A stretch of 64,000 bases of DNA from positions 2,480,001-2,544,000 of the forward strand of contig CP079859.1 of the NCBI GenBank assembly GCA_019339365.1, read 5' to 3'. Origin of the DNA: Vibrio neptunius. GTDB lineage: Bacteria; Pseudomonadota; Gammaproteobacteria; Enterobacterales; Vibrionaceae. A model generated the notes under the pieces. It was not told the DNA's origin and did no database searches. It saw only the letters and a list, made by a program, of their open reading frames with translations. The number at the start of each line of letters is the position of its first letter. The first letter of the stretch is position 1. Both the position numbers and the translations under genes were made by a program. Shown here one piece after another: positions 1 to 64,000 of the stretch.

Positions 1-4
1 TGTA

Positions 5-108
5 ATATAACGCAGAGCTAGGCTGCAGAAAACATGTGGCTACACTTTTGCGAAGCAACAATGCCACATGTTTGATTCAGTTTGAGCGTCTTGTGATGCG
101 CTTACCAA
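5..108 (-). repeat. attC-like recombination site (degenerate)
   Basis: Lies just after the stop of the acetyltransferase cassette on the minus strand. It contains a strong inverted pair, AAACATGTGG near 32-41 and CCACATGTTT near 63-72, and a TAACGC core at 8-13. The opposite end reads GCGCATCAC where ACATAAC would be expected, so that side is degenerate. Position and stem support an attC; the exact ends are inferred. Confidence 0.5.
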
Positions 109-111
109 ACA

Positions 112-639
112 TTAAGCTAGTAAGCCATAAATAGCAGAATCTGATACAACACCATTAACTTCCCAACGCTGCCTCAGATAACCTTCTTTTACAAACCCTA
201 GTCGTTCCAATGCTTTGCTTGAAGATATATTATCTGGATCTATCTCAGCTTCAATTCTACGTAAATGTAGAATATTAAATGCGTGATCGACTAGTGCATT
301 ACCGGCCTCAAGTACAATACCTTTACCCCAGAACGTGCGGATTATACCGAAACCTATTTCAGCGCGTTTTGATTCTTTATGATAGTTAAACAACATTATC
401 TTACCTAGAAGTTGTCCCGTCTCCTTTAGGTAAATGCCTAACGTTACGTCCATATTTTTCTTCATTGCTTCTGTGCTACTGGCTATAAATGACTTAGCCT
501 TATAAATAGAACTCCAAGGTTCAGTATTCCAATATTTCATGACCTCATGGTCTGAGAAGATATCAAACAGTTCTTTTGCGTCACCTTCAGTTAAAACCTT
601 TAGTATTAGTCGCTCTGTTTCAATTTTTGTTGTTAACAT
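112..639 (-). CDS. GNAT family N-acetyltransferase (RimJ/RimL-like) cassette
   Basis: The 175-residue protein is a single Acetyltransf_3-type GNAT domain, normal in length for RimJ/RimL-like enzymes, which move an acetyl group from acetyl-CoA to an amine. The start MLTTKIETERLIL matches the beta-1 strand of the family. The acetyl-CoA pyrophosphate loop is seen as FWGKGIVLEAG near residues 103-113, followed by LRRIEAEIDPDN and SSKALERLGF, which are typical of motif B. The substrate (ribosomal protein, antibiotic or small amine) cannot be told. It is on the minus strand like other cassettes and is followed by an attC-like site. The array contains two further unrelated GNAT genes. Confidence 0.85.
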   Translation of the reverse strand: MLTTKIETERLILKVLTEGDAKELFDIFSDHEVMKYWNTEPWSSIYKAKSFIASSTEAMKKNMDVTLGIYLKETGQLLGKIMLFNYHKESKRAEIGFGIIRTFWGKGIVLEAGNALVDHAFNILHLRRIEAEIDPDNISSSKALERLGFVKEGYLRQRWEVNGVVSDSAIYGLLA

Positions 640-704
640 TCAGAGAGAATACTCAAATTTATTTTACTAATCACCTCATAATTTCTATATAAAACAATGA
701 GTAG

Positions 705-883
705 ATGCGCAGTGTTCAAATTCTACAGCAAACTATTGAGAATCAATGCCCTAAAATTCACAAAAAACGACTTAGTTCTTTGATACTTGCAACCAAAACG
801 GTTCTTGATGGCTCTGACCTAACACTCACCAAAATTGGAAGAGCTCTCGACACCAATACCACAGTGAAACATGCCATCATAAA
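705..883 (+). pseudogene. IS4-family transposase, N-terminal remnant
   Basis: The first ~60 codons read MRSVQILQQTIENQCPKIHK, then KRLSSLILATKTVL and LTKIGRALDTNTTVKHAI. This resembles the N-terminal part of IS4-type transposases, which have the same pattern of a leading helix and a TxLGR-like helix before the DDE domain. The homology stops at about 883, where the sequence runs straight into the REP-like motif AAATTCAGGACACACACC. The DDE catalytic domain is absent, so this is a fragment. It is on the plus strand, against the cassette direction. The family call is from remembered sequence pattern and is moderate. Confidence 0.55.
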
Positions 884-908
884 TTCAGGACACACACCAA
901 AAGACCAG
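881..908. repeat. REP-like motif B at transposase breakpoint
   Basis: AAATTCAGGACACACACCAA followed by AAGACC. The same words recur near 4,311, 5,400 and 21,994. Here the motif marks the exact point where the IS4-type transposase reading frame is cut off. Confidence 0.7.
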
Positions 909-931
909 GATTTGGCTGGTTCAACACTCGG

Positions 932-976
932 GATTTAACGCTGGCTGCGCAGCGCTTAATCCTTATTTGTTATGTG
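932..976 (-). repeat. Very short attC-like site (copy 1)
   Basis: On the minus strand the stop codon of the phosphatase gene is inside ACATAAC. This is followed by a perfect palindromic core GCTGCGCAGC and then GCGTTAAAT, which fits the GTTRRRY core. The whole site is only about 45 bp. Near-identical copies lie at 2,044 and 3,013, each preceded on the plus strand by the same CACTCGGGAT words. Confidence 0.55.
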
Positions 977-1440
977 TTTTCTAACGCCTTTAAGACTTTT
1001 AATGCAAAAGTGCCCCACTTTGGAGCTGTAAAAGCGATGTTTCTCTTGGACTTAACTAGAGTAATAGCCTCTAGAGGTGTAATTGATTTAGTACTCATCA
1101 AAAATGCAGCCAACGCTAAGCCCGTACGGTCTTTTCCTGATTTGCAATGTATGACGACGGTACCGAGCAGGTAGTGTTGCTTAATGAAGGCAACTATTTC
1201 AGGAAGAACGTTAACACAAAGCTCGAAGTCGCCTGTTCGAGGAGGAGCATTACTAGAAAGGGGTAGCTTCATGTACACGATATTATGTGATTTGATTAGA
1301 GATTCGTGAACCATTTCACCATCGTTAACCGAGAGGATAGCGACTACACCATTTCGTTTTAACTGCTCAATATCCCACATAGAAGAGTCAGGACCACACC
1401 TACCAGCTAAGTTAGTATCTAAGAAAAATAACTCTTTAAT
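970..1440 (-). CDS. Dual-specificity/tyrosine phosphatase-like protein; probable ATT start
   Basis: The catalytic P-loop HCKSGKDRTG fits HCx5R and identifies a cysteine-dependent protein phosphatase fold (CDKN3/DSP-like). Upstream WDIEQLKRNGVVAILSVNDG matches the family's first strands. The first ATG (1,380) would cut off conserved-looking LAGRCGPDSS, and the reading frame stays open upstream. A Shine-Dalgarno AAGGAG (1,448-1,453) lies 7 nt before an ATT codon at 1,438-1,440, giving a 156-residue protein that starts (M)KELFFLDTNLAGRCGPD. So either a rare ATT start is used or an ATG was mutated. The stop lies inside the short attC, as in a true cassette. Substrate is unknown. Confidence 0.75.
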   Translation of the reverse strand: MKELFFLDTNLAGRCGPDSSMWDIEQLKRNGVVAILSVNDGEMVHESLIKSHNIVYMKLPLSSNAPPRTGDFELCVNVLPEIVAFIKQHYLLGTVVIHCKSGKDRTGLALAAFLMSTKSITPLEAITLVKSKRNIAFTAPKWGTFALKVLKALENT

Positions 1441-1460
1441 TTTGGTGCTCCTTGTTACAA

Positions 1461-1575
1461 ATAACGCCTACTTAAGCGGCCGCCAATGCTCTACAATCAA
1501 GCAGACCTCCGTAATAACCAAACTCAAACCCTAAATGGCACAGGTTGGCAGTCAGGTTTAAGCATTTGTTCTAAG
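1461..1575 (-). repeat. attC site (VCR-like)
   Basis: Plus strand begins ATAACGCCTACTTAAGCGGC and ends GGTTTAAGCATTTGTTCTAA, giving the outer TAACGCC / TTGTT ends expected of an inverted VCR-type attC. It follows the stop of the cysteine-rich cassette gene on the minus strand. Confidence 0.65.
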
Positions 1576-1589
1576 GTCATACAATGTAA

Positions 1590-1877
1590 CTAGTTGTCAA
1601 CATTCATTTCTTTTGCACGGTCATAGCAAGCACCGCATATTAGTGTCACGCCAGCAAACGCTTCAGATTCATCATTCCACTCACCACCAACGCTGTTTAC
1701 CTTGTCTTCACAAGCACTGCACCAGGAATCCGGACGTTCATTACCAATCACCGCTTCTGCCGACCAGAATCCTCTCGGCTTTCCGTCGCGAAGGCTTTCT
1801 ACGACATGCTGACATACATACGTAGCCTGCTGCTTTCCGTGAGTACGACACTCGACATATTGTTCTTCTTCACTCAT
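1590..1877 (-). CDS. Small cysteine-rich (probable zinc-binding) cassette protein
   Basis: This 95-residue protein has four spaced Cys/His clusters: CRTHG, YVCQH, WCSACE and ICGACYDRAK. That pattern is compatible with one or two structural zinc sites. It resembles a widespread but uncharacterised family of about 90-100 residues that shares the spacing between CQH and WCSACE. No enzyme motif is visible and no signal peptide is present, so it is likely cytoplasmic. It starts just after a GGCGTTAT core, as expected for the first codons of a cassette. Function unknown. Confidence 0.75.
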   Translation of the reverse strand: MSEEEQYVECRTHGKQQATYVCQHVVESLRDGKPRGFWSAEAVIGNERPDSWCSACEDKVNSVGGEWNDESEAFAGVTLICGACYDRAKEMNVDN

Positions 1878-1890
1878 ACCTTTGAAACCT

Positions 1891-1996
1891 TATAACGCCA
1901 ACCACCTGACCTAAACCTTTACACCATAAACACTTAAATCGGCATTGAATACAAAACGTCAGGCGTTGGGAATCTGCCTGTAACGCTTGTATGGAT
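1891..1996 (-). repeat. attC site of a lost cassette gene
   Basis: TATAACGCCAACCACC at the left and GGGAATCTGCCTGTAACGC at the right fit the VCR-like layout. No gene remains on its right: 17 bp further the REP-like motif A begins and then a short attC. The coding part of this cassette seems to have been deleted. Confidence 0.6.
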
Positions 1997-2012
1997 AATA
2001 AGCACTCAAATC

Positions 2013-2037
2013 GAATTGGGACAGACACCTTAACACG
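2013..2037. repeat. REP-like motif A at a deletion junction
   Basis: AATTGGGACAGACACCTTAA sits between an attC that lost its gene and a short attC. Other copies are near 3,459, 4,098, 8,664, 9,590 and 21,966. Confidence 0.7.
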
Positions 2038-2043
2038 CACTCG

Positions 2044-2091
2044 GGATTTAACGCTGGCTGCGCAGCGCTTAATCATTATTTGTTATGTGTT
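2044..2091 (-). repeat. Very short attC-like site (copy 2)
   Basis: Same GCTGGCTGCGCAGCGC palindrome as copy 1, bounded by ATTTAACGC and TTGTTATGTG. The stop codon of the adjoining acetyltransferase gene lies within it (AACACATAAC on the minus strand). Confidence 0.55.
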
Positions 2092-2538
2092 AACTTGAAG
2101 CTCCATAATGAACTTGTTCTGCTCTAAACAAACAACATTAAAACCATGAGACTCATATAGCTTAACGTTATGCTTCTCACAGCGTAGATACAAAGCTGGC
2201 ACCTGCAACTCAAGAGCTTTAGATTTTGCAAACTCAATCAACATTGTTGAGATACCTTTTCCTCTATGCTCAACAGGAACATAGACTCCATCAAGCCAAT
2301 AATGAAATTCCTGGTACTCTGGTAATTCACGATATTTAATTTCACCAGCGCCCGCTAATTCACTTCCAACATGCACAACAAAAGCCATTGGTATTTCACT
2401 TTTATTGGCACCTAATGCCACTTTTTGAGTCACACTTTCTAATGTTGCTTCTGGGTCATTATGTGACCACTCTTGTAGATACCAATTGGCAATTTTCGAT
2501 GCTTCATTAGGACAATCCGCTAATAATGAAATTTTCAT
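2083..2538 (-). CDS. GNAT family N-acetyltransferase cassette
   Basis: A 151-residue GNAT enzyme. The acetyl-CoA loop is VEHRGKGISTMLIEFAKSKA (fits R/QxxGxG/A), preceded by the YVP strand and followed by LYLRCEKHNVKLYESHGF, the usual C-terminal motif. I place the start at MKISLLADCPNEAS because GAGGAAAT lies just before it; an upstream in-frame ATG at 2,577 would read through the attI-like junction. It is the first cassette next to attI-like module a and ends in a short attC. The acceptor is unknown; such cassettes are often thought to be aminoglycoside- or toxin-type acetyltransferases, but nothing here decides. Confidence 0.85.
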   Translation of the reverse strand: MKISLLADCPNEASKIANWYLQEWSHNDPEATLESVTQKVALGANKSEIPMAFVVHVGSELAGAGEIKYRELPEYQEFHYWLDGVYVPVEHRGKGISTMLIEFAKSKALELQVPALYLRCEKHNVKLYESHGFNVVCLEQNKFIMELQVNT

Positions 2539-2555
2539 ATTTCCTCGATTACACA

Positions 2556-2870
2556 TAACATTCTTAACAACAGCCAATCTAGTTTTCTGTTTGCCTGATT
2601 TACCATTAACCTATCATAAGTAACTAAAAGTTAAAGTAAACATATCAAACTGTACATTCTTTCATCATATAAAAACGAGCGTGCGTGTTATCACTTATTA
2701 ACGATACGCGTTATCTTAGCAAGAATAGCGCTAATCCTATGAGTAACAATAACTTATTAAATCCTCTCTCTGCTAAACGAGACTGGACTGTCGGAAAAAC
2801 AAGCCACTTTTCATACTCAAACCGAATCTAACCCCAATACGCTGTATAAATGAAAAGAAAAAAGGCAACA
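2556..2870. promoter_or_regulatory. attI/PintI-like module a (integrase gene absent)
   Basis: About 315 bp sharing long stretches with the region directly upstream of the intI fragment at 21,744: CATAACATTCTTAACAACAG at the cassette side, AAAAACGAGCGTGCGTGTTATCA, GCGCTAATCCTATGAGTAAC, and ACAAGCCACTTTTCATACTC at the integrase side. An imperfect inverted pair (AACAGCCAATCTAGTTTTCT / AAAAACGAGCGTGCG) lies in the cassette half. A cassette starts directly at its GTTATG end. No intI reading frame follows on the plus strand. Calling it attI is an inference from module d. Confidence 0.6.
2842..2857 (+). promoter_or_regulatory. Decayed LexA-type box in module a
   Basis: CTGTATAAATGAAAAG occupies the same place as the perfect CTGT-N8-ACAG boxes of modules d and e, but its second half-site is AAAG instead of ACAG. 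Confidence 0.4.
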
Positions 2871-3012
2871 TAAATCAGTAAACTCATTGATAAGGTCGAA
2901 CTCTCTCTTGCGATGGCGGTGTTCGCCTTGAGAAAATCATCGAGGTAACCGTCCTTCTAAAGCAGATCGCACAATTTACTTATATAGACGCTCGGGCTTG
3001 TTCAACACTCGG

Positions 3013-3056
3013 GATTTAACGCTGGCTGCGCAGCGCCGAATCCTTGTTTGTTAGGT
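3013..3056 (-). repeat. Very short attC-like site (copy 3)
   Basis: ATTTAACGCTGGCTGCGCAG followed by CGCCGAATCCTTGTTTGTTA. Same layout as the copies at 932 and 2,044. The neighbouring gene to the right (RNA-binding protein) is on the opposite strand to usual cassettes. Confidence 0.5.
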
Positions 3057-3151
3057 ACAATTTTCAATACTGCGCCAAACCCCAAACTCTTCTTGGTTTA
3101 CTAGACCATACCTGAGACAATCAAGCCGCAAATTATACTAGGCAAAATATT

Positions 3152-3391
3152 ATGAAACTTTTAGTCCGCAATCTAGCGCGAACCACAACAGAACACGAAG
3201 TTCGAGTTCTATTCTCTGCTCACGGTACTGTTACACAATGTGATTTAGTTCTAGATCAGGAGACAGGACAATCTAAGGGATTCGCTTTCCTTGAAATGCC
3301 TGATGAGAACGAAGCTAAGGCTGCTTTAAACAGCTTAAACCTAACAAGCTTAGCCAAGAGCAAGATTCGAGTTAAGTTCGCTCAAAGCTAA
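3152..3391 (+). CDS. Small RRM-type RNA-binding protein
   Basis: The 79-residue protein is essentially one RNA recognition motif. RNP2 is KLLVRNL at residues 2-8 and RNP1 is KGFAFLEM near residues 42-49; both contain the aromatic or hydrophobic residues that stack on single-stranded RNA. Single-RRM proteins of this size occur in Vibrio, Shewanella and cyanobacteria and are often cold-induced RNA chaperones, but no target is known here. It is unusual in the array: it lies on the plus strand with its own downstream terminator, so it is expressed independently of the integron promoter. It is flanked by a short attC and a REP-like motif. Confidence 0.9.
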   Translation: MKLLVRNLARTTTEHEVRVLFSAHGTVTQCDLVLDQETGQSKGFAFLEMPDENEAKAALNSLNLTSLAKSKIRVKFAQS

Positions 3392-3399
3392 AACCAGAC

Positions 3400-3433
3400 A
3401 AAGGGGGCCCACTCAAAAAGGCTCCCTTTTCAA
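3400..3433 (+). terminator. Rho-independent terminator of the RRM gene
   Basis: AAGGGGGCC, a short loop, then GGCTCCCTTTT immediately after the stop. Confidence 0.75.
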
Positions 3434-3458
3434 TTATTCCGCCTTGTATCTAAAATCT

Positions 3459-3479
3459 AATTGGGACAGACACCTTAAG
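3459..3479. repeat. REP-like motif A
   Basis: AATTGGGACAGACACCTTAA directly joined to a truncated double-hairpin repeat. Confidence 0.65.
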
Positions 3480-3487
3480 GCATTTTT

Positions 3488-3526
3488 ATTGCCTATTGAC
3501 AGGCAGAAGGCTCATATGTGTTATGT
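3488..3526 (-). repeat. Truncated double-hairpin repeat
   Basis: Only the outer part survives (TTGCCTATTGACAGGCAGAA, then GGCTCATATGTGTTATG). It is cut on its left by motif A. Confidence 0.6.
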
Positions 3527-3686
3527 GCAATTGTCGTTTGTAATTCTCACATTGGTTACGGGCTTGCTACCATTAGCGATGATATCTACAGAAATCCACT
3601 TACCATTCGACAACCACTCACTTATTCCCACGCTATTACATATCTTAGCTGGCAACATTTTCCGAGAATTTCGAGTCAGGACATCT

Positions 3687-3917
3687 TTATTCGTATCGCT
3701 TAGATTCTACATTTGAGATATTTACTTGCAAAGAAATTACTTTTTCTTCAACCCTTATAGAAGTAACCTTTACTTTTCCATCTTCTCCGAACAATAGCCC
3801 CTGAAACTGCGACTTTAACTCTTCTAACTGCTGATTTTCCTTATAGCGTGGGTAGTATTCTCGACCTACGATGATAAGTGGCAACAAAAATAACAGATAC
3901 ATCTTAGACTTATTCAT
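3687..3917 (-). CDS. Small membrane-anchored hypothetical protein
   Basis: A 76-residue protein with one N-terminal hydrophobic segment (YLLFLLPLIIVG, residues 7-18) and a charged periplasmic-side tail including KENQQLEELKSQF, which could form a short coiled coil. No lipobox and no clear signal peptidase site, so a signal anchor is likelier. A Shine-Dalgarno GAGGG precedes the start. It begins at the GTTATG end of attI-like module b, so it occupies the first-cassette position. Family unknown. Confidence 0.6.
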   Translation of the reverse strand: MNKSKMYLLFLLPLIIVGREYYPRYKENQQLEELKSQFQGLLFGEDGKVKVTSIRVEEKVISLQVNISNVESKRYE

Positions 3918-3929
3918 TTATCCCTCTTG

Positions 3930-4078
3930 CACATAACATTCTTAACAACAGCTAATCTAGTTTTCTCTCTGCCTGATTTTTCATCAGCCCATAATAAGCC
4001 ACTGAAAATTAAAGCAAATGTATCAAACTGTACATTCTGTCATTGTATAAAAACGAGCGTGCGTGTTATCACTTTTAA
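3930..4078. promoter_or_regulatory. attI/PintI-like module b (half, truncated by motif A)
   Basis: Carries the cassette-side half of the module, from CATAACATTCTTAACAACAG to ACGAGCGTGCGTGTTATCAC, then breaks off into AAATCTAATTG and motif A. The integrase-side half with the LexA-type box is missing. Confidence 0.55.
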
Positions 4079-4090
4079 AAATCTAATTGA

Positions 4091-4124
4091 AAAAATCTAA
4101 TTGGACAGACACCTTAACAATCCC
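4091..4124. repeat. REP-like motif A at attI-like module breakpoint
   Basis: AAATCTAATTGGACAGACAC followed by CTTAACAATCC. One G is missing relative to the other copies. Confidence 0.65.
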
Positions 4125-4126
4125 AT

Positions 4127-4309
4127 AAGTGTCTAGTGACCCTATGCAAGTCATAGGCAGCGGCGAGACCGCAATAAGAGATCTTCAATATGTGTTTGTC
4201 GTAAGCCATGCTTAATGACCGAAATGACAAAGCGAAGTAGATAACTTTGTTGTTCGAAGAGCATTGGCTGCTCGCGCAGCCAATAGAATGTTATTACCTA
4301 TCGACAAAC
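4127..4309 (-). repeat. Double-hairpin repeat (longest copy)
   Basis: Contains TTGGCTGCTCGCGCAGCCAA (8-bp perfect stem) preceded by ATAACTTTGTTGTTCGAAGA and followed by TTATTACCTATCGACAA. It is joined on its right to motif B at 4,311. Other copies are near 7,616, 8,695, 9,620, 14,166 and 31,075. In most of them the outer end abuts a cassette stop codon on the minus strand, i.e. the attC position; this copy abuts no gene. Confidence 0.65.
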
Positions 4310-4310
4310 T

Positions 4311-4336
4311 AAATTCAGGACACACACCAAAAGACT
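4311..4336. repeat. REP-like motif B
   Basis: AAATTCAGGACACACACCAA directly abuts the interrupted end of the double-hairpin repeat. The next 200 bp up to 4,539 show nothing recognisable. Confidence 0.65.
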
Positions 4337-4539
4337 CACCTAACTCCAAGCCAAAAATGCCGAATAAAATGTATCACCTTGGTTATGTTTATGTGTGTTT
4401 AATAAAACTGAATACTCTTTCTTAAACTTCTTTGAAAGATATAGAAATAGCATTTACTTCCTCAATATAAACCTCTAGTTTCTTTTCGGATTAGATGACT
4501 AATTTGAAGTTATTCGATATACCTTAGGTGTGCCCCAAT

Positions 4540-5235
4540 TCACTTAGTTAGATCGACGTAATTTACAATAGCTCCATCTTTCACAATAAATAAATATGGA
4601 CTTATGCGAGCGTTTTTGTGCTCAGTCCATGAATTGATATGGTCGACAACAAACTTTTCAAACATTTCATCTGAAGAAGTCATAGAAATCGCTTTCAACA
4701 CTGTTCTAGTAGGGATTGATACAAAAAATTCATCTGCATTAATCTTAGCCTGTAAGTTTGTCATGTGTTTCTTAGAAAGAATAGTTTCACTAGCAAAAGG
4801 TCCCGGTTTTATTGCAACAACTTCACTATGGAAACCTTTTGGAAAGTAGTATTCAATTTCTAATTCTCGCAGATTCTTGAAAGCATGTTTTGTTGCGCTT
4901 TCAATATCAATCTTCGGCTCATCTGAACGGTTCAGAAAAAAGTATTGTTCAGGAGTATCAACCGCATACGCAATAACCAAGTCGGGATTCTCATCGGATC
5001 CGATAAAGTTCTGGTATACTGCTCCTATTTTCATCCCAATCCAGTTACCAGGTTTAATCATGGGATAGTAGTCTTTTTCTGATACACTAGTTAATAATCT
5101 ACCAACTTCTTCTTCCTGATATACCTTTACGTTATCTTTAATTTCTTGTGATACATCAGCGAATTTTGTCTCAGATTCATTAGCCGACACCACATTAGCT
5201 AACCCAAACAAAACCAAAAATAGATACTTTTTCAA
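4540..5235 (-). CDS. Exported DUF1444-like hypothetical protein
   Basis: A 231-residue protein with a clear signal peptide, MKKYLFLVLFGLANVVSA, cleaved before NES. The mature part contains VSIPTRTVLKAIS and ISPYLFIVKDGAIVNY, a layout like DUF1444 (YtpQ-like) proteins, which are normally cytoplasmic; the export signal is therefore unusual. I chose the TTG at 5,233-5,235 as start because AAGGG lies 9 nt upstream and the result is a canonical signal peptide; a TTG six bases further up is also possible. Surroundings are repeat remnants with no attC seen directly downstream. The family call is tentative. Confidence 0.6.
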   Translation of the reverse strand: MKKYLFLVLFGLANVVSANESETKFADVSQEIKDNVKVYQEEEVGRLLTSVSEKDYYPMIKPGNWIGMKIGAVYQNFIGSDENPDLVIAYAVDTPEQYFFLNRSDEPKIDIESATKHAFKNLRELEIEYYFPKGFHSEVVAIKPGPFASETILSKKHMTNLQAKINADEFFVSIPTRTVLKAISMTSSDEMFEKFVVDHINSWTEHKNARISPYLFIVKDGAIVNYVDLTK

Positions 5236-5378
5236 CGTCAATTACCCTTGTTATATTAATACGATTGCCAAAATGTAAAATTAAACTGTTAATAATATCA
5301 CCAAAGCAAATGAACTACAGTAATTTATCGCGTTAACTTGATGACAGGCTCATTTGTGCGAATCATAAACCCAGTAAG

Positions 5379-5428
5379 TTCAGGACACAGTAAATTCAGT
5401 AAATTCAGGACACACACCAAAAGACCAG
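5379..5428. repeat. REP-like motif B, partly tandem
   Basis: AGTTCAGGACACAG, then TAAATTCAG, then AAATTCAGGACACACACCAA. One full and two partial copies in a row. The IS110-type fragment starts right after. Confidence 0.65.
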
Positions 5429-5590
5429 TATTTAAGGCTACATATGAACGATTAGTTGCGGCAGGAAAACCGAAAAAGTGTCAATCGTTGCCTGCATGAG
5501 AAAGATGGTAGTAGTACTAAATTCAATGCTTAGGGACGGTGCTATGTGGGATAACAATAGCGCCAAAAATTAACTAATGACGCCATAGTA
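5429..5590 (+). pseudogene. IS110-family transposase, C-terminal remnant
   Basis: The translated fragment reads [12 protein letters not shown], then MVVVLNSMLRDGAMWDNNS and a stop. This matches the last ~45 residues of the IS110-family transposase found complete near 16,482-17,439 ([21 protein letters not shown]). The 5' part is cut off at motif B, and at least one frame change is present in the middle. The end TAACTAATGACGCCATAG and then CTTGTTAGC resembles the end of the longer copy. IS1111-attC elements of this family are known to insert in attC sites. Confidence 0.7.
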
Positions 5591-5936
5591 TCTTGTTAGC
5601 CCTTCAGCCAAAACTGCCACCACTTTTTGTTTTCACGATCATCCGATTTTTTTCCACTATTCCTTCGGGGCGTGGAAAAGGGTTCGAGGCAACTATTAAT
5701 GACAGAGTTATTAGATTAAATAGTTTATCTGATAGTTCTTCATATTCTTTATGGATTGCTGAATCACTTTATATCATTGATTCTGCTGACAACGATCATG
5801 ATTTGTATCTATCTCTAAAACTTGCCGTAAGTATCCCCAAATTTACCCGAGGTTAGTCCGCGAAAACAACCGGAGAATCATTCACTCTCATTAGATAAAC
5901 GAAAAACACTATCTATAGAATAGCAAGGGGCATAAC

Positions 5937-7388
5937 ATGGCGGGAGAAAAAATAGCAACAGCAGAAGCTGAGTTATTTGAAAAGCTTGAGTGGCAAGGTT
6001 TAAATATCAACATTCAGAAAAATTATCACCAGCGAGCCATTATAACGGCTCTAAATCAAAATATTCCCGAGATATTCGAGGCATTTACGACGCACAACAT
6101 CCTCAAATTACGTGCTGACTTCTCAAAACACATAAGTGAATGTGTTGTCGACTGTGTTGACGGCTCCCTCGCACAAATTCAACTTACCGATGCGACCAAG
6201 ACGGCAAAATTCGGTTGGTTTGTTGCTGAAACCTTACTAAAAGTTGCATTGAATATGGCAACACAAGCCGCTGGTGGCATTATCATAGATGGTTTGCATG
6301 ATGCGTTGGATACCCATGGGGCCTCACCCTTTGAAAGCAACAAACAAAATGTCAAAGTAAAAACATCAGATGGCCAAACAATCAATGTTATCGCACGAAG
6401 AGAGGCTGGTTACGGTCAGGCACTAAAAGAAATCAATCCCGAAATTTTTGGAAGGCAGTTAGCCAGCGATTTTACTGAGTTGGCGTTGAGTAAAGGGTAT
6501 GATGTCGTCGAGCAAGGCGTAACAGAGAAAATTGTTGGATGGGTCCAAGTTTCAAGGAATGGATGCAGAGTCACGGCTGGAAATTACGCCACTCTACTCG
6601 AAAGAGTATTGATGCCACTAGAAATTTTAAATCTCAGGTTAGACCTAGTTCAACGGCTCCTGAATGCCGTTGTCGCGGATGAGATCGAGGAGTACTTTAA
6701 GAACAATAGTACATCTCTGAATTCTCTTCCCTCGCAGGAAAGAGTTCAACAAGTCGTTGAGAGGTGTCGAGCGCGTATCCACCTATTGGGCATCCATGGT
6801 TACCTTACCCACCTAGCTAACCTCTCAGGCACTTACATTCCAAAACTATCAAAGGCATGGTTTCTAAAATCTGTTATCGCAGAAACCTTAACGCAAAATC
6901 GAACCAGCGTACTTAACAACAATCAGAACCTATCAACAGATCTCTGGAAGTTTTTGGTTACAAAAAAGCTCGTTGCGGTTCGTAAAAACATTCCGGATAG
7001 AGCTGTCGATAGCGTCTTTTCCGATTTCAATCACACCAGAACGTTTAACGAAGAAATGAGTAGTACTTATGAAAGTGCTAAGAAAAAAGACAAAACAAAA
7101 ATATACTACGAACAAGCCATTGCCACTTCTAGGCTCAGCGTAACCAACAGAGAGAAATTTGGAGAGTGCAGTACGTTAGCTACATTTCTTGCCTGTGAAT
7201 ACTTTCTTGACCACAAAGCCAGTGAGCAAAAGAAAATTATACGAGACACACAAAATGATTCGTCCTATCGAAATTACTGCTTATTTCTACCCGAATATGA
7301 AAAAGTGCAAAATGAAGTCTCTCGGTTAACTAAAAATTACGATCTTAATTTAAGCGTCGTTATATCAAGAGACTTACTCCCCAAATAG
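5937..7388 (+). CDS. Large orphan protein of unknown function
   Basis: A 483-residue soluble protein, the longest single-gene cargo in the cassette region and on the plus strand, against the cassettes. A strong AGGGG lies 6 nt before the ATG, and a terminator follows. No signal peptide. Residues ~95-125 (FGWFVAETLLKVALNMATQA and GGIIIDGLHDALD) form a hydrophobic or amphipathic stretch. The C-terminal third has EKFGECSTLATFLACEYFLDHK, which has an isolated Cys in a helix-start context, but I cannot assign a catalytic set. No family is recognised. It is flanked by IS110 debris on the left and a double-hairpin repeat on the right. A defence, toxin or effector role would be pure speculation. Confidence 0.7.
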   Translation: MAGEKIATAEAELFEKLEWQGLNINIQKNYHQRAIITALNQNIPEIFEAFTTHNILKLRADFSKHISECVVDCVDGSLAQIQLTDATKTAKFGWFVAETLLKVALNMATQAAGGIIIDGLHDALDTHGASPFESNKQNVKVKTSDGQTINVIARREAGYGQALKEINPEIFGRQLASDFTELALSKGYDVVEQGVTEKIVGWVQVSRNGCRVTAGNYATLLERVLMPLEILNLRLDLVQRLLNAVVADEIEEYFKNNSTSLNSLPSQERVQQVVERCRARIHLLGIHGYLTHLANLSGTYIPKLSKAWFLKSVIAETLTQNRTSVLNNNQNLSTDLWKFLVTKKLVAVRKNIPDRAVDSVFSDFNHTRTFNEEMSSTYESAKKKDKTKIYYEQAIATSRLSVTNREKFGECSTLATFLACEYFLDHKASEQKKIIRDTQNDSSYRNYCLFLPEYEKVQNEVSRLTKNYDLNLSVVISRDLLPK

Positions 7389-7424
7389 AACCAACAGATT
7401 AGCAGCATTTTTGCCGATTACAGA

Positions 7425-7453
7425 GCACCTTGCGAAATCAAGGTGCCATTATA
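7425..7453 (+). terminator. Stem-loop after the 483-residue gene
   Basis: GCACCTTG, CGAAAT loop, CAAGGTGC. The T-run after it is weak (CATTATAT), so termination is plausible rather than certain. Confidence 0.5.
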
Positions 7454-7615
7454 TCCCTTCCCGAAAAAGAGCCCTTTCAAAGACAGACTATAAGAAAAGC
7501 TTCAACCTGTCAGTTTCATCATTTCTCCTCCGCGCTCTAACTCTGAGAAATCAAAGATGAAGCCATGACACCAACACGCTACTTTGGCATCACTTTACTG
7601 CTTCTTCTCTAACGG

Positions 7616-7696
7616 TGTTGTTCGAAGAGCATTGGCTGATCACGCAGCCAATAGGATGTTATTGCCTATTGACAGGCAGAAGGCTCATATGTGTTA
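7616..7696 (-). repeat. Double-hairpin repeat after the LysE cassette
   Basis: GTGTTGTTCGAAGAGCATTG, the stem GGCTGATCACGCAGCC, then TTGCCTATTGACAGGCAGAA and CATATGTGTTAAGGC, where TTA is the stop codon of the LysE gene on the minus strand. Confidence 0.65.
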
Positions 7697-8329
7697 AGGC
7701 TTGAGACCGTCAGCTATAAATTTGCCACCTAATGATCCCATTATCAAACCTGAACCTTTGTTGATTATTAATTTAAACCGTAAGTAACTAGTTTGTGCTT
7801 TTGGACTTGATAGCAATATAGAAACTACAAAATACCACGAGAAATTTAAAACGAACACACCAACAACTAGTATTGAAGTTGTATAATCGGGAACGTTAAC
7901 AGGTAGCATCGCTGCAAACACACTGCTAAACACAATTGCAGTTTTGGGATTGCTCAATTGCGTCGTTAATCCTAAAGCTACAGCCTTAATATGAGCAGGT
8001 TTGCTCGACAGTTCTGAGTCAGTATAAGTCACGCTGTTTTTGCCCACCCGCCACATCTGCAAACCTAGATAGCAGAGATACAAACCACCAAGCACTTTGA
8101 AGGCCACATAAAGCTTGGGTACTGACTGAAAAAGTGTAATGAGCCCGATTGATGCAATGAAAGCGAATGTAGTTGCACCTAGAGCTAAGCCAATAGCGAT
8201 GCAGATAGCTTCAATTCGAGACTTTGCCATTGCCGTTTGCGCAACCAAAATAAACGATGGTCCCGGCGTCATCGCTCCGAATAGTAATAGGGTGGCTATT
8301 GGGAGTAGAAATAAGTATTGCTCCGCCAT
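7694..8329 (-). CDS. LysE/RhtB-family amino acid exporter (cassette)
   Basis: A 211-residue inner-membrane protein with about six hydrophobic segments. It carries the N-terminal signature GAMTPGPSFILVAQTA, typical of LysE/RhtB exporters (TPGP motif), and LGGLYLCYLGLQMWR in segment 3. QLSNPKTAIVFSSVFAAMLP near residues 124-143 matches the conserved NPK motif. This family exports amino acids or related small molecules with the proton gradient; the substrate is not predictable. AAGGAGA lies upstream of the ATG. A copy of the last ~130 bp of this gene is found fused to another cassette at 14,922-15,050. A second, chromosomal LysE-type gene lies at 28,737. Confidence 0.9.
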   Translation of the reverse strand: MAEQYLFLLPIATLLLFGAMTPGPSFILVAQTAMAKSRIEAICIAIGLALGATTFAFIASIGLITLFQSVPKLYVAFKVLGGLYLCYLGLQMWRVGKNSVTYTDSELSSKPAHIKAVALGLTTQLSNPKTAIVFSSVFAAMLPVNVPDYTTSILVVGVFVLNFSWYFVVSILLSSPKAQTSYLRFKLIINKGSGLIMGSLGGKFIADGLKP

Positions 8330-8370
8330 CTATAGTAATCTCCTTTCTGGCTAGTGCCATGAGCCCTAAC

Positions 8371-8660
8371 GAGCCTGTAGGATTTCTTCCTTACTCGTTC
8401 TTAATTCTGATCTTACCTATATTTCATCATGATATGAACTTGAACGCATCAACACCTTATGATCTAATCTAAATTATTCGTCATGAGACACGGTTATGCC
8501 CAACTTCAAAACCGATTACTCGAACCAAAACATGTTTGTCCCTGTCATCATCGATGAGCAACTCATCCCTGGCACTATCGCGTATGCGATAGCCCATATC
8601 GTCGATAATCACCTCGACCTATCACCTTTTGATGTCCACTATTGCAATGACCAAAATGGA
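8371..8660 (+). mobile_element. IS1182-family element, truncated left end (copy A)
   Basis: Begins with the terminal repeat GAGCCTGTAGGATTTCTTCC directly after CTAAC, and contains the first ~50 codons of the transposase (MPNFKTDYSNQNMFVPVII). It then stops at CCAAAATGGA, where motif A follows. The full elements at 11,618 and 18,386 continue past this point. A nearly identical truncated copy is at 9,297. Confidence 0.9.
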
Positions 8661-8694
8661 AATCCAATTGGGACGGACACCTTAACAATCCGTG
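8661..8694. repeat. REP-like motif A at IS1182 breakpoint
   Basis: AATCCAATTGGGACGGACAC followed by CTTAACAATCC. Shares a G variant (ACGGAC) with the copy at 9,587. Confidence 0.7.
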
Positions 8695-8812
8695 CTTGAT
8701 GGCCGAAATGACAAAGCGAAGTAGATAACTTTGTTGTTCGAAGAGCATTGGCTGCTCACGCAGCCAACAGGATGTTATTGCCTATTGACAGGCAGAAGGC
8801 TCATATGTGTTA
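8695..8812 (-). repeat. Double-hairpin repeat
   Basis: GTGCTTGATGGCCGAAATGA through the stem TTGGCTGCTCACGCAGCCAA to CATATGTGTTAG. The outer end abuts the stop region of the 8,822-9,274 gene. Confidence 0.65.
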
Positions 8813-8821
8813 GAAGTTTGC

Positions 8822-9274
8822 TCACCTAGTGCTCCGACTTTCCCTTTTCGCGTCATGTGGGAAACAGTTTGTATACGCACGAGCGACATGACTTTTGCCA
8901 TTATCATCTATGACTACACAAACGAGATTGCACGGATTTCCCAATGCACTCCGCCAATTGTGATGACGCTCCTCATATTCTGCTTCAAATTCAACGTAAA
9001 TGTATGCTGAGCGAACCCATTCAAACGGAATTGAATGTTTTACAAGCAACCCTTTAAACATCTTTGAATAGCGTTCAGTCATGAGGTCAAAGTGCAGGTA
9101 ATATGGAGCAATCTGTTGGGAGCAAAGGTCTATTGAAACACACTTGCTTTGAAGGTGGTCTACGGACAGGTAAAGCTTACCGATACCCCAATAACCTTCA
9201 ACATCATTGTTTCTACTCCGAAACGAGCCAATAATACCGCTTGCAATACTACCTAGTTCTCTCCTGCGTCCCAT
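8822..9274 (-). CDS. Hypothetical cassette protein
   Basis: A 150-residue protein, soluble, with no signal peptide. The N-terminus MGRRRELGSIASGIIGSF, followed by SRNNDVEGYWGIGKLY, has the look of a conserved cassette family, and a basic C-terminus ends CFPHDAKRESRSTR. No enzyme motif was recognised. AGGAA precedes the ATG. On both sides the gene is bounded by the same composite of an IS1182 stub plus double-hairpin repeat, so it sits in the slot of one cassette. Function unknown. Confidence 0.7.
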   Translation of the reverse strand: MGRRRELGSIASGIIGSFRSRNNDVEGYWGIGKLYLSVDHLQSKCVSIDLCSQQIAPYYLHFDLMTERYSKMFKGLLVKHSIPFEWVRSAYIYVEFEAEYEERHHNWRSALGNPCNLVCVVIDDNGKSHVARAYTNCFPHDAKRESRSTR

Positions 9275-9296
9275 ATTTATTCCTAAAACTTCTAAC

Positions 9297-9586
9297 GAGC
9301 CTGTAGGATTTCTTCCTTACTCGTTCCCTATTCTGATCTTACCTATATTTCATCATGATATGAACTTGAACGCATCAACACCTTATGATCTAATCTAAAT
9401 TATTCGTCATGAGACACGGTTATGCCCAACTTCAAAACCGATTACTCGAACCAGAACATGTTTGTCCCTGTCATCATCGATGAGCAACTCATCCCTGGCA
9501 CTATCGCGTATGCGATAGCCCATATCGTCGATAATCACCTCGACCTATCACCTTTTGATGTCCACTATTGCAATGACCAAAATGGA
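9297..9586 (+). mobile_element. IS1182-family element, truncated left end (copy B)
   Basis: Same 290-bp left end as copy A, again immediately after CTAAC, with the same truncation point at AAAATGGA followed by motif A. Only a few bases differ from copy A, so the truncated form was duplicated after the deletion occurred. Confidence 0.9.
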
Positions 9587-9619
9587 AATCCAATTGGGAC
9601 GGACACCTTAACAATCCGT
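9587..9619. repeat. REP-like motif A at IS1182 breakpoint
   Basis: Identical to the copy at 8,661, including the ACGGAC variant. Confidence 0.7.
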
Positions 9620-9739
9620 GCTTGATGGCCGAAATGACAAAGCGAAGTAGATAACTTTGTTGTTCGAAGAGCATTGGCTGCTCGCGCAGCCAACAGGATG
9701 TTATTGCCTATTGACAGGCAGAAGGCTCATATGTGTTAT
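9620..9739 (-). repeat. Double-hairpin repeat
   Basis: Same as the 8,695 copy except for CTCGCG in place of CTCACG in the loop. Ends at CATATGTGTTATAAG next to the following cassette gene. Confidence 0.65.
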
Positions 9740-9745
9740 AAGTAT

Positions 9746-10039
9746 TTATTCACTGTCCCATTCATCCATTTCTACTAGTGCCGCTTCCACAGCTGATTCG
9801 ATAGTTTGATGAATAGAGTCTATATGCTTCGACGGACCGGAACACCTATTTTCAGCGGATGACCACAACTCATAAGCATTATCTCTAAGCTCTATTGATA
9901 GTAAAACATCTAGTCCGTCTGAATAGGTCCTTTGAAAAGAGAGGGCTCCAGTATCAGCATTCCTATGTCCAACCCAACCTACTGGCAAAGTAATTATCAT
10001 AATATTTGAAGCTCCGATAATACTTATAACGAACGACAT
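9746..10039 (-). CDS. Hypothetical cassette protein
   Basis: A 97-residue protein starting MSFVISIIGASNIMIITLPV, taking the ATG at 10,037-10,039 because GGGGGA precedes it and because the in-frame upstream part is IS110-type sequence. The hydrophobic start is probably a buried strand or a weak membrane segment; the rest is acidic (ending ALVEMDEWDSE) and predicted soluble. No family recognised. The gene begins directly at the end of an IS110-type remnant, so its original cassette start may have been replaced. Confidence 0.55.
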   Translation of the reverse strand: MSFVISIIGASNIMIITLPVGWVGHRNADTGALSFQRTYSDGLDVLLSIELRDNAYELWSSAENRCSGPSKHIDSIHQTIESAVEAALVEMDEWDSE

Positions 10040-10098
10040 GGATTCCCCCACCGAGGATCTGCCACATTGATGTGGCACTTAAATGCATCGGAGGCACC

Positions 10099-10350
10099 AT
10101 GTCTGACTATTCTTATTTCTGCGGTATCGACTTAGCTAAAAACCACTTCAGTCTTCATGCCGTAGACCAAAATGGTAAGGTCATACTTCATAAGTCGGTA
10201 ACTCGCTCTAAACTACTAACTACTAACTACTAACTACTAATAGCAGATATGCCACTACACTCATTCGTATAGGCGTTGAAGCGTGTGGTGGTGCACATTA
10301 TTGGGCAGAACACTCAATAATCTGGGGCATTAAATCTGTGTTATATTCAC
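10099..10350 (+). pseudogene. IS110-family transposase, N-terminal remnant
   Basis: GGAGG precedes an ATG and the translation reads MSDYSYFCGIDLAKNHFSLH then AVDQNGKVILHKSVTRSK. This is the start of an IS110-type DEDD transposase, with the first catalytic Asp in GIDLAKNHF. After a short tandem repeat, another frame gives IRIGVEACGGAHYWAEHS, the region of the second acidic residue. The rest is missing. It is a different IS110 subtype from the copy at 16,482. Confidence 0.75.
10213..10240 (+). repeat. 7-bp tandem repeat (4 units) inside the IS110 remnant
   Basis: CTACTAA repeated four times. It lies at the point where the transposase frame is lost, so repeat expansion probably caused or fixed the frameshift. 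Confidence 0.8.
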
Positions 10351-10364
10351 GTTGCTACGAGCTC

Positions 10365-10898
10365 TCACTCGAAATCAAAGCCCTCTGAGGCACTTCCAGT
10401 CTCTACTAATTCCAAGCCTTCAAAATTAACTCCCGCACCATGCTCTTCCTCCCAATTACAACCGAATTCAATTCCGAACCGAGGAATACCTACAGTACTA
10501 CTACCTTTGATATGTACAGCTACAATTCCACACAATCTTGAAAGGTCTTTATGCGTTGCAATTTGAGGAACTACATCATCAGCTTTTTCGTGAGTTAGGC
10601 TATCAATTACTAAATCACGCATATACCTATATTGTTGAACAAAAGACTCAAGTGATTTATCCAGTACATCTAGTGCATTTTCTTCAATCCAAACCACTAC
10701 ATCAAGAAACTCTTCTGAAGGTAAGTCTTTATCGCAACAAAAGTGGATTGTACCATCCGATTTCTCAGGACTTGAGATACTCCCATATGCACCGTTTCGT
10801 ATCTGTAAACCAGCAAAGCCAACGACTTTTTTTGATGTGTATTTAAAATACTCATCAGTGGTAGTTTCAGGGAATTTACAATCCTTTACATCAAACAC
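10365..10898 (-). CDS. DUF6985-like hypothetical cassette protein
   Basis: A 177-residue soluble protein. FGIEFGCNWEEEHGAGVNFE, followed by GLELVETGSA near the C-terminus, resembles the DUF6985 pattern of a Trp/acidic segment and HGxGV turn; the call is tentative. A GTG start is chosen because AAAGGAG lies 7 nt upstream. An attC follows at 10,920 on the 5' side, belonging to the preceding cassette. Such small acidic proteins resemble immunity proteins of polymorphic toxin systems in general shape, but no toxin partner is present. Confidence 0.6.
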   Translation of the reverse strand: MFDVKDCKFPETTTDEYFKYTSKKVVGFAGLQIRNGAYGSISSPEKSDGTIHFCCDKDLPSEEFLDVVVWIEENALDVLDKSLESFVQQYRYMRDLVIDSLTHEKADDVVPQIATHKDLSRLCGIVAVHIKGSSTVGIPRFGIEFGCNWEEEHGAGVNFEGLELVETGSASEGFDFE

Positions 10899-10919
10899 TG
10901 AGCTCTCCTTTGTGAATTT

Positions 10920-11042
10920 AACGCCGCGTTAAGTGGTGAGCTACGCCGACCACCCTACCTAAACCATCGTGACATAAACACTTAACCCAAAGTAAGTCGA
11001 AAATGCCAAGCGTTGGGAATCCGTCTTAAACGCTTGTTAGGT
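10920..11042 (-). repeat. attC site (VCR-like)
   Basis: AACGCCGCGTTAAGTGG at the left; CCAAGCGTTGGGAATCCGTC then TTAAACGCTTGTTAGGTGC at the right. Closely related to the site at 20,817. Confidence 0.85.
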
Positions 11043-11606
11043 GCACTTGATCGATTTACGTTTTTCTCTTTGAGTTAAAAGCCTTTTATGCTCCATAACT
11101 TCAAACTGTTGCTTACTTTTTATTGCTTCAAGTTCAAACTTGTCTCGGTCATAGAGTTTACGCCAGTTAATTACTGCATCATTACCCGTGAACCCTTTAA
11201 CAGGGCCACATAATGGAAATGTACCGTTACTTCCATCCCCAACCTCAAACGTAAGCGGTTTAGAGTAAACTTGTTGAGGGTCGATGCGAGCAATAATATC
11301 CAACCCATCAAGCTTCTTGAGAGTATAAATCCCGATACTTAAACGGGATGTAGGCTCTTCAATGTACTCATGGGGGGCGACTCTGACACTTCGAGTTGAA
11401 TTTACAATTTTCAAGTCGGCAGGTGTTACACTTTTCCATGAAAATTTTCGCTTGTGTATAAGGTCCAAAGTTGCAATATGACAACAAGGATGAAAATCTT
11501 CAGTACTATCCCGAGCAGTTAAAACAACGGCACATCCCCAAAAGCCTTTTTGCGGATGGGTTCTTATAACGTCACCAGGAGTCAAGGGGTTAACAATTGT
11601 TTTCAT
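11037..11606 (-). CDS. Hypothetical cassette protein
   Basis: A 189-residue soluble protein starting MKTIVNPLTPGDVIRTHPQK, then GFWGCAVVLTARD. A start of PGDVIRxxxxxGxWG followed by a beta-strand reminds of Imm26-type immunity proteins, but the match is weak. The C-terminus is highly basic (RLLTQREKRKSIKC). A GTG two codons upstream (11,612) is an alternative start; both lie only a few bases from the GTTAGG core, into which an IS1182-family copy is inserted at 11,618. That insertion separates the gene from any upstream integron promoter. Confidence 0.6.
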   Translation of the reverse strand: MKTIVNPLTPGDVIRTHPQKGFWGCAVVLTARDSTEDFHPCCHIATLDLIHKRKFSWKSVTPADLKIVNSTRSVRVAPHEYIEEPTSRLSIGIYTLKKLDGLDIIARIDPQQVYSKPLTFEVGDGSNGTFPLCGPVKGFTGNDAVINWRKLYDRDKFELEAIKSKQQFEVMEHKRLLTQREKRKSIKCT

Positions 11607-11617
11607 GTGCACCTAAC

Positions 11618-13437
11618 GAGCCTGTAGGATTTCTTCCTTACTCGTTCTTAATTCTGATCTTACCTATATTTCATCATGATATGAACTTGAACGCATCAAC
11701 ACCTTATGATCTAATCTAAATTATTCGTCATGAGACACGGTTATGCCCAACTTCAAAACCGATTACTCGAACCAGAACATGTTTGTCCCTGTCATCATCG
11801 ATGAGCAACTCATCCCTGGCACTATCGAGTATGCGATAGCCCATATCGTCGATAATCACCTCGACCTATCACCTTTTGATGTCCACTATTGCAATGACCA
11901 AAACGGAGCGGCCGCCTATCCGCCTTCCATCATGCTCAAGGTTATCTTTTATGCCTATTCTCTCGGCATTCTATCCAGTCGACGCATTGAAAAAGCTTGT
12001 ATCAACAATGTCACTTTCATGTGTCTATCTGGCGATGTCAGACCACACTTCACCACCATCGCTGCCTTCATCGCTAAAATGAAAGACACCATTGAACCAC
12101 TCTTTACTCAAGTCTTGATGATATGTGATGAACAAGGTCTTATCGGGCGTAACATGTTTGCCATTGATGGATGTAAAATATCATCCAATGCCAGTAAGGA
12201 ATGGAGTGGCACACACGAGGAACTCCAACGCCAAAAAGAGAAACTAGAGCGTGCGAGTCGCCGCATTATCGAACGCCATCAAATCAAGACGCCCTACCTA
12301 ACGAGGTGCTCGCACAAGACTTAAGACAAAAACAAAAGCTCGATAACAGCGCCAATAAAATAGGTACATTTCTCGCAAGTACTTACGACAAGTTAGGCTC
12401 TAATAACAAGCCCATAAAAAGCAACATAACTGACAACGATAGTGCAAAAATGACTACCTCGAAGGGCACGATTCAAGGCTATAACGGCATTGCTATCACT
12501 GATGACAAACACCAAATTATTTTGTACAGCCAAGTATGGGGCAGTGTCGGTGAGCAGCAAACGCTCAAACCTGCGGTACTCGCTTTAAACGAACAGATGG
12601 ACAAACTGCCGAATTCTGCCGAGCACACGATCAAGTTCACGGCTGACAGTGGCTTTCATAGCAAAGCCAATCTCAAGTTCTTGGCGGGCACTCCGTACGA
12701 TTGTTACATCGCTGACACGGCATTTCGCAGCCGCAATCCACTCTTTCAAAGCAGTGAAACCTACCAAACCGAGCAAGCAAAGAAACGTAAGAAGCGGTCC
12801 AAAACAGGCAAAACCTGTTATCCCATTGCCATGTTCGAGTTTGACCAAGATGCGATGACTTGCCGATGTCCCGCTGGGAAGATGATGCGCCTTAGCAGCA
12901 AAAATGCCGTAATACGTGGAGAGCGAGGCGCTCAGTTTTGTGGCTACCTCAACGACTGTCGGCAGTGCATTCACCAATCTCAGTGTATGAGGAAGCCTCC
13001 CGGTAAACAGCAAGGCCGACAAGTCTTCTTTATCTACAAAAACACCAAAGACTTTGACCATATGCAAGCGATGAAAAGCAAAATTGATAGCCCAGAAGGA
13101 AGGCGGCAATACAGTAAGCGCCTTGGGTGTGTTGAACCCGTTTTCGGCAATATCACCGTTAATAAACAGATGAATCGATTCACTCTGAGAGGTAAAGAGA
13201 AAGTCAACGCACAATGGGCGATGTTTAGCTTGCTTCACAACATAGAAAAGCTGAGAAATTACATTCATTAGAGGGGGAAACCCCTCTAAAACCTGCCAGA
13301 ACAAGCAACGACGCCTATATCTTAAATTATCACCGTAAGCACCAATATCACGGCTCAGTATTTAAGCCAATTTAGACAGGGAAAGTTGTCGAAAAATCAG
13401 GTGGAATTGGAGAAAAACCAAGAAATTCTACAGCCTC
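11618..13437 (+). mobile_element. IS1182-family insertion sequence, full length (copy 1)
   Basis: 1,820 bp, bounded by the inverted repeats GAGCCTGTAGGATTTCTTCC and GAGGCTGTAGAATTTCTTGG (read from the right end). Flanks are CTAAC on the left and AACGCC on the right, so AAC may be a 3-bp duplication of the attC core. The element sits precisely between a cassette and the attC at 13,438. The copy at 18,386 has the same length and is over 98% identical by eye. Confidence 0.95.
11743..13271 (+). pseudogene. IS1182-family transposase, single-base frameshift
   Basis: DDE transposase. The N-terminal half (MPNFKTDYSNQNMFVPVII, PPSIMLKVIFYAYSLGILSS, FAIDGCKISSNAS) has the DUF772 domain and the first catalytic Asp in AIDG. 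The C-terminal half (KFTADSGFHSKANLKFL with the second Asp, RFTLRGKEKVNAQW near the end) is in another frame from about 12,287. Comparison with copy 2 shows one A missing in CATCAAATCAAG (copy 2 has four A). With that base restored, one continuous protein of about 510 residues results. As written the gene is broken. Confidence 0.9.
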
Positions 13438-13562
13438 AACGCCCTGCTAAGGGGTGAGCAACGCAATACCGATGTTGCTGCAAACCACCTTAGCCACTAA
13501 ATTCAACGCATAGTGCAAATGCCACGCGTTGTGAATCCCTCTTAAGCAGTTTGTTATGTGCG
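13438..13562 (-). repeat. attC site (VCR-like)
   Basis: AACGCCCTGCTAAGGGGTGA at the left; GCCACGCGTTGTGAATCCCT then CTTAAGCAGTTTGTTATGTG at the right. The part right of position ~13,450 is almost identical to the site at 15,662. Confidence 0.9.
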
Positions 13563-13564
13563 TG

Positions 13565-13891
13565 CTATTTGTGTTCACTTTTACAGAAATTCACATGTTC
13601 GGAACAGGGCAACCATTTTGTTTTGTTAACTTCTAGATGAATAGTTGAGTTTCGGTCTTGTGACCATCTTTCACCATTATTGCAGTGAATCGTTAATTGA
13701 TGATGTAACGAAACAATATTTACGTGATTTGTTTTATAGGGATTTTCCCATTTATTACCTACTTGAAACTTATTGTTTTCGATGAAACAAAGTTGTCCAC
13801 CTGTTTCTACAGACTTTGCATATTTCACATTTGGATCACTAGAGCAACCAACTAAGAACAGAACTGCAAGAAACGAATATTTTATCTTCAT
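13565..13891 (-). CDS. Small lipoprotein cassette (copy 1)
   Basis: A 108-residue lipoprotein: MKIKYSFLAVLFLVGCSSDP has a classic lipobox LVGC. The mature part contains three Cys (LCFIENN, IHCNNGERW, LPCSEHVNFCKSEH), so disulphides in the periplasm are likely. I start at 13,891 because this gives a clean signal peptide; an in-frame ATG 30 bases upstream would add MLWAKSRLSG. It is the first cassette beside attI-like module c. An identical protein is encoded at 15,791-16,117 with nearly the same attC, so the cassette was duplicated. Family unknown. Confidence 0.8.
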   Translation of the reverse strand: MKIKYSFLAVLFLVGCSSDPNVKYAKSVETGGQLCFIENNKFQVGNKWENPYKTNHVNIVSLHHQLTIHCNNGERWSQDRNSTIHLEVNKTKWLPCSEHVNFCKSEHK

Positions 13892-13922
13892 ACCAGATAA
13901 CCTACTTTTTGCCCAAAGCACA

Positions 13923-14165
13923 TAACATTCTTAATAACAGGCAGTCTCGTTTTTGTCTCTACCTGACTTTTTATCAACTTACCATAACTCATTAAAAACT
14001 ATCGAATATACGTCATATTGCACACCCTACCATCACATAAAAACGAGACTGCGCGTTATCATTTTTTAACAATGCGCGTTATCTTAGCAAGAGTAGCGCT
14101 AATCCTATGATTAATAGCTTACTAATCTTCTCTCTACGAAACGAGACTGGACTGTCGGAAAAACA
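13923..14165. promoter_or_regulatory. attI/PintI-like module c (integrase side truncated)
   Basis: Runs from CATAACATTCTTAATAACAG through AAAAACGAGACTGCGCGTTA to CGAGACTGGACTGTCGGAAA, then breaks into a double-hairpin repeat. The first 170 bp are nearly identical to module d at 21,426. The LexA-type box region and intI are missing. Confidence 0.6.
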
Positions 14166-14332
14166 TGCCAGACCGCAATAAGAGCTCCTCAATATGTGTT
14201 TGTCGTAAGCCATGCTTAATGACCGAAATGACAAAGCGAAGTAGATAACTTTGTTGTTCGAAGAGCATTGGCTGCTCACGCAGCCAACAGGATGTTATTG
14301 CCTATTGACAGGCAGAAGGCTCATATGTGTTA
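14166..14332 (-). repeat. Double-hairpin repeat
   Basis: AGACCGCAATAAGAGCTCCT to CATATGTGTTAGGC. On the minus strand the adjoining cassette ends GCCTAACACATATG, where GCCTAAC fits RYYYAAC, the expected outer half-site of an attC. Confidence 0.65.
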
Positions 14333-14776
14333 GGCATTCGTGCTCACAAGGTCTATTAAGGCCTTTTCGACTGTCATAGACGAATGTTTTTTTACTTCAT
14401 ATCCACTTGCAATACACTCAAACGTTCGATCATGAAAGGCAAATAAATAATGAACATAATGTCTATTGTCATGGGAAAACTCTGATACAACCTCGTAGCG
14501 ATTTTCTAACTCATCAATCCAAGGTGAATTTTCCACTACATGTGGTTCAAAATTTAGAATACCTAAACCACTATAAGGGCTTTTAGATATTGCATCCTCT
14601 CCCGGCATACCCATACGGAACTCAAAGCAATGAGAAAAAGTTACTAATGCCACATCATTTTCAATATCGTAGTAAGCTAAATTAACAACATGCTCATCAG
14701 CAAAAACCATTGGGCTTGGTGCTCCTACCATAATATCGGGAAACACGTTTTCTATTGGTATTAACTTAGTACGCAT
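14330..14776 (-). CDS. Hypothetical cassette protein
   Basis: A 148-residue soluble protein. The start MRTKLIPIENVFPDIMVG is chosen because AAGGAG ends 7 nt before this ATG; an ATG two codons upstream is too close to it. The protein has alternating beta-strand and acidic stretches (VVNLAYYDIENDVALVTFSH, FEFRMGMPGEDA) without known motifs. The stop codon lies in the GCCTAAC outer half-site of the double-hairpin repeat. Function unknown. Confidence 0.65.
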   Translation of the reverse strand: MRTKLIPIENVFPDIMVGAPSPMVFADEHVVNLAYYDIENDVALVTFSHCFEFRMGMPGEDAISKSPYSGLGILNFEPHVVENSPWIDELENRYEVVSEFSHDNRHYVHYLFAFHDRTFECIASGYEVKKHSSMTVEKALIDLVSTNA

Positions 14777-14796
14777 AGTCATACTCCTTTGGATGC

Positions 14797-14921
14797 CTAA
14801 CGCCTTGCTAACGGGCGATAACGCTATACCACCCAACTTAAAATTTGTACCCTAGACGCCGAAGCTGATTTGCATGAAAGTGGCCAAGCGTTAGGAGTCC
14901 CTGTTAAGCAACTTGTTAGGG
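14797..14921 (-). repeat. attC site (VCR-like)
   Basis: CTAACGCCTTGCTAACGGGC at the left and GGCCAAGCGTTAGGAGTCCC then TGTTAAGCAACTTGTTAGGG at the right. Confidence 0.8.
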
Positions 14922-15049
14922 CTTGAGACCGTCAGCTACAAATTTGCCACCTAATGATCCCATTATCAAACCTGAACCTTTGTTGATTATTAATTTAAAC
15001 CGTAAGTAACTAGTTTGTGCTTTTGGACTTGATAGCATTATAGAAACTA
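14922..15049 (-). pseudogene. LysE-family exporter, 3' remnant fused to another gene
   Basis: The sequence from GCTTGAGACCGTCAGCTACA to GATAGCATTATAGAAACTAC is nearly identical to 7,696-7,827, the last ~44 codons of the LysE cassette. Homology ends abruptly at 15,050, where the gene at 15,047-15,643 begins. The cassette's attC is kept, the original 5' part is gone. Confidence 0.9.
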
Positions 15050-15643
15050 CTTCAAGTGCTCCAGAACGTTTTTACCAAATTTAACTTTAAACGAGTCAGT
15101 AGTTGTGTTGACGGACAATAATAGATTTCGATAAGAACCTGAGCAATGTTTATCAACATAATCATTGATATGTTGCTTAAAGTCAGAGGACAAAAGGTAT
15201 GATGCTTGTTGCCCGTATGGTAAGTAAGTAGGTAAAACCGCACTTGATGGCTCAAATTGCTGAATTGACATTGCAACAGTTGAATCTGAAGAGTGTATTG
15301 TAATCGAGTTAATATTGCTTGGTTTATTACCATGGCTCGTAACAACAACACCTAGAGCATCATCGGGCATCCCCTGGATTACGAATACGTCAAATACACA
15401 CTTTAAATTCTCACCACTGTTTTTTCTTTGTTGCTCAGCAAGCCAAAGGGAAGTGAAAACCGCACCAAGCGCACCTAACCCTGCAACCCAACCTCCCAGA
15501 GCACTTAGTGCAGGTATAACAATTTCAGTTAGAGAGCCTTTATCGTAGCTAACTCCAAAGCTTATACCTAGAATAAAGGCAAATGTAGCTATTAGAACTA
15601 TACCAACAATCATTGATATGAATTTTATGTACTTCCAATCCAC
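15047..15643 (-). CDS. Two-TM hypothetical membrane protein (C-terminus set by a fusion junction)
   Basis: A 198-residue protein with two N-terminal membrane segments (ISMIVGIVLIATFAFILGIS near 9-28 and IPALSALGGWVAGLGALGAV near 43-62), then a short cytoplasmic linker SLWLAEQQRKNSGENLKC, a pattern common in small membrane proteins with a C-terminal soluble domain. Its stop codon TAG is formed by bases of the LysE remnant next to it, so the natural C-terminus may have been lost. No family recognised beyond this architecture. The preceding attC is at 15,662. Confidence 0.65.
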   Translation of the reverse strand: MDWKYIKFISMIVGIVLIATFAFILGISFGVSYDKGSLTEIVIPALSALGGWVAGLGALGAVFTSLWLAEQQRKNSGENLKCVFDVFVIQGMPDDALGVVVTSHGNKPSNINSITIHSSDSTVAMSIQQFEPSSAVLPTYLPYGQQASYLLSSDFKQHINDYVDKHCSGSYRNLLLSVNTTTDSFKVKFGKNVLEHLK

Positions 15644-15661
15644 GAATTTTTCCTTGTAGTG

Positions 15662-15786
15662 CTAACGCCCGCTTAAGTGGTGAGCAACGCAATACCGATG
15701 TTGCTGCAAACCACCTTAGTCACTAAATTCAACGCATAGTGCAAATGCCACGCGTTGTGAATCCCTCTTAAGCAGTTTGTTATGTG
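15662..15786 (-). repeat. attC site (VCR-like)
   Basis: TAACGCCCGCTTAAGTGGTG at the left and GCCACGCGTTGTGAATCCCT then CTTAAGCAGTTTGTTATGTG at the right. Nearly the same as the site at 13,438. Confidence 0.9.
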
Positions 15787-15790
15787 CGTG

Positions 15791-16117
15791 CTATTTGTGT
15801 TCACTTTTACAGAAATTCACATGTTCGGAACAGGGCAACCATTTTGTTTTGTTAACTTCTAGATGAATAGTTGAGTTTCGGTCTTGTGACCATCTTTCAC
15901 CATTATTGCAGTGAATCGTTAATTGATGATGTAACGAAACAATATTTACGTGATTTGTTTTATAGGGATTTTCCCATTTATTACCTACTTGAAACTTATT
16001 GTTTTCGATGAAACAAAGTTGTCCACCTGTTTCTACAGACTTTGCATATTTCACATTTGGATCACTAGAGCAACCAACTAAGAACAGAACTGCAAGAAAC
16101 GAATATTTTATCTTCAT
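15791..16117 (-). CDS. Small lipoprotein cassette (copy 2)
   Basis: Encodes the same 108-residue lipoprotein as 13,565-13,891, with lipobox LVGC and three mature-region cysteines plus one near the end. DNA of gene and attC is identical or nearly so, indicating recent duplication. The two copies differ in neighbours: copy 1 starts at an attI-like module, copy 2 starts at the attC at 16,148. Integrase excision and reinsertion, or homologous recombination, would both explain this. Confidence 0.8.
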   Translation of the reverse strand: MKIKYSFLAVLFLVGCSSDPNVKYAKSVETGGQLCFIENNKFQVGNKWENPYKTNHVNIVSLHHQLTIHCNNGERWSQDRNSTIHLEVNKTKWLPCSEHVNFCKSEHK

Positions 16118-16147
16118 ACCAGATAACCTACTTTTTGCCCAAAGCAC

Positions 16148-16268
16148 ATAACGCCCGCTTAAGTGGTGAGCAACGCAATACGGTGTTTCCGCATACCACC
16201 TTAATCACTAAAATCAACGCATAGTAAAAATGCCACGCGTTGCGAATCCGTCTTGAAGCGTTTGTATG
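16148..16268 (-). repeat. attC site (VCR-like)
   Basis: TAACGCCCGCTTAAGTGGTG at the left; GCCACGCGTTGCGAATCCGT then CTTGAAGCGTTTGTATGG at the right. The outer half-site reads CCATAC where ACATAAC is usual, which also removes the stop codon that cassettes normally take from it. Confidence 0.8.
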
Positions 16269-16415
16269 GATAATATCTCCATCTCAACGACAAGTTTCGG
16301 GTAATGTGAGACCCAGGCTTTAGCTGCAACTAAAGCTTTCCATGTAGTAGTTCGTTTAAACGCTGGCTCCTCTGTTGAGAGACCGATAACAAACATGAAC
16401 ACTACATAGGACTCC
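16269..16415 (-). pseudogene. Fragment of a cassette gene displaced by the IS110 element
   Basis: On the minus strand an open frame reads LSTEEPAFKRTTTWKALVAA then KAWVSHYPKLVVEMEILSIQ and continues into the attC without a stop. No ribosome-binding site is seen at the only ATG. It is most likely the 3' part of a cassette gene whose 5' part was lost when the IS110-type element inserted. Confidence 0.4.
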
Positions 16416-16481
16416 AAGCATAAACCTCGAATAGTCGACTGGGTCTCGAACCCGCATTACGCAAGCAAGAGTTAGCTTATT

Positions 16482-17439
<958 letters not shown>

Positions 17440-17467
17440 TTATTGACGCAATAGTCGTTTGTTAGTT

Positions 17468-18365
17468 TCATTTTTCAAGCACAAGACATTGATACTGGGC
17501 TATTTTATTTAAATCTGCTGTATATTGCGGAAACTCAGATTGTAACAAACACAGAGCATCAGCAAATGTAATTTGATGCAAATTTGACGTGTAATCAAAG
17601 ATTAAGCTATTTATACGTGATTCAAACGATTCTCTACCCGATTCAGCCTTGCATTGCTCCCACATGACTTGGTCGATTTCATCTTCAGGGTCTTCCAAAG
17701 GGCTATTAGCCTGAACATATAGGTTTGACAACATCGCTTCATACTGTGGTGTTGATAACTGCTCTTTACAACGCAATAGCCAAGCCAAAGTGATCAAGTT
17801 GTGTCCAAAGAAACCAAACTGTTCAATACAAGATGATAATACATCTGAGAGACTGGTCTTTACTGGCGCTGGGGTCGACTTAACCTTATCTATATTTGAA
17901 AACGTAGACGTAACGAACTCTGTAAAACGATTGAGAAAGGCTGGAATCTGATGTTCACTCAAATGTCTGTAGACACTATTCATTGCAAGCAATATCGTCA
18001 CATTATGGGATAGGTATTCGTTAGCAGATGCTGCTTTGGTAGCAAAATGACGAAAAATTTCCTCAAAACCTTTGTTTTGATGCCACTGAAAAGTAGCTTG
18101 ATAAGCTACAGGATAAATACCACTATTCAGTATTCTTTGAATACGAAAGTCTTGTAATGCAGGTGCTTGAACAGATTCCTCATATGTTGGATGCACCGAC
18201 ACTGAATCATTACCCATCAAAATAGATGTATGAGAAAAAAAGTTTGTTATTTTCACCAAAACGTTCAGCAAGGTAATTTGCAGACAAAAATGCTTTCAAC
18301 GCATGAGGTTGATGAATTATTGCCCCACTATGTAAAGCTTGTTCTAACAATTCCGAATTGTTCAT
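17468..18365 (-). pseudogene. Hypothetical cassette gene, frameshift in a T-run
   Basis: The true start is the ATG at 18,363-18,365, preceded by GGAGG, giving MNNSELLEQALHSGAIIHQP and HALKAFLSANYLAERFGENN. The frame is then lost in a run of seven T (minus strand, 18,235-18,241); with six T it continues LFSHTSILMGNDSVSV and runs to the stop at 17,468, for about 298 residues. The long C-terminal part is helical (e.g. FGHNLITLAWLLRCKEQL) with an acidic loop EDPEDEIDQVMWEQ. Domain unknown. The frameshift may be a sequencing error or phase variation. Followed by the IS110-type element. Confidence 0.65.
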
Positions 18366-18385
18366 ATGTCCTCCATGAAACTAAC

Positions 18386-20205
18386 GAGCCTGTAGGATTT
18401 CTTCCTTACTCGTTCTTAATTCTGATCTTACCTATATTTCATCATGATATGAACTTGAACGCATCAACACCTTATGATCTAATCTAAATTATTCGTCATG
18501 AGACACGGTTATGCCCAACTTCAAAACCGATTACTCGAACCAAAACATGTTTGTCCCTGTCATCATCGATGAGCAACTCATCCCTGGCACTATCGAGTAT
18601 GCGATAGCCCATATCGTCGATAATCACCTCGACCTATCACCTTTTGATGTCCACTATTGCAATGACCAAAACGGAGCGGCCGCCTATCCGCCTTCCATCA
18701 TGCTCAAGGTTATCTTTTATGCCTATTCTCTCGGCATGCTATCCAGTCGACGCATTGAAAAAGCTTGTATCAACAATGTCACTTTCATGTGTCTATCTGG
18801 CGATGTCAGACCACACTTCACCACCATCGCTGCCTTCATCGCTAAAATGAAAGACACCATTGAACCACTCTTTACTCAAGTCTTGATGATATGTGATGAA
18901 CAAGGTCTTATCGGGCGTAACATGTTTGCCATTGATGGATGTAAAATATCCTCCAATGCCAGTAAAGAATGGAGTGGCACACACGAGGAACTCCAACGCA
19001 AAAAGAGAAACTAGAGCGTGCGAGTCGCCGCATTATCGAACGCCATCAAAATCAAGACGCCCTACCTAACGAGGTGCTCGCACAAGACTTAAGACAAAAA
19101 CAAAAGCTCGATAACAGCGCCAATAAAATAGGTACATTTCTCGCAAGTACTTACGACAAGTTAGGCTCTAATAACAAGCCCATAAAAAGCAACATAACTG
19201 ACAACGATAGTGCAAAAATGACTACCTCGAAGGGCACGATTCAAGGCTATAACGGCATTGCTATCACTGATGACAAACACCAAATTATTTTGTACAGCCA
19301 AGTATGGGGCAGTGTCGGTGAGCAGCAAACGCTCAAACCTGCGGTACTCGCTTTAAACGAACAGATGGACAAACTGCCGAATTCTGCCGAGCACACGATC
19401 AAGTTCACGGCTGACAGTGGCTTTCATAGCAAAGCCAATCTCAAGTTCTTGGCGGGCACTCCGTACGATTGTTACATCGCTGACACGGCATTTCGCAGCC
19501 GCAATCCACTCTTTCAAAGCAGTGAAACCTACCAAACCGAGCAAGCAAAGAAACGTAAGAAGCGGTCCAAAACAGGCAAAACCTGTTATCCCATTGCCAT
19601 GTTCGAGTTTGACCAAGATGCGATGACTTGCCGATGTCCCGCTGGGAAGATGATGCGCCTTAGCAGCAAAATTGCCGTAATACGTGGAGAGCGAGGCGCT
19701 CAGTTTTGTGGCTACCTCAACGACTGTCGACAGTGCATTCACCAATCTCAGTGTATGAGGAAGCCTCCCGGTAAACAGCAAGGCCGACAAGTCTTCTTTA
19801 TCTACAAAAACACCAAAGACTTTGACCATATGCAAGCGATGAAAAGCAAAATTGATAGCCCAGAAGGAAGGCGGCAATACAGTAAGCGCCTTGGGTGTGT
19901 TGAACCCGTTTTCGGCAATATCACCGTTAATAAACAGATGAATCGATTCACTCTGAGAGGTAAAGAGAAAGTCAACGCACAATGGGCGATGTTTAGCTTG
20001 CTTCACAACATAGAAAAGCTGAGAAATTACATTCATTAGAGGGGGAAACCCCTCTAAAACCTGCCAGAACCAGCAACGACGCCTATACCTTAAATTATCA
20101 CCGTAAGCACCAATATCACGGCTCAGTATTTAAGCCAATTTAGACAGGGAAAGTTGTCGAAAAATCAGGTGAAATTGGAGAAAAACCAAGAAATTCTACA
20201 GCCTC
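18386..20205 (+). mobile_element. IS1182-family insertion sequence, full length (copy 2)
   Basis: 1,820 bp with the same terminal repeats as copy 1, left flank CTAAC, right flank AACGCCCTG (start of the attC at 20,206). As in copy 1, the insertion is exactly at the attC core. Confidence 0.95.
18511..20039 (+). pseudogene. IS1182-family transposase, a different single-base frameshift
   Basis: Same protein as copy 1 but broken elsewhere: CAACGCAAAAAG (near 18,997) lacks one C relative to CAACGCCAAAAAG in copy 1, while the four-A run missing a base in copy 1 is intact here. The two copies therefore carry complementary lesions about 60 bp apart, and together define one intact ancestral frame. 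As written the N-terminal frame ends at EELQRKKRN. Confidence 0.9.
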
Positions 20206-20330
20206 AACGCCCTGTTAAGGTGTGAGCAACGCAATACCGAAGCTGCCGCATACCGCCTTAAACACTAAACGCAACGCATAGTAAAACTGGCACGCGTTGC
20301 GAATCACTCTTGAATTGCTTGTTATGTACG
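20206..20330 (-). repeat. attC site (VCR-like)
   Basis: AACGCCCTGTTAAGGTGTGA at the left; GGCACGCGTTGCGAATCACT then CTTGAATTGCTTGTTATGTA at the right. Confidence 0.9.
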
Positions 20331-20801
20331 CGCTTCAATGTATTGGCTTAATATTTCAATTTGCTGTTCGTGTAAAGTTAGCAAAGGACTGATTAACATA
20401 GCCTCTTTACCGCCTTTTTTAAGTGACAATAGAACTATTTTTGGATCACTATATAAATTAAGGAAAGGAAGACCGACGGCTTCGAAGTAGAGCTTCAATC
20501 TACGTGCAGAACCTACAGCATCGTCATACGAAGCCACAGGAAAGCGTCGTTGACCAACACCCTCTATGTTTCCAAGCTCAGCCCCACCAATTATCAACTT
20601 CTTCCTTTTATCCAAAAATTCAACTGCAACATCAGCTGTTACATCAAAATCTGACACATGATTAATACAACTGATATGCAAATACCAATTGCAATTACCA
20701 GACTTTAACTTAAAAGTGCGCTGTGATTTAACATACTTCCACTCAGGAAGAAGAGAACACAGCTCAGTCAGAAATACTTCCTGTAGTTCAGAAACTTTCA
20801 T
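20322..20801 (-). CDS. Hypothetical cassette protein (possibly DUF4304-like)
   Basis: A 159-residue soluble protein starting MKVSELQEVFLTELCSLLPE after GAGGGG. WKYVKSQRTFKLKSGNCNWY followed by LHISCINHVSDFDVTADVAV gives the helix-then-antiparallel-strand layout seen in DUF4304-type proteins (a domain found in immunity proteins and cassettes); this is only a resemblance. The C-terminus is basic and helical. The stop lies in the attC. Function unknown. Confidence 0.65.
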   Translation of the reverse strand: MKVSELQEVFLTELCSLLPEWKYVKSQRTFKLKSGNCNWYLHISCINHVSDFDVTADVAVEFLDKRKKLIIGGAELGNIEGVGQRRFPVASYDDAVGSARRLKLYFEAVGLPFLNLYSDPKIVLLSLKKGGKEAMLISPLLTLHEQQIEILSQYIEART

Positions 20802-20816
20802 ATCCCCTCAAGTACA

Positions 20817-20942
20817 TAACGCCGCGTTAAGTGGTGAGCAACGCTACCACCCTACCTAAACCATTGTGCTGTAAACACTAAATTCAAAGCAAACCGAAAA
20901 TGCCAAGCGTTGGGAATCCGTCTTAAACGCTTTGTTAGCTGC
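20817..20942 (-). repeat. attC site (VCR-like)
   Basis: TAACGCCGCGTTAAGTGGTG at the left; GCCAAGCGTTGGGAATCCGT then CTTAAACGCTTTGTTAGCTG at the right. Confidence 0.9.
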
Positions 20943-21405
20943 GTAGCTTTTTGGAGAGCAGGTTCTGTTTTGATTCGAATCCGGCGCTAGTATAAAAACC
21001 GATAGCTCCTGTGTTATTTGACCAAACATGCAGGTCAACTGAACTAGCGCCAAGAGCACTAGCCCACTTAGAAAAGTAAGAAACTAGCCCTGTAGCTATA
21101 CCCAACTTTCGAGCTTCGCTAGAAACGATTAACTCTTCAATATATCCATACGTTCGTGATTGCGTCCAACGACGCTCTTTAACGTCAGTGAGATTCCCCA
21201 ATAAAGCTCCGACTACCTTTCCATCGTGCTCGCTAACAATAAGCAACTGATTTTCATCAGATAGAATGTCTTGAAGCTCAGTCTCATTTAGTACATCTTC
21301 AGTTTTGCGAACAACATCTGGGGCTAAGTCTGAGTTGTGCTCGTTCTCAGCAATGAAAAGGCTAACCAACACATCTAAATCTTTGATTTGGGCTACACGA
21401 ACCAT
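20935..21405 (-). CDS. GNAT family N-acetyltransferase cassette
   Basis: A 156-residue GNAT protein. MVRVAQIKDLDVLVSLFIAE starts the fold, IEELIVSSEARKLGIATGLV is the acetyl-CoA binding loop (RKLGIA), and DLHVWSNNTGAIGFYTSAGF is the typical final motif. Start at 21,405 with GGAGAAG upstream. It is the first cassette beside attI-like module d, the one that still carries an intI fragment, so it would have been the most recently inserted and best-expressed cassette of that platform. Substrate unknown. Confidence 0.85.
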   Translation of the reverse strand: MVRVAQIKDLDVLVSLFIAENEHNSDLAPDVVRKTEDVLNETELQDILSDENQLLIVSEHDGKVVGALLGNLTDVKERRWTQSRTYGYIEELIVSSEARKLGIATGLVSYFSKWASALGASSVDLHVWSNNTGAIGFYTSAGFESKQNLLSKKLRS

Positions 21406-21425
21406 AAATCTTCTCCAAGCAGCTA

Positions 21426-21743
21426 ACATTCTTAATAACAGGCAGTCTCGTTTTTGTCTCTACCTGACTTTTTATCAACTTACCATAACTCATTAAAAAC
21501 TATCGAATATACGTCATATTGCACACCCTACCATCACATAAAAACGAGACTGCGCGTTATCATTTTTTAACAATGCGCGTTATACCAGGAAGGGTGAGTG
21601 CCAATCCTTTGATTAACAATAACTTATTTAATCTTCTATTGACAATAGCGAGACTGAACTCTCAACAAAACAAGCCATTTTTCATACTCAAACCGAACTC
21701 AAACCCAATAAACTGTGTAAATACACAGTTATGGAGCGTAAAG
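21426..21743. promoter_or_regulatory. attI/PintI region (module d) upstream of the intI fragment
   Basis: 318 bp between the first cassette (minus strand) and intI (plus strand), the classical position of attI, the cassette promoter and the integrase promoter. Cassette end is GTTAGC on the minus strand. An inverted pair (AACAGGCAGTCTCGTTTTT / AAAAACGAGACTGCGCGTT) lies in the cassette half; the intI half has a LexA-type box. The other four modules were recognised by similarity to this one. Confidence 0.75.
21713..21728 (+). promoter_or_regulatory. LexA-type box before the intI fragment
   Basis: CTGTGTAAATACACAG fits CTGT-N8-ACAG exactly and lies 15 bp before the intI ATG. SOS control of integron integrases by LexA is established in Vibrio. 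Confidence 0.8.
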
Positions 21744-21968
21744 ATGGCAAGCAAATTTTTAGAAGAAATTCGACGACATATGCGAATGCGGGGATACAGT
21801 CTCAAAACAGAAAAGGCTTACTTATATTGGATCAAATACTTTATTCGCTTCAACAAACTAAAACATCCAAAAGATATGGGCGAAAATGAAGTAACGAGTT
21901 TTCTTTCTTATCTTGCCAACGAGCAGTACGTAGCAATCAACACTCAAAAAGTAGCGCTCAAAATCTAA
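21744..21968 (+). pseudogene. intI: Integron integrase, N-terminal remnant
   Basis: About 73 codons of a tyrosine recombinase SAM-like (core-binding) domain: MASKFLEEIRRHMRMRGYSL, KTEKAYLYWIKYFIRFNKLK, HPKDMGENEVTSFLSYLAN, TQKVAL. The HxxxHP-like block and the ending TQKVAL are typical of IntI. The catalytic domain (RHRRY) is missing: after TQKVAL the frame runs into motif A and stops. GGAG precedes the ATG. The wording (MRGYSLKTEKAYLYWIKYFI) seems closer to non-canonical integrases than to the usual Vibrio IntIA, but I cannot test this here. The gene reads away from the cassettes, as expected. Confidence 0.9.
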
Positions 21969-22020
21969 TTGGGACAGACACCTTAACAATCCATAAATTC
22001 AGGACACACACCAAAAGACC
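21966..22020. repeat. REP-like motifs A and B side by side at the intI breakpoint
   Basis: AATTGGGACAGACACCTTAA, CAATCCAT, then AAATTCAGGACACACACCAA and AAGACCC. The only place where both motifs stand together. Confidence 0.75.
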
Positions 22021-22031
22021 CAATTATCTTG

Positions 22032-22697
22032 TTAGCTGCGATGGTTAAAGCTACCCTTATGAACGCCATCACAAAGCACCTTTAGCCAAACAAAATACTC
22101 GTCCATCGAAGGATCTAGCTCCAAGCTTTCGTCTTTTCCTTTCTCATACGAAATCAACGTTAAAGTTCCGGAGTTAGGCTTAAGTTTTACGTAGCGAATA
22201 TCAAACTTAATCGACTCATCTACCTTTCCAGGTAGCCATTCAAGATCCACTGGAAACTGGTAGATAAATTTATCGGTTGCGGCTAAAAACAACTCAACTA
22301 CATCAATGAAGTCTTCAGTTTCAGATTCCGTAGGAATGTAATACTCATGTTCAACAGCATTGCGAACAGTATTTAATTTTTTAAGGATCCTCGGAGTAAC
22401 AACTCCACACTTTTCACAAAACCCTAAATAAGCGTGAAAATTAGGAAAGCCACGCTTCTGTTGAACAAAACCTAATGACTTAGCAATGGTTTCAACTTGT
22501 AAATGCAACGCGCGTTTCGCATTGGATAGTGCGTTTACTAAGGTTCGACTTTGCTTTTCTTCACTCGAGGACTCGAAGTCTTCAATGGCAAAGTCTAAAT
22601 ATACTCATGGAGTCGTCTCCACCGGATAGGAAACCTTATCCCAACCTGAGGAAAAATGGGGGTCAAAATCATCGTAATTAGATGGTAAAGGTATCAC
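22032..22697 (-). pseudogene. HEPN-like cassette protein with in-frame TGA
   Basis: From a GTG at 22,695-22,697 (AGGAG 8 nt upstream) the frame reads MIPLPSNYDDFDPHFSSGWD, then KVSYPVETTP, a TGA at 22,605-22,607, then VYLDFAIEDFESSSEEKQS, RTLVNALSNAKRALHLQVE. The part after the stop contains LNTVRNAVEHEYYIP, where RNAVEH fits the R-x4-6-H motif of HEPN ribonuclease domains. No frame change occurs, so this looks like a nonsense mutation (or a base error). An internal TTG at 22,508 could give a shorter 158-residue product. It is the first cassette beside module e; its stop lies in a GTTAGC core. HEPN proteins often act as toxins or RNases; no antitoxin is seen. Confidence 0.65.
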
Positions 22698-22730
22698 TCT
22701 GATGTCTCCTGTGTGTTGTAGCGGCTAACA

Positions 22731-23036
22731 TTCCTAATAACAGGCAGTCTCGTTTTTCTCTATGCCTAATTTACCATCAGCCTATAGTAAACCACTAAAA
22801 ATTAAAGTAAATGTATCAAACTATACATTCTGTCATTGTGTAAAAACGAGCGTGCGTGTTATCACTTTTTAACCATGCGCGTTATCTTAGCAAGAATAGC
22901 GCTAATCCTATGGCTAACAATAACTTATAAAATCTTCTCTCTGCTAAACGAGACTAAACTGTCGGAAAACAAGCCACTTTTCATGCTCAAACCGAGTCTA
23001 ACCCCAATAAGCTGTTTCAATGAACAGAAATAGGAG
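22731..23036. promoter_or_regulatory. attI/PintI-like module e (outermost; integrase gene replaced)
   Basis: Full module from CTAACATTCCTAATAACAGG through AAAAACGAGCGTGCGTGTTA to AAGCCACTTTTCATGCTC, with a perfect LexA-type box and AGGAG-ATG at 23,033-23,040. The frame after that ATG ends in 7 codons (MKIASE). Beyond it the array stops; the giant adhesin gene begins 260 bp further right on the plus strand. The bases 23,041-23,277 show nothing else recognisable. Confidence 0.65.
23012..23027 (+). promoter_or_regulatory. LexA-type box in module e
   Basis: CTGTTTCAATGAACAG fits CTGT-N8-ACAG exactly, at the same place as in module d, although no integrase gene follows. Confidence 0.7.
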
Positions 23037-23295
23037 ATGAAAATAGCCAGCGAATAGTTGTGATCAATCAAGGCTAAACAATGACGTTCAGCGCAATGCA
23101 TCGAGCCAAGTTCATAAAATTTCAACCTTCCCCATGGTGTCAGTCAGAACCACACACCCCTTAATACGCACAAAGTTGAATACAAGAGATTTATCAAAAT
23201 TCATCCATTAATTACCCATTAATTACTCAAAACCTCCCGGCGGTTAATTTTCAATCAATAGAACTTAAACAACAAACTTGGGAGAACTGAAACAA

Positions 23296-26200
23296 ATGGA
23301 CAAGCAATTTAACTTTAAGGGTTTGTTGCTCCTCATGGCGTTAGCCTTAATGGCGCAATTCACCTCTGGTTGTGATGGTTCAGGAGGAGGCAGCGACTCG
23401 ACACCCTCTTCAAAACCAAACCAACAACAAGATGAGGTTACTGCCGAGTTAGAGTTAGAGCGACTGACTCTTACCCCCTTTCCGGTCAAAACCAAGGGAA
23501 CGAGCGAACTAACCCTTATTATGGGCCACAAGCAATCTTTTCTCGCGGTGGCTGAATACTCGAATGGTCAATCTCAAGTGTTGACCAAGGAATTAACTAT
23601 TGATGATTGGCAATCCAGTGACACAGAGGTGGGTGAGTTCATTCAATCCGGAGTTTTGCAGAGCAAAGACGCAGGCGTTGTGACTGTTTCTTTCACCAAA
23701 GGTAACCTAACCAGTAACTCAGTGGAAGTGGCTGTTGCCGATGCCGCCATCACAGATATTGTCATTACACCTTCAGTGATGAAAGTTGCCAAAGGTCATG
23801 TCCAGCAGGTAACCGCCACCGCGATATACAGCAACGGTCTTTCGATGAACGTCAGCGACTCTGTCACTTGGACATCGGACGATACGTCCATAGCGACAAT
23901 TACATCGCTGAACGATTACAGCTTAGTCAAAGGTGATGGTATCGGTTCTACTGCCCTCACCGCATTTAAAGACGGGGTCACCAGTAATACGGTCGACGTA
24001 GAGGTGACCAACGCAGTGATCACCGCGATTAACGTGACTCCATCACTGGTCAATATCGCCAAAGGACAAAACAAAACCTTGACCGCCACCGCTATCTACA
24101 GTGATAACACCTCTTCAAACATCAGCGATTCGGTCACTTGGGCCCCTGTTGATTCCAGTATCGCTAACGTCACTGCAAGCGGATTATTATCAGGTGTCAA
24201 GGCCGGCATGACTAACCTTACAGCAAAAAAAGATGGCATCACCAGCAACGAGGTGGGAGCAGTGATCAGCGACGCCGTTATCACCAGCATTAGCGTCACC
24301 CCACCCACAATCACTCTCGCAAAAGGACAAACCCAAACCTTAACCGCCACCGCCATCTACAGTGATAACACCTCTGCCAATATCAGTGATTCAGTCACTT
24401 GGAAGCCTAACGATACCAATACTGCTTTGGTGAGTTCAAACGGGGTTTTGTCTGGCAGTAATGTCGGTACCACCACCCTCGTCGCTGTAAAAGATAGCGT
24501 CACCAGCAATACCATTGATATTGACGTCACCGATGCTGTCATCACAGAGATCAGCGTGATGCCCTCTGTCGTTAATATTGCCAAAGGGCAAAGACAAACA
24601 TTGAGGGCCATCGCCACCTACAGCGATAGCACCTCATCGGATATCAGCGATTCTGTCACTTGGGTGCCTGTCGATGCCAAGACCGCGACGGTCAACGCTA
24701 GCGGAGTATTGTCTGGTAGCACTCCGGGCACAACTACCCTTACCGTATTTAAAGATGGGGTCACCAGTAACACGGTCGATGTCGAAGTGACCAACGCAGT
24801 GATCACCGCGATTAACGTGACCCCATCACTGGTCAATATCGCCAAAGGACAAAACAAAACCTTGACCGCCACCGCTATCTACAGTGATAACACCTCTTCA
24901 AACATCAGCGATTCGGTCACTTGGGCCCCTGTTGATTCCAGTATCGCTAACGTCACTGCAAGCGGATTATTATCAGGTGTCAAGGCCGGCATGACTAACC
25001 TTACAGCAAAAAAAGATGGCATCACCAGCAACGAGGTGGGCGCAGTGATCAGCGACGCCGTTATCACCAGCATTAGCGTCACCCCACCCACAATCACTCT
25101 CGCAAAAGGACAAACCCAAACCTTAACCGCCACCGCCATCTACAGTGATAACACCTCTGCCAATATCAGTGATTCAGTCACTTGGAAGCCTAACGATACC
25201 AATACTGCTTTGGTGAGTTCAAACGGGGTTTTGTCTGGCAGTAATGTCGGTACCACCACCCTCATCGCTGTAAAAGATAGCGTCACCAGCAATACCATTG
25301 ATATTGACGTCACCGATGCTGTCATCACAGAGATCAGCGTGATGCCCTCTGTCGTTAATATTGCCAAAGGGCAAAGACAAACATTGAGGGCCATCGCCAC
25401 CTACAGCGATAGCACCTCATCGGATATCAGCGATTCTGTCACTTGGGTGCCTGTCGATGCCAAGACCGCGACGGTCAACGCTAGCGGAGTATTGTCTGGT
25501 AGCACTCCGGGCACAACTACCCTTACCGTATTTAAAGATGGGGTCACCAGTAACACGGTCGACGTAGAGGTGACCGAAGCAGTGATCACCGCGATTAACG
25601 TGACCCCATCACTGGTCAATATCGCCAAAGGACAAAACAAAACCTTGACCGCCACCGCTATCTACAGTGATACCACCTCTTCAAACATCAGCGATTCGGT
25701 CACTTGGGCCCCGGTCGATTCTAATATCGCCAACGTCACTGCAAGCGGATTATTATCAGGTGTCAAGGCCGGCATGACTAACCTTACAGCAAAAAAAGAT
25801 GGCATAACCAGCAACGAGGTGGGCGCAGTGGTCAGCGACGCCGTTATCACCAGCATTAGCGTCACCCCACCCACAATCACTCTCGCAAAAGGACAAACCC
25901 AAACCTTAACCGCCACCGCCATCTACAGTGATAACACCTCTGCCAATATCAGTGATTCAGTCACTTGGAAGCCTAACGATACCAATACTGCTTTGGTGAG
26001 TTCAAACGGGGTTTTGTCTGGCAGTAATGTCGGTACCACCACCCTCATCGCTGTAAAAGATAGCGTCACCAGCAATACCATTGATATTGACGTCACCGAT
26101 GCTGTCATCACAGAGATCAGCGTGATGCCCTCTGTCGTTAATATTGCCAAAGGGCAAAGACAAACATTGAGGGCCATCGCCACCTACAGCGATAGCACCT

Positions 26201-28377
26201 CATCGGATATCAGCGATTCTGTCACTTGGGTGCCTGTCGATGCCAAGACCGCGACGGTCAACGCTAGCGGAGTATTGTCTGGTAGCACTCCGGGCACAAC
26301 TACCCTTACCGTATTTAAAGACGGGGTCACCAGTAACACTGTCGATGTCGAAGTGACCAACGCAGTGATCACCGCGATTAACGTGACCCCATCACTGGTC
26401 AATATCGCCAAAGGACAAAACAAAACCTTGACCGCCACCGCTATCTACAGTGATACCACCTCTTCAAACATCAGCGATTCGGTCACTTGGGCCCCGGTCG
26501 ATTCCAGTATCGCTAACGTAACCGCGAGCGGAGTGTTGTCGGGAGCCAAGGTTGGAATGACCACCCTCACCGCGATAAAAGATGGCGTTACCAGCAACGA
26601 GGTGGGCGCAGTGATCAGCGACGCCGTTATCACCAGCATTAGCGTCACCCCACCCATAATCACTCTCGCAAAAGGACGAACACAAACCTTAACCGCCACC
26701 GCCATCTACAGTGATAACACCTCTGCCAATATCAGTGATTCAGTCACTTGGAAGCCTATCGATACCAATACTGCCTTGGTTACTTCAAACGGGGTTTTGT
26801 CTGGCAGTAATGTCGGTACCACCACCCTCATCGCTGTAAAAGATAGCGTCACCAGCAATACCATTGATATTGACGTCACCGATGCTGTCATCACAGAGAT
26901 CAGCGTGATGCCCTCTGTTGTTAATATTGCCAAAGGACAAAGACAAACATTGAGGGCCATCGCCACCTACAGCGATAGCACCTCATCGGATATCAGCGAT
27001 TCTGTCACTTGGGTGCCTGTCGATGCCAAGACCGCGACGGTCAACGCTAGCGGAGTATTGTCTGGTAGCACTCCGGGCACAACTACCCTTACCGTATTTA
27101 AAGACGGGGTCACCAGTAACACGGTCGATGTCGAAGTGACCAACGCAGTGATCACCGCGATTAACGTGACCCCATCACTGGTCAATATCGCCAAAGGACA
27201 AAACAAAACCTTGACCGCCACCGCTATCTACAGTGATGCCACCTTGTCAGATGTGAGTGACTCCGTCACTTGGGCCCCGGTCGATTCTAATATCGCCAAC
27301 GTAACCGCGAGCGGAGTGTTGTCGGGAGCCAAGGTTGGAATGACCACCCTCACCGCGATAAAAGATGGCGTTACCAGCCTCACAGTAGACGTTAAGGTCA
27401 GTGACGCAGTGCTCACCAGTATTAGTGTGACACCGACCAAGATATCACTCGCCAAAGGGCAAAATCGAGCATTGACGGCCACCGCCACCTACAGTGATAA
27501 CACTACCTCCAACATCAGTCGCTCTGTCAATTGGGTGCCAGTCAATACCAGAGTCGTAAACGTAGACTCTAGTGGGAAAGCCACCGGAGTGGGCATAGGT
27601 ACCACCACAGTGACCGCCGTAAAAGACGGCTTTGCGAGCAACGTAGCCTCAGTGAAAGTCACTAACGCGGTGATGACAAAGTTAACTGTAAACCCGCCCG
27701 CTGTCGGGTTGATGCCCAATGGTACTCAGCAGATGAGAGCCACTGCCACATACAGTGACGGCACCTTGATCGATGTAACTAATTCCGTCAGTTGGTCGGC
27801 ATCACAAGGGAATACCATTTCATTAACTGCCGGAGGCTTCGTCACAGGGCTCAATTCAGGGACGAGCAGCATTACGGCTAGATACAAAACTTTTGGACAA
27901 ATAACTAAGGTTAACGTATGCACTAGCACTAGTAATCGTAGTCCAGATGGTAAGTGTATTTACACCTTGAATGTCGGCAACAATAATTTGTTTACCAACT
28001 CCCCATCTGTCGCTTACTTAGACAGCCTAGGCATCGGTGGAAGTGGTTATACAAGTGGTGTGCATCGTTTTATTCGTATGGGAGACTATTACAAATTCAA
28101 CCACACTAAGGCGGTAGCACTATGCAATAAATACAGCGAATTTAATCTTGCGGGGCGCACTAACTGGAGATTACCGACAGTTAGTGAAATCAAAGATATA
28201 TACAAAAAAAATAATCACGTTAAAGGGTGGAATAATACCCTCTATTACTGGACCTCAAGTAAACAGGGCCCATCATCGTATTATGCGTATAAGTACATAC
28301 CAGCTCGACCTGGGCATTCATGGGTAGCCCGTAACCCATCAGACATGCTCTTCGCCGCCTGTCTTTCTAATCCATAG
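23296..28377 (+). CDS. Giant lipoprotein adhesin with 17 Ig-like (Big_2) domains and a C-terminal DUF1566-like domain
   Basis: A 1,693-residue surface protein. MDKQFNFKGLLLLMALALMA then QFTSGCDGSGGG is a lipoprotein signal with lipobox ending TSGC. About 17 Big_2-type repeats of ~87 residues follow, each with a core such as TPSLVNIAKGQNKTLTATA, SDSVTW, VTASGLLSG and GVTSNTVDVEV. Such repeats form a stalk in adhesins and intimin-like proteins. The last ~150 residues contain GRTNWRLPTVSEIKDIY and LYYWTSSKQGPSSYYAY, the signature of DUF1566/Lcl_C-type, formylglycine-enzyme-like domains, probably the binding tip. Start chosen at ATG 23,296 with GGAG upstream. Highly repeated DNA makes length changes by recombination likely. 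Confidence 0.92.
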   Translation: MDKQFNFKGLLLLMALALMAQFTSGCDGSGGGSDSTPSSKPNQQQDEVTAELELERLTLTPFPVKTKGTSELTLIMGHKQSFLAVAEYSNGQSQVLTKELTIDDWQSSDTEVGEFIQSGVLQSKDAGVVTVSFTKGNLTSNSVEVAVADAAITDIVITPSVMKVAKGHVQQVTATAIYSNGLSMNVSDSVTWTSDDTSIATITSLNDYSLVKGDGIGSTALTAFKDGVTSNTVDVEVTNAVITAINVTPSLVNIAKGQNKTLTATAIYSDNTSSNISDSVTWAPVDSSIANVTASGLLSGVKAGMTNLTAKKDGITSNEVGAVISDAVITSISVTPPTITLAKGQTQTLTATAIYSDNTSANISDSVTWKPNDTNTALVSSNGVLSGSNVGTTTLVAVKDSVTSNTIDIDVTDAVITEISVMPSVVNIAKGQRQTLRAIATYSDSTSSDISDSVTWVPVDAKTATVNASGVLSGSTPGTTTLTVFKDGVTSNTVDVEVTNAVITAINVTPSLVNIAKGQNKTLTATAIYSDNTSSNISDSVTWAPVDSSIANVTASGLLSGVKAGMTNLTAKKDGITSNEVGAVISDAVITSISVTPPTITLAKGQTQTLTATAIYSDNTSANISDSVTWKPNDTNTALVSSNGVLSGSNVGTTTLIAVKDSVTSNTIDIDVTDAVITEISVMPSVVNIAKGQRQTLRAIATYSDSTSSDISDSVTWVPVDAKTATVNASGVLSGSTPGTTTLTVFKDGVTSNTVDVEVTEAVITAINVTPSLVNIAKGQNKTLTATAIYSDTTSSNISDSVTWAPVDSNIANVTASGLLSGVKAGMTNLTAKKDGITSNEVGAVVSDAVITSISVTPPTITLAKGQTQTLTATAIYSDNTSANISDSVTWKPNDTNTALVSSNGVLSGSNVGTTTLIAVKDSVTSNTIDIDVTDAVITEISVMPSVVNIAKGQRQTLRAIATYSDSTSSDISDSVTWVPVDAKTATVNASGVLSGSTPGTTTLTVFKDGVTSNTVDVEVTNAVITAINVTPSLVNIAKGQNKTLTATAIYSDTTSSNISDSVTWAPVDSSIANVTASGVLSGAKVGMTTLTAIKDGVTSNEVGAVISDAVITSISVTPPIITLAKGRTQTLTATAIYSDNTSANISDSVTWKPIDTNTALVTSNGVLSGSNVGTTTLIAVKDSVTSNTIDIDVTDAVITEISVMPSVVNIAKGQRQTLRAIATYSDSTSSDISDSVTWVPVDAKTATVNASGVLSGSTPGTTTLTVFKDGVTSNTVDVEVTNAVITAINVTPSLVNIAKGQNKTLTATAIYSDATLSDVSDSVTWAPVDSNIANVTASGVLSGAKVGMTTLTAIKDGVTSLTVDVKVSDAVLTSISVTPTKISLAKGQNRALTATATYSDNTTSNISRSVNWVPVNTRVVNVDSSGKATGVGIGTTTVTAVKDGFASNVASVKVTNAVMTKLTVNPPAVGLMPNGTQQMRATATYSDGTLIDVTNSVSWSASQGNTISLTAGGFVTGLNSGTSSITARYKTFGQITKVNVCTSTSNRSPDGKCIYTLNVGNNNLFTNSPSVAYLDSLGIGGSGYTSGVHRFIRMGDYYKFNHTKAVALCNKYSEFNLAGRTNWRLPTVSEIKDIYKKNNHVKGWNNTLYYWTSSKQGPSSYYAYKYIPARPGHSWVARNPSDMLFAACLSNP
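24010..27141 (+). repeat. 783-bp higher-order tandem repeat (4 units) in the adhesin gene
   Basis: Each unit codes three different Big_2 domains (starting INVTPSLVNIAKG, ISVTPPTITLAKG and ISVMPSVVNIAKG). The same words return exactly 783 bp apart (for example 24,013 and 24,796). Units 1-3 are almost base-identical; the fourth has a diverged first domain, which is shared with the half-unit that follows at 27,142. Confidence 0.95.
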
Positions 28378-28464
28378 TTTTCGATGTATTAAAGGTTGAG
28401 CGCAATTACTAATGCAAAAGGTTGTCTATTGCTAGTTACTTTACTGTTAATATGGTTAGAGACG

Positions 28465-28492
28465 AAAAAAGACGTCCTCGGGCGTCTTTTCT
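28465..28492. terminator. Terminator after the adhesin gene
   Basis: AAAAGACGTCC, TC loop, GGGCGTCTTTT. Almost the same stem occurs at 40,341. The rest of 28,378-28,736 shows no gene. Confidence 0.8.
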
Positions 28493-28736
28493 TACGAGTG
28501 CTATCAATTTCCTAACCTCAATGAGTTCACTTTCTTTTTGTTATGCAATATTAGCTTTAGCACCTTGAAAGTTTTATGATGGTTATTGACTGTATACAAA
28601 ACAGTTTTTATTCTCTTCCTTGCTAAGTAAGTGGTGGGTTTACAACCTAAAAACCACAGTGAAACAGAGCCTGCTTGCGATAAATTCGTCAATTATTGAT
28701 TTTTAATCAAATACTTGCTGAAAGCCAAATTTACAG

Positions 28737-29354
28737 CTATTCCAGATCTTTATTACCTAAAAGTATAGCGGCCACAACTAAAAACATACCCGACATTCGG
28801 TCTAACTGCTGCTTCATGTTGTCACTTAGTCGACATGCTATCGACTCGGCAAATTTGCCGTAACAACATAAGAACATGCCATCGATTATCAGATAAGTCG
28901 AACTTAATATGACAAATTGCATCAACAGACTCGAGTCTTGACTGATGAATTGAGGAAACAGAGCGGCAAAGAAGATCACTGCTTTTGGGTTGGCTGCTGA
29001 TGTTATAAAACCTTGCCAGTATAACGAGGATTTAGAGTGTTGTTTTACTCGTTGGTCGACTGAGTTGCCTGAGTTAAAGAAAATGAGCTTGATGCCTAAA
29101 TATAACAAATACGTGACACCAGCCCACTTCACTATACTGAAAAAATGCTCAGAACTCGCGATAACGGTAGCTAAACCTAATGCTGCAACGAGCATCTGAA
29201 TTAGATTAGCTGTTAGATCTCCGACCGCCGTATAGACCGACCGCCGAAATCCATTGCCAATACTATTCGACAACATAAGTAACTGGCTTGGGCCCGGTGT
29301 ACTCATTAACACCAAAACGGTTGCCACGTAAGTAAGCCAAACTTCAAGTTCCAT
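28737..29354 (-). CDS. LysE/RhtB-family exporter
   Basis: A 205-residue inner-membrane protein with about six hydrophobic segments, the motif MSTPGPSQLLMLSNSIGNG near the N-terminus and ITSAANPKAVIFFAALFPQF near residue 130 (NPK motif). Start chosen at ATG 29,354, with AAGGAGAG upstream. It is 10 bp downstream of the gene at 29,365 on the same strand, so the two are probably co-transcribed. It is not a recent copy of the cassette LysE gene. Amino acid or threonine/homoserine export is the family's usual role; the substrate is not known. Confidence 0.88.
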   Translation of the reverse strand: MELEVWLTYVATVLVLMSTPGPSQLLMLSNSIGNGFRRSVYTAVGDLTANLIQMLVAALGLATVIASSEHFFSIVKWAGVTYLLYLGIKLIFFNSGNSVDQRVKQHSKSSLYWQGFITSAANPKAVIFFAALFPQFISQDSSLLMQFVILSSTYLIIDGMFLCCYGKFAESIACRLSDNMKQQLDRMSGMFLVVAAILLGNKDLE

Positions 29355-29364
29355 ACTACTCTCC

Positions 29365-30105
29365 TTATTTATCCGGAGTGAAAGCGTCTTGTTTAGGTAG
29401 CGCCTCATATATCATAACTCGAGTATGTTCACTCGGGTTCAATATGACGGTACCCCGAGGTCGATAGTTTTTGTTAGTCACTAGGTACATGTCATCGATA
29501 TCCATACCTACATTTGAAAACTTGCCTATCACTATCACGCTCATCCCTTTTTCAGCGGCGGCCCAAATCTCTTTGTCTCCGTAGCAAATACGCTCAAACC
29601 TTTCTAAATATAAGCCACCTTTGCACGCCGGTTTTGCTCCTGTTATAAATCGACTTGTTTTCCCTTTTACTGCTAAATGCAATGCCGCTTCCTTACTATT
29701 GTAAGTGTGCACCACTTGCACAAAAAGGGTTAGCACGCCGGCAAAAAGGAAGCCGTGTATCATTAAAAAACCCAAAAATGAGTAGCACATATCTTTGCAG
29801 GATAATTTCTCATCTGAAGAGCACTGTTTTCTAACTAGCCACGCAAAGCAGACTACGCCAGATGATATATACAGCATCCAGTTGATATCCACTATCTGCT
29901 CTGGCCAATCAAACTTATACCAATTGTCTGGCCACATAAGAACAACAAACCCAATCAAAGACAGCATCGTCCAAATAAAAACCAGCCCGCCTAACAATGT
30001 CTTGGGTTTTATTCGTGCTATCAGCGCTTTCCAACCACGTTGGTCGTTGTTGTCCAAATTTATTGGTTTTTTGTCCAATCCTATATGCTCACTGAGTTTA
30101 ATCAT
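29365..30105 (-). CDS. Three-TM hypothetical membrane protein
   Basis: A 246-residue protein with hydrophobic segments LLGGLVFIWTMLSLIGFVVL (~37-56), INWMLYISSGVVCFAWLV (~75-92) and FLGFLMIHGFLFAGVLTLFV (~110-129), followed by a ~115-residue soluble domain containing GKTSRFITGAKPACKGGLYL and FERICYGDKEIWAAAEKG. The soluble part has two Cys and a beta-rich look and should face the periplasm. No family recognised. Ribosome-binding site is weak. Likely in one transcript with the downstream LysE gene. Confidence 0.7.
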   Translation of the reverse strand: MIKLSEHIGLDKKPINLDNNDQRGWKALIARIKPKTLLGGLVFIWTMLSLIGFVVLMWPDNWYKFDWPEQIVDINWMLYISSGVVCFAWLVRKQCSSDEKLSCKDMCYSFLGFLMIHGFLFAGVLTLFVQVVHTYNSKEAALHLAVKGKTSRFITGAKPACKGGLYLERFERICYGDKEIWAAAEKGMSVIVIGKFSNVGMDIDDMYLVTNKNYRPRGTVILNPSEHTRVMIYEALPKQDAFTPDK

Positions 30106-30217
30106 GTTTTCATCGAGGTCATCTCAAAGACAACTCACTGGCGAACTAAAATAATCAAGACCACCAAATGTAACCAGTCATCTGGATGGCGATGCGCCAT
30201 TGCCGACTTTGCCATTA

Positions 30218-30604
30218 CTACCAAATATTAAGTACCGTAATAAACCTGCGCTTTTCAACAGAGTGCCTGCCAATCATTTTAACTTGCGAAGGCACAAAGC
30301 TATTTTCTTTGTAAACGGGTTGGACCTCTAAGCGATTAATCAGCTTATCCTTGATTAAACTAAGTACATTCTGTGTATTTTGTTCGTGTGCCGCCGAAAT
30401 ATCTTCAGGGACGAACACGATATTCCTAGGTTCATTTTTGCCACCTAATTCAGTCGGTAAGAGCAGCACTTCAAAGAGTTCACCTTGCTGTACGAGTTTC
30501 AATGCTTTTTCTCGTGTGTCTACCTTTGAGAAATCAGGAGTGGGTTCTGCATTTACCACAGCAATCAATAAAAAACTGAAAACCACTGCGATGAGCTTTT
30601 TCAT
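30218..30604 (-). CDS. Exported hypothetical protein
   Basis: A 128-residue protein with signal peptide MKKLIAVVFSFLLIAVVNAE, cleaved after VNA. The mature part (DFSKVDTREKALKLVQQGEL, FVPEDISAAHEQNTQNVLSL) is mixed alpha/beta with no Cys, likely periplasmic. GGAGAAG precedes the start. It stands to the left of a relic attC, so it occupies the position of a cassette gene downstream of that site, which would explain its lack of relatives nearby. Function unknown. Confidence 0.7.
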   Translation of the reverse strand: MKKLIAVVFSFLLIAVVNAEPTPDFSKVDTREKALKLVQQGELFEVLLLPTELGGKNEPRNIVFVPEDISAAHEQNTQNVLSLIKDKLINRLEVQPVYKENSFVPSQVKMIGRHSVEKRRFITVLNIW

Positions 30605-30613
30605 ATCTTCTCC

Positions 30614-30728
30614 GTTAGGTTTTAATTAGGTCGTGGGCAGCCACAATCGCAATTGTGCTGTAAACACTGAAGCGGGTACATACCGAAAGTGACAAGCGTT
30701 GCGAATCCGCTTAAATGGATTGCTAAAT
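30614..30728 (-). repeat. Relic attC site outside the main array
   Basis: Left part CCGTTAGGTTTTAATTAGG is degenerate; the centre and right TTGTGCTGTAAACACTGAAG, CGAAAGTGACAAGCGTTGCG and AATCCGCTTAAATGGATTGC match the VCR-like sites (compare 20,817-20,942). It is 7 kb away from the array proper. Confidence 0.6.
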
Positions 30729-31053
30729 GCAATTTGTTGATTATCCTATCTATTCAATCATTAAACAACCGAGCTCAATGATGGAATTCGAAGATTTAGC
30801 CAAGCTGCTTTGCAGAGAACTTACCCTAGAATCAAAATCAGGCCATACGTTCAACTGGAATTATCGAGGTGATAATAAAATTGCGATAAAGCCACAAGGT
30901 TTTGATACTAACGCACTGACGTTGCGTCAAACAACGTCAGACTTGGTTATTGAAGTCACAGACTCTGGAACCAATGACTACCTGTATAAAGAAACCAGTA
31001 TTACAAAGGCGACTGCCCTCGGCCTTAAGGCACTGTCAAACAAAATCAAGTAG
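30727..31053 (+). CDS. Hypothetical protein
   Basis: A 108-residue soluble protein starting MQFVDYPIYSIIKQPSSMME. It has a beta-rich middle (HTFNWNYRGDNKIAIKPQGF, DTNALTLRQTTSDLVIEVTD) and a helical end. No signal peptide or known motif. It starts right after a relic attC but reads away from the usual cassette direction. It is bordered on the other side by a relic double-hairpin repeat. No good ribosome-binding site was seen, so confidence is moderate. Confidence 0.5.
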   Translation: MQFVDYPIYSIIKQPSSMMEFEDLAKLLCRELTLESKSGHTFNWNYRGDNKIAIKPQGFDTNALTLRQTTSDLVIEVTDSGTNDYLYKETSITKATALGLKALSNKIK

Positions 31054-31074
31054 TCATACCGATATCACCGAGCA

Positions 31075-31190
31075 TTACCGAAATAGCACGCCGAAATAGA
31101 TAATTTTGTTGTTTGAAAAGCATTGGCTGCTATCGCAGCCAATAGAGTGTGGTAGCCTTAAAACGGGCTGAAAGCAGATATGTGTTAGGT
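31075..31190 (-). repeat. Relic double-hairpin repeat outside the array
   Basis: ATAATTTTGTTGTTTGAAAA, the stem TTGGCTGCTATCGCAGCCAA, then GGGCTGAAAGCAGATATGTG and TTAGG. More diverged than the copies in the array. Confidence 0.55.
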
Positions 31191-31271
31191 GTAAACCTCC
31201 GAGACTTCAGAAACAGTAACCCCCATTGCTAAATAAGAAACCCCTGCGTCAGCTATAGAACCAAGGAAACC

Positions 31272-31961
31272 ATGGAACCGAATATTGCCATTTTGGCTAG
31301 CCTCATCGGCGATCAAGCGCGCGCTAGGATGCTAACTGCGCTGATGGGAGGCCAAGCGTTAACAGCCACGGAGTTGGCACTAGAAGCAGACATCACAGCC
31401 CAAACGGCCAGTAGCCATTTGAACAAGCTGGTGTCAGGTGAACTGCTCGTCGTGCGCAAGCAAGGTAGGCATAAGTATTTTCAGTTGAAAGACGCCCAAG
31501 TTGCCGAGTTGTTAGAGCAGTTGCTTACCGTCACCGCTGCAATCCCTCGCCTGAGGGGAACAACCGATCCACGCCTCAGGCGTTCACGCGTGTGTTACGA
31601 TCACTTGGCTGGCGAACTTGGCGTACGCCTGTTCGATGCCATGGTCGAGAACCAATGGCTGGTTGACACAAGTCATCACGCCCACCTAACCGACAAGGGT
31701 CGTCGCCAGTTCGAGCGTTTAGGGGCGGATGTTGAAGCCCTGACCACTGGCCGGCGCCCTCTGTGTAAAGCCTGCCTAGATTGGAGTGAACGGCGTAGTC
31801 ACCTTGCGGGCAGTTTAGGTCAATGGATACTGGACGACCTCCTCAAACGCCAGTGGGCTAAGCGTGATTTAGACTCGCGAGCGATAACGTTTTCGCCACA
31901 GGGCTTAACGGCTTTCGCCAAGACCTATCAACTGGGCACGGACAAGACGAGTAGAGACTGA
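31272..31961 (+). CDS. ArsR-family winged-helix transcriptional regulator
   Basis: A 229-residue regulator. The N-terminal ArsR winged helix contains IGDQARARMLTALMGGQALT, ATELALEADITAQTASSHLN (recognition helix) and GRHKYFQL in the wing. The C-terminal part with RRSRVCYDHLAGELGVRLFD and LCKACLDWSERRSHLAGSLG is typical of the long YczG-like ArsR subgroup; its Cys residues could sense metal or redox change. AAGGAA precedes the ATG. It stands alone, 147 bp before the SIMPL gene on the same strand, and may control it or itself. Confidence 0.88.
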   Translation: MEPNIAILASLIGDQARARMLTALMGGQALTATELALEADITAQTASSHLNKLVSGELLVVRKQGRHKYFQLKDAQVAELLEQLLTVTAAIPRLRGTTDPRLRRSRVCYDHLAGELGVRLFDAMVENQWLVDTSHHAHLTDKGRRQFERLGADVEALTTGRRPLCKACLDWSERRSHLAGSLGQWILDDLLKRQWAKRDLDSRAITFSPQGLTAFAKTYQLGTDKTSRD

Positions 31962-32108
31962 ATCACGTTTTGTTTCTTTCGCTTTATTGATCGCAAGTCG
32001 CTATGTCGAGAATCACGGCAAATCTTAACCTTTCTATGCCACACTATTGACATGCCTTCGTTATGATAGTGATTCCATCGATGGCTATCGACACTAAAAG
32101 GAGGAGAG

Positions 32109-32827
32109 ATGGAGCGAATGTCCACTAAGTCAGCAATGTGGTTAGGCCTGTGCCTTATTATCGGTTTGGGCGTATTAGGGTTCTTTATCCAGCAAACCGC
32201 TATCCAGTACAAAGCCTATGAACGCGTTGTTACCGTTAAGGGCCTATCAGAACGTGAATACCCTGCTGACACTGTGATTTGGCCGATTCAGTTCACCGTT
32301 GCAGGTAATGATATGGTCGCCCTGTTTCGCGACATTGACAAACAGACGGCCCTTGTTCAGCAATTTCTGAGTAGCAAGGGAGTGGATTCATCGAGTGTCT
32401 CGCTGTCATCCCCTGCAGTCACTGACCGTAAAGCCCAGCAATACGGCGGAGAGCCGAACATTGAATACCGTTACTTAGCGACCAGAACCCTCACCGTATA
32501 CAGCCAGAATATTGAAATGGTGCGGACGGCCATCAACGAAATCGGCGAATTAGGCAAGCAAGGTGTGTTGCTCAATCAAGATCCCTACACCAACCGTGTC
32601 GATTACAGTTTTACTCAGTTAAATGACATTAAGCCTGACATGATTGAAGAGGCAACCAAAAACGCGCGTGAGGTGGCCGAGAAGTTTGCCAAAGATTCGG
32701 ACAGTTCGCTGGGGAAAATAAAGCGTGCCACACAAGGGCAATTTTCAATTTACGATCGTGACAGTAATACACCCTACATCAAAAAGTACGTGTCGTGTCA
32801 ACCGTGCAATACTATCTGTCGGATTGA
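32109..32827 (+). pseudogene. SIMPL (DUF541) domain protein, frameshift four-fifths of the way
   Basis: An inner-membrane-anchored periplasmic protein: one TM helix (AMWLGLCLIIGLGVLGFFI) then the SIMPL/DUF541 domain (VTVKGLSEREYPADTVIW, FLSSKGVDSSSVSLSSPAVT, ARTL-like strand). The usual end of the family is found in the +1 frame after a run of five A (32,781-32,785): with six A the protein ends KKVRVVSTVQYYLSD at 32,827, just before a terminator. As written it reads on out of frame to 33,017. AGGAGG precedes the ATG. SIMPL proteins are linked to membrane stress tolerance; exact role unknown. A homopolymer sequencing error is a good alternative to a real lesion. Confidence 0.85.
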
Positions 32828-32844
32828 TCAGTCACTGATACCAC

Positions 32845-32872
32845 AAAGCCAGCGCTTATACGCTGGCTTTCG
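32845..32872 (+). terminator. Terminator of the SIMPL gene
   Basis: AAAGCCAGCG, CTTATA, CGCTGGCTTT. It lies inside the out-of-frame extension, supporting the natural stop at 32,827. The stretch 32,873-33,177 holds nothing else I can support. Confidence 0.85.
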
Positions 32873-33177
32873 TTATATTCGCGGTGCACAAAACGCTCAT
32901 GAATGCTGCGCGACAACCAGCAGCACAAACCAGACCAAGGGCAAACATTGGGCAATCCATTCAACCCGCTTGGCAGCTCTCGTGGCGACTGTCATACTCT
33001 CATCCCGTTACCGTTAAAAAGACGGTAACAGTCTAGACAGTTTCTTTAATTTTATATGGGATCAGGCGCATAAAAGTAACAACAATAACTATCACTTTTA
33101 ACAGTAGATGTGCTGAAACCTATGTTGCGCCCGCCGCTGGCCTCAGCCGTCATGGTCCACGAGTGGTCATTCTGTGT

Positions 33178-34119
33178 TTACTTGACCGCATGCATTCGCT
33201 GTTGAAGCATTCTGACCCGAAAAGGATAATCAATAGTGGCTATCATCCGGTGGATGAAAGTGGCAGTCCCACCCGAGCAATAGTGCGATCCACCTTCCAA
33301 TAATAAGCTTCCGGCTTCTTGCCCTAGTTTGAATTCAAGCGCGTAGCATTGCTCACCACCAATGAGTGACTCATCCGCCGAAGAGAAGTACAAAACGTCA
33401 AGAGCGTATTGATTGACCCACTGTTCATTCTCCTCTGGTATTCCCTCGGCAGGTACGACATTTTTTACGTACAACACCGGCAATTGCAAATAGGACTGCA
33501 TTCCCTCACTGCGTAGCTGGGGGCCATCACGTTGTCCTCCGATAAGGTTAGGTTCATTATCCTTCAACCCGATACACGCGACTTCATGAAACAACGGGTT
33601 GTTGTCGCGCCAAGAGGCTGGTATCGCAGACAGACTCTCGTAGCCCGCGATCGGACAGGGTTCAGGAGACACAAACTGAGTATCTAATGTTTGGCTACAT
33701 TGGTTCACATTGGTTTGCAGCGCGCTTTCTGCCCTGGATGAATAACGTGAACGATCACTCACCATCCAAGAATGATACACCTCATCGTCCAACGACAAAC
33801 AGGCTAAAAGCTGGTTGGTTTTACGGTAATAAAGCATCAAATCGCTGATCAACCAGAGCCCTTCATTGAGGACGGCGTCCGACTTTTGCGCCATGGCGTA
33901 GAAGTCGCATTTCTGTTCATAAAAGGTACTGAGTTGGTGGGCTGCATCGCTGACTTCATTGGCCTGATAAGCGGCCAGTGCGCTATTACGTATCGCGCGG
34001 ATCTCGCCGATCTCGCACGCTGCGCTCAGTGCCGAGCTGAGCAGACCAATTGCCAAGACAACCCATCTTATCCAGTGCCAATCACCCAAGGGAGAGAGGC
34101 TGATTTGTTGTGCTCTCAT
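33178..34119 (-). CDS. Exported hypothetical protein
   Basis: A 313-residue protein with an N-terminal hydrophobic signal (WIRWVVLAIGLLSSALSAAC), after a long charged N-region; the mature part has many Cys (CEIGEIRAIR, QKCDFYAMAQ, NQCSQTLD, EPCPIAGYES, GGEQCYALEF, SHYCSGGTAT) and likely forms disulphides in the periplasm. No known domain. Its ATG overlaps the stop of the ABM monooxygenase gene (ATGA), so translation is coupled. Function unknown. Confidence 0.7.
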   Translation of the reverse strand: MRAQQISLSPLGDWHWIRWVVLAIGLLSSALSAACEIGEIRAIRNSALAAYQANEVSDAAHQLSTFYEQKCDFYAMAQKSDAVLNEGLWLISDLMLYYRKTNQLLACLSLDDEVYHSWMVSDRSRYSSRAESALQTNVNQCSQTLDTQFVSPEPCPIAGYESLSAIPASWRDNNPLFHEVACIGLKDNEPNLIGGQRDGPQLRSEGMQSYLQLPVLYVKNVVPAEGIPEENEQWVNQYALDVLYFSSADESLIGGEQCYALEFKLGQEAGSLLLEGGSHYCSGGTATFIHRMIATIDYPFRVRMLQQRMHAVK

Positions 34120-34412
34120 CGTGTGCGATCTTCCACTTCGTCAAACGTCTCGACACCGACCCGTTCACCCAACTGGCGCATAGGGCGCATGGACTCAGGG
34201 TCGCTTTGTCCCCAAAAGGCTTCCCAGTCTTGACGAGTATGCCATTTAGCGATAGTGAGAACCTTGTCTGGCGTTTGTGTCGAGCGGTATAAGGCACTGC
34301 CAAGTGCGCCCGGCACCGTTTCATGTATAGTGTCCGTCACTGCTTGCCAAGCAAGCTGAAACTCGGTCATCTTCTCAGCGACGACACGCCATTCGTAAAT
34401 CACTCGAAACAC
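34116..34412 (-). CDS. Antibiotic biosynthesis monooxygenase (ABM)-domain protein
   Basis: A 98-residue single-domain ABM ferredoxin-like fold protein: MFRVIYEWRVVAEKMTEFQL starts strand 1 and helix 1, and GALGSALYRSTQTPDKVLTI followed by AKWHTRQDWEAFW is the typical central hairpin and helix. Family members are small cofactor-free monooxygenases or heme-degrading/quinone-oxidising enzymes, often as dimers; the substrate is unknown. It overlaps the downstream exported protein gene by 4 bp and forms an operon with it. Confidence 0.8.
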   Translation of the reverse strand: MFRVIYEWRVVAEKMTEFQLAWQAVTDTIHETVPGALGSALYRSTQTPDKVLTIAKWHTRQDWEAFWGQSDPESMRPMRQLGERVGVETFDEVEDRTR

Positions 34413-34436
34413 CCTAAACTCTCCTTATCTTTGTTT

Positions 34437-34580
34437 ATTGAACCCTGTCTCAATGCGGCGGAGGCTGCCACCTTGCCCTATCAGCAACAGACGTTGGCCT
34501 TGATGGTGGCGAGCAACGGCACGCCTTACCGTGTGGGTGGTCTTAACGGCATTCGTCCTCTCAACCCATCATCGGGTTAA
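34437..34580 (+). pseudogene. Orphan 3' gene fragment
   Basis: An open frame reads EPCLNAAEAATLPYQQQTLA then LMVASNGTPYRVGGLNGIRP and LNPSSG before a stop. It has no start or ribosome-binding site, but the composition looks protein-coding. It may be the tail of a lost gene. The remainder of 34,413-34,783 shows no other feature. Confidence 0.3.
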
Positions 34581-34783
34581 GAGTACGAGTTTTTCGATCC
34601 ACCCTGACCTAAGCCTCTGACAATACTACCAAATGCCCTCAAATTCAGGGACATTTTTCGTTCTCAAAATAACAGAGATCGATAAACAATCGGTGGGAAT
34701 CGCAATACTGAAAAAGCCACACTGACAGCCAGAATGGTTCCCGCTTGGCGCAAACCAGGTCGCGGCTACGCGATAACCATGGC

Positions 34784-35941
34784 TTAGAATGCGACAACCG
34801 AGTCAACATACGGTGACATGACACCCCAAAGTGTTGTCTCTAGCCTTCCACTACCCTGTCCTAGTGCCCAGTCTGGGTAAAGCAACACGGACGGTGCCCC
34901 TGCCTCTTGTGCGGCTAAAAACTGCGTTAACATCGAGCGCTCTTGGTTATCAGTCCGGACAGGCTTGCCTGCTAGCAGCGCGTTGGCAGGGAGCGTATAA
35001 CATTCAGGTTCTGCCGAGCGACGCCACAAACATACCGATGTGTCTTGATAGGCAAAAAGCTTAAAAAGGGTCAACCAAGTCTGCAAGTCAGTGGCATACG
35101 CTGTCAGCCCCGTCAGCACCCACTCTTGAGCGTTAGAGTATAAGTGAAGTTCATTGAGGATGGCTTGTTCAAGTTGGTGTGGTTGCCCACTGGGTATCCC
35201 TAGGATACGTAACGTCACGATACCATTGGCGCTGTGACTCTCTACCCATGCCCCCTGATCCGTATTCGGTAAGATTGTCTGATCACCTTGTACCTGTGCT
35301 CTAAGATCCATCAATAGCTGGTCCCATTGTGCCTGTGACTCAATGGTACTGGCTCTGAGCAAATACGGCTGATAGAGTTGTTGCCATTGGTCTTGGATTG
35401 CCTCGTACTGAGCATAGTGATCGGTCACGGATGCCCACATAACGTCAAAGTCATCGGCATAACCTCGTGTGCTCGCAGCCTTACTTTGAGCGACAGCCTC
35501 ATGCAAAACAATCGTAACAAGGTCGGTGTTAGTTCGACCGAGACTGTCTTTGGCATAAAGTTCAAACTCATAGGTGCCCGCTGCAGTTGGGTTGAGTGCG
35601 GTCGCTGTTAGCTCGTCTTCATTCAACAAGGCCAATTGCTGAGGCCCCGATACCTGACGCCAACGCGTGTCTTTGATCGAGTAAAGATAAGCAGGATAAG
35701 TCTTAGCGGAACCGCTTAAAGTCAGGTTGTCGATCGGCAGGGTATGTGCTTGATCGCTACCTGCATTCACTGTCGGTTTGGCGTACTTTTCGCCATCACT
35801 GGCATCGCCGCCACAGCCAACCAATAATGCCAGCACCAGCGTAGACAATAACCGCCAAATGGTAGCCAGCAGCGCGCGCTTTGGTGAGGCCAAGAATAAG
35901 CGAGGGACAAGGCTGATTCGCGTCGAGAGTTTGAGTTCCAT
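34784..35941 (-). CDS. Lipoprotein with PKD/Ig-like domain and S41-peptidase-like N-terminal region
   Basis: A 385-residue lipoprotein. Start at ATG 35,941 (AAGGAC upstream). Lipobox: LVLALLVGCGGDASDG. Residues ~35-120 look like a PKD/Ig-like domain (NAGSDQAHTLPIDNLTLSGS, AAGTYEFELYAKDSLGRTN). Then DDFDVMWASVTDHYAQYEAI and WQQLYQPYLLRAST resemble the helical entry region of S41 (tail-specific/tricorn-type) proteases. The catalytic Ser/Lys region of active S41 enzymes is not visible, so this may be an inactive relative. It lies just upstream of the sensor kinase gene's end on the same strand; a link to that system is possible only by position. Confidence 0.6.
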   Translation of the reverse strand: MELKLSTRISLVPRLFLASPKRALLATIWRLLSTLVLALLVGCGGDASDGEKYAKPTVNAGSDQAHTLPIDNLTLSGSAKTYPAYLYSIKDTRWRQVSGPQQLALLNEDELTATALNPTAAGTYEFELYAKDSLGRTNTDLVTIVLHEAVAQSKAASTRGYADDFDVMWASVTDHYAQYEAIQDQWQQLYQPYLLRASTIESQAQWDQLLMDLRAQVQGDQTILPNTDQGAWVESHSANGIVTLRILGIPSGQPHQLEQAILNELHLYSNAQEWVLTGLTAYATDLQTWLTLFKLFAYQDTSVCLWRRSAEPECYTLPANALLAGKPVRTDNQERSMLTQFLAAQEAGAPSVLLYPDWALGQGSGRLETTLWGVMSPYVDSVVAF

Positions 35942-36033
35942 GTGAGGTCCTTTTGAGTCACTGAATAAACGGTGTCTCAAAATTACATTCACAAAGTAAA
36001 TAAATCGTTGGCGTTTTATGGACCAATTGTGTC

Positions 36034-37652
36034 CTATTTGGTCACAAACCCTTCGTCCTCACTAGGGCGTGACGCTTGGCAGGGCCAGCGTAACTCAAAC
36101 TTCGCCCCACCAAGTGAAGAGGTGGTCACCTGAACACTGCCCTCATGCCACAACATGATTTGCTTGACAATGGCCAGCCCCAGACCGTGGCCTTTGCCGC
36201 TCGCGCGCGTTTGGTTATCGAGTTGAACAAAGGGCTCAAACAATCGCTCGGCATCATTGTGTGAGACGCCAACCCCATCATCTTCCACCCCAATCACGTA
36301 GTCGCTCTCGTGTTGTTCAAAGGTCAAGCGTACTGTCGTACGGGCATATCGCCCAGCATTGGAGAGCACATTTTTTACCGCTCGCATCAGCCCCGTGTGA
36401 TCAATAAACAGCGAATGTTGTTCTAAGGCGTGGGGGGCACCCACTCGACCGTTAAATGCGGGTGCACCAAGCGATATTCTTCCACTTCTTGCTGCAATGC
36501 AGGAACCAGACGAGCGTGCGAAAACTGGCGCCAATCCGTCATGCGACTGTAGCGCGCCAAGAGCAGATTTTGGTTGATCAAGTGATCCAAATCCTCAATG
36601 CTGTTTTGCACTGAACGTTGGTATTTAGCCTTTTGCGCGACAGCAAGCGTATCATCCTCAAGCATTTCTAGTGCAAAACGCAGACGGTAGAGAGGGGTGC
36701 GCAAATCGTGAGCAATCGCATTGGTCAATTCTCTCTGACCTGCGATCAGGGTTTCAATATTATCGGCCATGGTATTAAAAGAAACGCTCAATTGGGATAC
36801 CACAGACAATCGACTCGCTTTCGCCCGTTGGGAGAGCTGCCCGTGGCCGAAGGCATTGGCGGTAACCACTAAGCGTTTAAGGTCACGCCACAACGGGTAC
36901 ACCCAGATCACCAAGGCCAGTGAAACAGACAGAAAGAACAACCCACCAATGGCGCTGGTGAGTTTGACTTGCGTGGTCTGCGACAAATGATCTGCCACTT
37001 GCAACCACACCTCCGGTGCCACAGGCGCGAGCAGTTCGACCAGCCCCTCTTGGTTGAGATAACTCACTGCCTCACCCGGAGCAAGGGCAATCGCCTCCTG
37101 CGCCTGAGGCAGTAATTGCTCGTCTCTGATCAAGCTCACCACAAACGGAATGGAAGCGGTTTGCACAGCCAAATGTTCCTCCCATTGCGAGGATGGCTGC
37201 GCGCGCAGAGATTCTGCCATCAGGTACAAGGTACCTTTGGCCTGATTCAGCGCCGCCTGCTGCGTCGATTCATTGAGGGCGAAATAGATCAGTTGATCAC
37301 TGTCTCCTACTCGCTGCAACAGCGCCATTGGATCACCATAGAGAAAGGTGATCCGGCCTTCGACTAGGCTTGGATACTTAACCTCATTGTCTTGATATTG
37401 CACTAGGGGCTGTAACTTGAGCGGATAAGCAAAGTGCTGTGCGTATCGCTTTACCACAGACGGCCATTGTGTTTGCGGATAAGTCAGCAGTGTTTGTGTC
37501 ATTGTCGAGACATTGTTCGCATAGATTTGCTGATAGAACTCTTCAGAAAAGCTTTCGTTGAGACGTTGAATGGGGCTCCACTGTGTAGGGATAAGAAGCA
37601 GGATAATAGGGACAAAAACCGCCAGCCAGAGCACAGAAAATGCGCGGATCAT
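36034..37652 (-). pseudogene. RstB-like sensor histidine kinase, frameshift between HisKA and HATPase
   Basis: Inner-membrane kinase: TM1 FSVLWLAVFVPIILLLIP, a periplasmic sensor, TM2 LTSAIGGLFFLSVSLALVIW, a HAMP segment (ANAFGHGQLSQRAKAS), and the H-box TNAIAHDLRTPLYRLRFALE with phosphoacceptor His. The ATP-binding part (VKNVLSNAGRYA, VEDDGVGVSHNDAERLFEPF, GHGLGLAIVKQIMLWH) is in another frame. The switch is at a run of six G (36,432-36,437, plus strand); with seven the frame continues WVPPHALEQHSLF. Start at 37,652 with AAGGAG just inside the end of the response regulator gene. Broken as written, but a homopolymer error is a fair alternative. Confidence 0.85.
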
Positions 37653-37662
37653 GTTGGGCTCC

Positions 37663-38373
37663 TTAGCTGGCAACACACAGTTGGTATCCCACGCCACGCA
37701 CCGTCTTGATCAGTGCCGGATCATGGGGGTCATCATTGAGTGTTCTGCGCAAGCGAGAGATACGCCGGTCAATCGAACGATCCAGCCCATCGTACTCAAA
37801 GCCACGGATACGCTGAGCAATGTCATCTCGCGATACCACTTGCCCCACATGCTGAGCGAGCAACAGCAGCAACTCAAATTCCGAGGTCGTTAGCTTCAGC
37901 GCTTGTTGGCTGAGGACAACACTGCGATGTTGCAGATTGATCACCAAGTCTCCCAGCCTGAGTTCATTCGTTTTCTCTCCACCCAAACTTCGAGCATGAC
38001 GACGGAGTAAAGCCCGTATGCGAGACAGGAGCAACCGCGGCTTCACCTGTTTAACAATATAGTCATCGGCGCCCAATTCTAAGCCCATGACTTGGTCCAA
38101 GTCATCGTCTAACGCCGTTTGCATTAAAATCATGCCCTCGAAATGCGGCCGGACAGCACGACATACTTCCATGCCGCTTTGTCCCGGTAGCATGATGTCC
38201 AGTACTACCAAATCAGGGGAATCCGTAAGAATGCGGTCGACAGCTTCCAAGCCATCGGTCACTATGGTTACGGAAAACTCGTAGTTCTGCAAAAAATCTC
38301 TGATCAATTCAGCGAGCTCTACGTCGTCTTCAACGAGCAGGACTCGATGGGCCGATTGCACCGTCATAGCCAC
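37663..38373 (-). CDS. OmpR/RstA-family response regulator
   Basis: A 236-residue two-component regulator. Receiver domain: acidic pocket VEDD, phosphoacceptor in LVVLDIMLPGQSGMEV, Thr/Ala and Lys switch in MQTALDD and DYIVKQVKPRLLLSRI (the KxVxPRxLL words are RstA-like). C-terminal OmpR winged helix: LTTSEFELLLLLAQHVGQVV, DRSIDRRISRLRRTLND and KTVRGVGYQL. It is 10 bp upstream of the kinase gene on the same strand, one operon. RstA systems answer to acid, envelope or low-magnesium stress in enterics; the signal here is unknown. Confidence 0.92.
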   Translation of the reverse strand: MAMTVQSAHRVLLVEDDVELAELIRDFLQNYEFSVTIVTDGLEAVDRILTDSPDLVVLDIMLPGQSGMEVCRAVRPHFEGMILMQTALDDDLDQVMGLELGADDYIVKQVKPRLLLSRIRALLRRHARSLGGEKTNELRLGDLVINLQHRSVVLSQQALKLTTSEFELLLLLAQHVGQVVSRDDIAQRIRGFEYDGLDRSIDRRISRLRRTLNDDPHDPALIKTVRGVGYQLCVAS

Positions 38374-38490
38374 CTTCCAGTGAATGCTTTTAGTGCAAAC
38401 TATACATTTATAACATGCTAATCAGTGTGACCATTTGTGACCAATCCGCAAACTTGTGACCCGCCCCATAGTTAGGACGAATCGATAAAA

Positions 38491-38525
38491 AACGCTCAAC
38501 ATAGGCATGTTGAGCGTTGTTTTTA
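38491..38525. terminator. Bidirectional terminator
   Basis: AACGCTCAACAT, AGGC loop, ATGTTGAGCGTT, with A-run on one side and T-run on the other. Serves the phospholipase gene (minus strand). Confidence 0.8.
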
Positions 38526-38582
38526 ACCGCCTTGACACTAAATGTCATTATGCAGTCTTGATTGAAGAGTAAGGTAATCTGC

Positions 38583-39815
38583 TTAAAAATCTCGATTATT
38601 GACTTCGATGAGCTCCAAAATGAGTTGCCCTTTTTCCCCTACGTAATCCATGCTGACAGCACCCGACGCTTTCTGTGTGATCGTATCTGCCGTCGGCACC
38701 GCTCGTCTCACACCATGTCCGGTTTGGTAGATCGAGTAGTACCAAGAGTCAACCAGCGCATTGAGCTTGCCGACAAAAGCCTTATTTATTGCTTTAACAC
38801 CAGCGTGTTTTTCCGTGTCTTTGACGCTCTTGTAAAAGCCTAACCAACGATTTTTCTGGGGCACACCTAACTTATTGCTGATATGGTGTATTAGAGTTCC
38901 CGGCCGGATAATACTGCCTGTGGCCACGACAACTAAACCTTCCAGTAACAAGCCGGGGGAATTCCTCGCTAGGTTTTTACCCCCAGTCTGCACACATGGA
39001 ATATTAAGCGACATGACTTTCAGCTTTTCTTCATCAAGACTAAAACTGGTGTTCATCAGCTTATCTAGGTATTTTTCGTGACGCTTCAAATTGTGCTGGT
39101 TAGAGGTTCCACCTGATTTATGTTGATTATAGTCACCAAAAGTATCGACTGAGTTACCCCATTTTAAACGGTGCTTATCTTTGGCTTTATGAAATAGACA
39201 GATCACTTTTCCTTTGCGGATACACTCGCCGACACTTTTGTGCCAGTAGTCAGACGTAGGCATAAGTTGCGGACCAAAATCGTTGGCGATCCGTTTGACA
39301 ATCGGGAACGCATTACCTTTGTATACAAACTTTACGACGATGGGTTCTTTTTTGCATGCCGCTAAGATAAATAGCCGGCGTATTTCTTGTCTCGCATCCA
39401 CCTTGTCGAAGGTGACACCGCCATGAAAACCATAAATCTTGCCTTTCTTCTCTTTGACGCGGATGTCGAAGTAGCGAATTCCAGCTTTAAACTGACTCGC
39501 TAAGTTCAGGGTTTGGGTAACGGTGCCGCCACGCACGAAAGTGGCGATATTACGGGTAAAGAAACTGCCGCGATAGGCGAAAGTCATGGCATCATGCGCA
39601 CCGGGCAGAGTATAGGTAGCAAGAGGTCTATCAGCCAAAACTCCGCCTCTGGAGACCAGTTCTTTAATCCAGTTATCCAGCTTAGCTACGTTAACGCCAT
39701 GAGTACGATTTAGAAAATTGTAACCTTTGAATCCAGTGTTCATATTGGTAACAACGGGCAAAGTTTGTAAGCCATTACGGTAATTTCGAATTGCAGTTGC
39801 TAAATTATTGTCCAC
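38583..39815 (-). CDS. PI-PLC X-domain phosphodiesterase
   Basis: A ~410-residue enzyme of the phosphatidylinositol-specific phospholipase C / glycerophosphodiester phosphodiesterase fold. TLPGAHDAMTFAYRG carries the first catalytic His, GIRYFDIRVKEKKGKIYGFH the acidic residues and second His, and EPIVVKFVYKG the following strand. These enzymes cut phospholipid head groups or GPI-like anchors. No classical signal peptide is seen, so localisation is uncertain. A GTG at 39,813-39,815 with AGAGAGG 5 nt upstream is preferred; an ATG at 39,851 lacks a ribosome-binding site. The long C-terminal half has no recognised domain. Could be a toxin or effector, but that is not shown. Confidence 0.8.
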   Translation of the reverse strand: MDNNLATAIRNYRNGLQTLPVVTNMNTGFKGYNFLNRTHGVNVAKLDNWIKELVSRGGVLADRPLATYTLPGAHDAMTFAYRGSFFTRNIATFVRGGTVTQTLNLASQFKAGIRYFDIRVKEKKGKIYGFHGGVTFDKVDARQEIRRLFILAACKKEPIVVKFVYKGNAFPIVKRIANDFGPQLMPTSDYWHKSVGECIRKGKVICLFHKAKDKHRLKWGNSVDTFGDYNQHKSGGTSNQHNLKRHEKYLDKLMNTSFSLDEEKLKVMSLNIPCVQTGGKNLARNSPGLLLEGLVVVATGSIIRPGTLIHHISNKLGVPQKNRWLGFYKSVKDTEKHAGVKAINKAFVGKLNALVDSWYYSIYQTGHGVRRAVPTADTITQKASGAVSMDYVGEKGQLILELIEVNNRDF

Positions 39816-39851
39816 TTTGACCTCTCTATATTCACACAAAATGCATCCCAA

Positions 39852-40340
39852 AGGTTTGAGGAGTCACAAACCCATCGTAGCTTTAAAATTATTTTTATCG
39901 ATAAGTATTGGTGGCGAATCTCTATTCGTAAAGGCACTCTATTTAAATTTTCACTCCATATGAAACTAGATAAGTATAATGTTAATAGTGAAATAAAGAT
40001 CCGCTTTCGCCGGCCTCACTGACCTTTGCTTTTGCTTGACCAAAGGTTGCGGCAGTAAAGACAAATTCATAGCGACCGAAGAGAAGTGATTTATTTAGAA
40101 ACTACGCCGTAGCTCTACAATTAATTTAAACCACAGTTTTTTATGCATTTAATTTAATAAAAAATACACCTTTAAATTAAATCAATACATTATTAAAAGC
40201 TATCAAATAAATTACCCATCAATTAGTCAAATTCACCCTGAGAATAATTTTAATATATTGAATTAAAAGCAGATATTAATAAACAATAGAAATCTTGCCT
40301 TGATGCTGTTCAAACGATAATGTGGATGCGGCTAGATACT
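39852..40340. other. AT-rich intergenic region with no gene
   Basis: About 490 bp of AT-rich sequence (for example 40,120-40,290) before the terminator at 40,341. I see no coding frame, repeat or RNA gene. It probably holds the promoter of the phospholipase gene. Confidence 0.5.
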
Positions 40341-40366
40341 AAAAAGACGTCCTCGGACGTCTTTTT
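40341..40366. terminator. Terminator
   Basis: AAAAAGACGTCC, TC, GGACGTCTTTTT: a perfect stem with T-runs in both directions, almost the same as the one at 28,465. Confidence 0.8.
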
Positions 40367-40449
40367 ATGTCAATGCGGTGTTGAGTAAGCAAGGCAACCA
40401 AAGTTCAATAGTCAGCTGTACTTTTTAGCGGCTTCTTGGCTGCGGGCCG

Positions 40450-40701
40450 CTAACGCGGCTTGTACTGAGTTGGGCAGTAACCTCGAGTCACGTCTGGGCT
40501 ACGTAACTTGTTGTGTTTTGTCTTACGACCTGACACACGTTCACGCCACAATTTAAAGCTACTCGGTTTGAGCCGTCTGCGCATAAACTGAATAACGCTG
40601 GATTCATTCAAACCATATTGAGATTCGATGGCCTCAAATGGCGTACGGTCTTCCCATGCCATTTCTATTATTCTCGACTCTATTTCTGAGGTCAGTTGCA
40701 T
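40450..40701 (-). CDS. TIGR03643-family small protein
   Basis: An 83-residue basic protein. MQLTSEIESRIIEMAWEDRT followed by PFEAIESQYGLNESSVIQFM looks like a small helix-turn-helix, and RRRLKPSSFKLWRERVSGRK is the conserved end of this family (usual length 70-90). Start at ATG 40,701 with GGGA upstream. DNA binding is plausible from the helix-turn-helix shape, but the family has no known function. It partners no clear operon. Confidence 0.8.
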   Translation of the reverse strand: MQLTSEIESRIIEMAWEDRTPFEAIESQYGLNESSVIQFMRRRLKPSSFKLWRERVSGRKTKHNKLRSPDVTRGYCPTQYKPR

Positions 40702-40768
40702 TTCCCATCCCCTGTTTGTGAAAACGACATTTCTACGACCAAAATTGAGCCTTGGTTCAAATGCAAAC

Positions 40769-41080
40769 TCAGTATTCCTCAGCAATGATCAGTTGATCAT
40801 TAGATTCTATAACGATAAAAGCCACGGAATGCGGTTTGTGGCGAAAGCCAACAGAACAAATAGCCATTGAGCCCGAACCACATGTCACCTCGGGGTATTG
40901 CTTGCTAAATGAAGTCTCACCTTCTTGAAGAGGGATAAGCTCCCACCCTTCGGCCAACAAATCATGTTTCACCACCTCGTAAGCCTTACCTTTAAATTGA
41001 GAAAAATCGATGTCGTTGGCGGCTGCAGGTACCGTCATTGCACACACTGCCGCTAAAACGATAGCAAACTGGAATCTCAT
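40769..41080 (-). CDS. Small exported hypothetical protein
   Basis: A 103-residue protein with signal peptide MRFQFAIVLAAVCAMTVPAA cut before NDIDF. The mature part has two Cys (VTCGSGSMAICSVGF), likely a disulphide, followed by SVAFIVIESNDQLIIAEEY. Start chosen at 41,080 with AAGGTG upstream. It begins 13 bp after the GTTAAA end of an attC-like element at 41,093, i.e. as a cassette would. Function unknown. Confidence 0.7.
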   Translation of the reverse strand: MRFQFAIVLAAVCAMTVPAAANDIDFSQFKGKAYEVVKHDLLAEGWELIPLQEGETSFSKQYPEVTCGSGSMAICSVGFRHKPHSVAFIVIESNDQLIIAEEY

Positions 41081-41092
41081 TCTATACACCTT

Positions 41093-41196
41093 TAACGTCT
41101 AACTAAGGAGTGGACTATTTGCCAATATGGCGTAAGGGCTGCCGCTCATCACACTCTGCCATGTACCCCGATGACACCTTGGCTAGCCTGTTAGCT
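41093..41196 (-). repeat. Possible degenerate attC-like element
   Basis: TTAACGTCTAACTAAGGAGT at the left and CACCTTGGCTAGCCTGTTAG at the right pair imperfectly (TAAC / GTTA outer ends, CTAACTAAGG / CCTTGGCTAG inner arms), with the neighbouring stop codon inside the right end. Weak but in the right place between two small genes. Confidence 0.35.
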
Positions 41197-41604
41197 GGCT
41201 GATTCTAACGCGCGCTTAAGATCTCCGATATCTTTACATCCAAGATAAACCGTTTTGCCTCCAGCTAATGTGAGTTTTAGAGCTTGACCGACTGAAACAT
41301 TATATAACCAACCATCTTTTAACATACGAACTCCAATGCCTTGATACCACTTAGTGTCGTAAGATGACATATCAGTAATATTGACGACATCGACTTCCTT
41401 ACGAAGAAAACCAAGCCCAAAATACCAGCTCACTTTATTTGCGTTTACCTCGACTGTCATGGAGTAAAATAATACCCCTATAACAAAATTGATTGTCAAC
41501 GCAATAAGCGCACTGGCGATAGAATCAGAGGTTGCAACAATCACCCCACTTAGAATCAAAAGAAGGGAGATCAATACGGTGTTTACTTGTGTTTGTTTAT
41601 ACAT
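41191..41604 (-). CDS. Small membrane protein, possible bacterial PH-like domain
   Basis: A 137-residue protein with two adjacent TM helices (NTVLISLLLILSGVIVAT ~8-25 and SALIALTINFVIGVLFYSMT ~31-50), then a beta-rich C-terminal domain: VNANKVSWYFGLGFLRKEVD, DMSSYDTKWYQGIGVRMLKD, LTLAGGKTVYLGCKDIGDL. The layout of two helices plus strands resembles small membrane proteins with a PH-like fold, but no firm family is assigned. The stop lies in the attC-like element. Function unknown. Confidence 0.65.
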   Translation of the reverse strand: MYKQTQVNTVLISLLLILSGVIVATSDSIASALIALTINFVIGVLFYSMTVEVNANKVSWYFGLGFLRKEVDVVNITDMSSYDTKWYQGIGVRMLKDGWLYNVSVGQALKLTLAGGKTVYLGCKDIGDLKRALESAS

Positions 41605-41719
41605 AGTTGGTTAACTCCTTTAATTCACATCACAACAAACTCGATAATAAACCGAAATAAGTATTGCCGAGTGTTTCTAGCCCTAAATGAGGTTACGGTG
41701 ATATCACCCTGGTTGATTT

Positions 41720-42058
41720 CTAGTGAGTGAACTTCAACTCACCGTTCGCATCCGCGATTAAGTTGATCGTCTTAATGACGGCTCGCTTACACAATGAGCC
41801 ATATAGATGCGGATAGCGTTCTCCATCATCTTGCGTGCCTGCGGGTGGTTCATCTTTTAGGCATTGAGCGACAGCACTTTTATTGATTTCAAGCAGGTAA
41901 ATCTCACTCACTCCAGCAAAAAAAACGTCAATTATTTTTTGTACTTGTTCTTGGTATGCTAAATGAATAAAACCTTCTGTTGTCAAAGATTCCGGTGCGT
42001 ATGTGTCGCTGTTTTGATATTTGTGGTATTCACTTTTCGTCAGTATGTGATAAAGCAT
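41720..42058 (-). CDS. DUF952-family protein
   Basis: A 112-residue protein. MLYHILTKSEYHKYQNSDTY followed by APESLTTEGFIHLAYQEQVQ matches the DUF952 start (YHI...YAPESL..EGFIH), and YPHLYGSLCKRAVIKTINL the conserved end, where an H-Y-G-x-L motif is usual. The length is normal. DUF952 proteins are annotated glutathione S-transferase-like, but no activity is established. It is 6 bp downstream of the exported protein gene at 42,065, on the same strand, so the two form an operon. Confidence 0.85.
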   Translation of the reverse strand: MLYHILTKSEYHKYQNSDTYAPESLTTEGFIHLAYQEQVQKIIDVFFAGVSEIYLLEINKSAVAQCLKDEPPAGTQDDGERYPHLYGSLCKRAVIKTINLIADANGELKFTH

Positions 42059-42064
42059 ATGGTT

Positions 42065-42454
42065 CTACTCTTGCTGTATATTGGGCGATGAGGAACACAG
42101 AGTCTTAACTAGGGCCTCGGTAACGTCGTCAGAGATATACTCAGCCGATTCTTCTTTTGTCAGAACTATCGAAGTAAAGAGTAAACCCGTGTTCTTGATT
42201 GCGACCCTTGATAACCGGCAGTCAACCTCCACTGTCGCCTCAAATGAGCCTGACTTACCTTCACGAACAATATCAATGTCGCTCAGCCGCTTTAAGTCGC
42301 CACGGACATACCAAGTGTCAGTATACGGCCCGCCGACTTCATCTACATAGACAAGCACATTATCAAGATTGGAGGTGGTGTCTTGTGCACCTACGGGGAT
42401 TTGCAAGCCACTGACCAGCAGCGCAACCATGCCAAGCCTAGCGATTTTATACAT
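42065..42454 (-). CDS. Exported hypothetical protein
   Basis: A 129-residue protein with signal peptide MYKIARLGMVALLVSGLQIP and probable cleavage after VGA. The mature part has DTWYVRGDLKRLSDIDIVRE, VEVDCRLSRVAIKNTGLLFT and a second Cys in TLCSSSPN, so one disulphide is likely. The look is that of small periplasmic or surface proteins of the adhesin-E type, but the match is not firm. First gene of a two-gene unit with the DUF952 gene. Confidence 0.65.
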   Translation of the reverse strand: MYKIARLGMVALLVSGLQIPVGAQDTTSNLDNVLVYVDEVGGPYTDTWYVRGDLKRLSDIDIVREGKSGSFEATVEVDCRLSRVAIKNTGLLFTSIVLTKEESAEYISDDVTEALVKTLCSSSPNIQQE

Positions 42455-42516
42455 GTGTCATCTCAAATTTTTCCGTTAACGCGCAGCAGATTATCAGCCT
42501 ATCGTATGAAGGTTAA

Positions 42517-42540
42517 CTCAGCACCCTATCGGTTGTACTT
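42517..42540. repeat. 24-bp exact repeat (partner at 46,318)
   Basis: CTCAGCACCCTATCGGTTGT followed by ACTT. The partner copy forms the last codons of the MazG-like gene; here it stands in non-coding sequence. Confidence 0.85.
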
Positions 42541-42816
42541 AGATTTATCAAATTTAGTAATGAGTGTTGTAAGTTCGAACCGACGAGTTTTCCACTATTA
42601 AAAATAACCGTGCAGACCCCAGATTAACTCTTCGGTCAACGAATGTTGACTTTGCTATCTTAGATAACGCGGTTCACTTTCTCCTCAATATAATATTTAT
42701 TGAATCAATATCAAAGTTAGAAAATATAGATAGAACAAGATTTTGGCATACAAAATAAACCAAACTACTGTTTAGTTTCTTCTTTGTACCTGTTCAAAAC
42801 AACATTTGAGGAAATT

Positions 42817-44580
42817 ATGCTTTATAAGTTCTTACTCCCGACGGTGCTAATAATATTAACCTTTAGCTCGTATGGGCACTCATCTTCCTGTACGGACACA
42901 TTGGAAATAGGATCTTTGACCGCCAAAGGTGACTGCTCATTTACTGTTTCCGCTTCACCGCATATGTCCTACAACGACGCGGTGAGATTTTTAAACCAAA
43001 CAACATTTGGAGCTCAACCATCTGATATTTCCCTACTCTCCAAAGTTGGTCCAGTGGCATGGATTGAATCACAACTCAACTTACCACCTAGTTATTTAAT
43101 GCCCAGAGTAAAACAGTACATCAACGCTCAGCCACAAAGTCAGTTTGTTTTTGCTTCCACATCATTCGCGTTTTGGAAAAACGCTATTGAAAGCCATGAT
43201 CAGTTGAGACAAAGGATGGCATTTGCGTTATCTCAAATCTTCGTCGTTTCAAATGGGGTTGGTGATGAATTAACTGAGCACCCTGAAGCTGTGGCAAGTT
43301 TCGAAGATCTGCTCATAAAACACGCTTTCGGTAACTTTCGGACATTACTCGAAGAGGTCACCTACTCTCCCGCGATGGGTTATTACTTGACGTATCTGGG
43401 AAATGTTAAAGCCGATCCAGAGAGAGGTAATCAACCTGATGAGAATTATGCGAGAGAGTTGTTACAGCTGTTTACGATTGGTGTAGAACAACTCAATCCT
43501 GATGGTTCTCCTATCCTTGATACTAACGGACAACCTATAGAGACCTATTCAAACTCCGATGTGAGAGGACTCGCGAGGGTTTTTACTGGTCTCAATGTGG
43601 ATGAATCTAATACCAATGATAAACCGGGTGAAGCATTCAGTGTACCAATGACAGTGGCAGATGAAGAACTGCACTCTTCAAAAGAGAAACGCTTTCTAGG
43701 AACGGTGATTCCAAAGAATACTCCAAGTAAACGTTCTATAACCCTAGCACTGGATGCCATTTTTGCTCATCCCAATGTTGGCCCCTTTATTAGTAAGCAA
43801 TTAATTCAACGTTTAGTAACGAGTAACCCAAGCCCTGCATACATTGCACGTGTTTCCTCTGCTTTTGATTCCGGTAGTTATGAACTAGCACCGGGTAAAG
43901 TTATTGGACAAGGGATTCGTGGCGATTTGAGCGCTACATTAATGGCAGTTCTTTTTGAGGCCAAAAATCATTCCTCTGTTGGAGGAAGGCCCCATAGCAA
44001 AGTTCGTGAACCTATTTTGCGTTTTACCCACTGGGCAAGAGCTTTTAATGTAACAAATATAGATGCGGAATATTTGTTTAAACTTTGGGATACAAGCTCT
44101 GCGAGCTCATTGGCTCAACACCCTTACCGATCACCTAGTGTATTTAATTTCTATCGTCCAGGCTATAAAGCTCCAGGAACAATATCAGCCCAACAAAACC
44201 TAGTCGCACCAGAGATGCAAATTGTCAATGCAACCTCTATATCTGGCTATGTCAACTTTATGACTTACTTTGTCTTTAATCAGCAAAAAAATATAAATGT
44301 GTATGAATTGGAACAAACCTATATTGATTACGGTATGCCAATAAAAGCACACCATGCCGTTGATCGTTTCTCAACTCAATACACGCCTCAAATGGCTCTA
44401 GCTGCACAACCTTCAGATCTTGTCGAACACTTAAACTCCTTGCTAACAGGAGGGATAATGGCACCAGCAACTAAAACTCATATAGTAGAAAAAATTACTC
44501 AAGTGACTTCGTTGGAAACGCGAGTGAAGCTAGCAATCTTGTTGGTAATGATATCACCAGACTACCTCGTACAACGATAA
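42817..44580 (+). CDS. DUF1800-domain protein (exported), pair 1
   Basis: A 587-residue protein with signal peptide MLYKFLLPTVLIILTFSSYG and a full DUF1800 domain: FLNQTTFGAQPSDISLLSKV near the start, LRQRMAFALSQIFVVS, the conserved DENYARELLQLFTIGVEQL, and YRSPSVFNFYRPGYKAPG. Start at 42,817 with GAGGAAAT upstream. It is followed 6 bp later by a DUF1501 gene; this pairing is widespread in Gammaproteobacteria and suggests the two work together, but no biochemical role is known. A paralogous pair lies at 48,302-51,138. Confidence 0.92.
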   Translation: MLYKFLLPTVLIILTFSSYGHSSSCTDTLEIGSLTAKGDCSFTVSASPHMSYNDAVRFLNQTTFGAQPSDISLLSKVGPVAWIESQLNLPPSYLMPRVKQYINAQPQSQFVFASTSFAFWKNAIESHDQLRQRMAFALSQIFVVSNGVGDELTEHPEAVASFEDLLIKHAFGNFRTLLEEVTYSPAMGYYLTYLGNVKADPERGNQPDENYARELLQLFTIGVEQLNPDGSPILDTNGQPIETYSNSDVRGLARVFTGLNVDESNTNDKPGEAFSVPMTVADEELHSSKEKRFLGTVIPKNTPSKRSITLALDAIFAHPNVGPFISKQLIQRLVTSNPSPAYIARVSSAFDSGSYELAPGKVIGQGIRGDLSATLMAVLFEAKNHSSVGGRPHSKVREPILRFTHWARAFNVTNIDAEYLFKLWDTSSASSLAQHPYRSPSVFNFYRPGYKAPGTISAQQNLVAPEMQIVNATSISGYVNFMTYFVFNQQKNINVYELEQTYIDYGMPIKAHHAVDRFSTQYTPQMALAAQPSDLVEHLNSLLTGGIMAPATKTHIVEKITQVTSLETRVKLAILLVMISPDYLVQR

Positions 44581-44586
44581 GGAACT

Positions 44587-46005
44587 ATGATGAAACGACG
44601 TCAATTTATCAAAATGTCCGCTTCCTCACTAGCAGCAACCACGATCACGAGCATGACTTCATTGTTAAGTGCGTTACCGGCACAAGCAAAAGTCAATGAT
44701 TATAAAGCCATGGTATGTGTTTTTCTCTATGGCGGTATGGACAATCACGACACCATTATTCCCTATGATAATGCAAGCTATGCTCGTTGGGCCGATATTC
44801 GAAAAGATATGGTTGAGGCGTATCCAGTACCAAGAAGGAAAGAGAACCTCTTGAAGATAAACTCATCCGGTCGTTTTGGTCCTCGCCAATTCGCTCTTCC
44901 CCCTGAGATGAAAAACATTCATGCTCTATATCAAAAAGGTAACGCCGCCATTATCGGGAATGTTGGCCCATTGCATGTGCCGACTAATGCAGAACAGTAC
45001 AAACGAGGTTCCGTGTCACTGCCTAGTAGACTATTTTCTCATAATGATCAGCAGTCGACTTGGATGTCTGGAGATACTGAAGGGGCTCAATTCGGGTGGG
45101 CAGGACGCATCCATGACAAATTACTTGAGCAGGGCACCAGCCAAAGCAACCCGTTTAGTACCATTACCTTGTCGAATGGCGAACTCCTCATATCTGGAAA
45201 GAAAACGGCACCCTATCACTTAATTGATGGGCGAGCGCCAGATATTACCTTAACCACACCAGGAGTTACTGGACAACCGGACTCTGAGTCCACTTACAAA
45301 GGCGATATTACTTCATCAGTGGATGGTTTACCGAGTGATCTCAAAACGTATTTTAGTAACGACCGACAAGCTATCTACTCTAAGCCATTTGAACGAGATT
45401 TGGCGAGTAAACAAGCGAAGTCTTACTCGTATAATTCACATTTCAATCGCGTGGCGTCTGATAAAGTATCGGTACAATTTCCTAATACACACATTGGCAA
45501 TCAGTTGAAAGGTGTCTTTTCGACTATTTTAGCGCAGAAACAATTAGGCCCAAACAGACAGTCGTTTGTCGTTAGCATGGGAGGATTTGATACGCATTCA
45601 GGCCAGCCTGAGTCATTGTCCAAGCTGCAAACTCAATTGGACGAAGCTATTGGGGCCTTTTATAACGCTCTCGAGAATCACAGTTTAGCCAATCAAGTAG
45701 TGAGCTTTACCGCATCGGAATTCGGCAGAACTCTTGCTTGTAACGGGGATGGTACAGATCATGGCTGGGGAGCCCATCATTTTGTGATCGGCGAATCCGT
45801 TAGAGGAGGTCAAATTTATGGTGATTTACCCAAAGCAGATTTTGGGCATGAATACGATGCGGGAAACGGCCGCCTTATTCCTACCACTTCTATAGATCAA
45901 TACGCTGCGAACTTCGCTAGTTGGATGGGCTTGGAAGAAAAGGAGATTCGTAAATTGTTTGTCAATCTCGATTCGCTAGGAGTTAGGCCCGTGTTTTTGG
46001 TGTGA
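44587..46005 (+). CDS. DUF1501-domain protein (Tat-exported), pair 1
   Basis: A 472-residue protein. MMKRRQFIKMSASSLAATTI carries an RRxFI twin-arginine motif and a signal ending ALPAQA. The DUF1501 domain (alkaline-phosphatase-like fold) shows MVCVFLYGGMDNHDTIIPYD at the start, SMGGFDTHSGQPESL and ASEFGRTLACNGDGTDHGWG near the end; the last carries the conserved D-H-G-W of the family. Usual length. Translationally close to the DUF1800 gene. Probable periplasmic metalloprotein of unknown activity. Confidence 0.92.
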   Translation: MMKRRQFIKMSASSLAATTITSMTSLLSALPAQAKVNDYKAMVCVFLYGGMDNHDTIIPYDNASYARWADIRKDMVEAYPVPRRKENLLKINSSGRFGPRQFALPPEMKNIHALYQKGNAAIIGNVGPLHVPTNAEQYKRGSVSLPSRLFSHNDQQSTWMSGDTEGAQFGWAGRIHDKLLEQGTSQSNPFSTITLSNGELLISGKKTAPYHLIDGRAPDITLTTPGVTGQPDSESTYKGDITSSVDGLPSDLKTYFSNDRQAIYSKPFERDLASKQAKSYSYNSHFNRVASDKVSVQFPNTHIGNQLKGVFSTILAQKQLGPNRQSFVVSMGGFDTHSGQPESLSKLQTQLDEAIGAFYNALENHSLANQVVSFTASEFGRTLACNGDGTDHGWGAHHFVIGESVRGGQIYGDLPKADFGHEYDAGNGRLIPTTSIDQYAANFASWMGLEEKEIRKLFVNLDSLGVRPVFLV

Positions 46006-46039
46006 GTGTGCGTCTATTTCCAGTCTAAATGAGGTTTAT

Positions 46040-46067
46040 ATAGGTCAGGTAACCTGACCTATTTTTG
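46040..46067 (+). terminator. Terminator after the DUF1501 gene
   Basis: ATAGGTCAGG, TAA, CCTGACCTAT, TTTTT. The remaining bases to 46,317 contain an unexplained 8-bp stem (CAACGTTT / AAACGTTG at about 46,274-46,293) and nothing else. Confidence 0.8.
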
Positions 46068-46317
46068 AACATGTGTGCATCATTGATACACACGAACTCT
46101 ATATTGTGCTGTAATAGCGCCATTCCCTAGCAACTCTTTCACTGTCCTACTTTTGGATTGGTCGGATTGACGAGAACAACTAGTCTGCCGAGCCGCCACT
46201 CTGGCTTGGGCGCACATCGCTCAGCTAATCACCTGATAAAACAAGACGCCAATAAACTACCCAAACACAGTGTCAACGTTTCAGAAAACGTTGTTAGCCA
46301 GTCTTCAGCCGTAGTAT

Positions 46318-46341
46318 CTCAGCACCCTATCGGTTGTACTT
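46318..46341. repeat. 24-bp exact repeat (partner at 42,517)
   Basis: Codes the last residues (KYNR and stop) of the MazG-like protein on the minus strand. Confidence 0.85.
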
Positions 46342-46611
46342 GGCCTTATTTAACGTTTCTTTAAGTTGATGTGTGTGTTCTAGATTAACACCATGAATAT
46401 TGGCTATGGCACAAACATAATACAGCACATCATACAACTCTTCGGCTATCGAACCTTTTAACTCTTCTAGTGAGGGTTGACCACTTTGACCGTTGCGGAT
46501 TGACTCAGATAATTCACCCACTTCTTCTATTAGTTTTAAAAAGTAGTGCTCGGATTGCTCTGGTGCATGGTCAAAGCTTTTAATGTGGTTTTGTAATTCA
46601 GATAGCTTCAT
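46327..46611 (-). CDS. MazG-like nucleotide pyrophosphohydrolase
   Basis: A 94-residue protein of the all-alpha NTP pyrophosphatase class. KLIEEVGELSESIRNGQSGQ gives the EExxE metal-binding motif, and GSIAEELYDVLYYVCAIANI the second metal motif (ExxD). Such short MazG-type enzymes hydrolyse non-canonical or damaged dNTPs to monophosphate and diphosphate. Start at the second of two candidate codons (46,611), AAGGA upstream. It stands alone between the two DUF1800-DUF1501 units. Confidence 0.85.
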   Translation of the reverse strand: MKLSELQNHIKSFDHAPEQSEHYFLKLIEEVGELSESIRNGQSGQPSLEELKGSIAEELYDVLYYVCAIANIHGVNLEHTHQLKETLNKAKYNR

Positions 46612-46741
46612 CACATCCTTTATTCATGTTTTGTTCAACAGCATTGAAGCGCAATGCGCGGGTTAAGCGACTTCTGTTACCGGTCTCGAGAAATAAGTTG
46701 GATACGTCTGGCGAATATGGCGCTGCTCTTCAACCATGTTT

Positions 46742-47020
46742 TTAAAAGATGGGCCTTTTTTTCAGCTTAACAATCACCTCATTTTGATCAAATCGAAGCA
46801 CACTTCCTTCAAAGGTCACTTGCTTGTTATTATGTAAGTGAATCGTGCCAGACATGGATAAGCCTTTATACCAGTTGGTAAACGTGTTCTTTACCACTCG
46901 AATCCCACCCTCAGACACTTCGGTAACATGAAACAATTCATTAGAAATACGTACGGAAGGTCTCGCCCTTCTGGGGTACTTCAATCGATAGTATTTACGT
47001 TTTTGTTCAAAATCACTCAT
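46742..47020 (-). CDS. PilZ-domain protein
   Basis: A 92-residue single PilZ domain. RKYYRLKYPRRARPSVRISN contains the RxxxR segment that binds cyclic di-GMP, and VTEVSEGGIRVVKN corresponds to the (D/N)xSxxG motif with E-V-S-E-G-G. PilZ proteins are c-di-GMP receptors acting on motility, biofilm or virulence functions in Vibrio. AGGAG precedes the ATG at 47,020. No clear partner nearby. Confidence 0.85.
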   Translation of the reverse strand: MSDFEQKRKYYRLKYPRRARPSVRISNELFHVTEVSEGGIRVVKNTFTNWYKGLSMSGTIHLHNNKQVTFEGSVLRFDQNEVIVKLKKRPIF

Positions 47021-47316
47021 CACAATCTCCTATTACTTCGAGTGATAACGTCCCGAAGAGTCTTACATATCTAGTGACCAACAGTTATTCAGATTAATCA
47101 AATTCCCCGATAGTATAACTGTCGACTATTGAAAGAAAATCTTTAGTGCTAGTTTTTGCGCTTGTGATCTTGGCTCGCCATACAACCTTTCACCAACAAT
47201 CCGTAACCCACTGATTTTAAATAACTAAAAACCTCAAAAAGCCAGTATTACAAACCGCTTTACAACACGAAGTTTTGCGCATACATTGCACACATCTTAA
47301 TCATTAGGTTCATTCC

Positions 47317-48207
47317 ATGTCACAACAACGTACTGGCAACTGGATGGCTGCGTTGTCATTCCTTTTGTGGGGTTTATTGCCACTCTATTATCAATATCTC
47401 CCCAACGCCGCTCTGGACGAATTACTGACCGTTCGATTGGTCGCATCGGTACCCTTTGGCGTTTTGATTGTGTTGTTGGTCACTAAAAAAATGCCAGACT
47501 TTTCGGCTATCGTGCGTGATCGCCGATCTTTGGGCATCACTTTGTTGGGCAGTACCTTAATGTCGATTTCTTGGTGCGCTTTCACATGGGCCATCACCAA
47601 CGATCGCGTTATCGATGCCAGCTTGGGCTTTTTCATCAGCCCATTAACCATGACAGCACTGGGTGTCTTCGTACTGGGTGAGAAACTGTCGCTGGGCAAA
47701 AAAGTGGCGTTGATTCTGGCGACCGCCGGATTAAGCTATCAGGTGATGCAATATGGGCAAGTGCCCACTATCGCTCTGACTATGGCGATTTTCTTTACTT
47801 TGTATGGTTGGTGTAAGAAGAAAATTCAATACGAATGGAGCACCTGCCTATTTGTTGAAGCGCTTGTACTATTACCGTTTGCACTCGGTTACCTTGTATT
47901 CAAAGAAGTCACCGTTGGAGCAGAATCGCTGCACTCAGGCTGGGCAACCTTTGCTCTGTACGTAGGTGCTGCGCCTGCCACCTTGATCCCTCTAGTGTTC
48001 TATTCTCTTGCCATTCGTTGGACCAGTATGTCAACGGTTGGATTGATGCAATACATAGAGCCGTCGATCCAGTTTCTTCTGGCGATTTATTTGTTCGGCG
48101 AAGTTTTCGATGAAGTCAAACTGGTGAGCTTCAGTCTGATCTGGGCGGGCTTGCTGTTCACGATCGCAGAAAGTGCCAAGAAGCGAATGGTTCTGAATCG
48201 CTCATAA
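47317..48207 (+). CDS. rarD: RarD-type EamA-family transporter
   Basis: A 296-residue inner-membrane protein with ten predicted TM segments. MSQQRTGNWMAALSFLLWGL, then PLYYQYLPNAALDELLTVRL matches the RarD start (WG..P.Y......LL..R), and SISWCAFTWAITNDRVIDAS followed by LGFFISPLTMTALGV is the characteristic EamA repeat 1 end. RarD is a drug/metabolite transporter superfamily member; the substrate is not established (chloramphenicol sensitivity was reported for relatives). It has its own terminator. Confidence 0.92.
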   Translation: MSQQRTGNWMAALSFLLWGLLPLYYQYLPNAALDELLTVRLVASVPFGVLIVLLVTKKMPDFSAIVRDRRSLGITLLGSTLMSISWCAFTWAITNDRVIDASLGFFISPLTMTALGVFVLGEKLSLGKKVALILATAGLSYQVMQYGQVPTIALTMAIFFTLYGWCKKKIQYEWSTCLFVEALVLLPFALGYLVFKEVTVGAESLHSGWATFALYVGAAPATLIPLVFYSLAIRWTSMSTVGLMQYIEPSIQFLLAIYLFGEVFDEVKLVSFSLIWAGLLFTIAESAKKRMVLNRS

Positions 48208-48239
48208 AAATCCAAGTGCATCAAGTACACTTGGATTTT
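48208..48239 (+). terminator. Terminator of rarD
   Basis: AAAATCCAAGTG, CATCAAGTA, CACTTGGATTTT. Confidence 0.85.
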
Positions 48240-48301
48240 GACAGCTGTCGAGGGTCGTTCAACCGCTCACTTTGGCTTTAAGTTGCTTATCTCTTTCAGT
48301 A

Positions 48302-49648
48302 TCAGCAAGCTTTGAACAGAGGGAGAGTCTGAGGTTGGATTGAATCTGTCAACGTGTTGTCCAGCGCAGGGAATAACTGATTAATTCCTGTCTCAGTCAG
48401 CCCTAACCACGCCATCAAGCTCGCATGAAGCTGATCTGAAGAGATAGTTGGAATCACTCGGCCACGCGAAAGCAAGTAAGGACTGGTCTCAGATAAATCC
48501 GGATACTCACCGACAATGGCTTGCCCTGCCACACTGCCTCCCAAGACTAACGCATGGCTAGCCCAGCCGTGATCAGTCCCATCTGTGCCGTTTGGAATCA
48601 GGGTTCGACCAAATTCAGAATGGGTAAAGGTTGTCACTTGCTCAAACAAACCATTGTTTTCCAGTGCCAATTGGAAAGCGGCCATCGCTTCTGCCAGTTC
48701 TTGTAGCAAAGCCGTTTGACGGCTGATTTGAGCTGAGTGGGTATCGAACCCGCCCAACTTGCAACTAAAGTACTGTGCTGGATGTTGGAACTGGTCCTTA
48801 TGCAGCAGCAGTTTAAAGACGGCTTTCAATTGTTTACCGATGCTCGTTGCTGGAAATACGTCTGGGATCTCGGCATTGAGAATGGTACTGAACTGCTTAT
48901 ACATTTTGGTTGAGTCGACAGCAACGTCTGCATAATGAGATTGGAAGATATTGCTGTAACTGCCAGTACTTTGCAGTTGATCGAACAGATCACGCGAACG
49001 TTGATCGTTGAAAATGTCACTGGGTGGCTTAGAACCGACCGAGTTGGATTGGGCTTCAATGCAGTTAGTCCACACTTGTGTGCCACCCATATCAAACATC
49101 GGTGACAACTCATTCAAACTGCGCAGCATAGAGCCAAGCTCGGTGGATGTCTTCGCGCCAAAACCTTCTTTCGACAGTGACTTAGTGGCGTGAGATTGAA
49201 CCATAGTGGATTGATGTGAGTGACTGAACAGGTGTGCCGGACGAGTGCTTTGATCGTAATTCACATTGTTGACGCGCTGAGTCAATGGACCTAGGTTCAC
49301 TACAGGTACAAGGTTAGCACTGTCCCAATAAGGTTTAAGAGCAGCCATCGCTGGGTTAAGTGCCAGTTTGGCCTCGTCGTTGATTGCGTCTAAGTCAATA
49401 CAGGTTGTCTCATCTATGGCCAAGTCGCCACGCAGCGCACGGTATTGACTGTTGGCATTCGCAGCGGTTGGGATGAGCATGTTGTAGCCATCGTTACCGC
49501 CAGCAAGGTCAATACCAACAACGGCACGATATCCGTTTTGGCATTGATTAAACGAGTCAGCAAAGGCAGGAAATGCCGCGAGATTCAGCGCAGAAACACC
49601 CACACCAGCGGAACCGGCTTGTAAAAATCGACGTCGAGTTAAGTTCAT
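48302..49648 (-). CDS. DUF1501-domain protein (Tat-exported), pair 2
   Basis: A 448-residue protein. MNLTRRRFLQAGSAGVGVSA has a perfect RRRFLQ Tat motif, and AAFPAFADS the cleavage region. The domain core VVGIDLAGGNDGYNMLIPTA, KLGGFDTHSAQISRQTAL and HSEFGRTLIPNGTDGTDHGW is collinear with the pair 1 protein, including the final D-H-G-W. It is 5 bp downstream of the DUF1800 gene. The pairs are clear paralogues but far from identical, so the duplication is old or one was acquired. Confidence 0.92.
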   Translation of the reverse strand: MNLTRRRFLQAGSAGVGVSALNLAAFPAFADSFNQCQNGYRAVVGIDLAGGNDGYNMLIPTAANANSQYRALRGDLAIDETTCIDLDAINDEAKLALNPAMAALKPYWDSANLVPVVNLGPLTQRVNNVNYDQSTRPAHLFSHSHQSTMVQSHATKSLSKEGFGAKTSTELGSMLRSLNELSPMFDMGGTQVWTNCIEAQSNSVGSKPPSDIFNDQRSRDLFDQLQSTGSYSNIFQSHYADVAVDSTKMYKQFSTILNAEIPDVFPATSIGKQLKAVFKLLLHKDQFQHPAQYFSCKLGGFDTHSAQISRQTALLQELAEAMAAFQLALENNGLFEQVTTFTHSEFGRTLIPNGTDGTDHGWASHALVLGGSVAGQAIVGEYPDLSETSPYLLSRGRVIPTISSDQLHASLMAWLGLTETGINQLFPALDNTLTDSIQPQTLPLFKAC

Positions 49649-49653
49649 GATGG

Positions 49654-51138
49654 TTACCCCTGTGTGATGAATTCTGGTGAAAGCAGTGCGTTCATGACAA
49701 GATTCTTGATCTCTTTGTGCGAGTCAGATTGGCGACTTGGGCACTTAACAAGGTAATCGATGTAGCATTGGCGTGCTTGTTCACTCATTCGGTAAGCAAA
49801 CAAATGTTCGTTAAGGTAATCCACAACACCTTCGTCATCAAAAGCAAGGTAACGTGTGAATAACGTCTCATCCATGTACCAATCTTGCCCTGCTTGTTCA
49901 ACCTGAGCAATCAACCCACGGAATTGACTGCCGTACTGATAGATGTCGTGCCATTGGTACACGTTGAACTCAGGCGCAACCAGACCATTAAAATCAGTGT
50001 GGTTTGGCGCATCATCCGGTTGGTAGTAATAGAACACAGAAGGGGCAGATAGCGGCAAGGTTCGGTTATACCAATTGAACTGTTTAGGCCACATCATCAC
50101 ACCGTCACGTCGCTTCACTTGTAGCGCGCGCATCGCATGGATAAAGACTGACAGTGGGTCACGCAGTTTGCCTACTGTGTTACCGGAGCGCAGGGCGTCT
50201 TTGTCGGTTAAAATCGCAATCACTAAAGTTTGCATATCACCACCGGAGCGCTTGAATGCACGGCGTACACGACGAATATAGCCCGCTCTAGGGTTACTAG
50301 TCACAAGCTTGTTGATGAAGAATTTGCTCACAAAGGTGTAAAGCGTGTTTTGGTTCATCAACCGTTCAATCACAGCTTCAAGTTCGTCTTCTGCACTTAC
50401 GCCAGCCGGGAACTTCTTACCAAGAATGCGTTTTTCACCCATGTCGTGTTCGCCACGTGGCTCCATAGGCTGGCTGTACTTGTCGTTACCGCGAATGTCG
50501 GTAAATTTCCAACCTGTAAACACACGAGCTAGCTCTTCAATGTCTTCTTGGGTGTACGACGCGACTTCTTTACCTTCTGCGTCTAAACGTACCTCACCGT
50601 TGTTACGCAGTTTAACTGGCCCAAGCGTGAAAAGTTGTAGCAGTTCTCGTGCGTAGTTTTCATCTGGAGCTGTGAGCTCATTAGAAACGTTGTTTACGAA
50701 GGTCAGGTATTCACCCATGATTGGCGATGTTGACACAAAACGAATCACATCACGGAAGTTAGCAAACGCATTATCGAGCAACCCATCAAAGTACTGGCAC
50801 ATATAGCGGCGCTTAGAGGCCGCACTCAATGCCGGATCTTTTACGCTCACCACAAACAGCTGGGAGAGCGTATATGCGATGCGTTGGCGCAGAATATCTT
50901 GCCCTTCGACCGTCATGCGTGTCCAACTGCTGGCGTAATATAAGCTTTGCCATAAGTCGGGTACGTTGAGTTCATCTTGCTCAAAGTGCGCCAGCCAAGA
51001 AGAGGAAGGAATAAGTGTTTGTTGAGCGACCCAATTTTCAATGCTTCCTGATTGAACAAGGTCATTAATGTCACGCTGGGAACCCCCGAACGTACATTGT
51101 TGCAGCGTTCGTGCTGCGTCTATATAAGCCTGATTCAT
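49654..51138 (-). CDS. DUF1800-domain protein, pair 2
   Basis: A 494-residue protein with AARTLQQCTFGGSQRDINDL at the start, LRQRIAYTLSQLFVVS, PDENYARELLQLFTLGPVKL and LSAPSVFYYYQPDDAPNHTD near the end, all collinear with the pair 1 DUF1800 protein. Unlike that protein it has no signal peptide (MNQAYIDAARTLQQ), so either it is not exported alone or it travels with its Tat-exported partner; this is inference. Upstream 51,139-51,360 probably holds the promoter. Confidence 0.9.
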   Translation of the reverse strand: MNQAYIDAARTLQQCTFGGSQRDINDLVQSGSIENWVAQQTLIPSSSWLAHFEQDELNVPDLWQSLYYASSWTRMTVEGQDILRQRIAYTLSQLFVVSVKDPALSAASKRRYMCQYFDGLLDNAFANFRDVIRFVSTSPIMGEYLTFVNNVSNELTAPDENYARELLQLFTLGPVKLRNNGEVRLDAEGKEVASYTQEDIEELARVFTGWKFTDIRGNDKYSQPMEPRGEHDMGEKRILGKKFPAGVSAEDELEAVIERLMNQNTLYTFVSKFFINKLVTSNPRAGYIRRVRRAFKRSGGDMQTLVIAILTDKDALRSGNTVGKLRDPLSVFIHAMRALQVKRRDGVMMWPKQFNWYNRTLPLSAPSVFYYYQPDDAPNHTDFNGLVAPEFNVYQWHDIYQYGSQFRGLIAQVEQAGQDWYMDETLFTRYLAFDDEGVVDYLNEHLFAYRMSEQARQCYIDYLVKCPSRQSDSHKEIKNLVMNALLSPEFITQG

Positions 51139-51625
51139 TTTTATTTCCCGTAGGTGTCTTATCTTTGTTAGTTAAGCGTCCTTTGTTACGGCAATATTTA
51201 AAGGTACCCAGCACCTTTAAATCGTAATTGATATTTTTGATATCAATAATGTAACAACCACAGATTTACTGTGATTTTGCTGCACAATCTGAGAATTAAA
51301 TGGGGCATCTTTTAATCAAAAGAGACTTATTTTTGTCACCAGTTACTCGGTAGAACAGTGACGAAAAGAAACGATTTGGCAAAACATGAGGCGAAACAAT
51401 GGGAAAGCTTTCTTCGAGTCTGAGATCGGCGAATATTGCTCGATTGATGACGCGCAATGTAGCCTGCATCCACCAAGCAGACAGTGTTGGTCATTCAACT
51501 GATTGGAGTCAAAACTCCCCTATCTATGAAATAGGCAACCCACAACCTTCATATGGGCGATGTTTAATCTCTACAGTGATTAAATTTATACCAGTGATTT
51601 TTTAAAAAATATCGATAAGACCAAC

Positions 51626-51673
51626 TGAACTGCCCCTCAATAATTGGTTGTCCACTTATTGAGGGGCAGTTCA
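51626..51673. repeat. Long perfect inverted repeat (18-bp arms)
   Basis: TGAACTGCCCCTCAATAA and its exact reverse complement are separated by 12 nt. No coding frame uses it, and there is no T-run typical of a terminator. The surrounding gap 51,139-51,754 shows no convincing gene. Confidence 0.85.
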
Positions 51674-51754
51674 AGCAGGAGAAGGTTTAAAAAGAAGTTT
51701 AAATCCGTCTTGGCCACAGTCAGCAGCAGGGCAGCACAATTGTCACCAAGTTCG

Positions 51755-52033
51755 CTAAGCCTCAACCTCTCGCGGTACGTTGTTAGAGTTCCCGCAAGAG
51801 GTTAATGCCTTGCTACCCACAGGTAGTAGTGTGTAACTGATATTCAATGCATCAAAATGGTCCAGTAGTGTCCGATATTGGCGACAATGAAAGCCCTTTG
51901 CCAATGCGACATCCATGCTGCTTTCATAGTTTTTTCCATCTCTTTTTATTTCTGTTACGTAATGACTGAACCAAACCACCTGTCCCGTCGCCCTATCTTT
52001 TTGCTTGATATGAACTTTTAGCACCCACAGCAT
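51755..52033 (-). CDS. Small hypothetical protein
   Basis: A 92-residue protein: MLWVLKVHIKQKDRATGQVV, WFSHYVTEIKRDGKNYESSM, DVALAKGFHCRQYRTLLDHF, then LPVGSKALTSCGNSNNVPRE. It is beta-rich, soluble and has two Cys. No known motif and no strong ribosome-binding site, but the composition is coding-like. Function unknown. Confidence 0.5.
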   Translation of the reverse strand: MLWVLKVHIKQKDRATGQVVWFSHYVTEIKRDGKNYESSMDVALAKGFHCRQYRTLLDHFDALNISYTLLPVGSKALTSCGNSNNVPREVEA

Positions 52034-52272
52034 CGTGCACTGATTCTCTTTCTACGGTCGGCTATACTTGGCTAATCCAAGCAGCCCATCCCAGTTAAAA
52101 AACACGATACTATATATGGATTACTTCCTCTAACACTGTCATTTTTATGTTAAAACCACTGGCGGTAAAAAAGGCGGTGTGTCGCCCTGTATCAATAGCT
52201 CCCACATAGAGAGCTTCATTACTCAAGCTAAACCACCTTAATCAGCCTTGCGACGCAATGAATGGAAGCAAT

Positions 52273-53692
52273 TTAAAATGAAAGGTTAAGCACGTCTTGC
52301 CACAGTAGACCAATCGCCAGCAAAGCCACCACACTCAGTAAACCAACCCCCGCCTTCTCTTTACCTTCAAACGGATTGATACCCTGCTCTTTCTTGGCCC
52401 GAACAAAGAAAACCAAGCCTGGCACATACAGAATCGCGGAAAGTAACAGATAATTGAGGCCAGAGGCATACAACAACCAAAACCCATATAAGGTCGCCCC
52501 TACCCCTACGGCAAGTAAACTGCCGCGATTTTTTTTGTTCAATGGCCAACTTAAGCACATAAGCACCGACCAAAAAGTATGGTACGAGAATCATTTCGGA
52601 AGCGATGATCAATAAGGTGTCATACGTGCTACCCGCAAACATGACAAAAATAAGAGAAATCTGCACCCAGATGTTGGTCAATGTTAACGGCCTTACCGGA
52701 CTGCCAGCCTTGTTTAACTTCGCATAACTGGCGGGGAACATTTTTTCTTTAGCGCACAAATAAGGCGCTTCAGATGCTAAAACCGTCCAGCTCAAAAAGG
52801 CACCACACACCGACACTAACAAGCCAAGACTTATGATGTATTGCCCCCATGGACCAAGGATATGAGTCAGCACTTTTGCCATTGATGGGTTTTGATAATG
52901 CGCCAACTCAGTGGGCTTAATCACTCCCATCGAAAGCAAGGTCACCAATACATAGATGGCTAACGCGGTGAGTAGACCCAGTATGGTCGCTCGGCCAATA
53001 TCCTTGCGATTGCGAGCTCGGCTAGAGACCACTACTGCGCCTTCAATACCAATGAACACCCAAACCGTCACTAGCATGGTGCTCTTTACTTGCTCAAGCA
53101 ACGTATGTTCTTGCCCAAAATGCAGGCCAGTGAAGTCAACGGTAAAGGTATCCCAGCTAAACGCAAACAGCGCGCAAAGTATAAAAACGAGCAGTGGTAT
53201 TAGCTTGGCGTATGTCGTAACCAGGTTGATCAAGGCAGCCGTTTGGACGCCACGCAATACTAACCCATGTACCATCCACAGAAGAGCAGAAGCCCCTATG
53301 ATTGACACCCAGGTGTTACCTTGGCCAAAAATCACGTTATCGGGCGTATCGAATAACATGCCTAAGGTGCTAAACACAATGACCAGATAGGAGACGTTGG
53401 CAAGCATAGCGCTGAGCCAGTATCCCCAAGCAGAGCAGAAGCCGACAAAATCACCGAAGCCTTCTTTGGCATAACCAAACACACCGCTCTCTATATGAGG
53501 CTTATGGAACGCAAGCTTTTGAAATGAGAATGCAAGGAAGACCATACCGATTCCAGTGATCGACCAACCCATCATGACTGCCGCTGGACTGGCTACAGAG
53601 GCCATATTTTGTGGCAAGCTGAATACACCAGCACCTATCATTGAACCAATGACGATGGCAGTGAGAGAGCTTAGCCCGAGTTTATTGTTCAT
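52273..53692 (-). pseudogene. APC-family basic amino acid/polyamine antiporter, frameshift near the 3' end
   Basis: A 12-TM amino acid transporter of the APA type. IVIGSMIGAGVFSLPQNMAS is the conserved substrate-binding unwound helix GSxIGAGVF; LLVSVCGAFLSWTVLASEAP is the usual TM8-TM9 region. Arginine:ornithine antiporters of the ArcD type have this layout. After AYVLKLAIEQK a run of eight T (52,529-52,536, plus strand) breaks the frame; with seven the protein continues NRGSLLAVGVGATLYGFWLL and ends at 52,273, about 473 residues. Broken as written; a homopolymer error is likely. Confidence 0.85.
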
Positions 53693-53990
53693 TTATATCC
53701 CGGATTTTAAATTTAACGGTTTCGCCAATAGCCATATTACGAAGAAACCCCAATAAGAGGCAGAGCTATTATGACTTCTATCGCAAACAAAGGCTGACTA
53801 TCAGACACTTCATTGTGACCGATCAAACCAAACTCACATGTTAATATTTAATTTTGCAATTTGAAATATAAATAGAATTTAATGCCATTAACCAAGGCAA
53901 CTTTCAGGATAGAGATACTAGTAAGTTCTTCCAGTTAGAAAATACCACTAGAGGGGCTTAAAAATGAGCCATAACATCAGCAAAGAGAAC

Positions 53991-54019
53991 AAAAACAGGG
54001 CCTCAATAGCCCTGTTTTT
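53991..54019. terminator. Terminator
   Basis: AAAAACAGGGC, CTCAATA, GCCCTGTTTTT: perfect stem. The gap 53,693-53,990 otherwise only holds the probable promoter of the antiporter gene. Confidence 0.85.
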
Positions 54020-54026
54020 ACGTTGA

Positions 54027-54252
54027 TTAGTGAGGAGTGCCAGCTGGGTCAAAGCCGAAATCTGACTGTTGGTAAATGTCGGCCAGCGCTTTTTCTTTTT
54101 TTCGACTTGGTAGAGCGTCTTGAAGCACCAACATCATATGCTTCCTGTGACTCCAAAGCCTTTTCATGCGCTTTTGCTGAGCGAATGAATTCTGGGTTGT
54201 TTAGCGCCTTCTGACGTAGGCGATTGACACGTTCAAGGGTTTCCCACAACAT
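54027..54252 (-). pseudogene. Small helical protein with probable frameshift
   Basis: GGAGG precedes the ATG at 54,252. The frame reads MLWETLERVNRLRQKALNNP, EFIRSAKAHEKALESQEAY, then becomes basic and odd, ending at 54,049. In the alternative frame the sequence reads LVLQDALPSRKKEKALADIY, QQSDFGFDPAGTPH and stops at 54,027, directly before the terminator, which looks like the natural C-terminus. One extra base around 54,125-54,130 would explain this (total length ~74 residues). Family not recognised. Confidence 0.55.
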
Positions 54253-54339
54253 AACTCACCTCCACAATCTGTATTTATATACAGTATAGATATCCTCACT
54301 AATAACTCAAGTGAATACTGTTTATTTGAACAGTTGTTT

Positions 54340-54816
54340 TTACTGTAAGTAAGCGTTCAGCATCCACATCAGTTTTTCTTGCTCTCGAATATAATCCCCC
54401 ATTAAAGCTGCCGTGCCCTCATCTTCTGCATCTTCGGCTTGACTTAAGATGGTACGCTGTTGTGTCAGCAGAACACTAAAGCCGTGGACTAGGCCTCTCA
54501 CACACTCTTTCCCCGTTGTCGCATTTTGATGTTCCTCAATCTCACTTTTTTCCAAATACTGGCTAAAGCTGTGATCCGGTGTCGAACCTATGGTAAGAAT
54601 ACGCTCTGCTAGCTCATCAATTTTGGTTTGCAGGTCTGTGTAAATCTCTTCAAACTTGACGTGTAGTTCAAAAAACTGCTGGCCTTTAATGTTCCAATGA
54701 TAGCCACGCGTGTTCATGTACAGGACCTGATAGTGAGCCAACAACGCATTCAACTCAGTCGCCAATGCTTGTGATTTTTCGTTGTTCAGGCCGATTAAGT
54801 TAATTTGGTTTGTCAT
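54340..54816 (-). CDS. dps: Dps-like DNA starvation/stress ferritin
   Basis: A 158-residue ferritin-like protein of normal Dps length. LLAHYQVLYMNTRGYHWNIK carries the inter-subunit ferroxidase His (YHWN), and FFELHVKFEEIYTDLQTKID the Asp/Glu ligands, with IDELAERI following as in Dps. Twelve subunits store iron and protect DNA from peroxide. Start at 54,816, with AGGAA upstream. No OxyR site could be assigned by eye. Confidence 0.9.
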   Translation of the reverse strand: MTNQINLIGLNNEKSQALATELNALLAHYQVLYMNTRGYHWNIKGQQFFELHVKFEEIYTDLQTKIDELAERILTIGSTPDHSFSQYLEKSEIEEHQNATTGKECVRGLVHGFSVLLTQQRTILSQAEDAEDEGTAALMGDYIREQEKLMWMLNAYLQ

Positions 54817-55032
54817 CATGCATTCCTCATCAAATTCAATGTTGTTAAGCTGTTGCCTTTCAATGACTTCACTTTACTTAATTACAATTGATAGTTAAAA
54901 ACGTTCATACCTATACATTTAATAGGCATTAACTATCTATAGGTTTTATCTATTTCAATGATGTTTAGAGCCGATTATCCTCAAACGTTAACAAGCGTTA
55001 CTCTGTACAAAATTATTGGTTGAGGAAACGTT

Positions 55033-55869
55033 GTGAAGGCTCTTGTTGTTGAAGGCGGTGCTATGCGTGGCATTTTCGCTGCCGGTGTACTTGATACACT
55101 GATTGACACGAACTATTACCCCTACGACTTTGTGATTGGTGTATCGGCGGGCGCGTCTACTTTGCTCGGTTATCTGGGAAAACAATCAGGACGTAGCTAT
55201 CGAGTCATCACTGAACTGGCAACGGATCCTAAGTTCTTTAGCCCCAAACGGTTCATCAAAGGCGGCGATTTAATCGACGTTCATTGGTTAGTCTCTGAAT
55301 CTGAGCAGCGATTCCCTTTAGATAAAAAGCAAGTGTTTGAAACGGCGCCTATGCTGGCTGTAGCAACGAATATTAATACGGGGCAAGCCGACTACTATCA
55401 GCTGAATCACAACAATCTCAGCCAGATCATTGAAGCCACCAGCGCACTGCCTATCGCCTATAAAACAACGCCTTGTTTTTCCGGTGGATGCTATACAGAT
55501 GGTGGGGTGGCAGATTCGATCCCTGTTGTGGAAGCGTATCGACGTGGAGCAACAGATATCACAGTGGTACTGTCCCACCCGCTCAGTTATGAGATGCCAA
55601 AGCCTAAGAGCTCTTGGGTGATCAAACGTTTACTGCATAAGCACCCAAAAATTGCCGAAGCGCTGACGAAACGGGCACAGGGCTACAATCAAGCTTTGAC
55701 CTTTATCCGCCATCCTCCTCAAGGGGTAAAAATCAGGGTTATCGCTCCCCCAGAAAACTTCTCCGTCAAGCGACTGACCATGAACAAGTTAGCACTTGAT
55801 ACAGGTTACTTTATGGGTATCGAAGAGGGGAAAAACATGTGGCTAGCCGAAAAGGCCTATATGGCTTAG
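55033..55869 (+). CDS. Patatin-like phospholipase (YjjU-like)
   Basis: A 278-residue lipid acyl hydrolase. The oxyanion loop VEGGAMRGIFAAGVLD, the nucleophile elbow VIGVSAGAST (GxSxG) and the catalytic Asp in YTDGGVADSIPV (DGG) are all present, so the Ser-Asp dyad is complete. GTG start at 55,033, with GAGGAA upstream. No signal peptide; cytoplasmic or membrane-associated. Family members hydrolyse phospholipids; the real substrate is unknown. Confidence 0.93.
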   Translation: MKALVVEGGAMRGIFAAGVLDTLIDTNYYPYDFVIGVSAGASTLLGYLGKQSGRSYRVITELATDPKFFSPKRFIKGGDLIDVHWLVSESEQRFPLDKKQVFETAPMLAVATNINTGQADYYQLNHNNLSQIIEATSALPIAYKTTPCFSGGCYTDGGVADSIPVVEAYRRGATDITVVLSHPLSYEMPKPKSSWVIKRLLHKHPKIAEALTKRAQGYNQALTFIRHPPQGVKIRVIAPPENFSVKRLTMNKLALDTGYFMGIEEGKNMWLAEKAYMA

Positions 55870-55979
55870 ATAGAGAAAATTGTCACTTTTGTCTGTAGTA
55901 AAAGAGCACCGATGGCGCTCTTCGGTATGAGCTTAAGCACTAAAGATCGATCACGTAGTGACCGACGTTAGAGTCATCG

Positions 55980-56318
55980 CTAGAACGACGACAGGTTCAA
56001 TGCGACGGGTTCGCCCAACCAATAAGCAAACTCGGTATGATCTTTGAGATCATTATCTGTCAATGCGTGGACCAAAACAGACAGGTTGCCACGGGCTTTA
56101 TCTAACCAAGGGATCAAAACATCGAAGTCATCGGCTGTAAACGTAACAGAAAAACTCCACATGGTGTGCGGTCCGACTAATTTCTGGTTGAAACGTCCAA
56201 CCGTGAGCTCTAAATCAGCGCTGATCCGCTCTCTTAACTGGGCGGCGAAATCGTTACTGTCCGCATCAAAGTAGATATGCGCGTGGTAATCTTGATGGGT
56301 ATTTTTTGGATAGGTCAT
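55980..56318 (-). CDS. DOPA 4,5-dioxygenase-like protein
   Basis: A 112-residue protein with YHAHIYFDADSNDFAAQLRE, LVGPHTMWSFSVTFTADDF and VLVHALTDNDLKDHTEFAYW. The HxH pair and the later H residues match the DOPA dioxygenase family (PF08883), which occurs widely in bacteria as single-domain proteins of 105-120 residues without proven substrate. The usual metal-binding His residues are visible. Monocistronic by position. Confidence 0.85.
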   Translation of the reverse strand: MTYPKNTHQDYHAHIYFDADSNDFAAQLRERISADLELTVGRFNQKLVGPHTMWSFSVTFTADDFDVLIPWLDKARGNLSVLVHALTDNDLKDHTEFAYWLGEPVALNLSSF

Positions 56319-56402
56319 AACAATAAACCAGACGTGTACGATTCGTTCATCCTAGCACGTCACCGATATCAACTCTCTAACACTTACATTCATTACAATT
56401 GG

Positions 56403-57041
56403 CTAACCAAGCAACCCTTGCTCAACGGCGTATTTAGCCAGTTCAGCAGTGCTGTGTAAATCCAGTTTCTGTTTAATATTTTGGCGATGTGTTTCCACGG
56501 TTCGGTAGCTGATGCTCAGCAAGGCCGCTATCTTTTTACTGCTATTCCCTTCGGCAACAAGCTTCAGCACCGCTTCCTCACGGCGACTGAGCGGATTAGG
56601 CTTCTGTGCCACTGGTATCACTTGTTGTGAAAACAGAGTTTGTGTCACCGATTCACAGAAATACGTCGATCCTTGGTATACGGTTTTAATCGCCTGCACC
56701 ATACGCCGAGCGCAAATCTCTTTAAGCATGTAGCCTACTGCTCCCGCCTGCATGACTTGCATAATGTATTCACGGTTATCATGCATGGTCAGCATCAGAA
56801 CTTTTATATCAGGCAGCTCTTCTTTAATAAGACGAGTGGCGTCAATACCATTCATCAGAGGCATGCTAACGTCCATCAACACGACATCAGGTGTAAGTGC
56901 TTTGACTTTTTCAATCGCCTCCAATCCATTGCTGGCGGAACCAATCACCTCTATTTCTGGCTCTAATTGCAGCCGAGCGATAAATCCATCTAAGACAACC
57001 TGATGATCATCGACGATCACCACTCTGATCGGTTTATCCAT
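56403..57041 (-). CDS. NarL/LuxR-family response regulator
   Basis: A 212-residue regulator. Receiver: VIVDDHQVVLDGF (acidic pair), VVLMDVSMPLMNGIDATRLI (phosphoacceptor Asp), MLTMHDN and YMLKEICARRMVQAI (switch residues). C-terminal LuxR helix-turn-helix: PLSRREEAVLKLVAEGNSSK, KIAALLSISYRTVETHRQN. It overlaps the end of the sensor kinase gene by 8 bp, so the two are translationally coupled. The next genes are a TRAP transporter, a likely target. Confidence 0.93.
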   Translation of the reverse strand: MDKPIRVVIVDDHQVVLDGFIARLQLEPEIEVIGSASNGLEAIEKVKALTPDVVLMDVSMPLMNGIDATRLIKEELPDIKVLMLTMHDNREYIMQVMQAGAVGYMLKEICARRMVQAIKTVYQGSTYFCESVTQTLFSQQVIPVAQKPNPLSRREEAVLKLVAEGNSSKKIAALLSISYRTVETHRQNIKQKLDLHSTAELAKYAVEQGLLG

Positions 57042-58389
57042 ATACTAGTCCATCTAATTTCAACAGTACGGTCATTTCTGTACCAAACCCCGGCTCACTT
57101 TCGAGCTCGAAGTCTCCACCTAAAAACTCTACCCGTTCACGCATATTACGCAGACCGATTCCTGACTTCCTTAACGTTGAGTCCACATCAAACCCCACAC
57201 CGTCATCACGAATGATTAATTGCAGCCTATCGCCTAATTGCTGCAATATCACAGTAACCTGCTTGGCTTGCGAGTGCTTTTCTATATTGGTTAGTGATTC
57301 CTGCGCCACTCGGTAAAGTGTTGTCGCTACCTCTGATTTTAGCCTGCGCTTGCTGGTTGACAATGATGCCTCAACCTCAACCCCTGAATGCGCTTTAAAA
57401 TCGGTCAACAAGGTCGTCATCGCCGCTTCAAGGCCTATGTCATCAAGCGCACTGGGCCTTAGCTGATGGGAAATATGCCGAACTTCATTGATCGCCGTCA
57501 TGAGTGAGTTTTGCGACTTAGCCAAGTGTTGCTTTTGTGTATCGTCATCCAGTTTTGTACCGAGTAATTCCAAGTGACATTTACTTGAGATCAATAGCTG
57601 GTTTATGCCGTCATGAAGTTCTCGTGCCAAATGCTTTTTCTCATCTTCCTGAAACATCACGGTTTTATGGGCCAGCTCTTTCAAGCTCTTATCGGCCAAT
57701 CGATGTTCATGTAAATTGACTGCTAGCGCCACAACCAAAATGACCGCAATCGTGACGGCGACAATCACAATCAATGAAAAAAACGTCGTTTCGATGTTGT
57801 CATTAACCGCTAATTGCAGGTTAGCCACTTCCTCTGTCACATCTTCAATATAAAGCCCAGTACCGATCATCCAATTCCACTTACTTAACCAAGCGGCATA
57901 GCTCAGTTTGGGAACACTTTCTCCTGTGGATGGCTTTTGCCACAGATATTGATGAAAACCACCGCCTGATTGCGCCTGTGCAAGCAAAGATTCGATTAAT
58001 TGATTGCCATTTTCGTCCTGAATGTGCAGCAGGTTTTGTCCCACCAGTTCCGGCATAATAGGGTGGACCAAATTAGTACCGTTCTGATCATAGACAAAGA
58101 AGTAACCATCCGTGCCGTACTGCAAACGACTGATGATCGCTTTGACCTGTTGTTTGGCTTGCTGCTCTTCAATATTGGGATCGTTGTAAATATGCTCGAT
58201 CGCATCAAAAGCCAAATCAACCAGATCCTTAAGTGCTGATTCTTTTGACTTAATGAGGCTGGTATGAAAGATTTCTACTTCTTTATCACCCAGCGTTTTG
58301 GTTTGATAGATAGCGATCCAACTGGTCAGCGCCATCACTAATAATAGTGGTAGCAAGCTCAACAAAATCAACTTAGCTTTTAGAGGCAT
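57034..58389 (-). CDS. Cache-domain sensor histidine kinase (HisKA_3)
   Basis: A 451-residue membrane kinase. TM1 LILLSLLPLLLVMALTSWIA; a periplasmic single-Cache-type sensor domain with YGTDGYFFVYDQNGTNLVHP and LSKWNWMIGTGLYIEDV; TM2 FFSLIVIVAVTIAVILVVAL; HisKA_3 box QEDEKKHLARELHDGINQLL with the phosphoacceptor His; HATPase motifs LYRVAQESLTNIEKHSQAKQ, IRDDGVGFDVDST and GIGLRNMRERV. This architecture (Cache_2 with TGLYI) typically senses small carboxylates or similar ligands. Start at 58,389 with GGGAG upstream. A terminator separates it from the transporter genes. Confidence 0.92.
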   Translation of the reverse strand: MPLKAKLILLSLLPLLLVMALTSWIAIYQTKTLGDKEVEIFHTSLIKSKESALKDLVDLAFDAIEHIYNDPNIEEQQAKQQVKAIISRLQYGTDGYFFVYDQNGTNLVHPIMPELVGQNLLHIQDENGNQLIESLLAQAQSGGGFHQYLWQKPSTGESVPKLSYAAWLSKWNWMIGTGLYIEDVTEEVANLQLAVNDNIETTFFSLIVIVAVTIAVILVVALAVNLHEHRLADKSLKELAHKTVMFQEDEKKHLARELHDGINQLLISSKCHLELLGTKLDDDTQKQHLAKSQNSLMTAINEVRHISHQLRPSALDDIGLEAAMTTLLTDFKAHSGVEVEASLSTSKRRLKSEVATTLYRVAQESLTNIEKHSQAKQVTVILQQLGDRLQLIIRDDGVGFDVDSTLRKSGIGLRNMRERVEFLGGDFELESEPGFGTEMTVLLKLDGLVYG

Positions 58390-58406
58390 TCCTTCTCCCA
58401 TACTAA

Positions 58407-58436
58407 AAAGCTGCCCATACGAGCAGCTTTACTTTA
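58407..58436 (-). terminator. Terminator between the TRAP genes and the kinase gene
   Basis: AAAGCTGC, CCATACGA, GCAGCTTT. On the minus strand it is followed by TTTTAGTA, so it acts after dctM. Confidence 0.7.
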
Positions 58437-58468
58437 GCAAGAGTTGTTACATTTCTGTAATCGGGTGA

Positions 58469-59752
58469 TCACATTCCATAGAATCCAGGGAAGACTAGCA
58501 ATGATGCCAGTACAAGGATCTGAATAACAATAAATGGCATCACACCACGGTATATATCTCGTGTCGTAACGCCTTTTGGTGCAACACCTTTGAGATAAAA
58601 TAGGCTGAAACCAAACGGTGGTGTCAGGAAAGAAGTCTGTAGGTTCATCGCAATCAAGATCGCAAACCAAGTCATGTTGATTCCCATAATTTCGGCAACA
58701 GGAGCGATGATTGGCACTATGATAAAACAGATTTCGACAAAGTCGATGAAGAAACCCAGCACCAAAATGACCAACATTGTGATGATCAGGAAGCCCCATT
58801 TTTCTCCCGGTAATTGTAACATCCATTCTTCCACCAGATAGTCACCACCAGTGTAAGTAAATGCCATAGAAAAGGCGGTTGCACCCAGCAGGATCGCAAA
58901 CACCATAGCAGTCACTTTCACTGTCTCTTTCGCCGCCTCATACACCATGTTGAAGCTGAATTGTTTGTACAAAAGAGAAAGGACTATGGCACCCGCCCCA
59001 CCAAGAGCGGCCGATTCTGTTGGCGTTGCAACACCAGCAAAGATGGAACCGAGAACAACCACAATCAACGCTAATGGTGGGATCACAGCTTTAAGCGCAG
59101 CAATGACTTCTTGCTTACGGCTGACGGATTCATCACGCGGGATCGGCTGAGCAGCTTCAGGGGTTAACTTGGCGTAAATCAAAATATAGAGAACGTAAGC
59201 GCCAACTAAAACTAAGCCCGGCCAAACGGCGGCTTGGAACAGATCACCAACAGGCACGCCCAAAACATCACCGAGCAGAATCAAAACAATAGATGGCGGA
59301 ATGATCTGACCTAAGGTGCCTGAGGCACAAATGGTTCCGCAAGCCAAGCCTTTGTCATAATTGTACTTAAGCATTACTGGCAAAGAGATAAGCCCCATCG
59401 CGACAACCGATGCCCCGACCACACCAGTGGAAGCCGCCAACAAAGCACCTACTAACACGGTGGAAATCGCTATACCACCACGTACCCCACCAAATAATTT
59501 ACCCATGGATTCAAGCAGTTGCTCCGCCAAACGTGTTTTTTGCAGAACCAAACCCATAAAAACAAATAATGGCACTGCCATTAGTACCGTATTTTCCATA
59601 ATGGATTGGATACGGTATGGCATGAAGGCAAACATTTCCATGCCTTCCGCCCAAACACCGAAAATAAGTGCGATACCACCAAAGGTAAACGCCACAGGGA
59701 AGCCAAGTAGTAAAGCAAACAAGGCCACAAAAAACATTACAATACCGACCAT
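58469..59752 (-). CDS. dctM: TRAP transporter large permease (DctM)
   Basis: A 427-residue inner-membrane protein with about 12 hydrophobic segments, normal for DctM. MVGIVMFFVALFALLLGFPV is the typical start, and GTLGQIIPPSIVLILLGDVL the conserved substrate/sodium-binding region (GxxxPPS). NLQTSFLTPPFGFSLFYLKG near the C-terminus is the second conserved pore motif. It imports an organic acid with sodium together with DctQ and DctP. 10 bp downstream of dctQ. Confidence 0.95.
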   Translation of the reverse strand: MVGIVMFFVALFALLLGFPVAFTFGGIALIFGVWAEGMEMFAFMPYRIQSIMENTVLMAVPLFVFMGLVLQKTRLAEQLLESMGKLFGGVRGGIAISTVLVGALLAASTGVVGASVVAMGLISLPVMLKYNYDKGLACGTICASGTLGQIIPPSIVLILLGDVLGVPVGDLFQAAVWPGLVLVGAYVLYILIYAKLTPEAAQPIPRDESVSRKQEVIAALKAVIPPLALIVVVLGSIFAGVATPTESAALGGAGAIVLSLLYKQFSFNMVYEAAKETVKVTAMVFAILLGATAFSMAFTYTGGDYLVEEWMLQLPGEKWGFLIITMLVILVLGFFIDFVEICFIIVPIIAPVAEIMGINMTWFAILIAMNLQTSFLTPPFGFSLFYLKGVAPKGVTTRDIYRGVMPFIVIQILVLASLLVFPGFYGM

Positions 59753-59762
59753 TGTTGTTTCC

Positions 59763-60301
59763 TTACTTTTGTTCTGTTGAGTTGGCGTAAACCAAATGCG
59801 GATTAAAAATCTTGTTCAGTGAATGGACCAGTAAACCAACGCCGCTGATGGCCATAAACAAGAATGACAGAGGGATCATAGCCTTGATAATCCAACGGTA
59901 TGGCAAGCCGCCCGGATCACCGGAAGTTTCACCTAAGGCGAAACTTTCTTTAGCGAAGTCAATGCCATACCAAGCCACCAGCAAACAAAACGGGAAAAGA
60001 AAAACCAAGGTACCAATGATATCTATGATCGCCTGTGCTCGATGGGACAGGCGCTCGTAAAACAGGTCAACTCTGACGTGCCCCCTGCTTTTATGGCATA
60101 AGGAACACCCAGTAGGAATACAGCAGAAAACAAGTGCCACTCCATTTCCTGAAACGCAATGGATACATCATTGAATACGTAGCGCATCACCACATCGTAT
60201 ACAACATTGGCGAGCAGCAAGATAAACAGAATACTGGATAACCATCCTAGGAAATCACCGAAGCGATTAAAAATACGCTCTATATAGATTAGATTTCTCA
60301 T
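59763..60301 (-). pseudogene. dctQ: TRAP transporter small permease (DctQ), frameshift
   Basis: A four-TM protein of the DctQ family: ILFILLLANVVYDVVMRYVF and FQEMEWHLFSAVFLLGVPYA in the first half; HVRVDLFYERLSHRAQAIID and GLPYRWIIKAMIPLSFLFMA in the second. The halves are in different frames because of a run of five C (60,081-60,085, plus strand); with six the join reads AIKAGGHVRVDLFYERL, which is exactly the conserved DctQ sequence. Full length would be 179 residues. Since dctP and dctM are intact, a sequencing error in this run is the most likely explanation. Confidence 0.9.
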
Positions 60302-60439
60302 TCCCTACTCCATGGAACGTTGAAATGACTCCGCTGGGCCGAAGCCTGCGGAGTTTTGTTATGGGCTCTTCACAATGTGAGAGCGTTTTCTTGGGCTTTT
60401 TGTTGCCAGTGACATCAAACTGGCAACCCGTTGCTAAGA

Positions 60440-61531
60440 CTATTGCTGTGCCTGACTGTTGAGGTAAGCACGGTGAGAGATGTCAGACCAAGGTCGCACC
60501 TGTTCAATGTAAGCGGCTTGAGACGCTTGGATCTCTTTCGCCATCTCGTCTTTTGCGGCATGTTCTTTAAGCAAACGATCATTTGCTTCACGCAGTGCAC
60601 TCATGACTTCAGTGGGGAAATTTTTGACCTGAACATTCGGGTACTCAGACTGAATTGAGGCCCAGTTTTTACCACTTTCATGTTTAGACTGAGTGTACAT
60701 ATCGTAAGCGGCTGTCTTCATTGCCACCTGAAGAATCGCTTTCAGATCATCAGGTAAGCGATCCCAGCTGCGTTTATTGACGAGGAATTGCAGCTCAGTC
60801 CCTGGCTCATGCCAACCTGTGTAGTAGTAAGGCGCAATTTTGTGGAAACCCATGCGTAGATCAAGTGATGGACCTACCCACTCAAGGGCATCGATAGTGC
60901 GGCGTTCAAGCGAAGTGTAAAGCTCACCTGGTGCGATATTGGTGGGTTTAGCCCCCAGCTCTGCCAGAATCTCACCTGCAAAACCAGGAATACGCATTTT
61001 CAGACCTTTGAGGTCTTCGACAGAGTTAATCTCTTTCTGAAACCATCCCCCCATCTGTGTATCAGTATTACCTCCCGGGAACGACATCATGTTATGCGGA
61101 GAATAGACTTTTTCCATCAGCTCCATTCCGCCACCGTAGTAGAACCATGCATATTGTTCTGTTGGTAGCATACCGAATGGCATTGACGTGAAGTAAAGTG
61201 TGTTCGGCACTTTCCCTTTCCAGTAGTAGGACGCAGAGTGCCCCATGTCGTACTGACCGGATTTGACCATATCAAACACACCAAGCGGGGCTTTATGTTT
61301 GTTTGCAGAATCGATACGAATCTGCAGACGACCGTTCGACATTTCTTCCGCCATCTTCGCCATGTTTTTGGTGGCATCACCAAAAATTGGGAAGTTCGGC
61401 CCCCAAGTTTCCGCCAATTTAAGGCGGTATACCTTTTCAGCCGCGCTAACGGATGTCGCAGCAACGGCAAGTGCAGCCGCCATCGCTGTACCTTTTAGTA
61501 CTCGTTTCAAAGATTGTCTGATGAGACTCAT
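60440..61531 (-). CDS. dctP: TRAP transporter solute-binding protein (DctP family, TakP-like)
   Basis: A 363-residue periplasmic binding protein. Signal peptide MSLIRQSLKRVLKGTAMAAA then LAVAATSVSAAE. The DctP fold is shown by LKLAETWGPNFPIFGDATKN at the start, GLKMRIPGFAGEILAELGAK (the Arg that binds the carboxylate, in KMRIPG) and IDALEWVGPSLDLRMGFHKI. The wording is like the TakP subgroup, which binds 2-keto acids, but ligand choice is an inference. Start at 61,531 with AAGGAC upstream. First gene of the dctPQM operon. Confidence 0.92.
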   Translation of the reverse strand: MSLIRQSLKRVLKGTAMAAALAVAATSVSAAEKVYRLKLAETWGPNFPIFGDATKNMAKMAEEMSNGRLQIRIDSANKHKAPLGVFDMVKSGQYDMGHSASYYWKGKVPNTLYFTSMPFGMLPTEQYAWFYYGGGMELMEKVYSPHNMMSFPGGNTDTQMGGWFQKEINSVEDLKGLKMRIPGFAGEILAELGAKPTNIAPGELYTSLERRTIDALEWVGPSLDLRMGFHKIAPYYYTGWHEPGTELQFLVNKRSWDRLPDDLKAILQVAMKTAAYDMYTQSKHESGKNWASIQSEYPNVQVKNFPTEVMSALREANDRLLKEHAAKDEMAKEIQASQAAYIEQVRPWSDISHRAYLNSQAQQ

Positions 61532-61876
61532 GTTCACGTCCTTTGTTAGATTCAGTAACTTTCCAATTACTTTCTGTTCCATTACAGAGTGGTTTATCTA
61601 CGGCGAATTGGAAATCAGCGAGAACACGGATAAAAATTAACAAACTTAAACCTGCCACCATTTAAAAAATACGTATTTATACGTAGGAAGAATGGTAAGA
61701 ATATTTTAAGTCAATTTAAATCATAGAGTTATGGTTTATTGAATCATCACTATTTATTGAATAATACGTAAGGAACAATGCGGCGTGTGGATACGGAGAA
61801 AGATTATATAATTGTGACAAATATTAAATATTGACAGATATAACGGTAAATAAGTTCCTCTCAGTCCTTAAACGAG

Positions 61877-61905
61877 AAAAACCCCGACATAACGTCGAGG
61901 TTTTT
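61877..61905. terminator. Terminator
   Basis: AAAAACCCCGAC, ATAAC, GTCGAGGTTTTT. Works in both directions; ends the 61,964 gene. The rest of 61,583-61,876 is AT-rich and probably contains the dctP promoter. Confidence 0.85.
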
Positions 61906-61963
61906 CTAATTTATTCAAACGGCAGAGTCGACTGTCGTTGAAAAAAGTCGCTAACAGGATCGA

Positions 61964-62335
61964 TTAAACGGCTTTGTAGATAACTTTATTGCCTGCTAAC
62001 TGCTCTTTTGCCACTAGGTTTTCTTCTAGTAGTTTTTTCAGCGCGCCCGTCGCCCATGAAGCCGCTTTTGCTTCTTCTTGACCTGCTGCAAGGCCGATGC
62101 CTTTAGGGTTAATGCCTTCTGCATTTGCAACAACAATGTCTAATACTTGTTGCTGCTTAGGAGTCAGTGCAACGCTAACTTCTTTAGCCGTGACAACTTT
62201 CTCCGCTGCTGGTGCTACAGCTACTTTTTTCTCAACTACAGGCTTAGCTTTCTTTGTTGCTTCTACATTTGCAACTGTTGCCTTGACGCGTTTTTGCAAT
62301 TTCATCTGCACTTTACGCTTATGAGCAAGTCTCAT
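61964..62335 (-). CDS. Small basic protein with a winged-helix-like C-terminus
   Basis: A 123-residue protein. MRLAHKRKVQMKLQKRVKAT is strongly basic; an Ala/Lys/Val-rich linker (KKAKPVVEKKVAVAPAAEKV) follows; the last ~65 residues (LTPKQQQVLDIVVANAEGIN, PKGIGLAAGQEEAKAASWAT, GALKKLLEENLVAKEQ) look like a winged helix of MarR or small DNA-binding type. Start at 62,335 with GGAGAG upstream. Similar proteins are common in Vibrio. Nucleoid or regulator role is inferred only from charge and fold. Confidence 0.75.
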   Translation of the reverse strand: MRLAHKRKVQMKLQKRVKATVANVEATKKAKPVVEKKVAVAPAAEKVVTAKEVSVALTPKQQQVLDIVVANAEGINPKGIGLAAGQEEAKAASWATGALKKLLEENLVAKEQLAGNKVIYKAV

Positions 62336-62556
62336 CGAGTTTCTCTCCATTTCACTGCATACGGAGCAGTGGTGAAAATTTGAAGCGCGATTTATACCAA
62401 AAATTTGCAGCTATTTACAGGGTACGAGGGGCTTTATCGAGCAAAAATGCGTGATATGCTGTCATCAGACTACAATTTAATCAGTACCTATTATGATCCT
62501 TTTCATAACTACTGAATATATAAACAGAGGTTTAGGTCATCGTCAGGGAGTCGTAA

Positions 62557-63234
62557 ATGCAGACTTTACATCTCACTAATCAACCGATTCGGCTCTCTTC
62601 ACCGATCGCTAAACTGGTTGCGACTATTGCATCCATTATACTGATTTCAATCGTGATGTTTTCACCTGATTTTCAGCAAGCGGTGTTAACTCTAATCACC
62701 ATTTTGTCATTGCTCGGTTTTGGCTATCTGATGATTCTCAAGAGCAAGGTCGCCTATACCCTGACTGCCACTCATTTCCAACAGCACTTATTCAAAGGGG
62801 GCTGGGTTGTTAAGTGGAGTAATGTCAGCAAAATTGGCATTTGCCATTACGATCAGGAAGGTTGGCAGCAACCTCTGCCTTGGATCGGCATTAAACTCAA
62901 ACACTATTCACCCTATCTTGATAGCATTTGCCCACGAATCACCACTGAGATCCTACTTAGTCAAAGAGCCTTGCTGTATCTTGGCGCTAAGCAGAGGCAA
63001 CAAGGCACCCAATTTGAGGATATAGTATTGGACTCTAAACCCTACACCAACACGCAAGGCGAACAGTATTCAGGGTTACAAGCGATGCTGGCCAACAGAA
63101 TGCGCTATCAGAGAAGTTACTTTGATTATGATATCTTCATTTCTGCACATGACCTAGACCGTTCTGCCGAAGAATTTGTCGGGCTAGCGAGACGCTATCT
63201 TGCCGCTGCAGAGCCTGAAGAAGAACACCAATAA
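62557..63234 (+). CDS. DUF2982-family membrane protein
   Basis: A 225-residue protein with two adjacent TM helices (LVATIASIILISIVMFSP and AVLTLITILSLLGFGYLMIL, residues ~20-60) and a C-terminal soluble part: GGWVVKWSNVSKIGICHYDQ, EGWQQPLPWIGIKLKHYSPY, FDYDIFISAHDLDRSAEEFV. The layout and WIGIKLK motif match DUF2982, restricted mostly to Vibrio, Shewanella and relatives, which supports the host assignment. Function unknown. A terminator follows. Confidence 0.85.
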   Translation: MQTLHLTNQPIRLSSPIAKLVATIASIILISIVMFSPDFQQAVLTLITILSLLGFGYLMILKSKVAYTLTATHFQQHLFKGGWVVKWSNVSKIGICHYDQEGWQQPLPWIGIKLKHYSPYLDSICPRITTEILLSQRALLYLGAKQRQQGTQFEDIVLDSKPYTNTQGEQYSGLQAMLANRMRYQRSYFDYDIFISAHDLDRSAEEFVGLARRYLAAAEPEEEHQ

Positions 63235-63255
63235 TGGAATGGAAGACAGTATAAG

Positions 63256-63284
63256 AAAAGGTCGCGCGAGGCGACCTTTTCAGT
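63256..63284. terminator. Terminator between convergent genes
   Basis: AAAAGGTCGC, GCGAG, GCGACCTTTT. Confidence 0.85.
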
Positions 63285-63286
63285 GG

Positions 63287-63943
63287 TTAGTAAAGCGGCA
63301 TTTCATCGGCCACAAATGGATTGGATGCGCGCTCTCTGCCAAAAGTGGATTCAGGGCCATGGCCCGGCACAAATCGAACATCATTGCCAAGCGGCCAAAG
63401 TTTGGTTTTGATTGAATGAATCAAGGTGTCGAAATCCCCCTTAGGAAAATCAGTACGCCCAACCGATCCATTAAACAAAACGTCACCAACAAAGGCCAGT
63501 TTCGCTTCTTCACTGAACAACACCACGTGACCCGGCGTATGCCCTGGGGTGTGGTAGACATTAAAGACTTGCTTGCCAAACTCTACCGTATCACCATCAT
63601 TCAACCACTTTTGCGGCTCGAACGCTTCAGTGAGTGGAAAGCCAAACATCTGACTCTGCCCAGCCAAACCCTGAAGCCAGAAGTGATCATCTTTGTGTGG
63701 TCCAACAATTTCAATGCCACCCAACTCAGCAGACAAAGACTCAGTGCCGCCAACATGATCCAAATGGCCATGGGTTAGTACCAAGTTGGTGACTTTAATA
63801 CCCAGCTCTTTGATCAGAGCGGCCAGTTGTTTTACATCACCGCCTGGATCGACCACGACACCTTCCATGGTTTCGTCACACCACACGATGGAGCAGTTTT
63901 GTGAAAAAGAAGTGACGGGCACCACTTGGTACTTCAGAGACAT
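63287..63943 (-). CDS. Metallo-beta-lactamase-fold hydrolase (YcbL-like, glyoxalase II family)
   Basis: A 218-residue cytoplasmic enzyme. The metal-binding motif VLTHGHLDHVGG (HxHxDH) is complete, with further ligands in VYHTPGHTPGHVVLFSEEAK and FVGDVLFNGSVGRTDFP (bridging Asp), and FVPGHGPESTFGRER at the C-terminus. This is the YcbL type of glyoxalase II-like hydrolase, about 215 residues, shorter than true GloB. Thioester hydrolysis is the family's activity; the natural substrate is uncertain. Convergent with the DUF2982 gene. Confidence 0.92.
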   Translation of the reverse strand: MSLKYQVVPVTSFSQNCSIVWCDETMEGVVVDPGGDVKQLAALIKELGIKVTNLVLTHGHLDHVGGTESLSAELGGIEIVGPHKDDHFWLQGLAGQSQMFGFPLTEAFEPQKWLNDGDTVEFGKQVFNVYHTPGHTPGHVVLFSEEAKLAFVGDVLFNGSVGRTDFPKGDFDTLIHSIKTKLWPLGNDVRFVPGHGPESTFGRERASNPFVADEMPLY

Positions 63944-64000
63944 ATTGAAACCTTACTGAATATCTAAACTGGCGAAACTATGACATTTGGTAAGGTTTTT

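Follow-up and report, generated by a model that had tools for sequence, protein, structure and literature searches.

Dispersed attI modules in Vibrio neptunius as probable remnants of a mobile integron platform

Integrons on chromosomes are described as sedentary, and how mobile forms arise from them is an open question. Class 2 integrons sit in Tn7-type transposons. The core of the class 2 attI site reads AATAAAATG^TT (PMC12901181). In deltaattI cassettes, the place of attC is taken by an attI fragment (for attI2, of up to 244 nt), and IntI1 excised and inserted such units; in that study, sets of 1,685 and 57 integrons contained 96 and 14 cases, respectively. Gene-less promoter cassettes lie upstream of coding cassettes in Vibrio superintegrons and have demonstrated promoter activity (PMC11014356). 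Finally, CALINs and SALINs consist of cassettes and attC sites scattered without an integrase, and are defined by attC alone (PMC9229058).

Modules and integrase remnant in the window

The window, the whole 64-kb stretch of V. neptunius DNA that was analyzed, carries five related modules. Self-BLAST confirmed their first-pass annotation as a single array in one orientation, with all copies on the plus strand and a pairwise identity of 71–89% (E ≤2.9e-15 for every pair). Module 1 (2556..2860; 305 bp) is an attI/PintI region that keeps its attI edge, is 87% identical to module 5, and has a degenerate LexA-type box at 2842-2857. Module 2 (3934..4079; 146 bp) is a right-truncated attI followed by a GGACAGACACC junction sequence, and module 3 (13923..14170; 248 bp) is an attI whose right end is fused to a second-type attC-like repeat. 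Module 4 (21424..21743; 320 bp) is an attI/PintI region that is whole as far as the start of intI and is 91% identical to the corresponding block of V. salinus; the CTGTGTAAATACACAG sequence preceding intI (21713..21728, plus strand) is presumably a LexA-type box. Module 5 (22726..23036; 311 bp), the right-most one detected in the window, combines attI/PintI with a remnant of the intI start and has a LexA-type box at 23012-23027. The left TAAC/GTTA edge is identical in all five, and the right edges are variable. When aligned, the modules are all collinear with DNA upstream of intI in four Vibrio species, and module 4 directly abuts the intI fragment, as had been proposed from the sequence. An attI block abutting a divergent intI, the arrangement expected of an attI platform, is thus found at module 4 and in the same four species.

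The intI fragment itself is an N-terminal stump of ~73 codons (21744..21962, plus strand) that ends at a GGGACAGACACC junction sequence. It covers positions 1–69 of the 315 in TIGR02249, scoring 76.6 bits (cut-off, 265), and is 88% identical at the amino acid level to residues 1–73 of V. chagasii intI. No match above the TIGR02249 cut-off was found in the whole host genome, so the array is indeed without a working integrase of its own, and a draft assembly of a second strain of the species contained no capable integrase at E 1e-20. The stump is followed by the junction sequence AATCTAATTGGGACAGACACC and then TTAAC (21962..21982, plus strand). Further copies of AATCTAATTGGGACAGACACC with 0–2 mismatches occur in the window at 2009, 3454, 8661, and 9587, and allowing ≤2 mismatches it is found at 32 places in the genome. 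A Y1 transposase was considered as the origin of the GGACAGACACC junction sequences and rejected, as the genome has no PF01797 match.

A cassette had been thought to start at the GTTA end of every module. This holds for four of the five, where a minus-strand ORF of ≥60 codons has its start codon 2–19 nt from the edge, by a rule that carries no control of its own. For example, GNAT cassette ORFs start at module 1 (2083..2577, minus strand) and module 4 (20935..21429, minus strand), and a cassette ORF without a Pfam match starts at module 3 (13565..13921, minus strand). It fails at module 5 (the copy at 22731), which has no such ORF start within 150 nt of its edge; the ORF between modules 4 and 5 (22032..22508, minus strand), also without a Pfam match, starts >200 nt away. 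VCR-like attC sites lie on the minus strand at 10951..11037 (partial; minus cassette orientation), 15663..15767, 16149..16265 (with an IS110-family element at its end), and 20817..20939 (belonging to the cassette that adjoins module 4). With at least two VCR-like attC sites and no intact intI, the window has the makeup of a CALIN, and the lack of an intact intI beside the array sets it apart from a functional sedentary chromosomal integron. An Rfam search of the window returned nothing at gathering scores.

Each remnant may provide its adjoining cassette with a landing site and a promoter. In a scan for promoter motif matches, nine were found near modules 1 and 2, above the 4.9 of shuffled sequences, and two near modules 4 and 5, below the corresponding 4.2.

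Copies across the host genome

The count of five applies to the window; the genome as a whole holds at least 27 modules that keep the attI edge, distributed over both contigs. This is a lower bound, as the best 40 of 52 candidates were scored. The 27 edges match at ≥16 of 19 positions from TAAC (a few with one base changed), and their neighbors are mostly different. Left edges lie at the crossover, and right ends vary from 33 to >300 bp away, with four of the copies being only 33–52 bp long. Short junction sequences occur at many of the right ends. ORFs begin at 7 of the 27 edges under a strict test, against a mean of 3.3 and a maximum of 9 in 200 random draws, and the ORF-start signal inside the host genome is therefore weak.

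Certain truncated forms recur between unrelated neighbors. For instance, a unit of ~203 bp is found at C2:115182, 1211202, and 1212889 (87–94% identity), and a unit of ~125 bp at C2:1220974 is 94–96% identical to those at 1210419 and 1209630, although the latter pair is explained by local duplication. In both units an attI fragment replaces attC at the 3′ edge, as in deltaattI-type cassettes.

Comparison with the second strain, a draft of 170 contigs, revealed eight left junctions common to both strains, of which five also share the right junction and three do not. Modules 1–5 of the window have no junction in common with the draft stretches. At the three discordant junctions the alignments stop one base past TAAC, TAAC, and GTTA, whereas a random position lies ≤2 bases from one of these words with a probability of 4.4%. 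The change at 115182 can also be read through an 8-bp repeat that shifts it 7 bases onward, and the junction at 98886 marks where an IS110-like remnant, rather than a plain attI unit, ends. Given the recurring truncated units and the changes of neighbor at TAAC/GTTA, the host remnants appear to behave like deltaattI-type cassettes.

Intact platforms and their right end in other Vibrio

V. salinus, V. chagasii, V. halioticoli, and V. fortis are the four species in which the block was seen immediately upstream of intI. A search of other Vibrio genomes for multiple copies, as suggested in the first-pass annotation, revealed two intact platforms in V. chagasii LC2-408 and three in V. gangliei. Two of the latter are on the plasmid pVgang beside resistance cassettes, and one of these has an IS256-family transposase gene next to it. 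The intact copies are 98.4–99.9% identical over a shared block. Relative to the intI ATG, its left boundary, which is the crossover, falls at −319 to −325 and its right boundary at +1072 to +1089, or at +1187 in one V. gangliei pair. No transposase or transposon ends were found within this block. The parent unit in these relatives is two-ended, running from the attI crossover to TTTGGGGCA just past intI. A strict motif recognized internally deleted copies in 13 genomes, and inspection by eye in ~20. Since near-identical full units occur on chromosomes and a plasmid, an integron thought to be sedentary appears able to spread, leaving docking sites behind.

Among 196 genomes of the genus, the repeat was found in 38; the best three candidates per genome were scored, so no copy numbers are drawn from that search, and every candidate was scored in a separate search of 12 genomes. 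Under the strict test, 20 of 51 relatives' modules have an ORF that begins at the edge, against a mean of 3.7. In left flanks, attC lies in cassette orientation in 22 of 53, in the opposite orientation in 0 of 53, and was not detected in 31 of 53.

The strict right-end motif is present at 240–620 bp in 15 of 54 relatives' modules, and each of two control patterns gave 0. Eight of the 54, with one locus counted twice, have a GGGGC end at the length of a full unit. Six exact occurrences of CTAAACACA(C/T)TTTGGGGCA are found in V. chagasii: two in platforms, three in units with part of an ordinary Vibrio integron attI, and one without a recognized attI. In the host genome, a search for the TTTGGGGCA end with one mismatch gave two sites, neither at a module; outside V. 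chagasii, hits of this search were mostly near control level, and its spacing misses some known ends. Two candidate features of the right end were rejected. Covariation of its arms was not significant (mean stem 4.2 versus 4.05, with 322 of 2000 permutations reaching 4.2, and 397 of 2000 after near-duplicates were collapsed). A full attC hairpin was likewise dismissed, as three of four single folds had z of −0.6 to 0.2 and the fourth was strong mainly due to a neighboring hairpin.

Explanations and known systems

We consider it probable, at roughly 70%, that each module represents the attI/PintI end of a dispersing, mobile platform from an IntI2-like integron clade, fossilized in the host. Platforms would have come to several places per genome, each heading its own cassettes, as shown by the near-identical copies at multiple sites in V. 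chagasii and V. gangliei; their manner of movement is inferred. Internal deletion or erosion would then have removed intI, with the attI edge persisting. The host remnants would be deltaattI units, several of them gene-less, and the best-defined would be bounded by the attI crossover and, at the opposite end, by a cassette-type core. These may have been duplicated and reassorted like cassettes by an integrase now lost or supplied externally. The first-pass annotation had offered fossil platforms or a mobile unit carrying attI, and each holds in part: the former for the origin, an attI–intI platform end that relatives retain intact, and the latter for the truncated copies, with their recurring units and three changes of neighbor beside TAAC/GTTA.

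How the platform moves can be read in more than one way. It may be that another recombinase, or a larger island, moves it by recognizing TTTGGGGCA, and that IntI only trades cassettes at attI; this has slightly less than an even chance. A fixed right end in many species and the occurrence of CTAAACACA(C/T)TTTGGGGCA on varied V. chagasii units agree with such a mechanism. So does one SMR-type gene, at whose 3′ end different GGGGCA units terminate in 6 of 24 loci; a clean empty site was not found among these 24, the other loci being of mixed structure. Both V. chagasii copies also have, on their right side, a phage-type integrase gene (by Pfam) in a shared 1.35-kb stretch (93.8%) that adjoins one copy and is ~2.25 kb further away at the other, and a larger island may have moved in this species. 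The V. chagasii copies, and two of the V. gangliei copies, share some left-side cassettes as well. Against an outside recombinase, intI is the sole recombinase ORF in the shared block; the phage-type gene was not seen by eye in the V. gangliei right flanks shown (the third being partial); and the ends, TAACATTCTTAA and ...TTTGGGGCA, have no terminal inverted repeat in common. This possibility overlaps with the preferred reading of a dispersing platform, which fixes no recombinase.

More tentatively, the platform could itself be a transposable unit, from attI crossover to TTTGGGGCA, that is copied by its own IntI and spawns non-autonomous, deleted copies. These would seed single-cassette loci or promoter cassettes on Vibrio chromosomes and plasmids, and could carry an ordinary Vibrio attI. 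Such an arrangement can be likened to that of an insertion sequence with the miniature elements derived from it.

It is unlikely that the host array is only a fossil row, in which platforms were joined by homologous or IS-driven rearrangement and decayed in place without pieces ever moving as units. The array contains IS elements along with truncated IS ends, which fit this account, as do the junction sequences at many right ends and the plain local duplication at C2:1209630/1210419. It sits poorly with identical truncated units between different neighbors, with 27 edges kept at the crossover, and with all three discordant junctions changing beside TAAC/GTTA, subject to the alternatives given for 115182 and 98886. 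Lastly, an unrelated dispersed repeat that resembles attI by chance, a possibility the annotation had tied to wide occurrence away from cassettes, fits the spread of copies over the two contigs and 38 of 196 genomes, but is effectively refuted by the block being the intI-upstream region in four species. The edge-starting ORFs of relatives and, in the part of this check that was run, attC orientation (22 to 0) also speak against it.

Several near-identical platforms per genome, including those on pVgang beside resistance cassettes, would represent a natural case of the transition from sedentary to mobile integrons. The remnants, in turn, suggest where some gene-less promoter cassettes and orphan cassettes could concretely have come from; the available text of the cited literature names no such source for them. 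Among the matches listed in a search of open-licence literature, no title or abstract opening described attI modules that are dispersed and share a fixed right end.

Among the 25 plasmid matches listed, class 2 integrons (plasmid intI2; 61% amino acid identity) are the nearest named class. The attI core is similar, reading TTAAGAATG^TTA here, although no Tn7-type transposon was seen in the flanks read. Compared with deltaattI cassettes, the present units derive from a different attI, exist without an intact integrase, include several that are gene-less, and amount to ≥27 edges in a single chromosomal genome. CALINs and SALINs show the same integrase-free scatter, but the present units are recognizable at one edge by an attI remnant. 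As with MITEs, the short copies are internally deleted forms of a longer unit, although they lack terminal inverted repeats and the longer unit encodes an integron integrase. Finally, the short gene-less units resemble the promoter cassettes of Vibrio superintegrons; their promoter role is putative, whereas their attI/PintI origin is still visible.

The modules as attI ends of an integron platform

The five modules are the attI ends of an integron platform, here meaning an attI plus intI unit of the IntI2-like clade. By self-BLAST, they lie on the + strand at 2556-2860 (module 1), 3934-4079 (module 2), 13923-14170 (module 3), 21424-21743 (module 4), and 22726-23036 (module 5), and are 71-89% identical to one another. 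In alignments, the block is collinear with the sequence that immediately precedes intI in V. salinus, V. chagasii, V. halioticoli, and V. fortis, and the V. salinus copy is 91% identical to module 4. The claim of five same-orientation attI/PintI-like modules in the first-pass annotation is borne out. Of the intI next to module 4, an N-terminal stump of ~73 codons is left, and modules 4 and 5 each have a LexA-type box ahead of the intI start. Cassettes of the window are located left of the modules and read leftwards, in agreement with the orientation of the VCR-like attC sites picked out there.

Other elements also occur in the window. An IS110-family element (16279-17462) sits at the end of a VCR-like attC, and several cassettes elsewhere seem to have kept only the 3′ terminus of an element of this type. 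A second attC-like repeat, TTAACAATCCGTGC...GGATGTTATTGCC, is found at 8660-8813 and 9586-9740, with a self-BLAST depth of ~18 in the fetched regions and a fold z-score of -2.5. Immediately right of module 5 is an ORF of 1699 aa (23278-28377) with apparent internal repeats (regular antisense ORFs).

Scanning a genome collection with the intI stump retained 80 of 131 loci, including ones from V. halioticoli, V. chagasii, V. tubiashii, V. salinus, and V. fortis. At E 1e-20, the V. chagasii protein was matched in 10 of 24 Vibrio genomes, at only 44-45% in two of them (G031 and G084), and had no match in the other 14. Full-length, stop-free intI copies are present in V. chagasii LC2-408 (two) and V. 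gangliei (three), and each of these relatives possesses several near-identical platforms; a third V. chagasii match, at 43%, was taken as an ordinary Vibrio integrase. The block common to intact copies extends from -319/-325 to +1072/+1089 around the intI ATG, and to +1187 in one V. gangliei pair. Flanks outside the block differ, except that the copies have some left-hand cassettes in common and that the two V. chagasii copies also match on the right. Two of the intact V. gangliei copies are carried by plasmid pVgang (L261, NZ_AP021871.1 25032-26015 and 47478-48461) and adjoin resistance cassettes, namely arr, dfrA15, and aadA13, and qnrVC7 and fos.

Truncated units in the host genome

The copy search of the 5.36-Mb, two-contig V. 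neptunius genome scored 40 of 52 candidates, so its counts are lower bounds. Among the 38 BLAST intervals obtained at E up to 0.05 in the fetched regions, three were short minus-strand matches, of which two fall within modules 3 and 4 and the third on a short fragment. The attI crossover edge (TAAC/GTTA), counted as kept when at least 16 of 19 positions of TAACATTCTTAATAACAGG matched, was retained in at least 27 of the remaining 35 and missing in 8. Edge-bearing copies, four of which are only 33-52 bp, are grouped in several clusters on both contigs. A profile search of the entire genome returned no integron integrase above the family cut-off, upholding the earlier claim that a working integrase is absent. 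A second intI scrap, on contig C2 near 1,180,300, shares 66% with the platform clade vs. 44% with ordinary Vibrio IntI over 59 residues.

The left edge of the copies is the crossover, while their right edge ranges from 33 to over 300 bp, and truncated (ΔattI-type) units recur between differing neighbors. For example, a unit of ~203 bp exists at three places (87-94% identical) and one of ~125 bp in two settings (94-96%); both start at the crossover, finish at TTAAC, and have unrelated flanks. The ~125-bp pair at C2:1209630/1210419, which finishes at TTAAT instead, is an ordinary local duplication. A longer unit of ~1.17 kb at C2:1207654 and 1218782 is 88.8% identical, and its far edge does not coincide with a cassette core; about 1 kb to the right of the attI part, both places contain a common 1-kb stretch with broken ORFs and, by eye, a tRNA-arm-like piece. 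Two short junction sequences were also observed. AATCTAATTGGGACAGACACC, which marks where many truncated units stop on the right, occurs at 32 genome places (up to 2 mismatches), all within array regions (e.g., window 2009, 3454, and 21962). AATTCAGGACACACACC occurs at 45 places (up to 1 mismatch; e.g., window 888, 4318, 5408, and 22002), and its copy at C2 near 1217600 is paired with an inverted copy, resembling a tiny inverted-repeat element.

Neighbor changes and the right end

The 27 edges were compared with six module-bearing stretches of a second V. neptunius strain, G020 (170 contigs). Eight left junctions are common to both strains (C2:1224793, 1219428, 1218782, 89955, 91064, 98886, 101605, and 115182), and in five the right junction is common as well, for 1224793 over the first 171 of 310 bases only. 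Some right neighbors change between strains next to a core-type word: the other three alignments stop one base past TAAC (91064 and 115182) or GTTA (98886), and 4.4% of randomly drawn array positions lie no more than 2 bases from such a word. Position 115182 can alternatively be read with an 8-bp repeat, placing the change 7 bases further on, and 98886 is a short attI piece joined to an IS110-like end. For the 19 remaining edges, among them those of all five window modules, no common left junction was present in the six stretches, which could be because contigs are missing from the G020 draft.

In relatives, a fixed sequence just past intI, ...TTTGGGGCA, closes many modules in which the intervening intI is deleted. 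By strict 9-base patterns, 15 of 54 modules have this right end at a distance of 240-620 bp from the edge (13 genomes; two of the 54 come from the host genome, and a single V. halioticoli locus is listed as both L043 and L260), vs. none for reversed or reverse-complement controls. At full-unit length, another 8 of the 54 terminate in GGGGC, and a variant was seen by eye at 8 additional loci, for ~20 genomes in total. One deletion form is common to several internally deleted copies (e.g., L143, L145, L150, L151, and L173); L145 and L185 (G018) have the same left flank, both being copies of a single larger stretch. Flanks adjoining the right end have a loose (T/C)GAG(T/C)T(T/A)AG motif in common. 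A covarying hairpin formed by the two arms of the right end, a first reading, was unsupported by a permutation test.

The exact right end occurs six times in V. chagasii, where three of four off-platform copies bear part of the ordinary integron's attI. V. chagasii units L205, L216, and L226 contain part of the attI of the ordinary Vibrio integron, yet finish at TTTGGGGCA. Whole-genome pattern searches, whose fixed spacing missed some known ends, exceeded their control in V. chagasii and G123, stayed close to it in most of the 11 genomes, and found no right end at modules of the host genome. Differing GGGGCA-ended units adjoin the 3′ end of one SMR-type efflux gene (by eye) in 6 of 24 loci (L230-L253) from several Vibrio genomes, a possible hot spot for such units. 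In L043 and L136 (G031), a putative group IIC intron starts immediately past GGGGC.

Possible spread of the platform

The earlier interpretation, a fossil row of platforms or a mobile unit carrying attI plus promoters, is partly supported, with respect to attI-end origin and the recurrence of truncated units; the evidence allows, and does not prove, its extension to a self-spreading platform with non-autonomous copies. In the most likely mechanism, the platform would travel as a unit via attI and its right end, an IntI would have carried out the neighbor exchange, and remnants would supply a putative promoter and a putative landing site. Alternatively, the two V. chagasii copies may owe their positions to movement of a larger island. 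Right of both copies is a common 1.35 kb (93.8%) with a phage-type integrase gene, which may be part of such an island; it adjoins one copy and lies ~2.25 kb further out from the other. This gene (PF00589, PF24624) is located at L046 9513-10544 and in a matching stretch right of the intI of L045.

Also against this mechanism are the lack of an integrase in the host genome and the failure to find a right end at its modules, as well as left flanks with no recognized attC (31 of 53) and promoter motifs near the modules that do not clearly exceed shuffled sequence. ORF starts at the edge were a weak test in the host (7 of 27 vs. a mean of 3.3; highest random draw 9) and a strong one in relatives (20 of 51 vs. 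3.7; highest 8).

The literature searched yielded no precedent for platform movement via attI plus a right end. For the cassette part of the mechanism there is one: in another system, PMC12901181 describes excision and insertion of ΔattI-type cassettes by IntI1.
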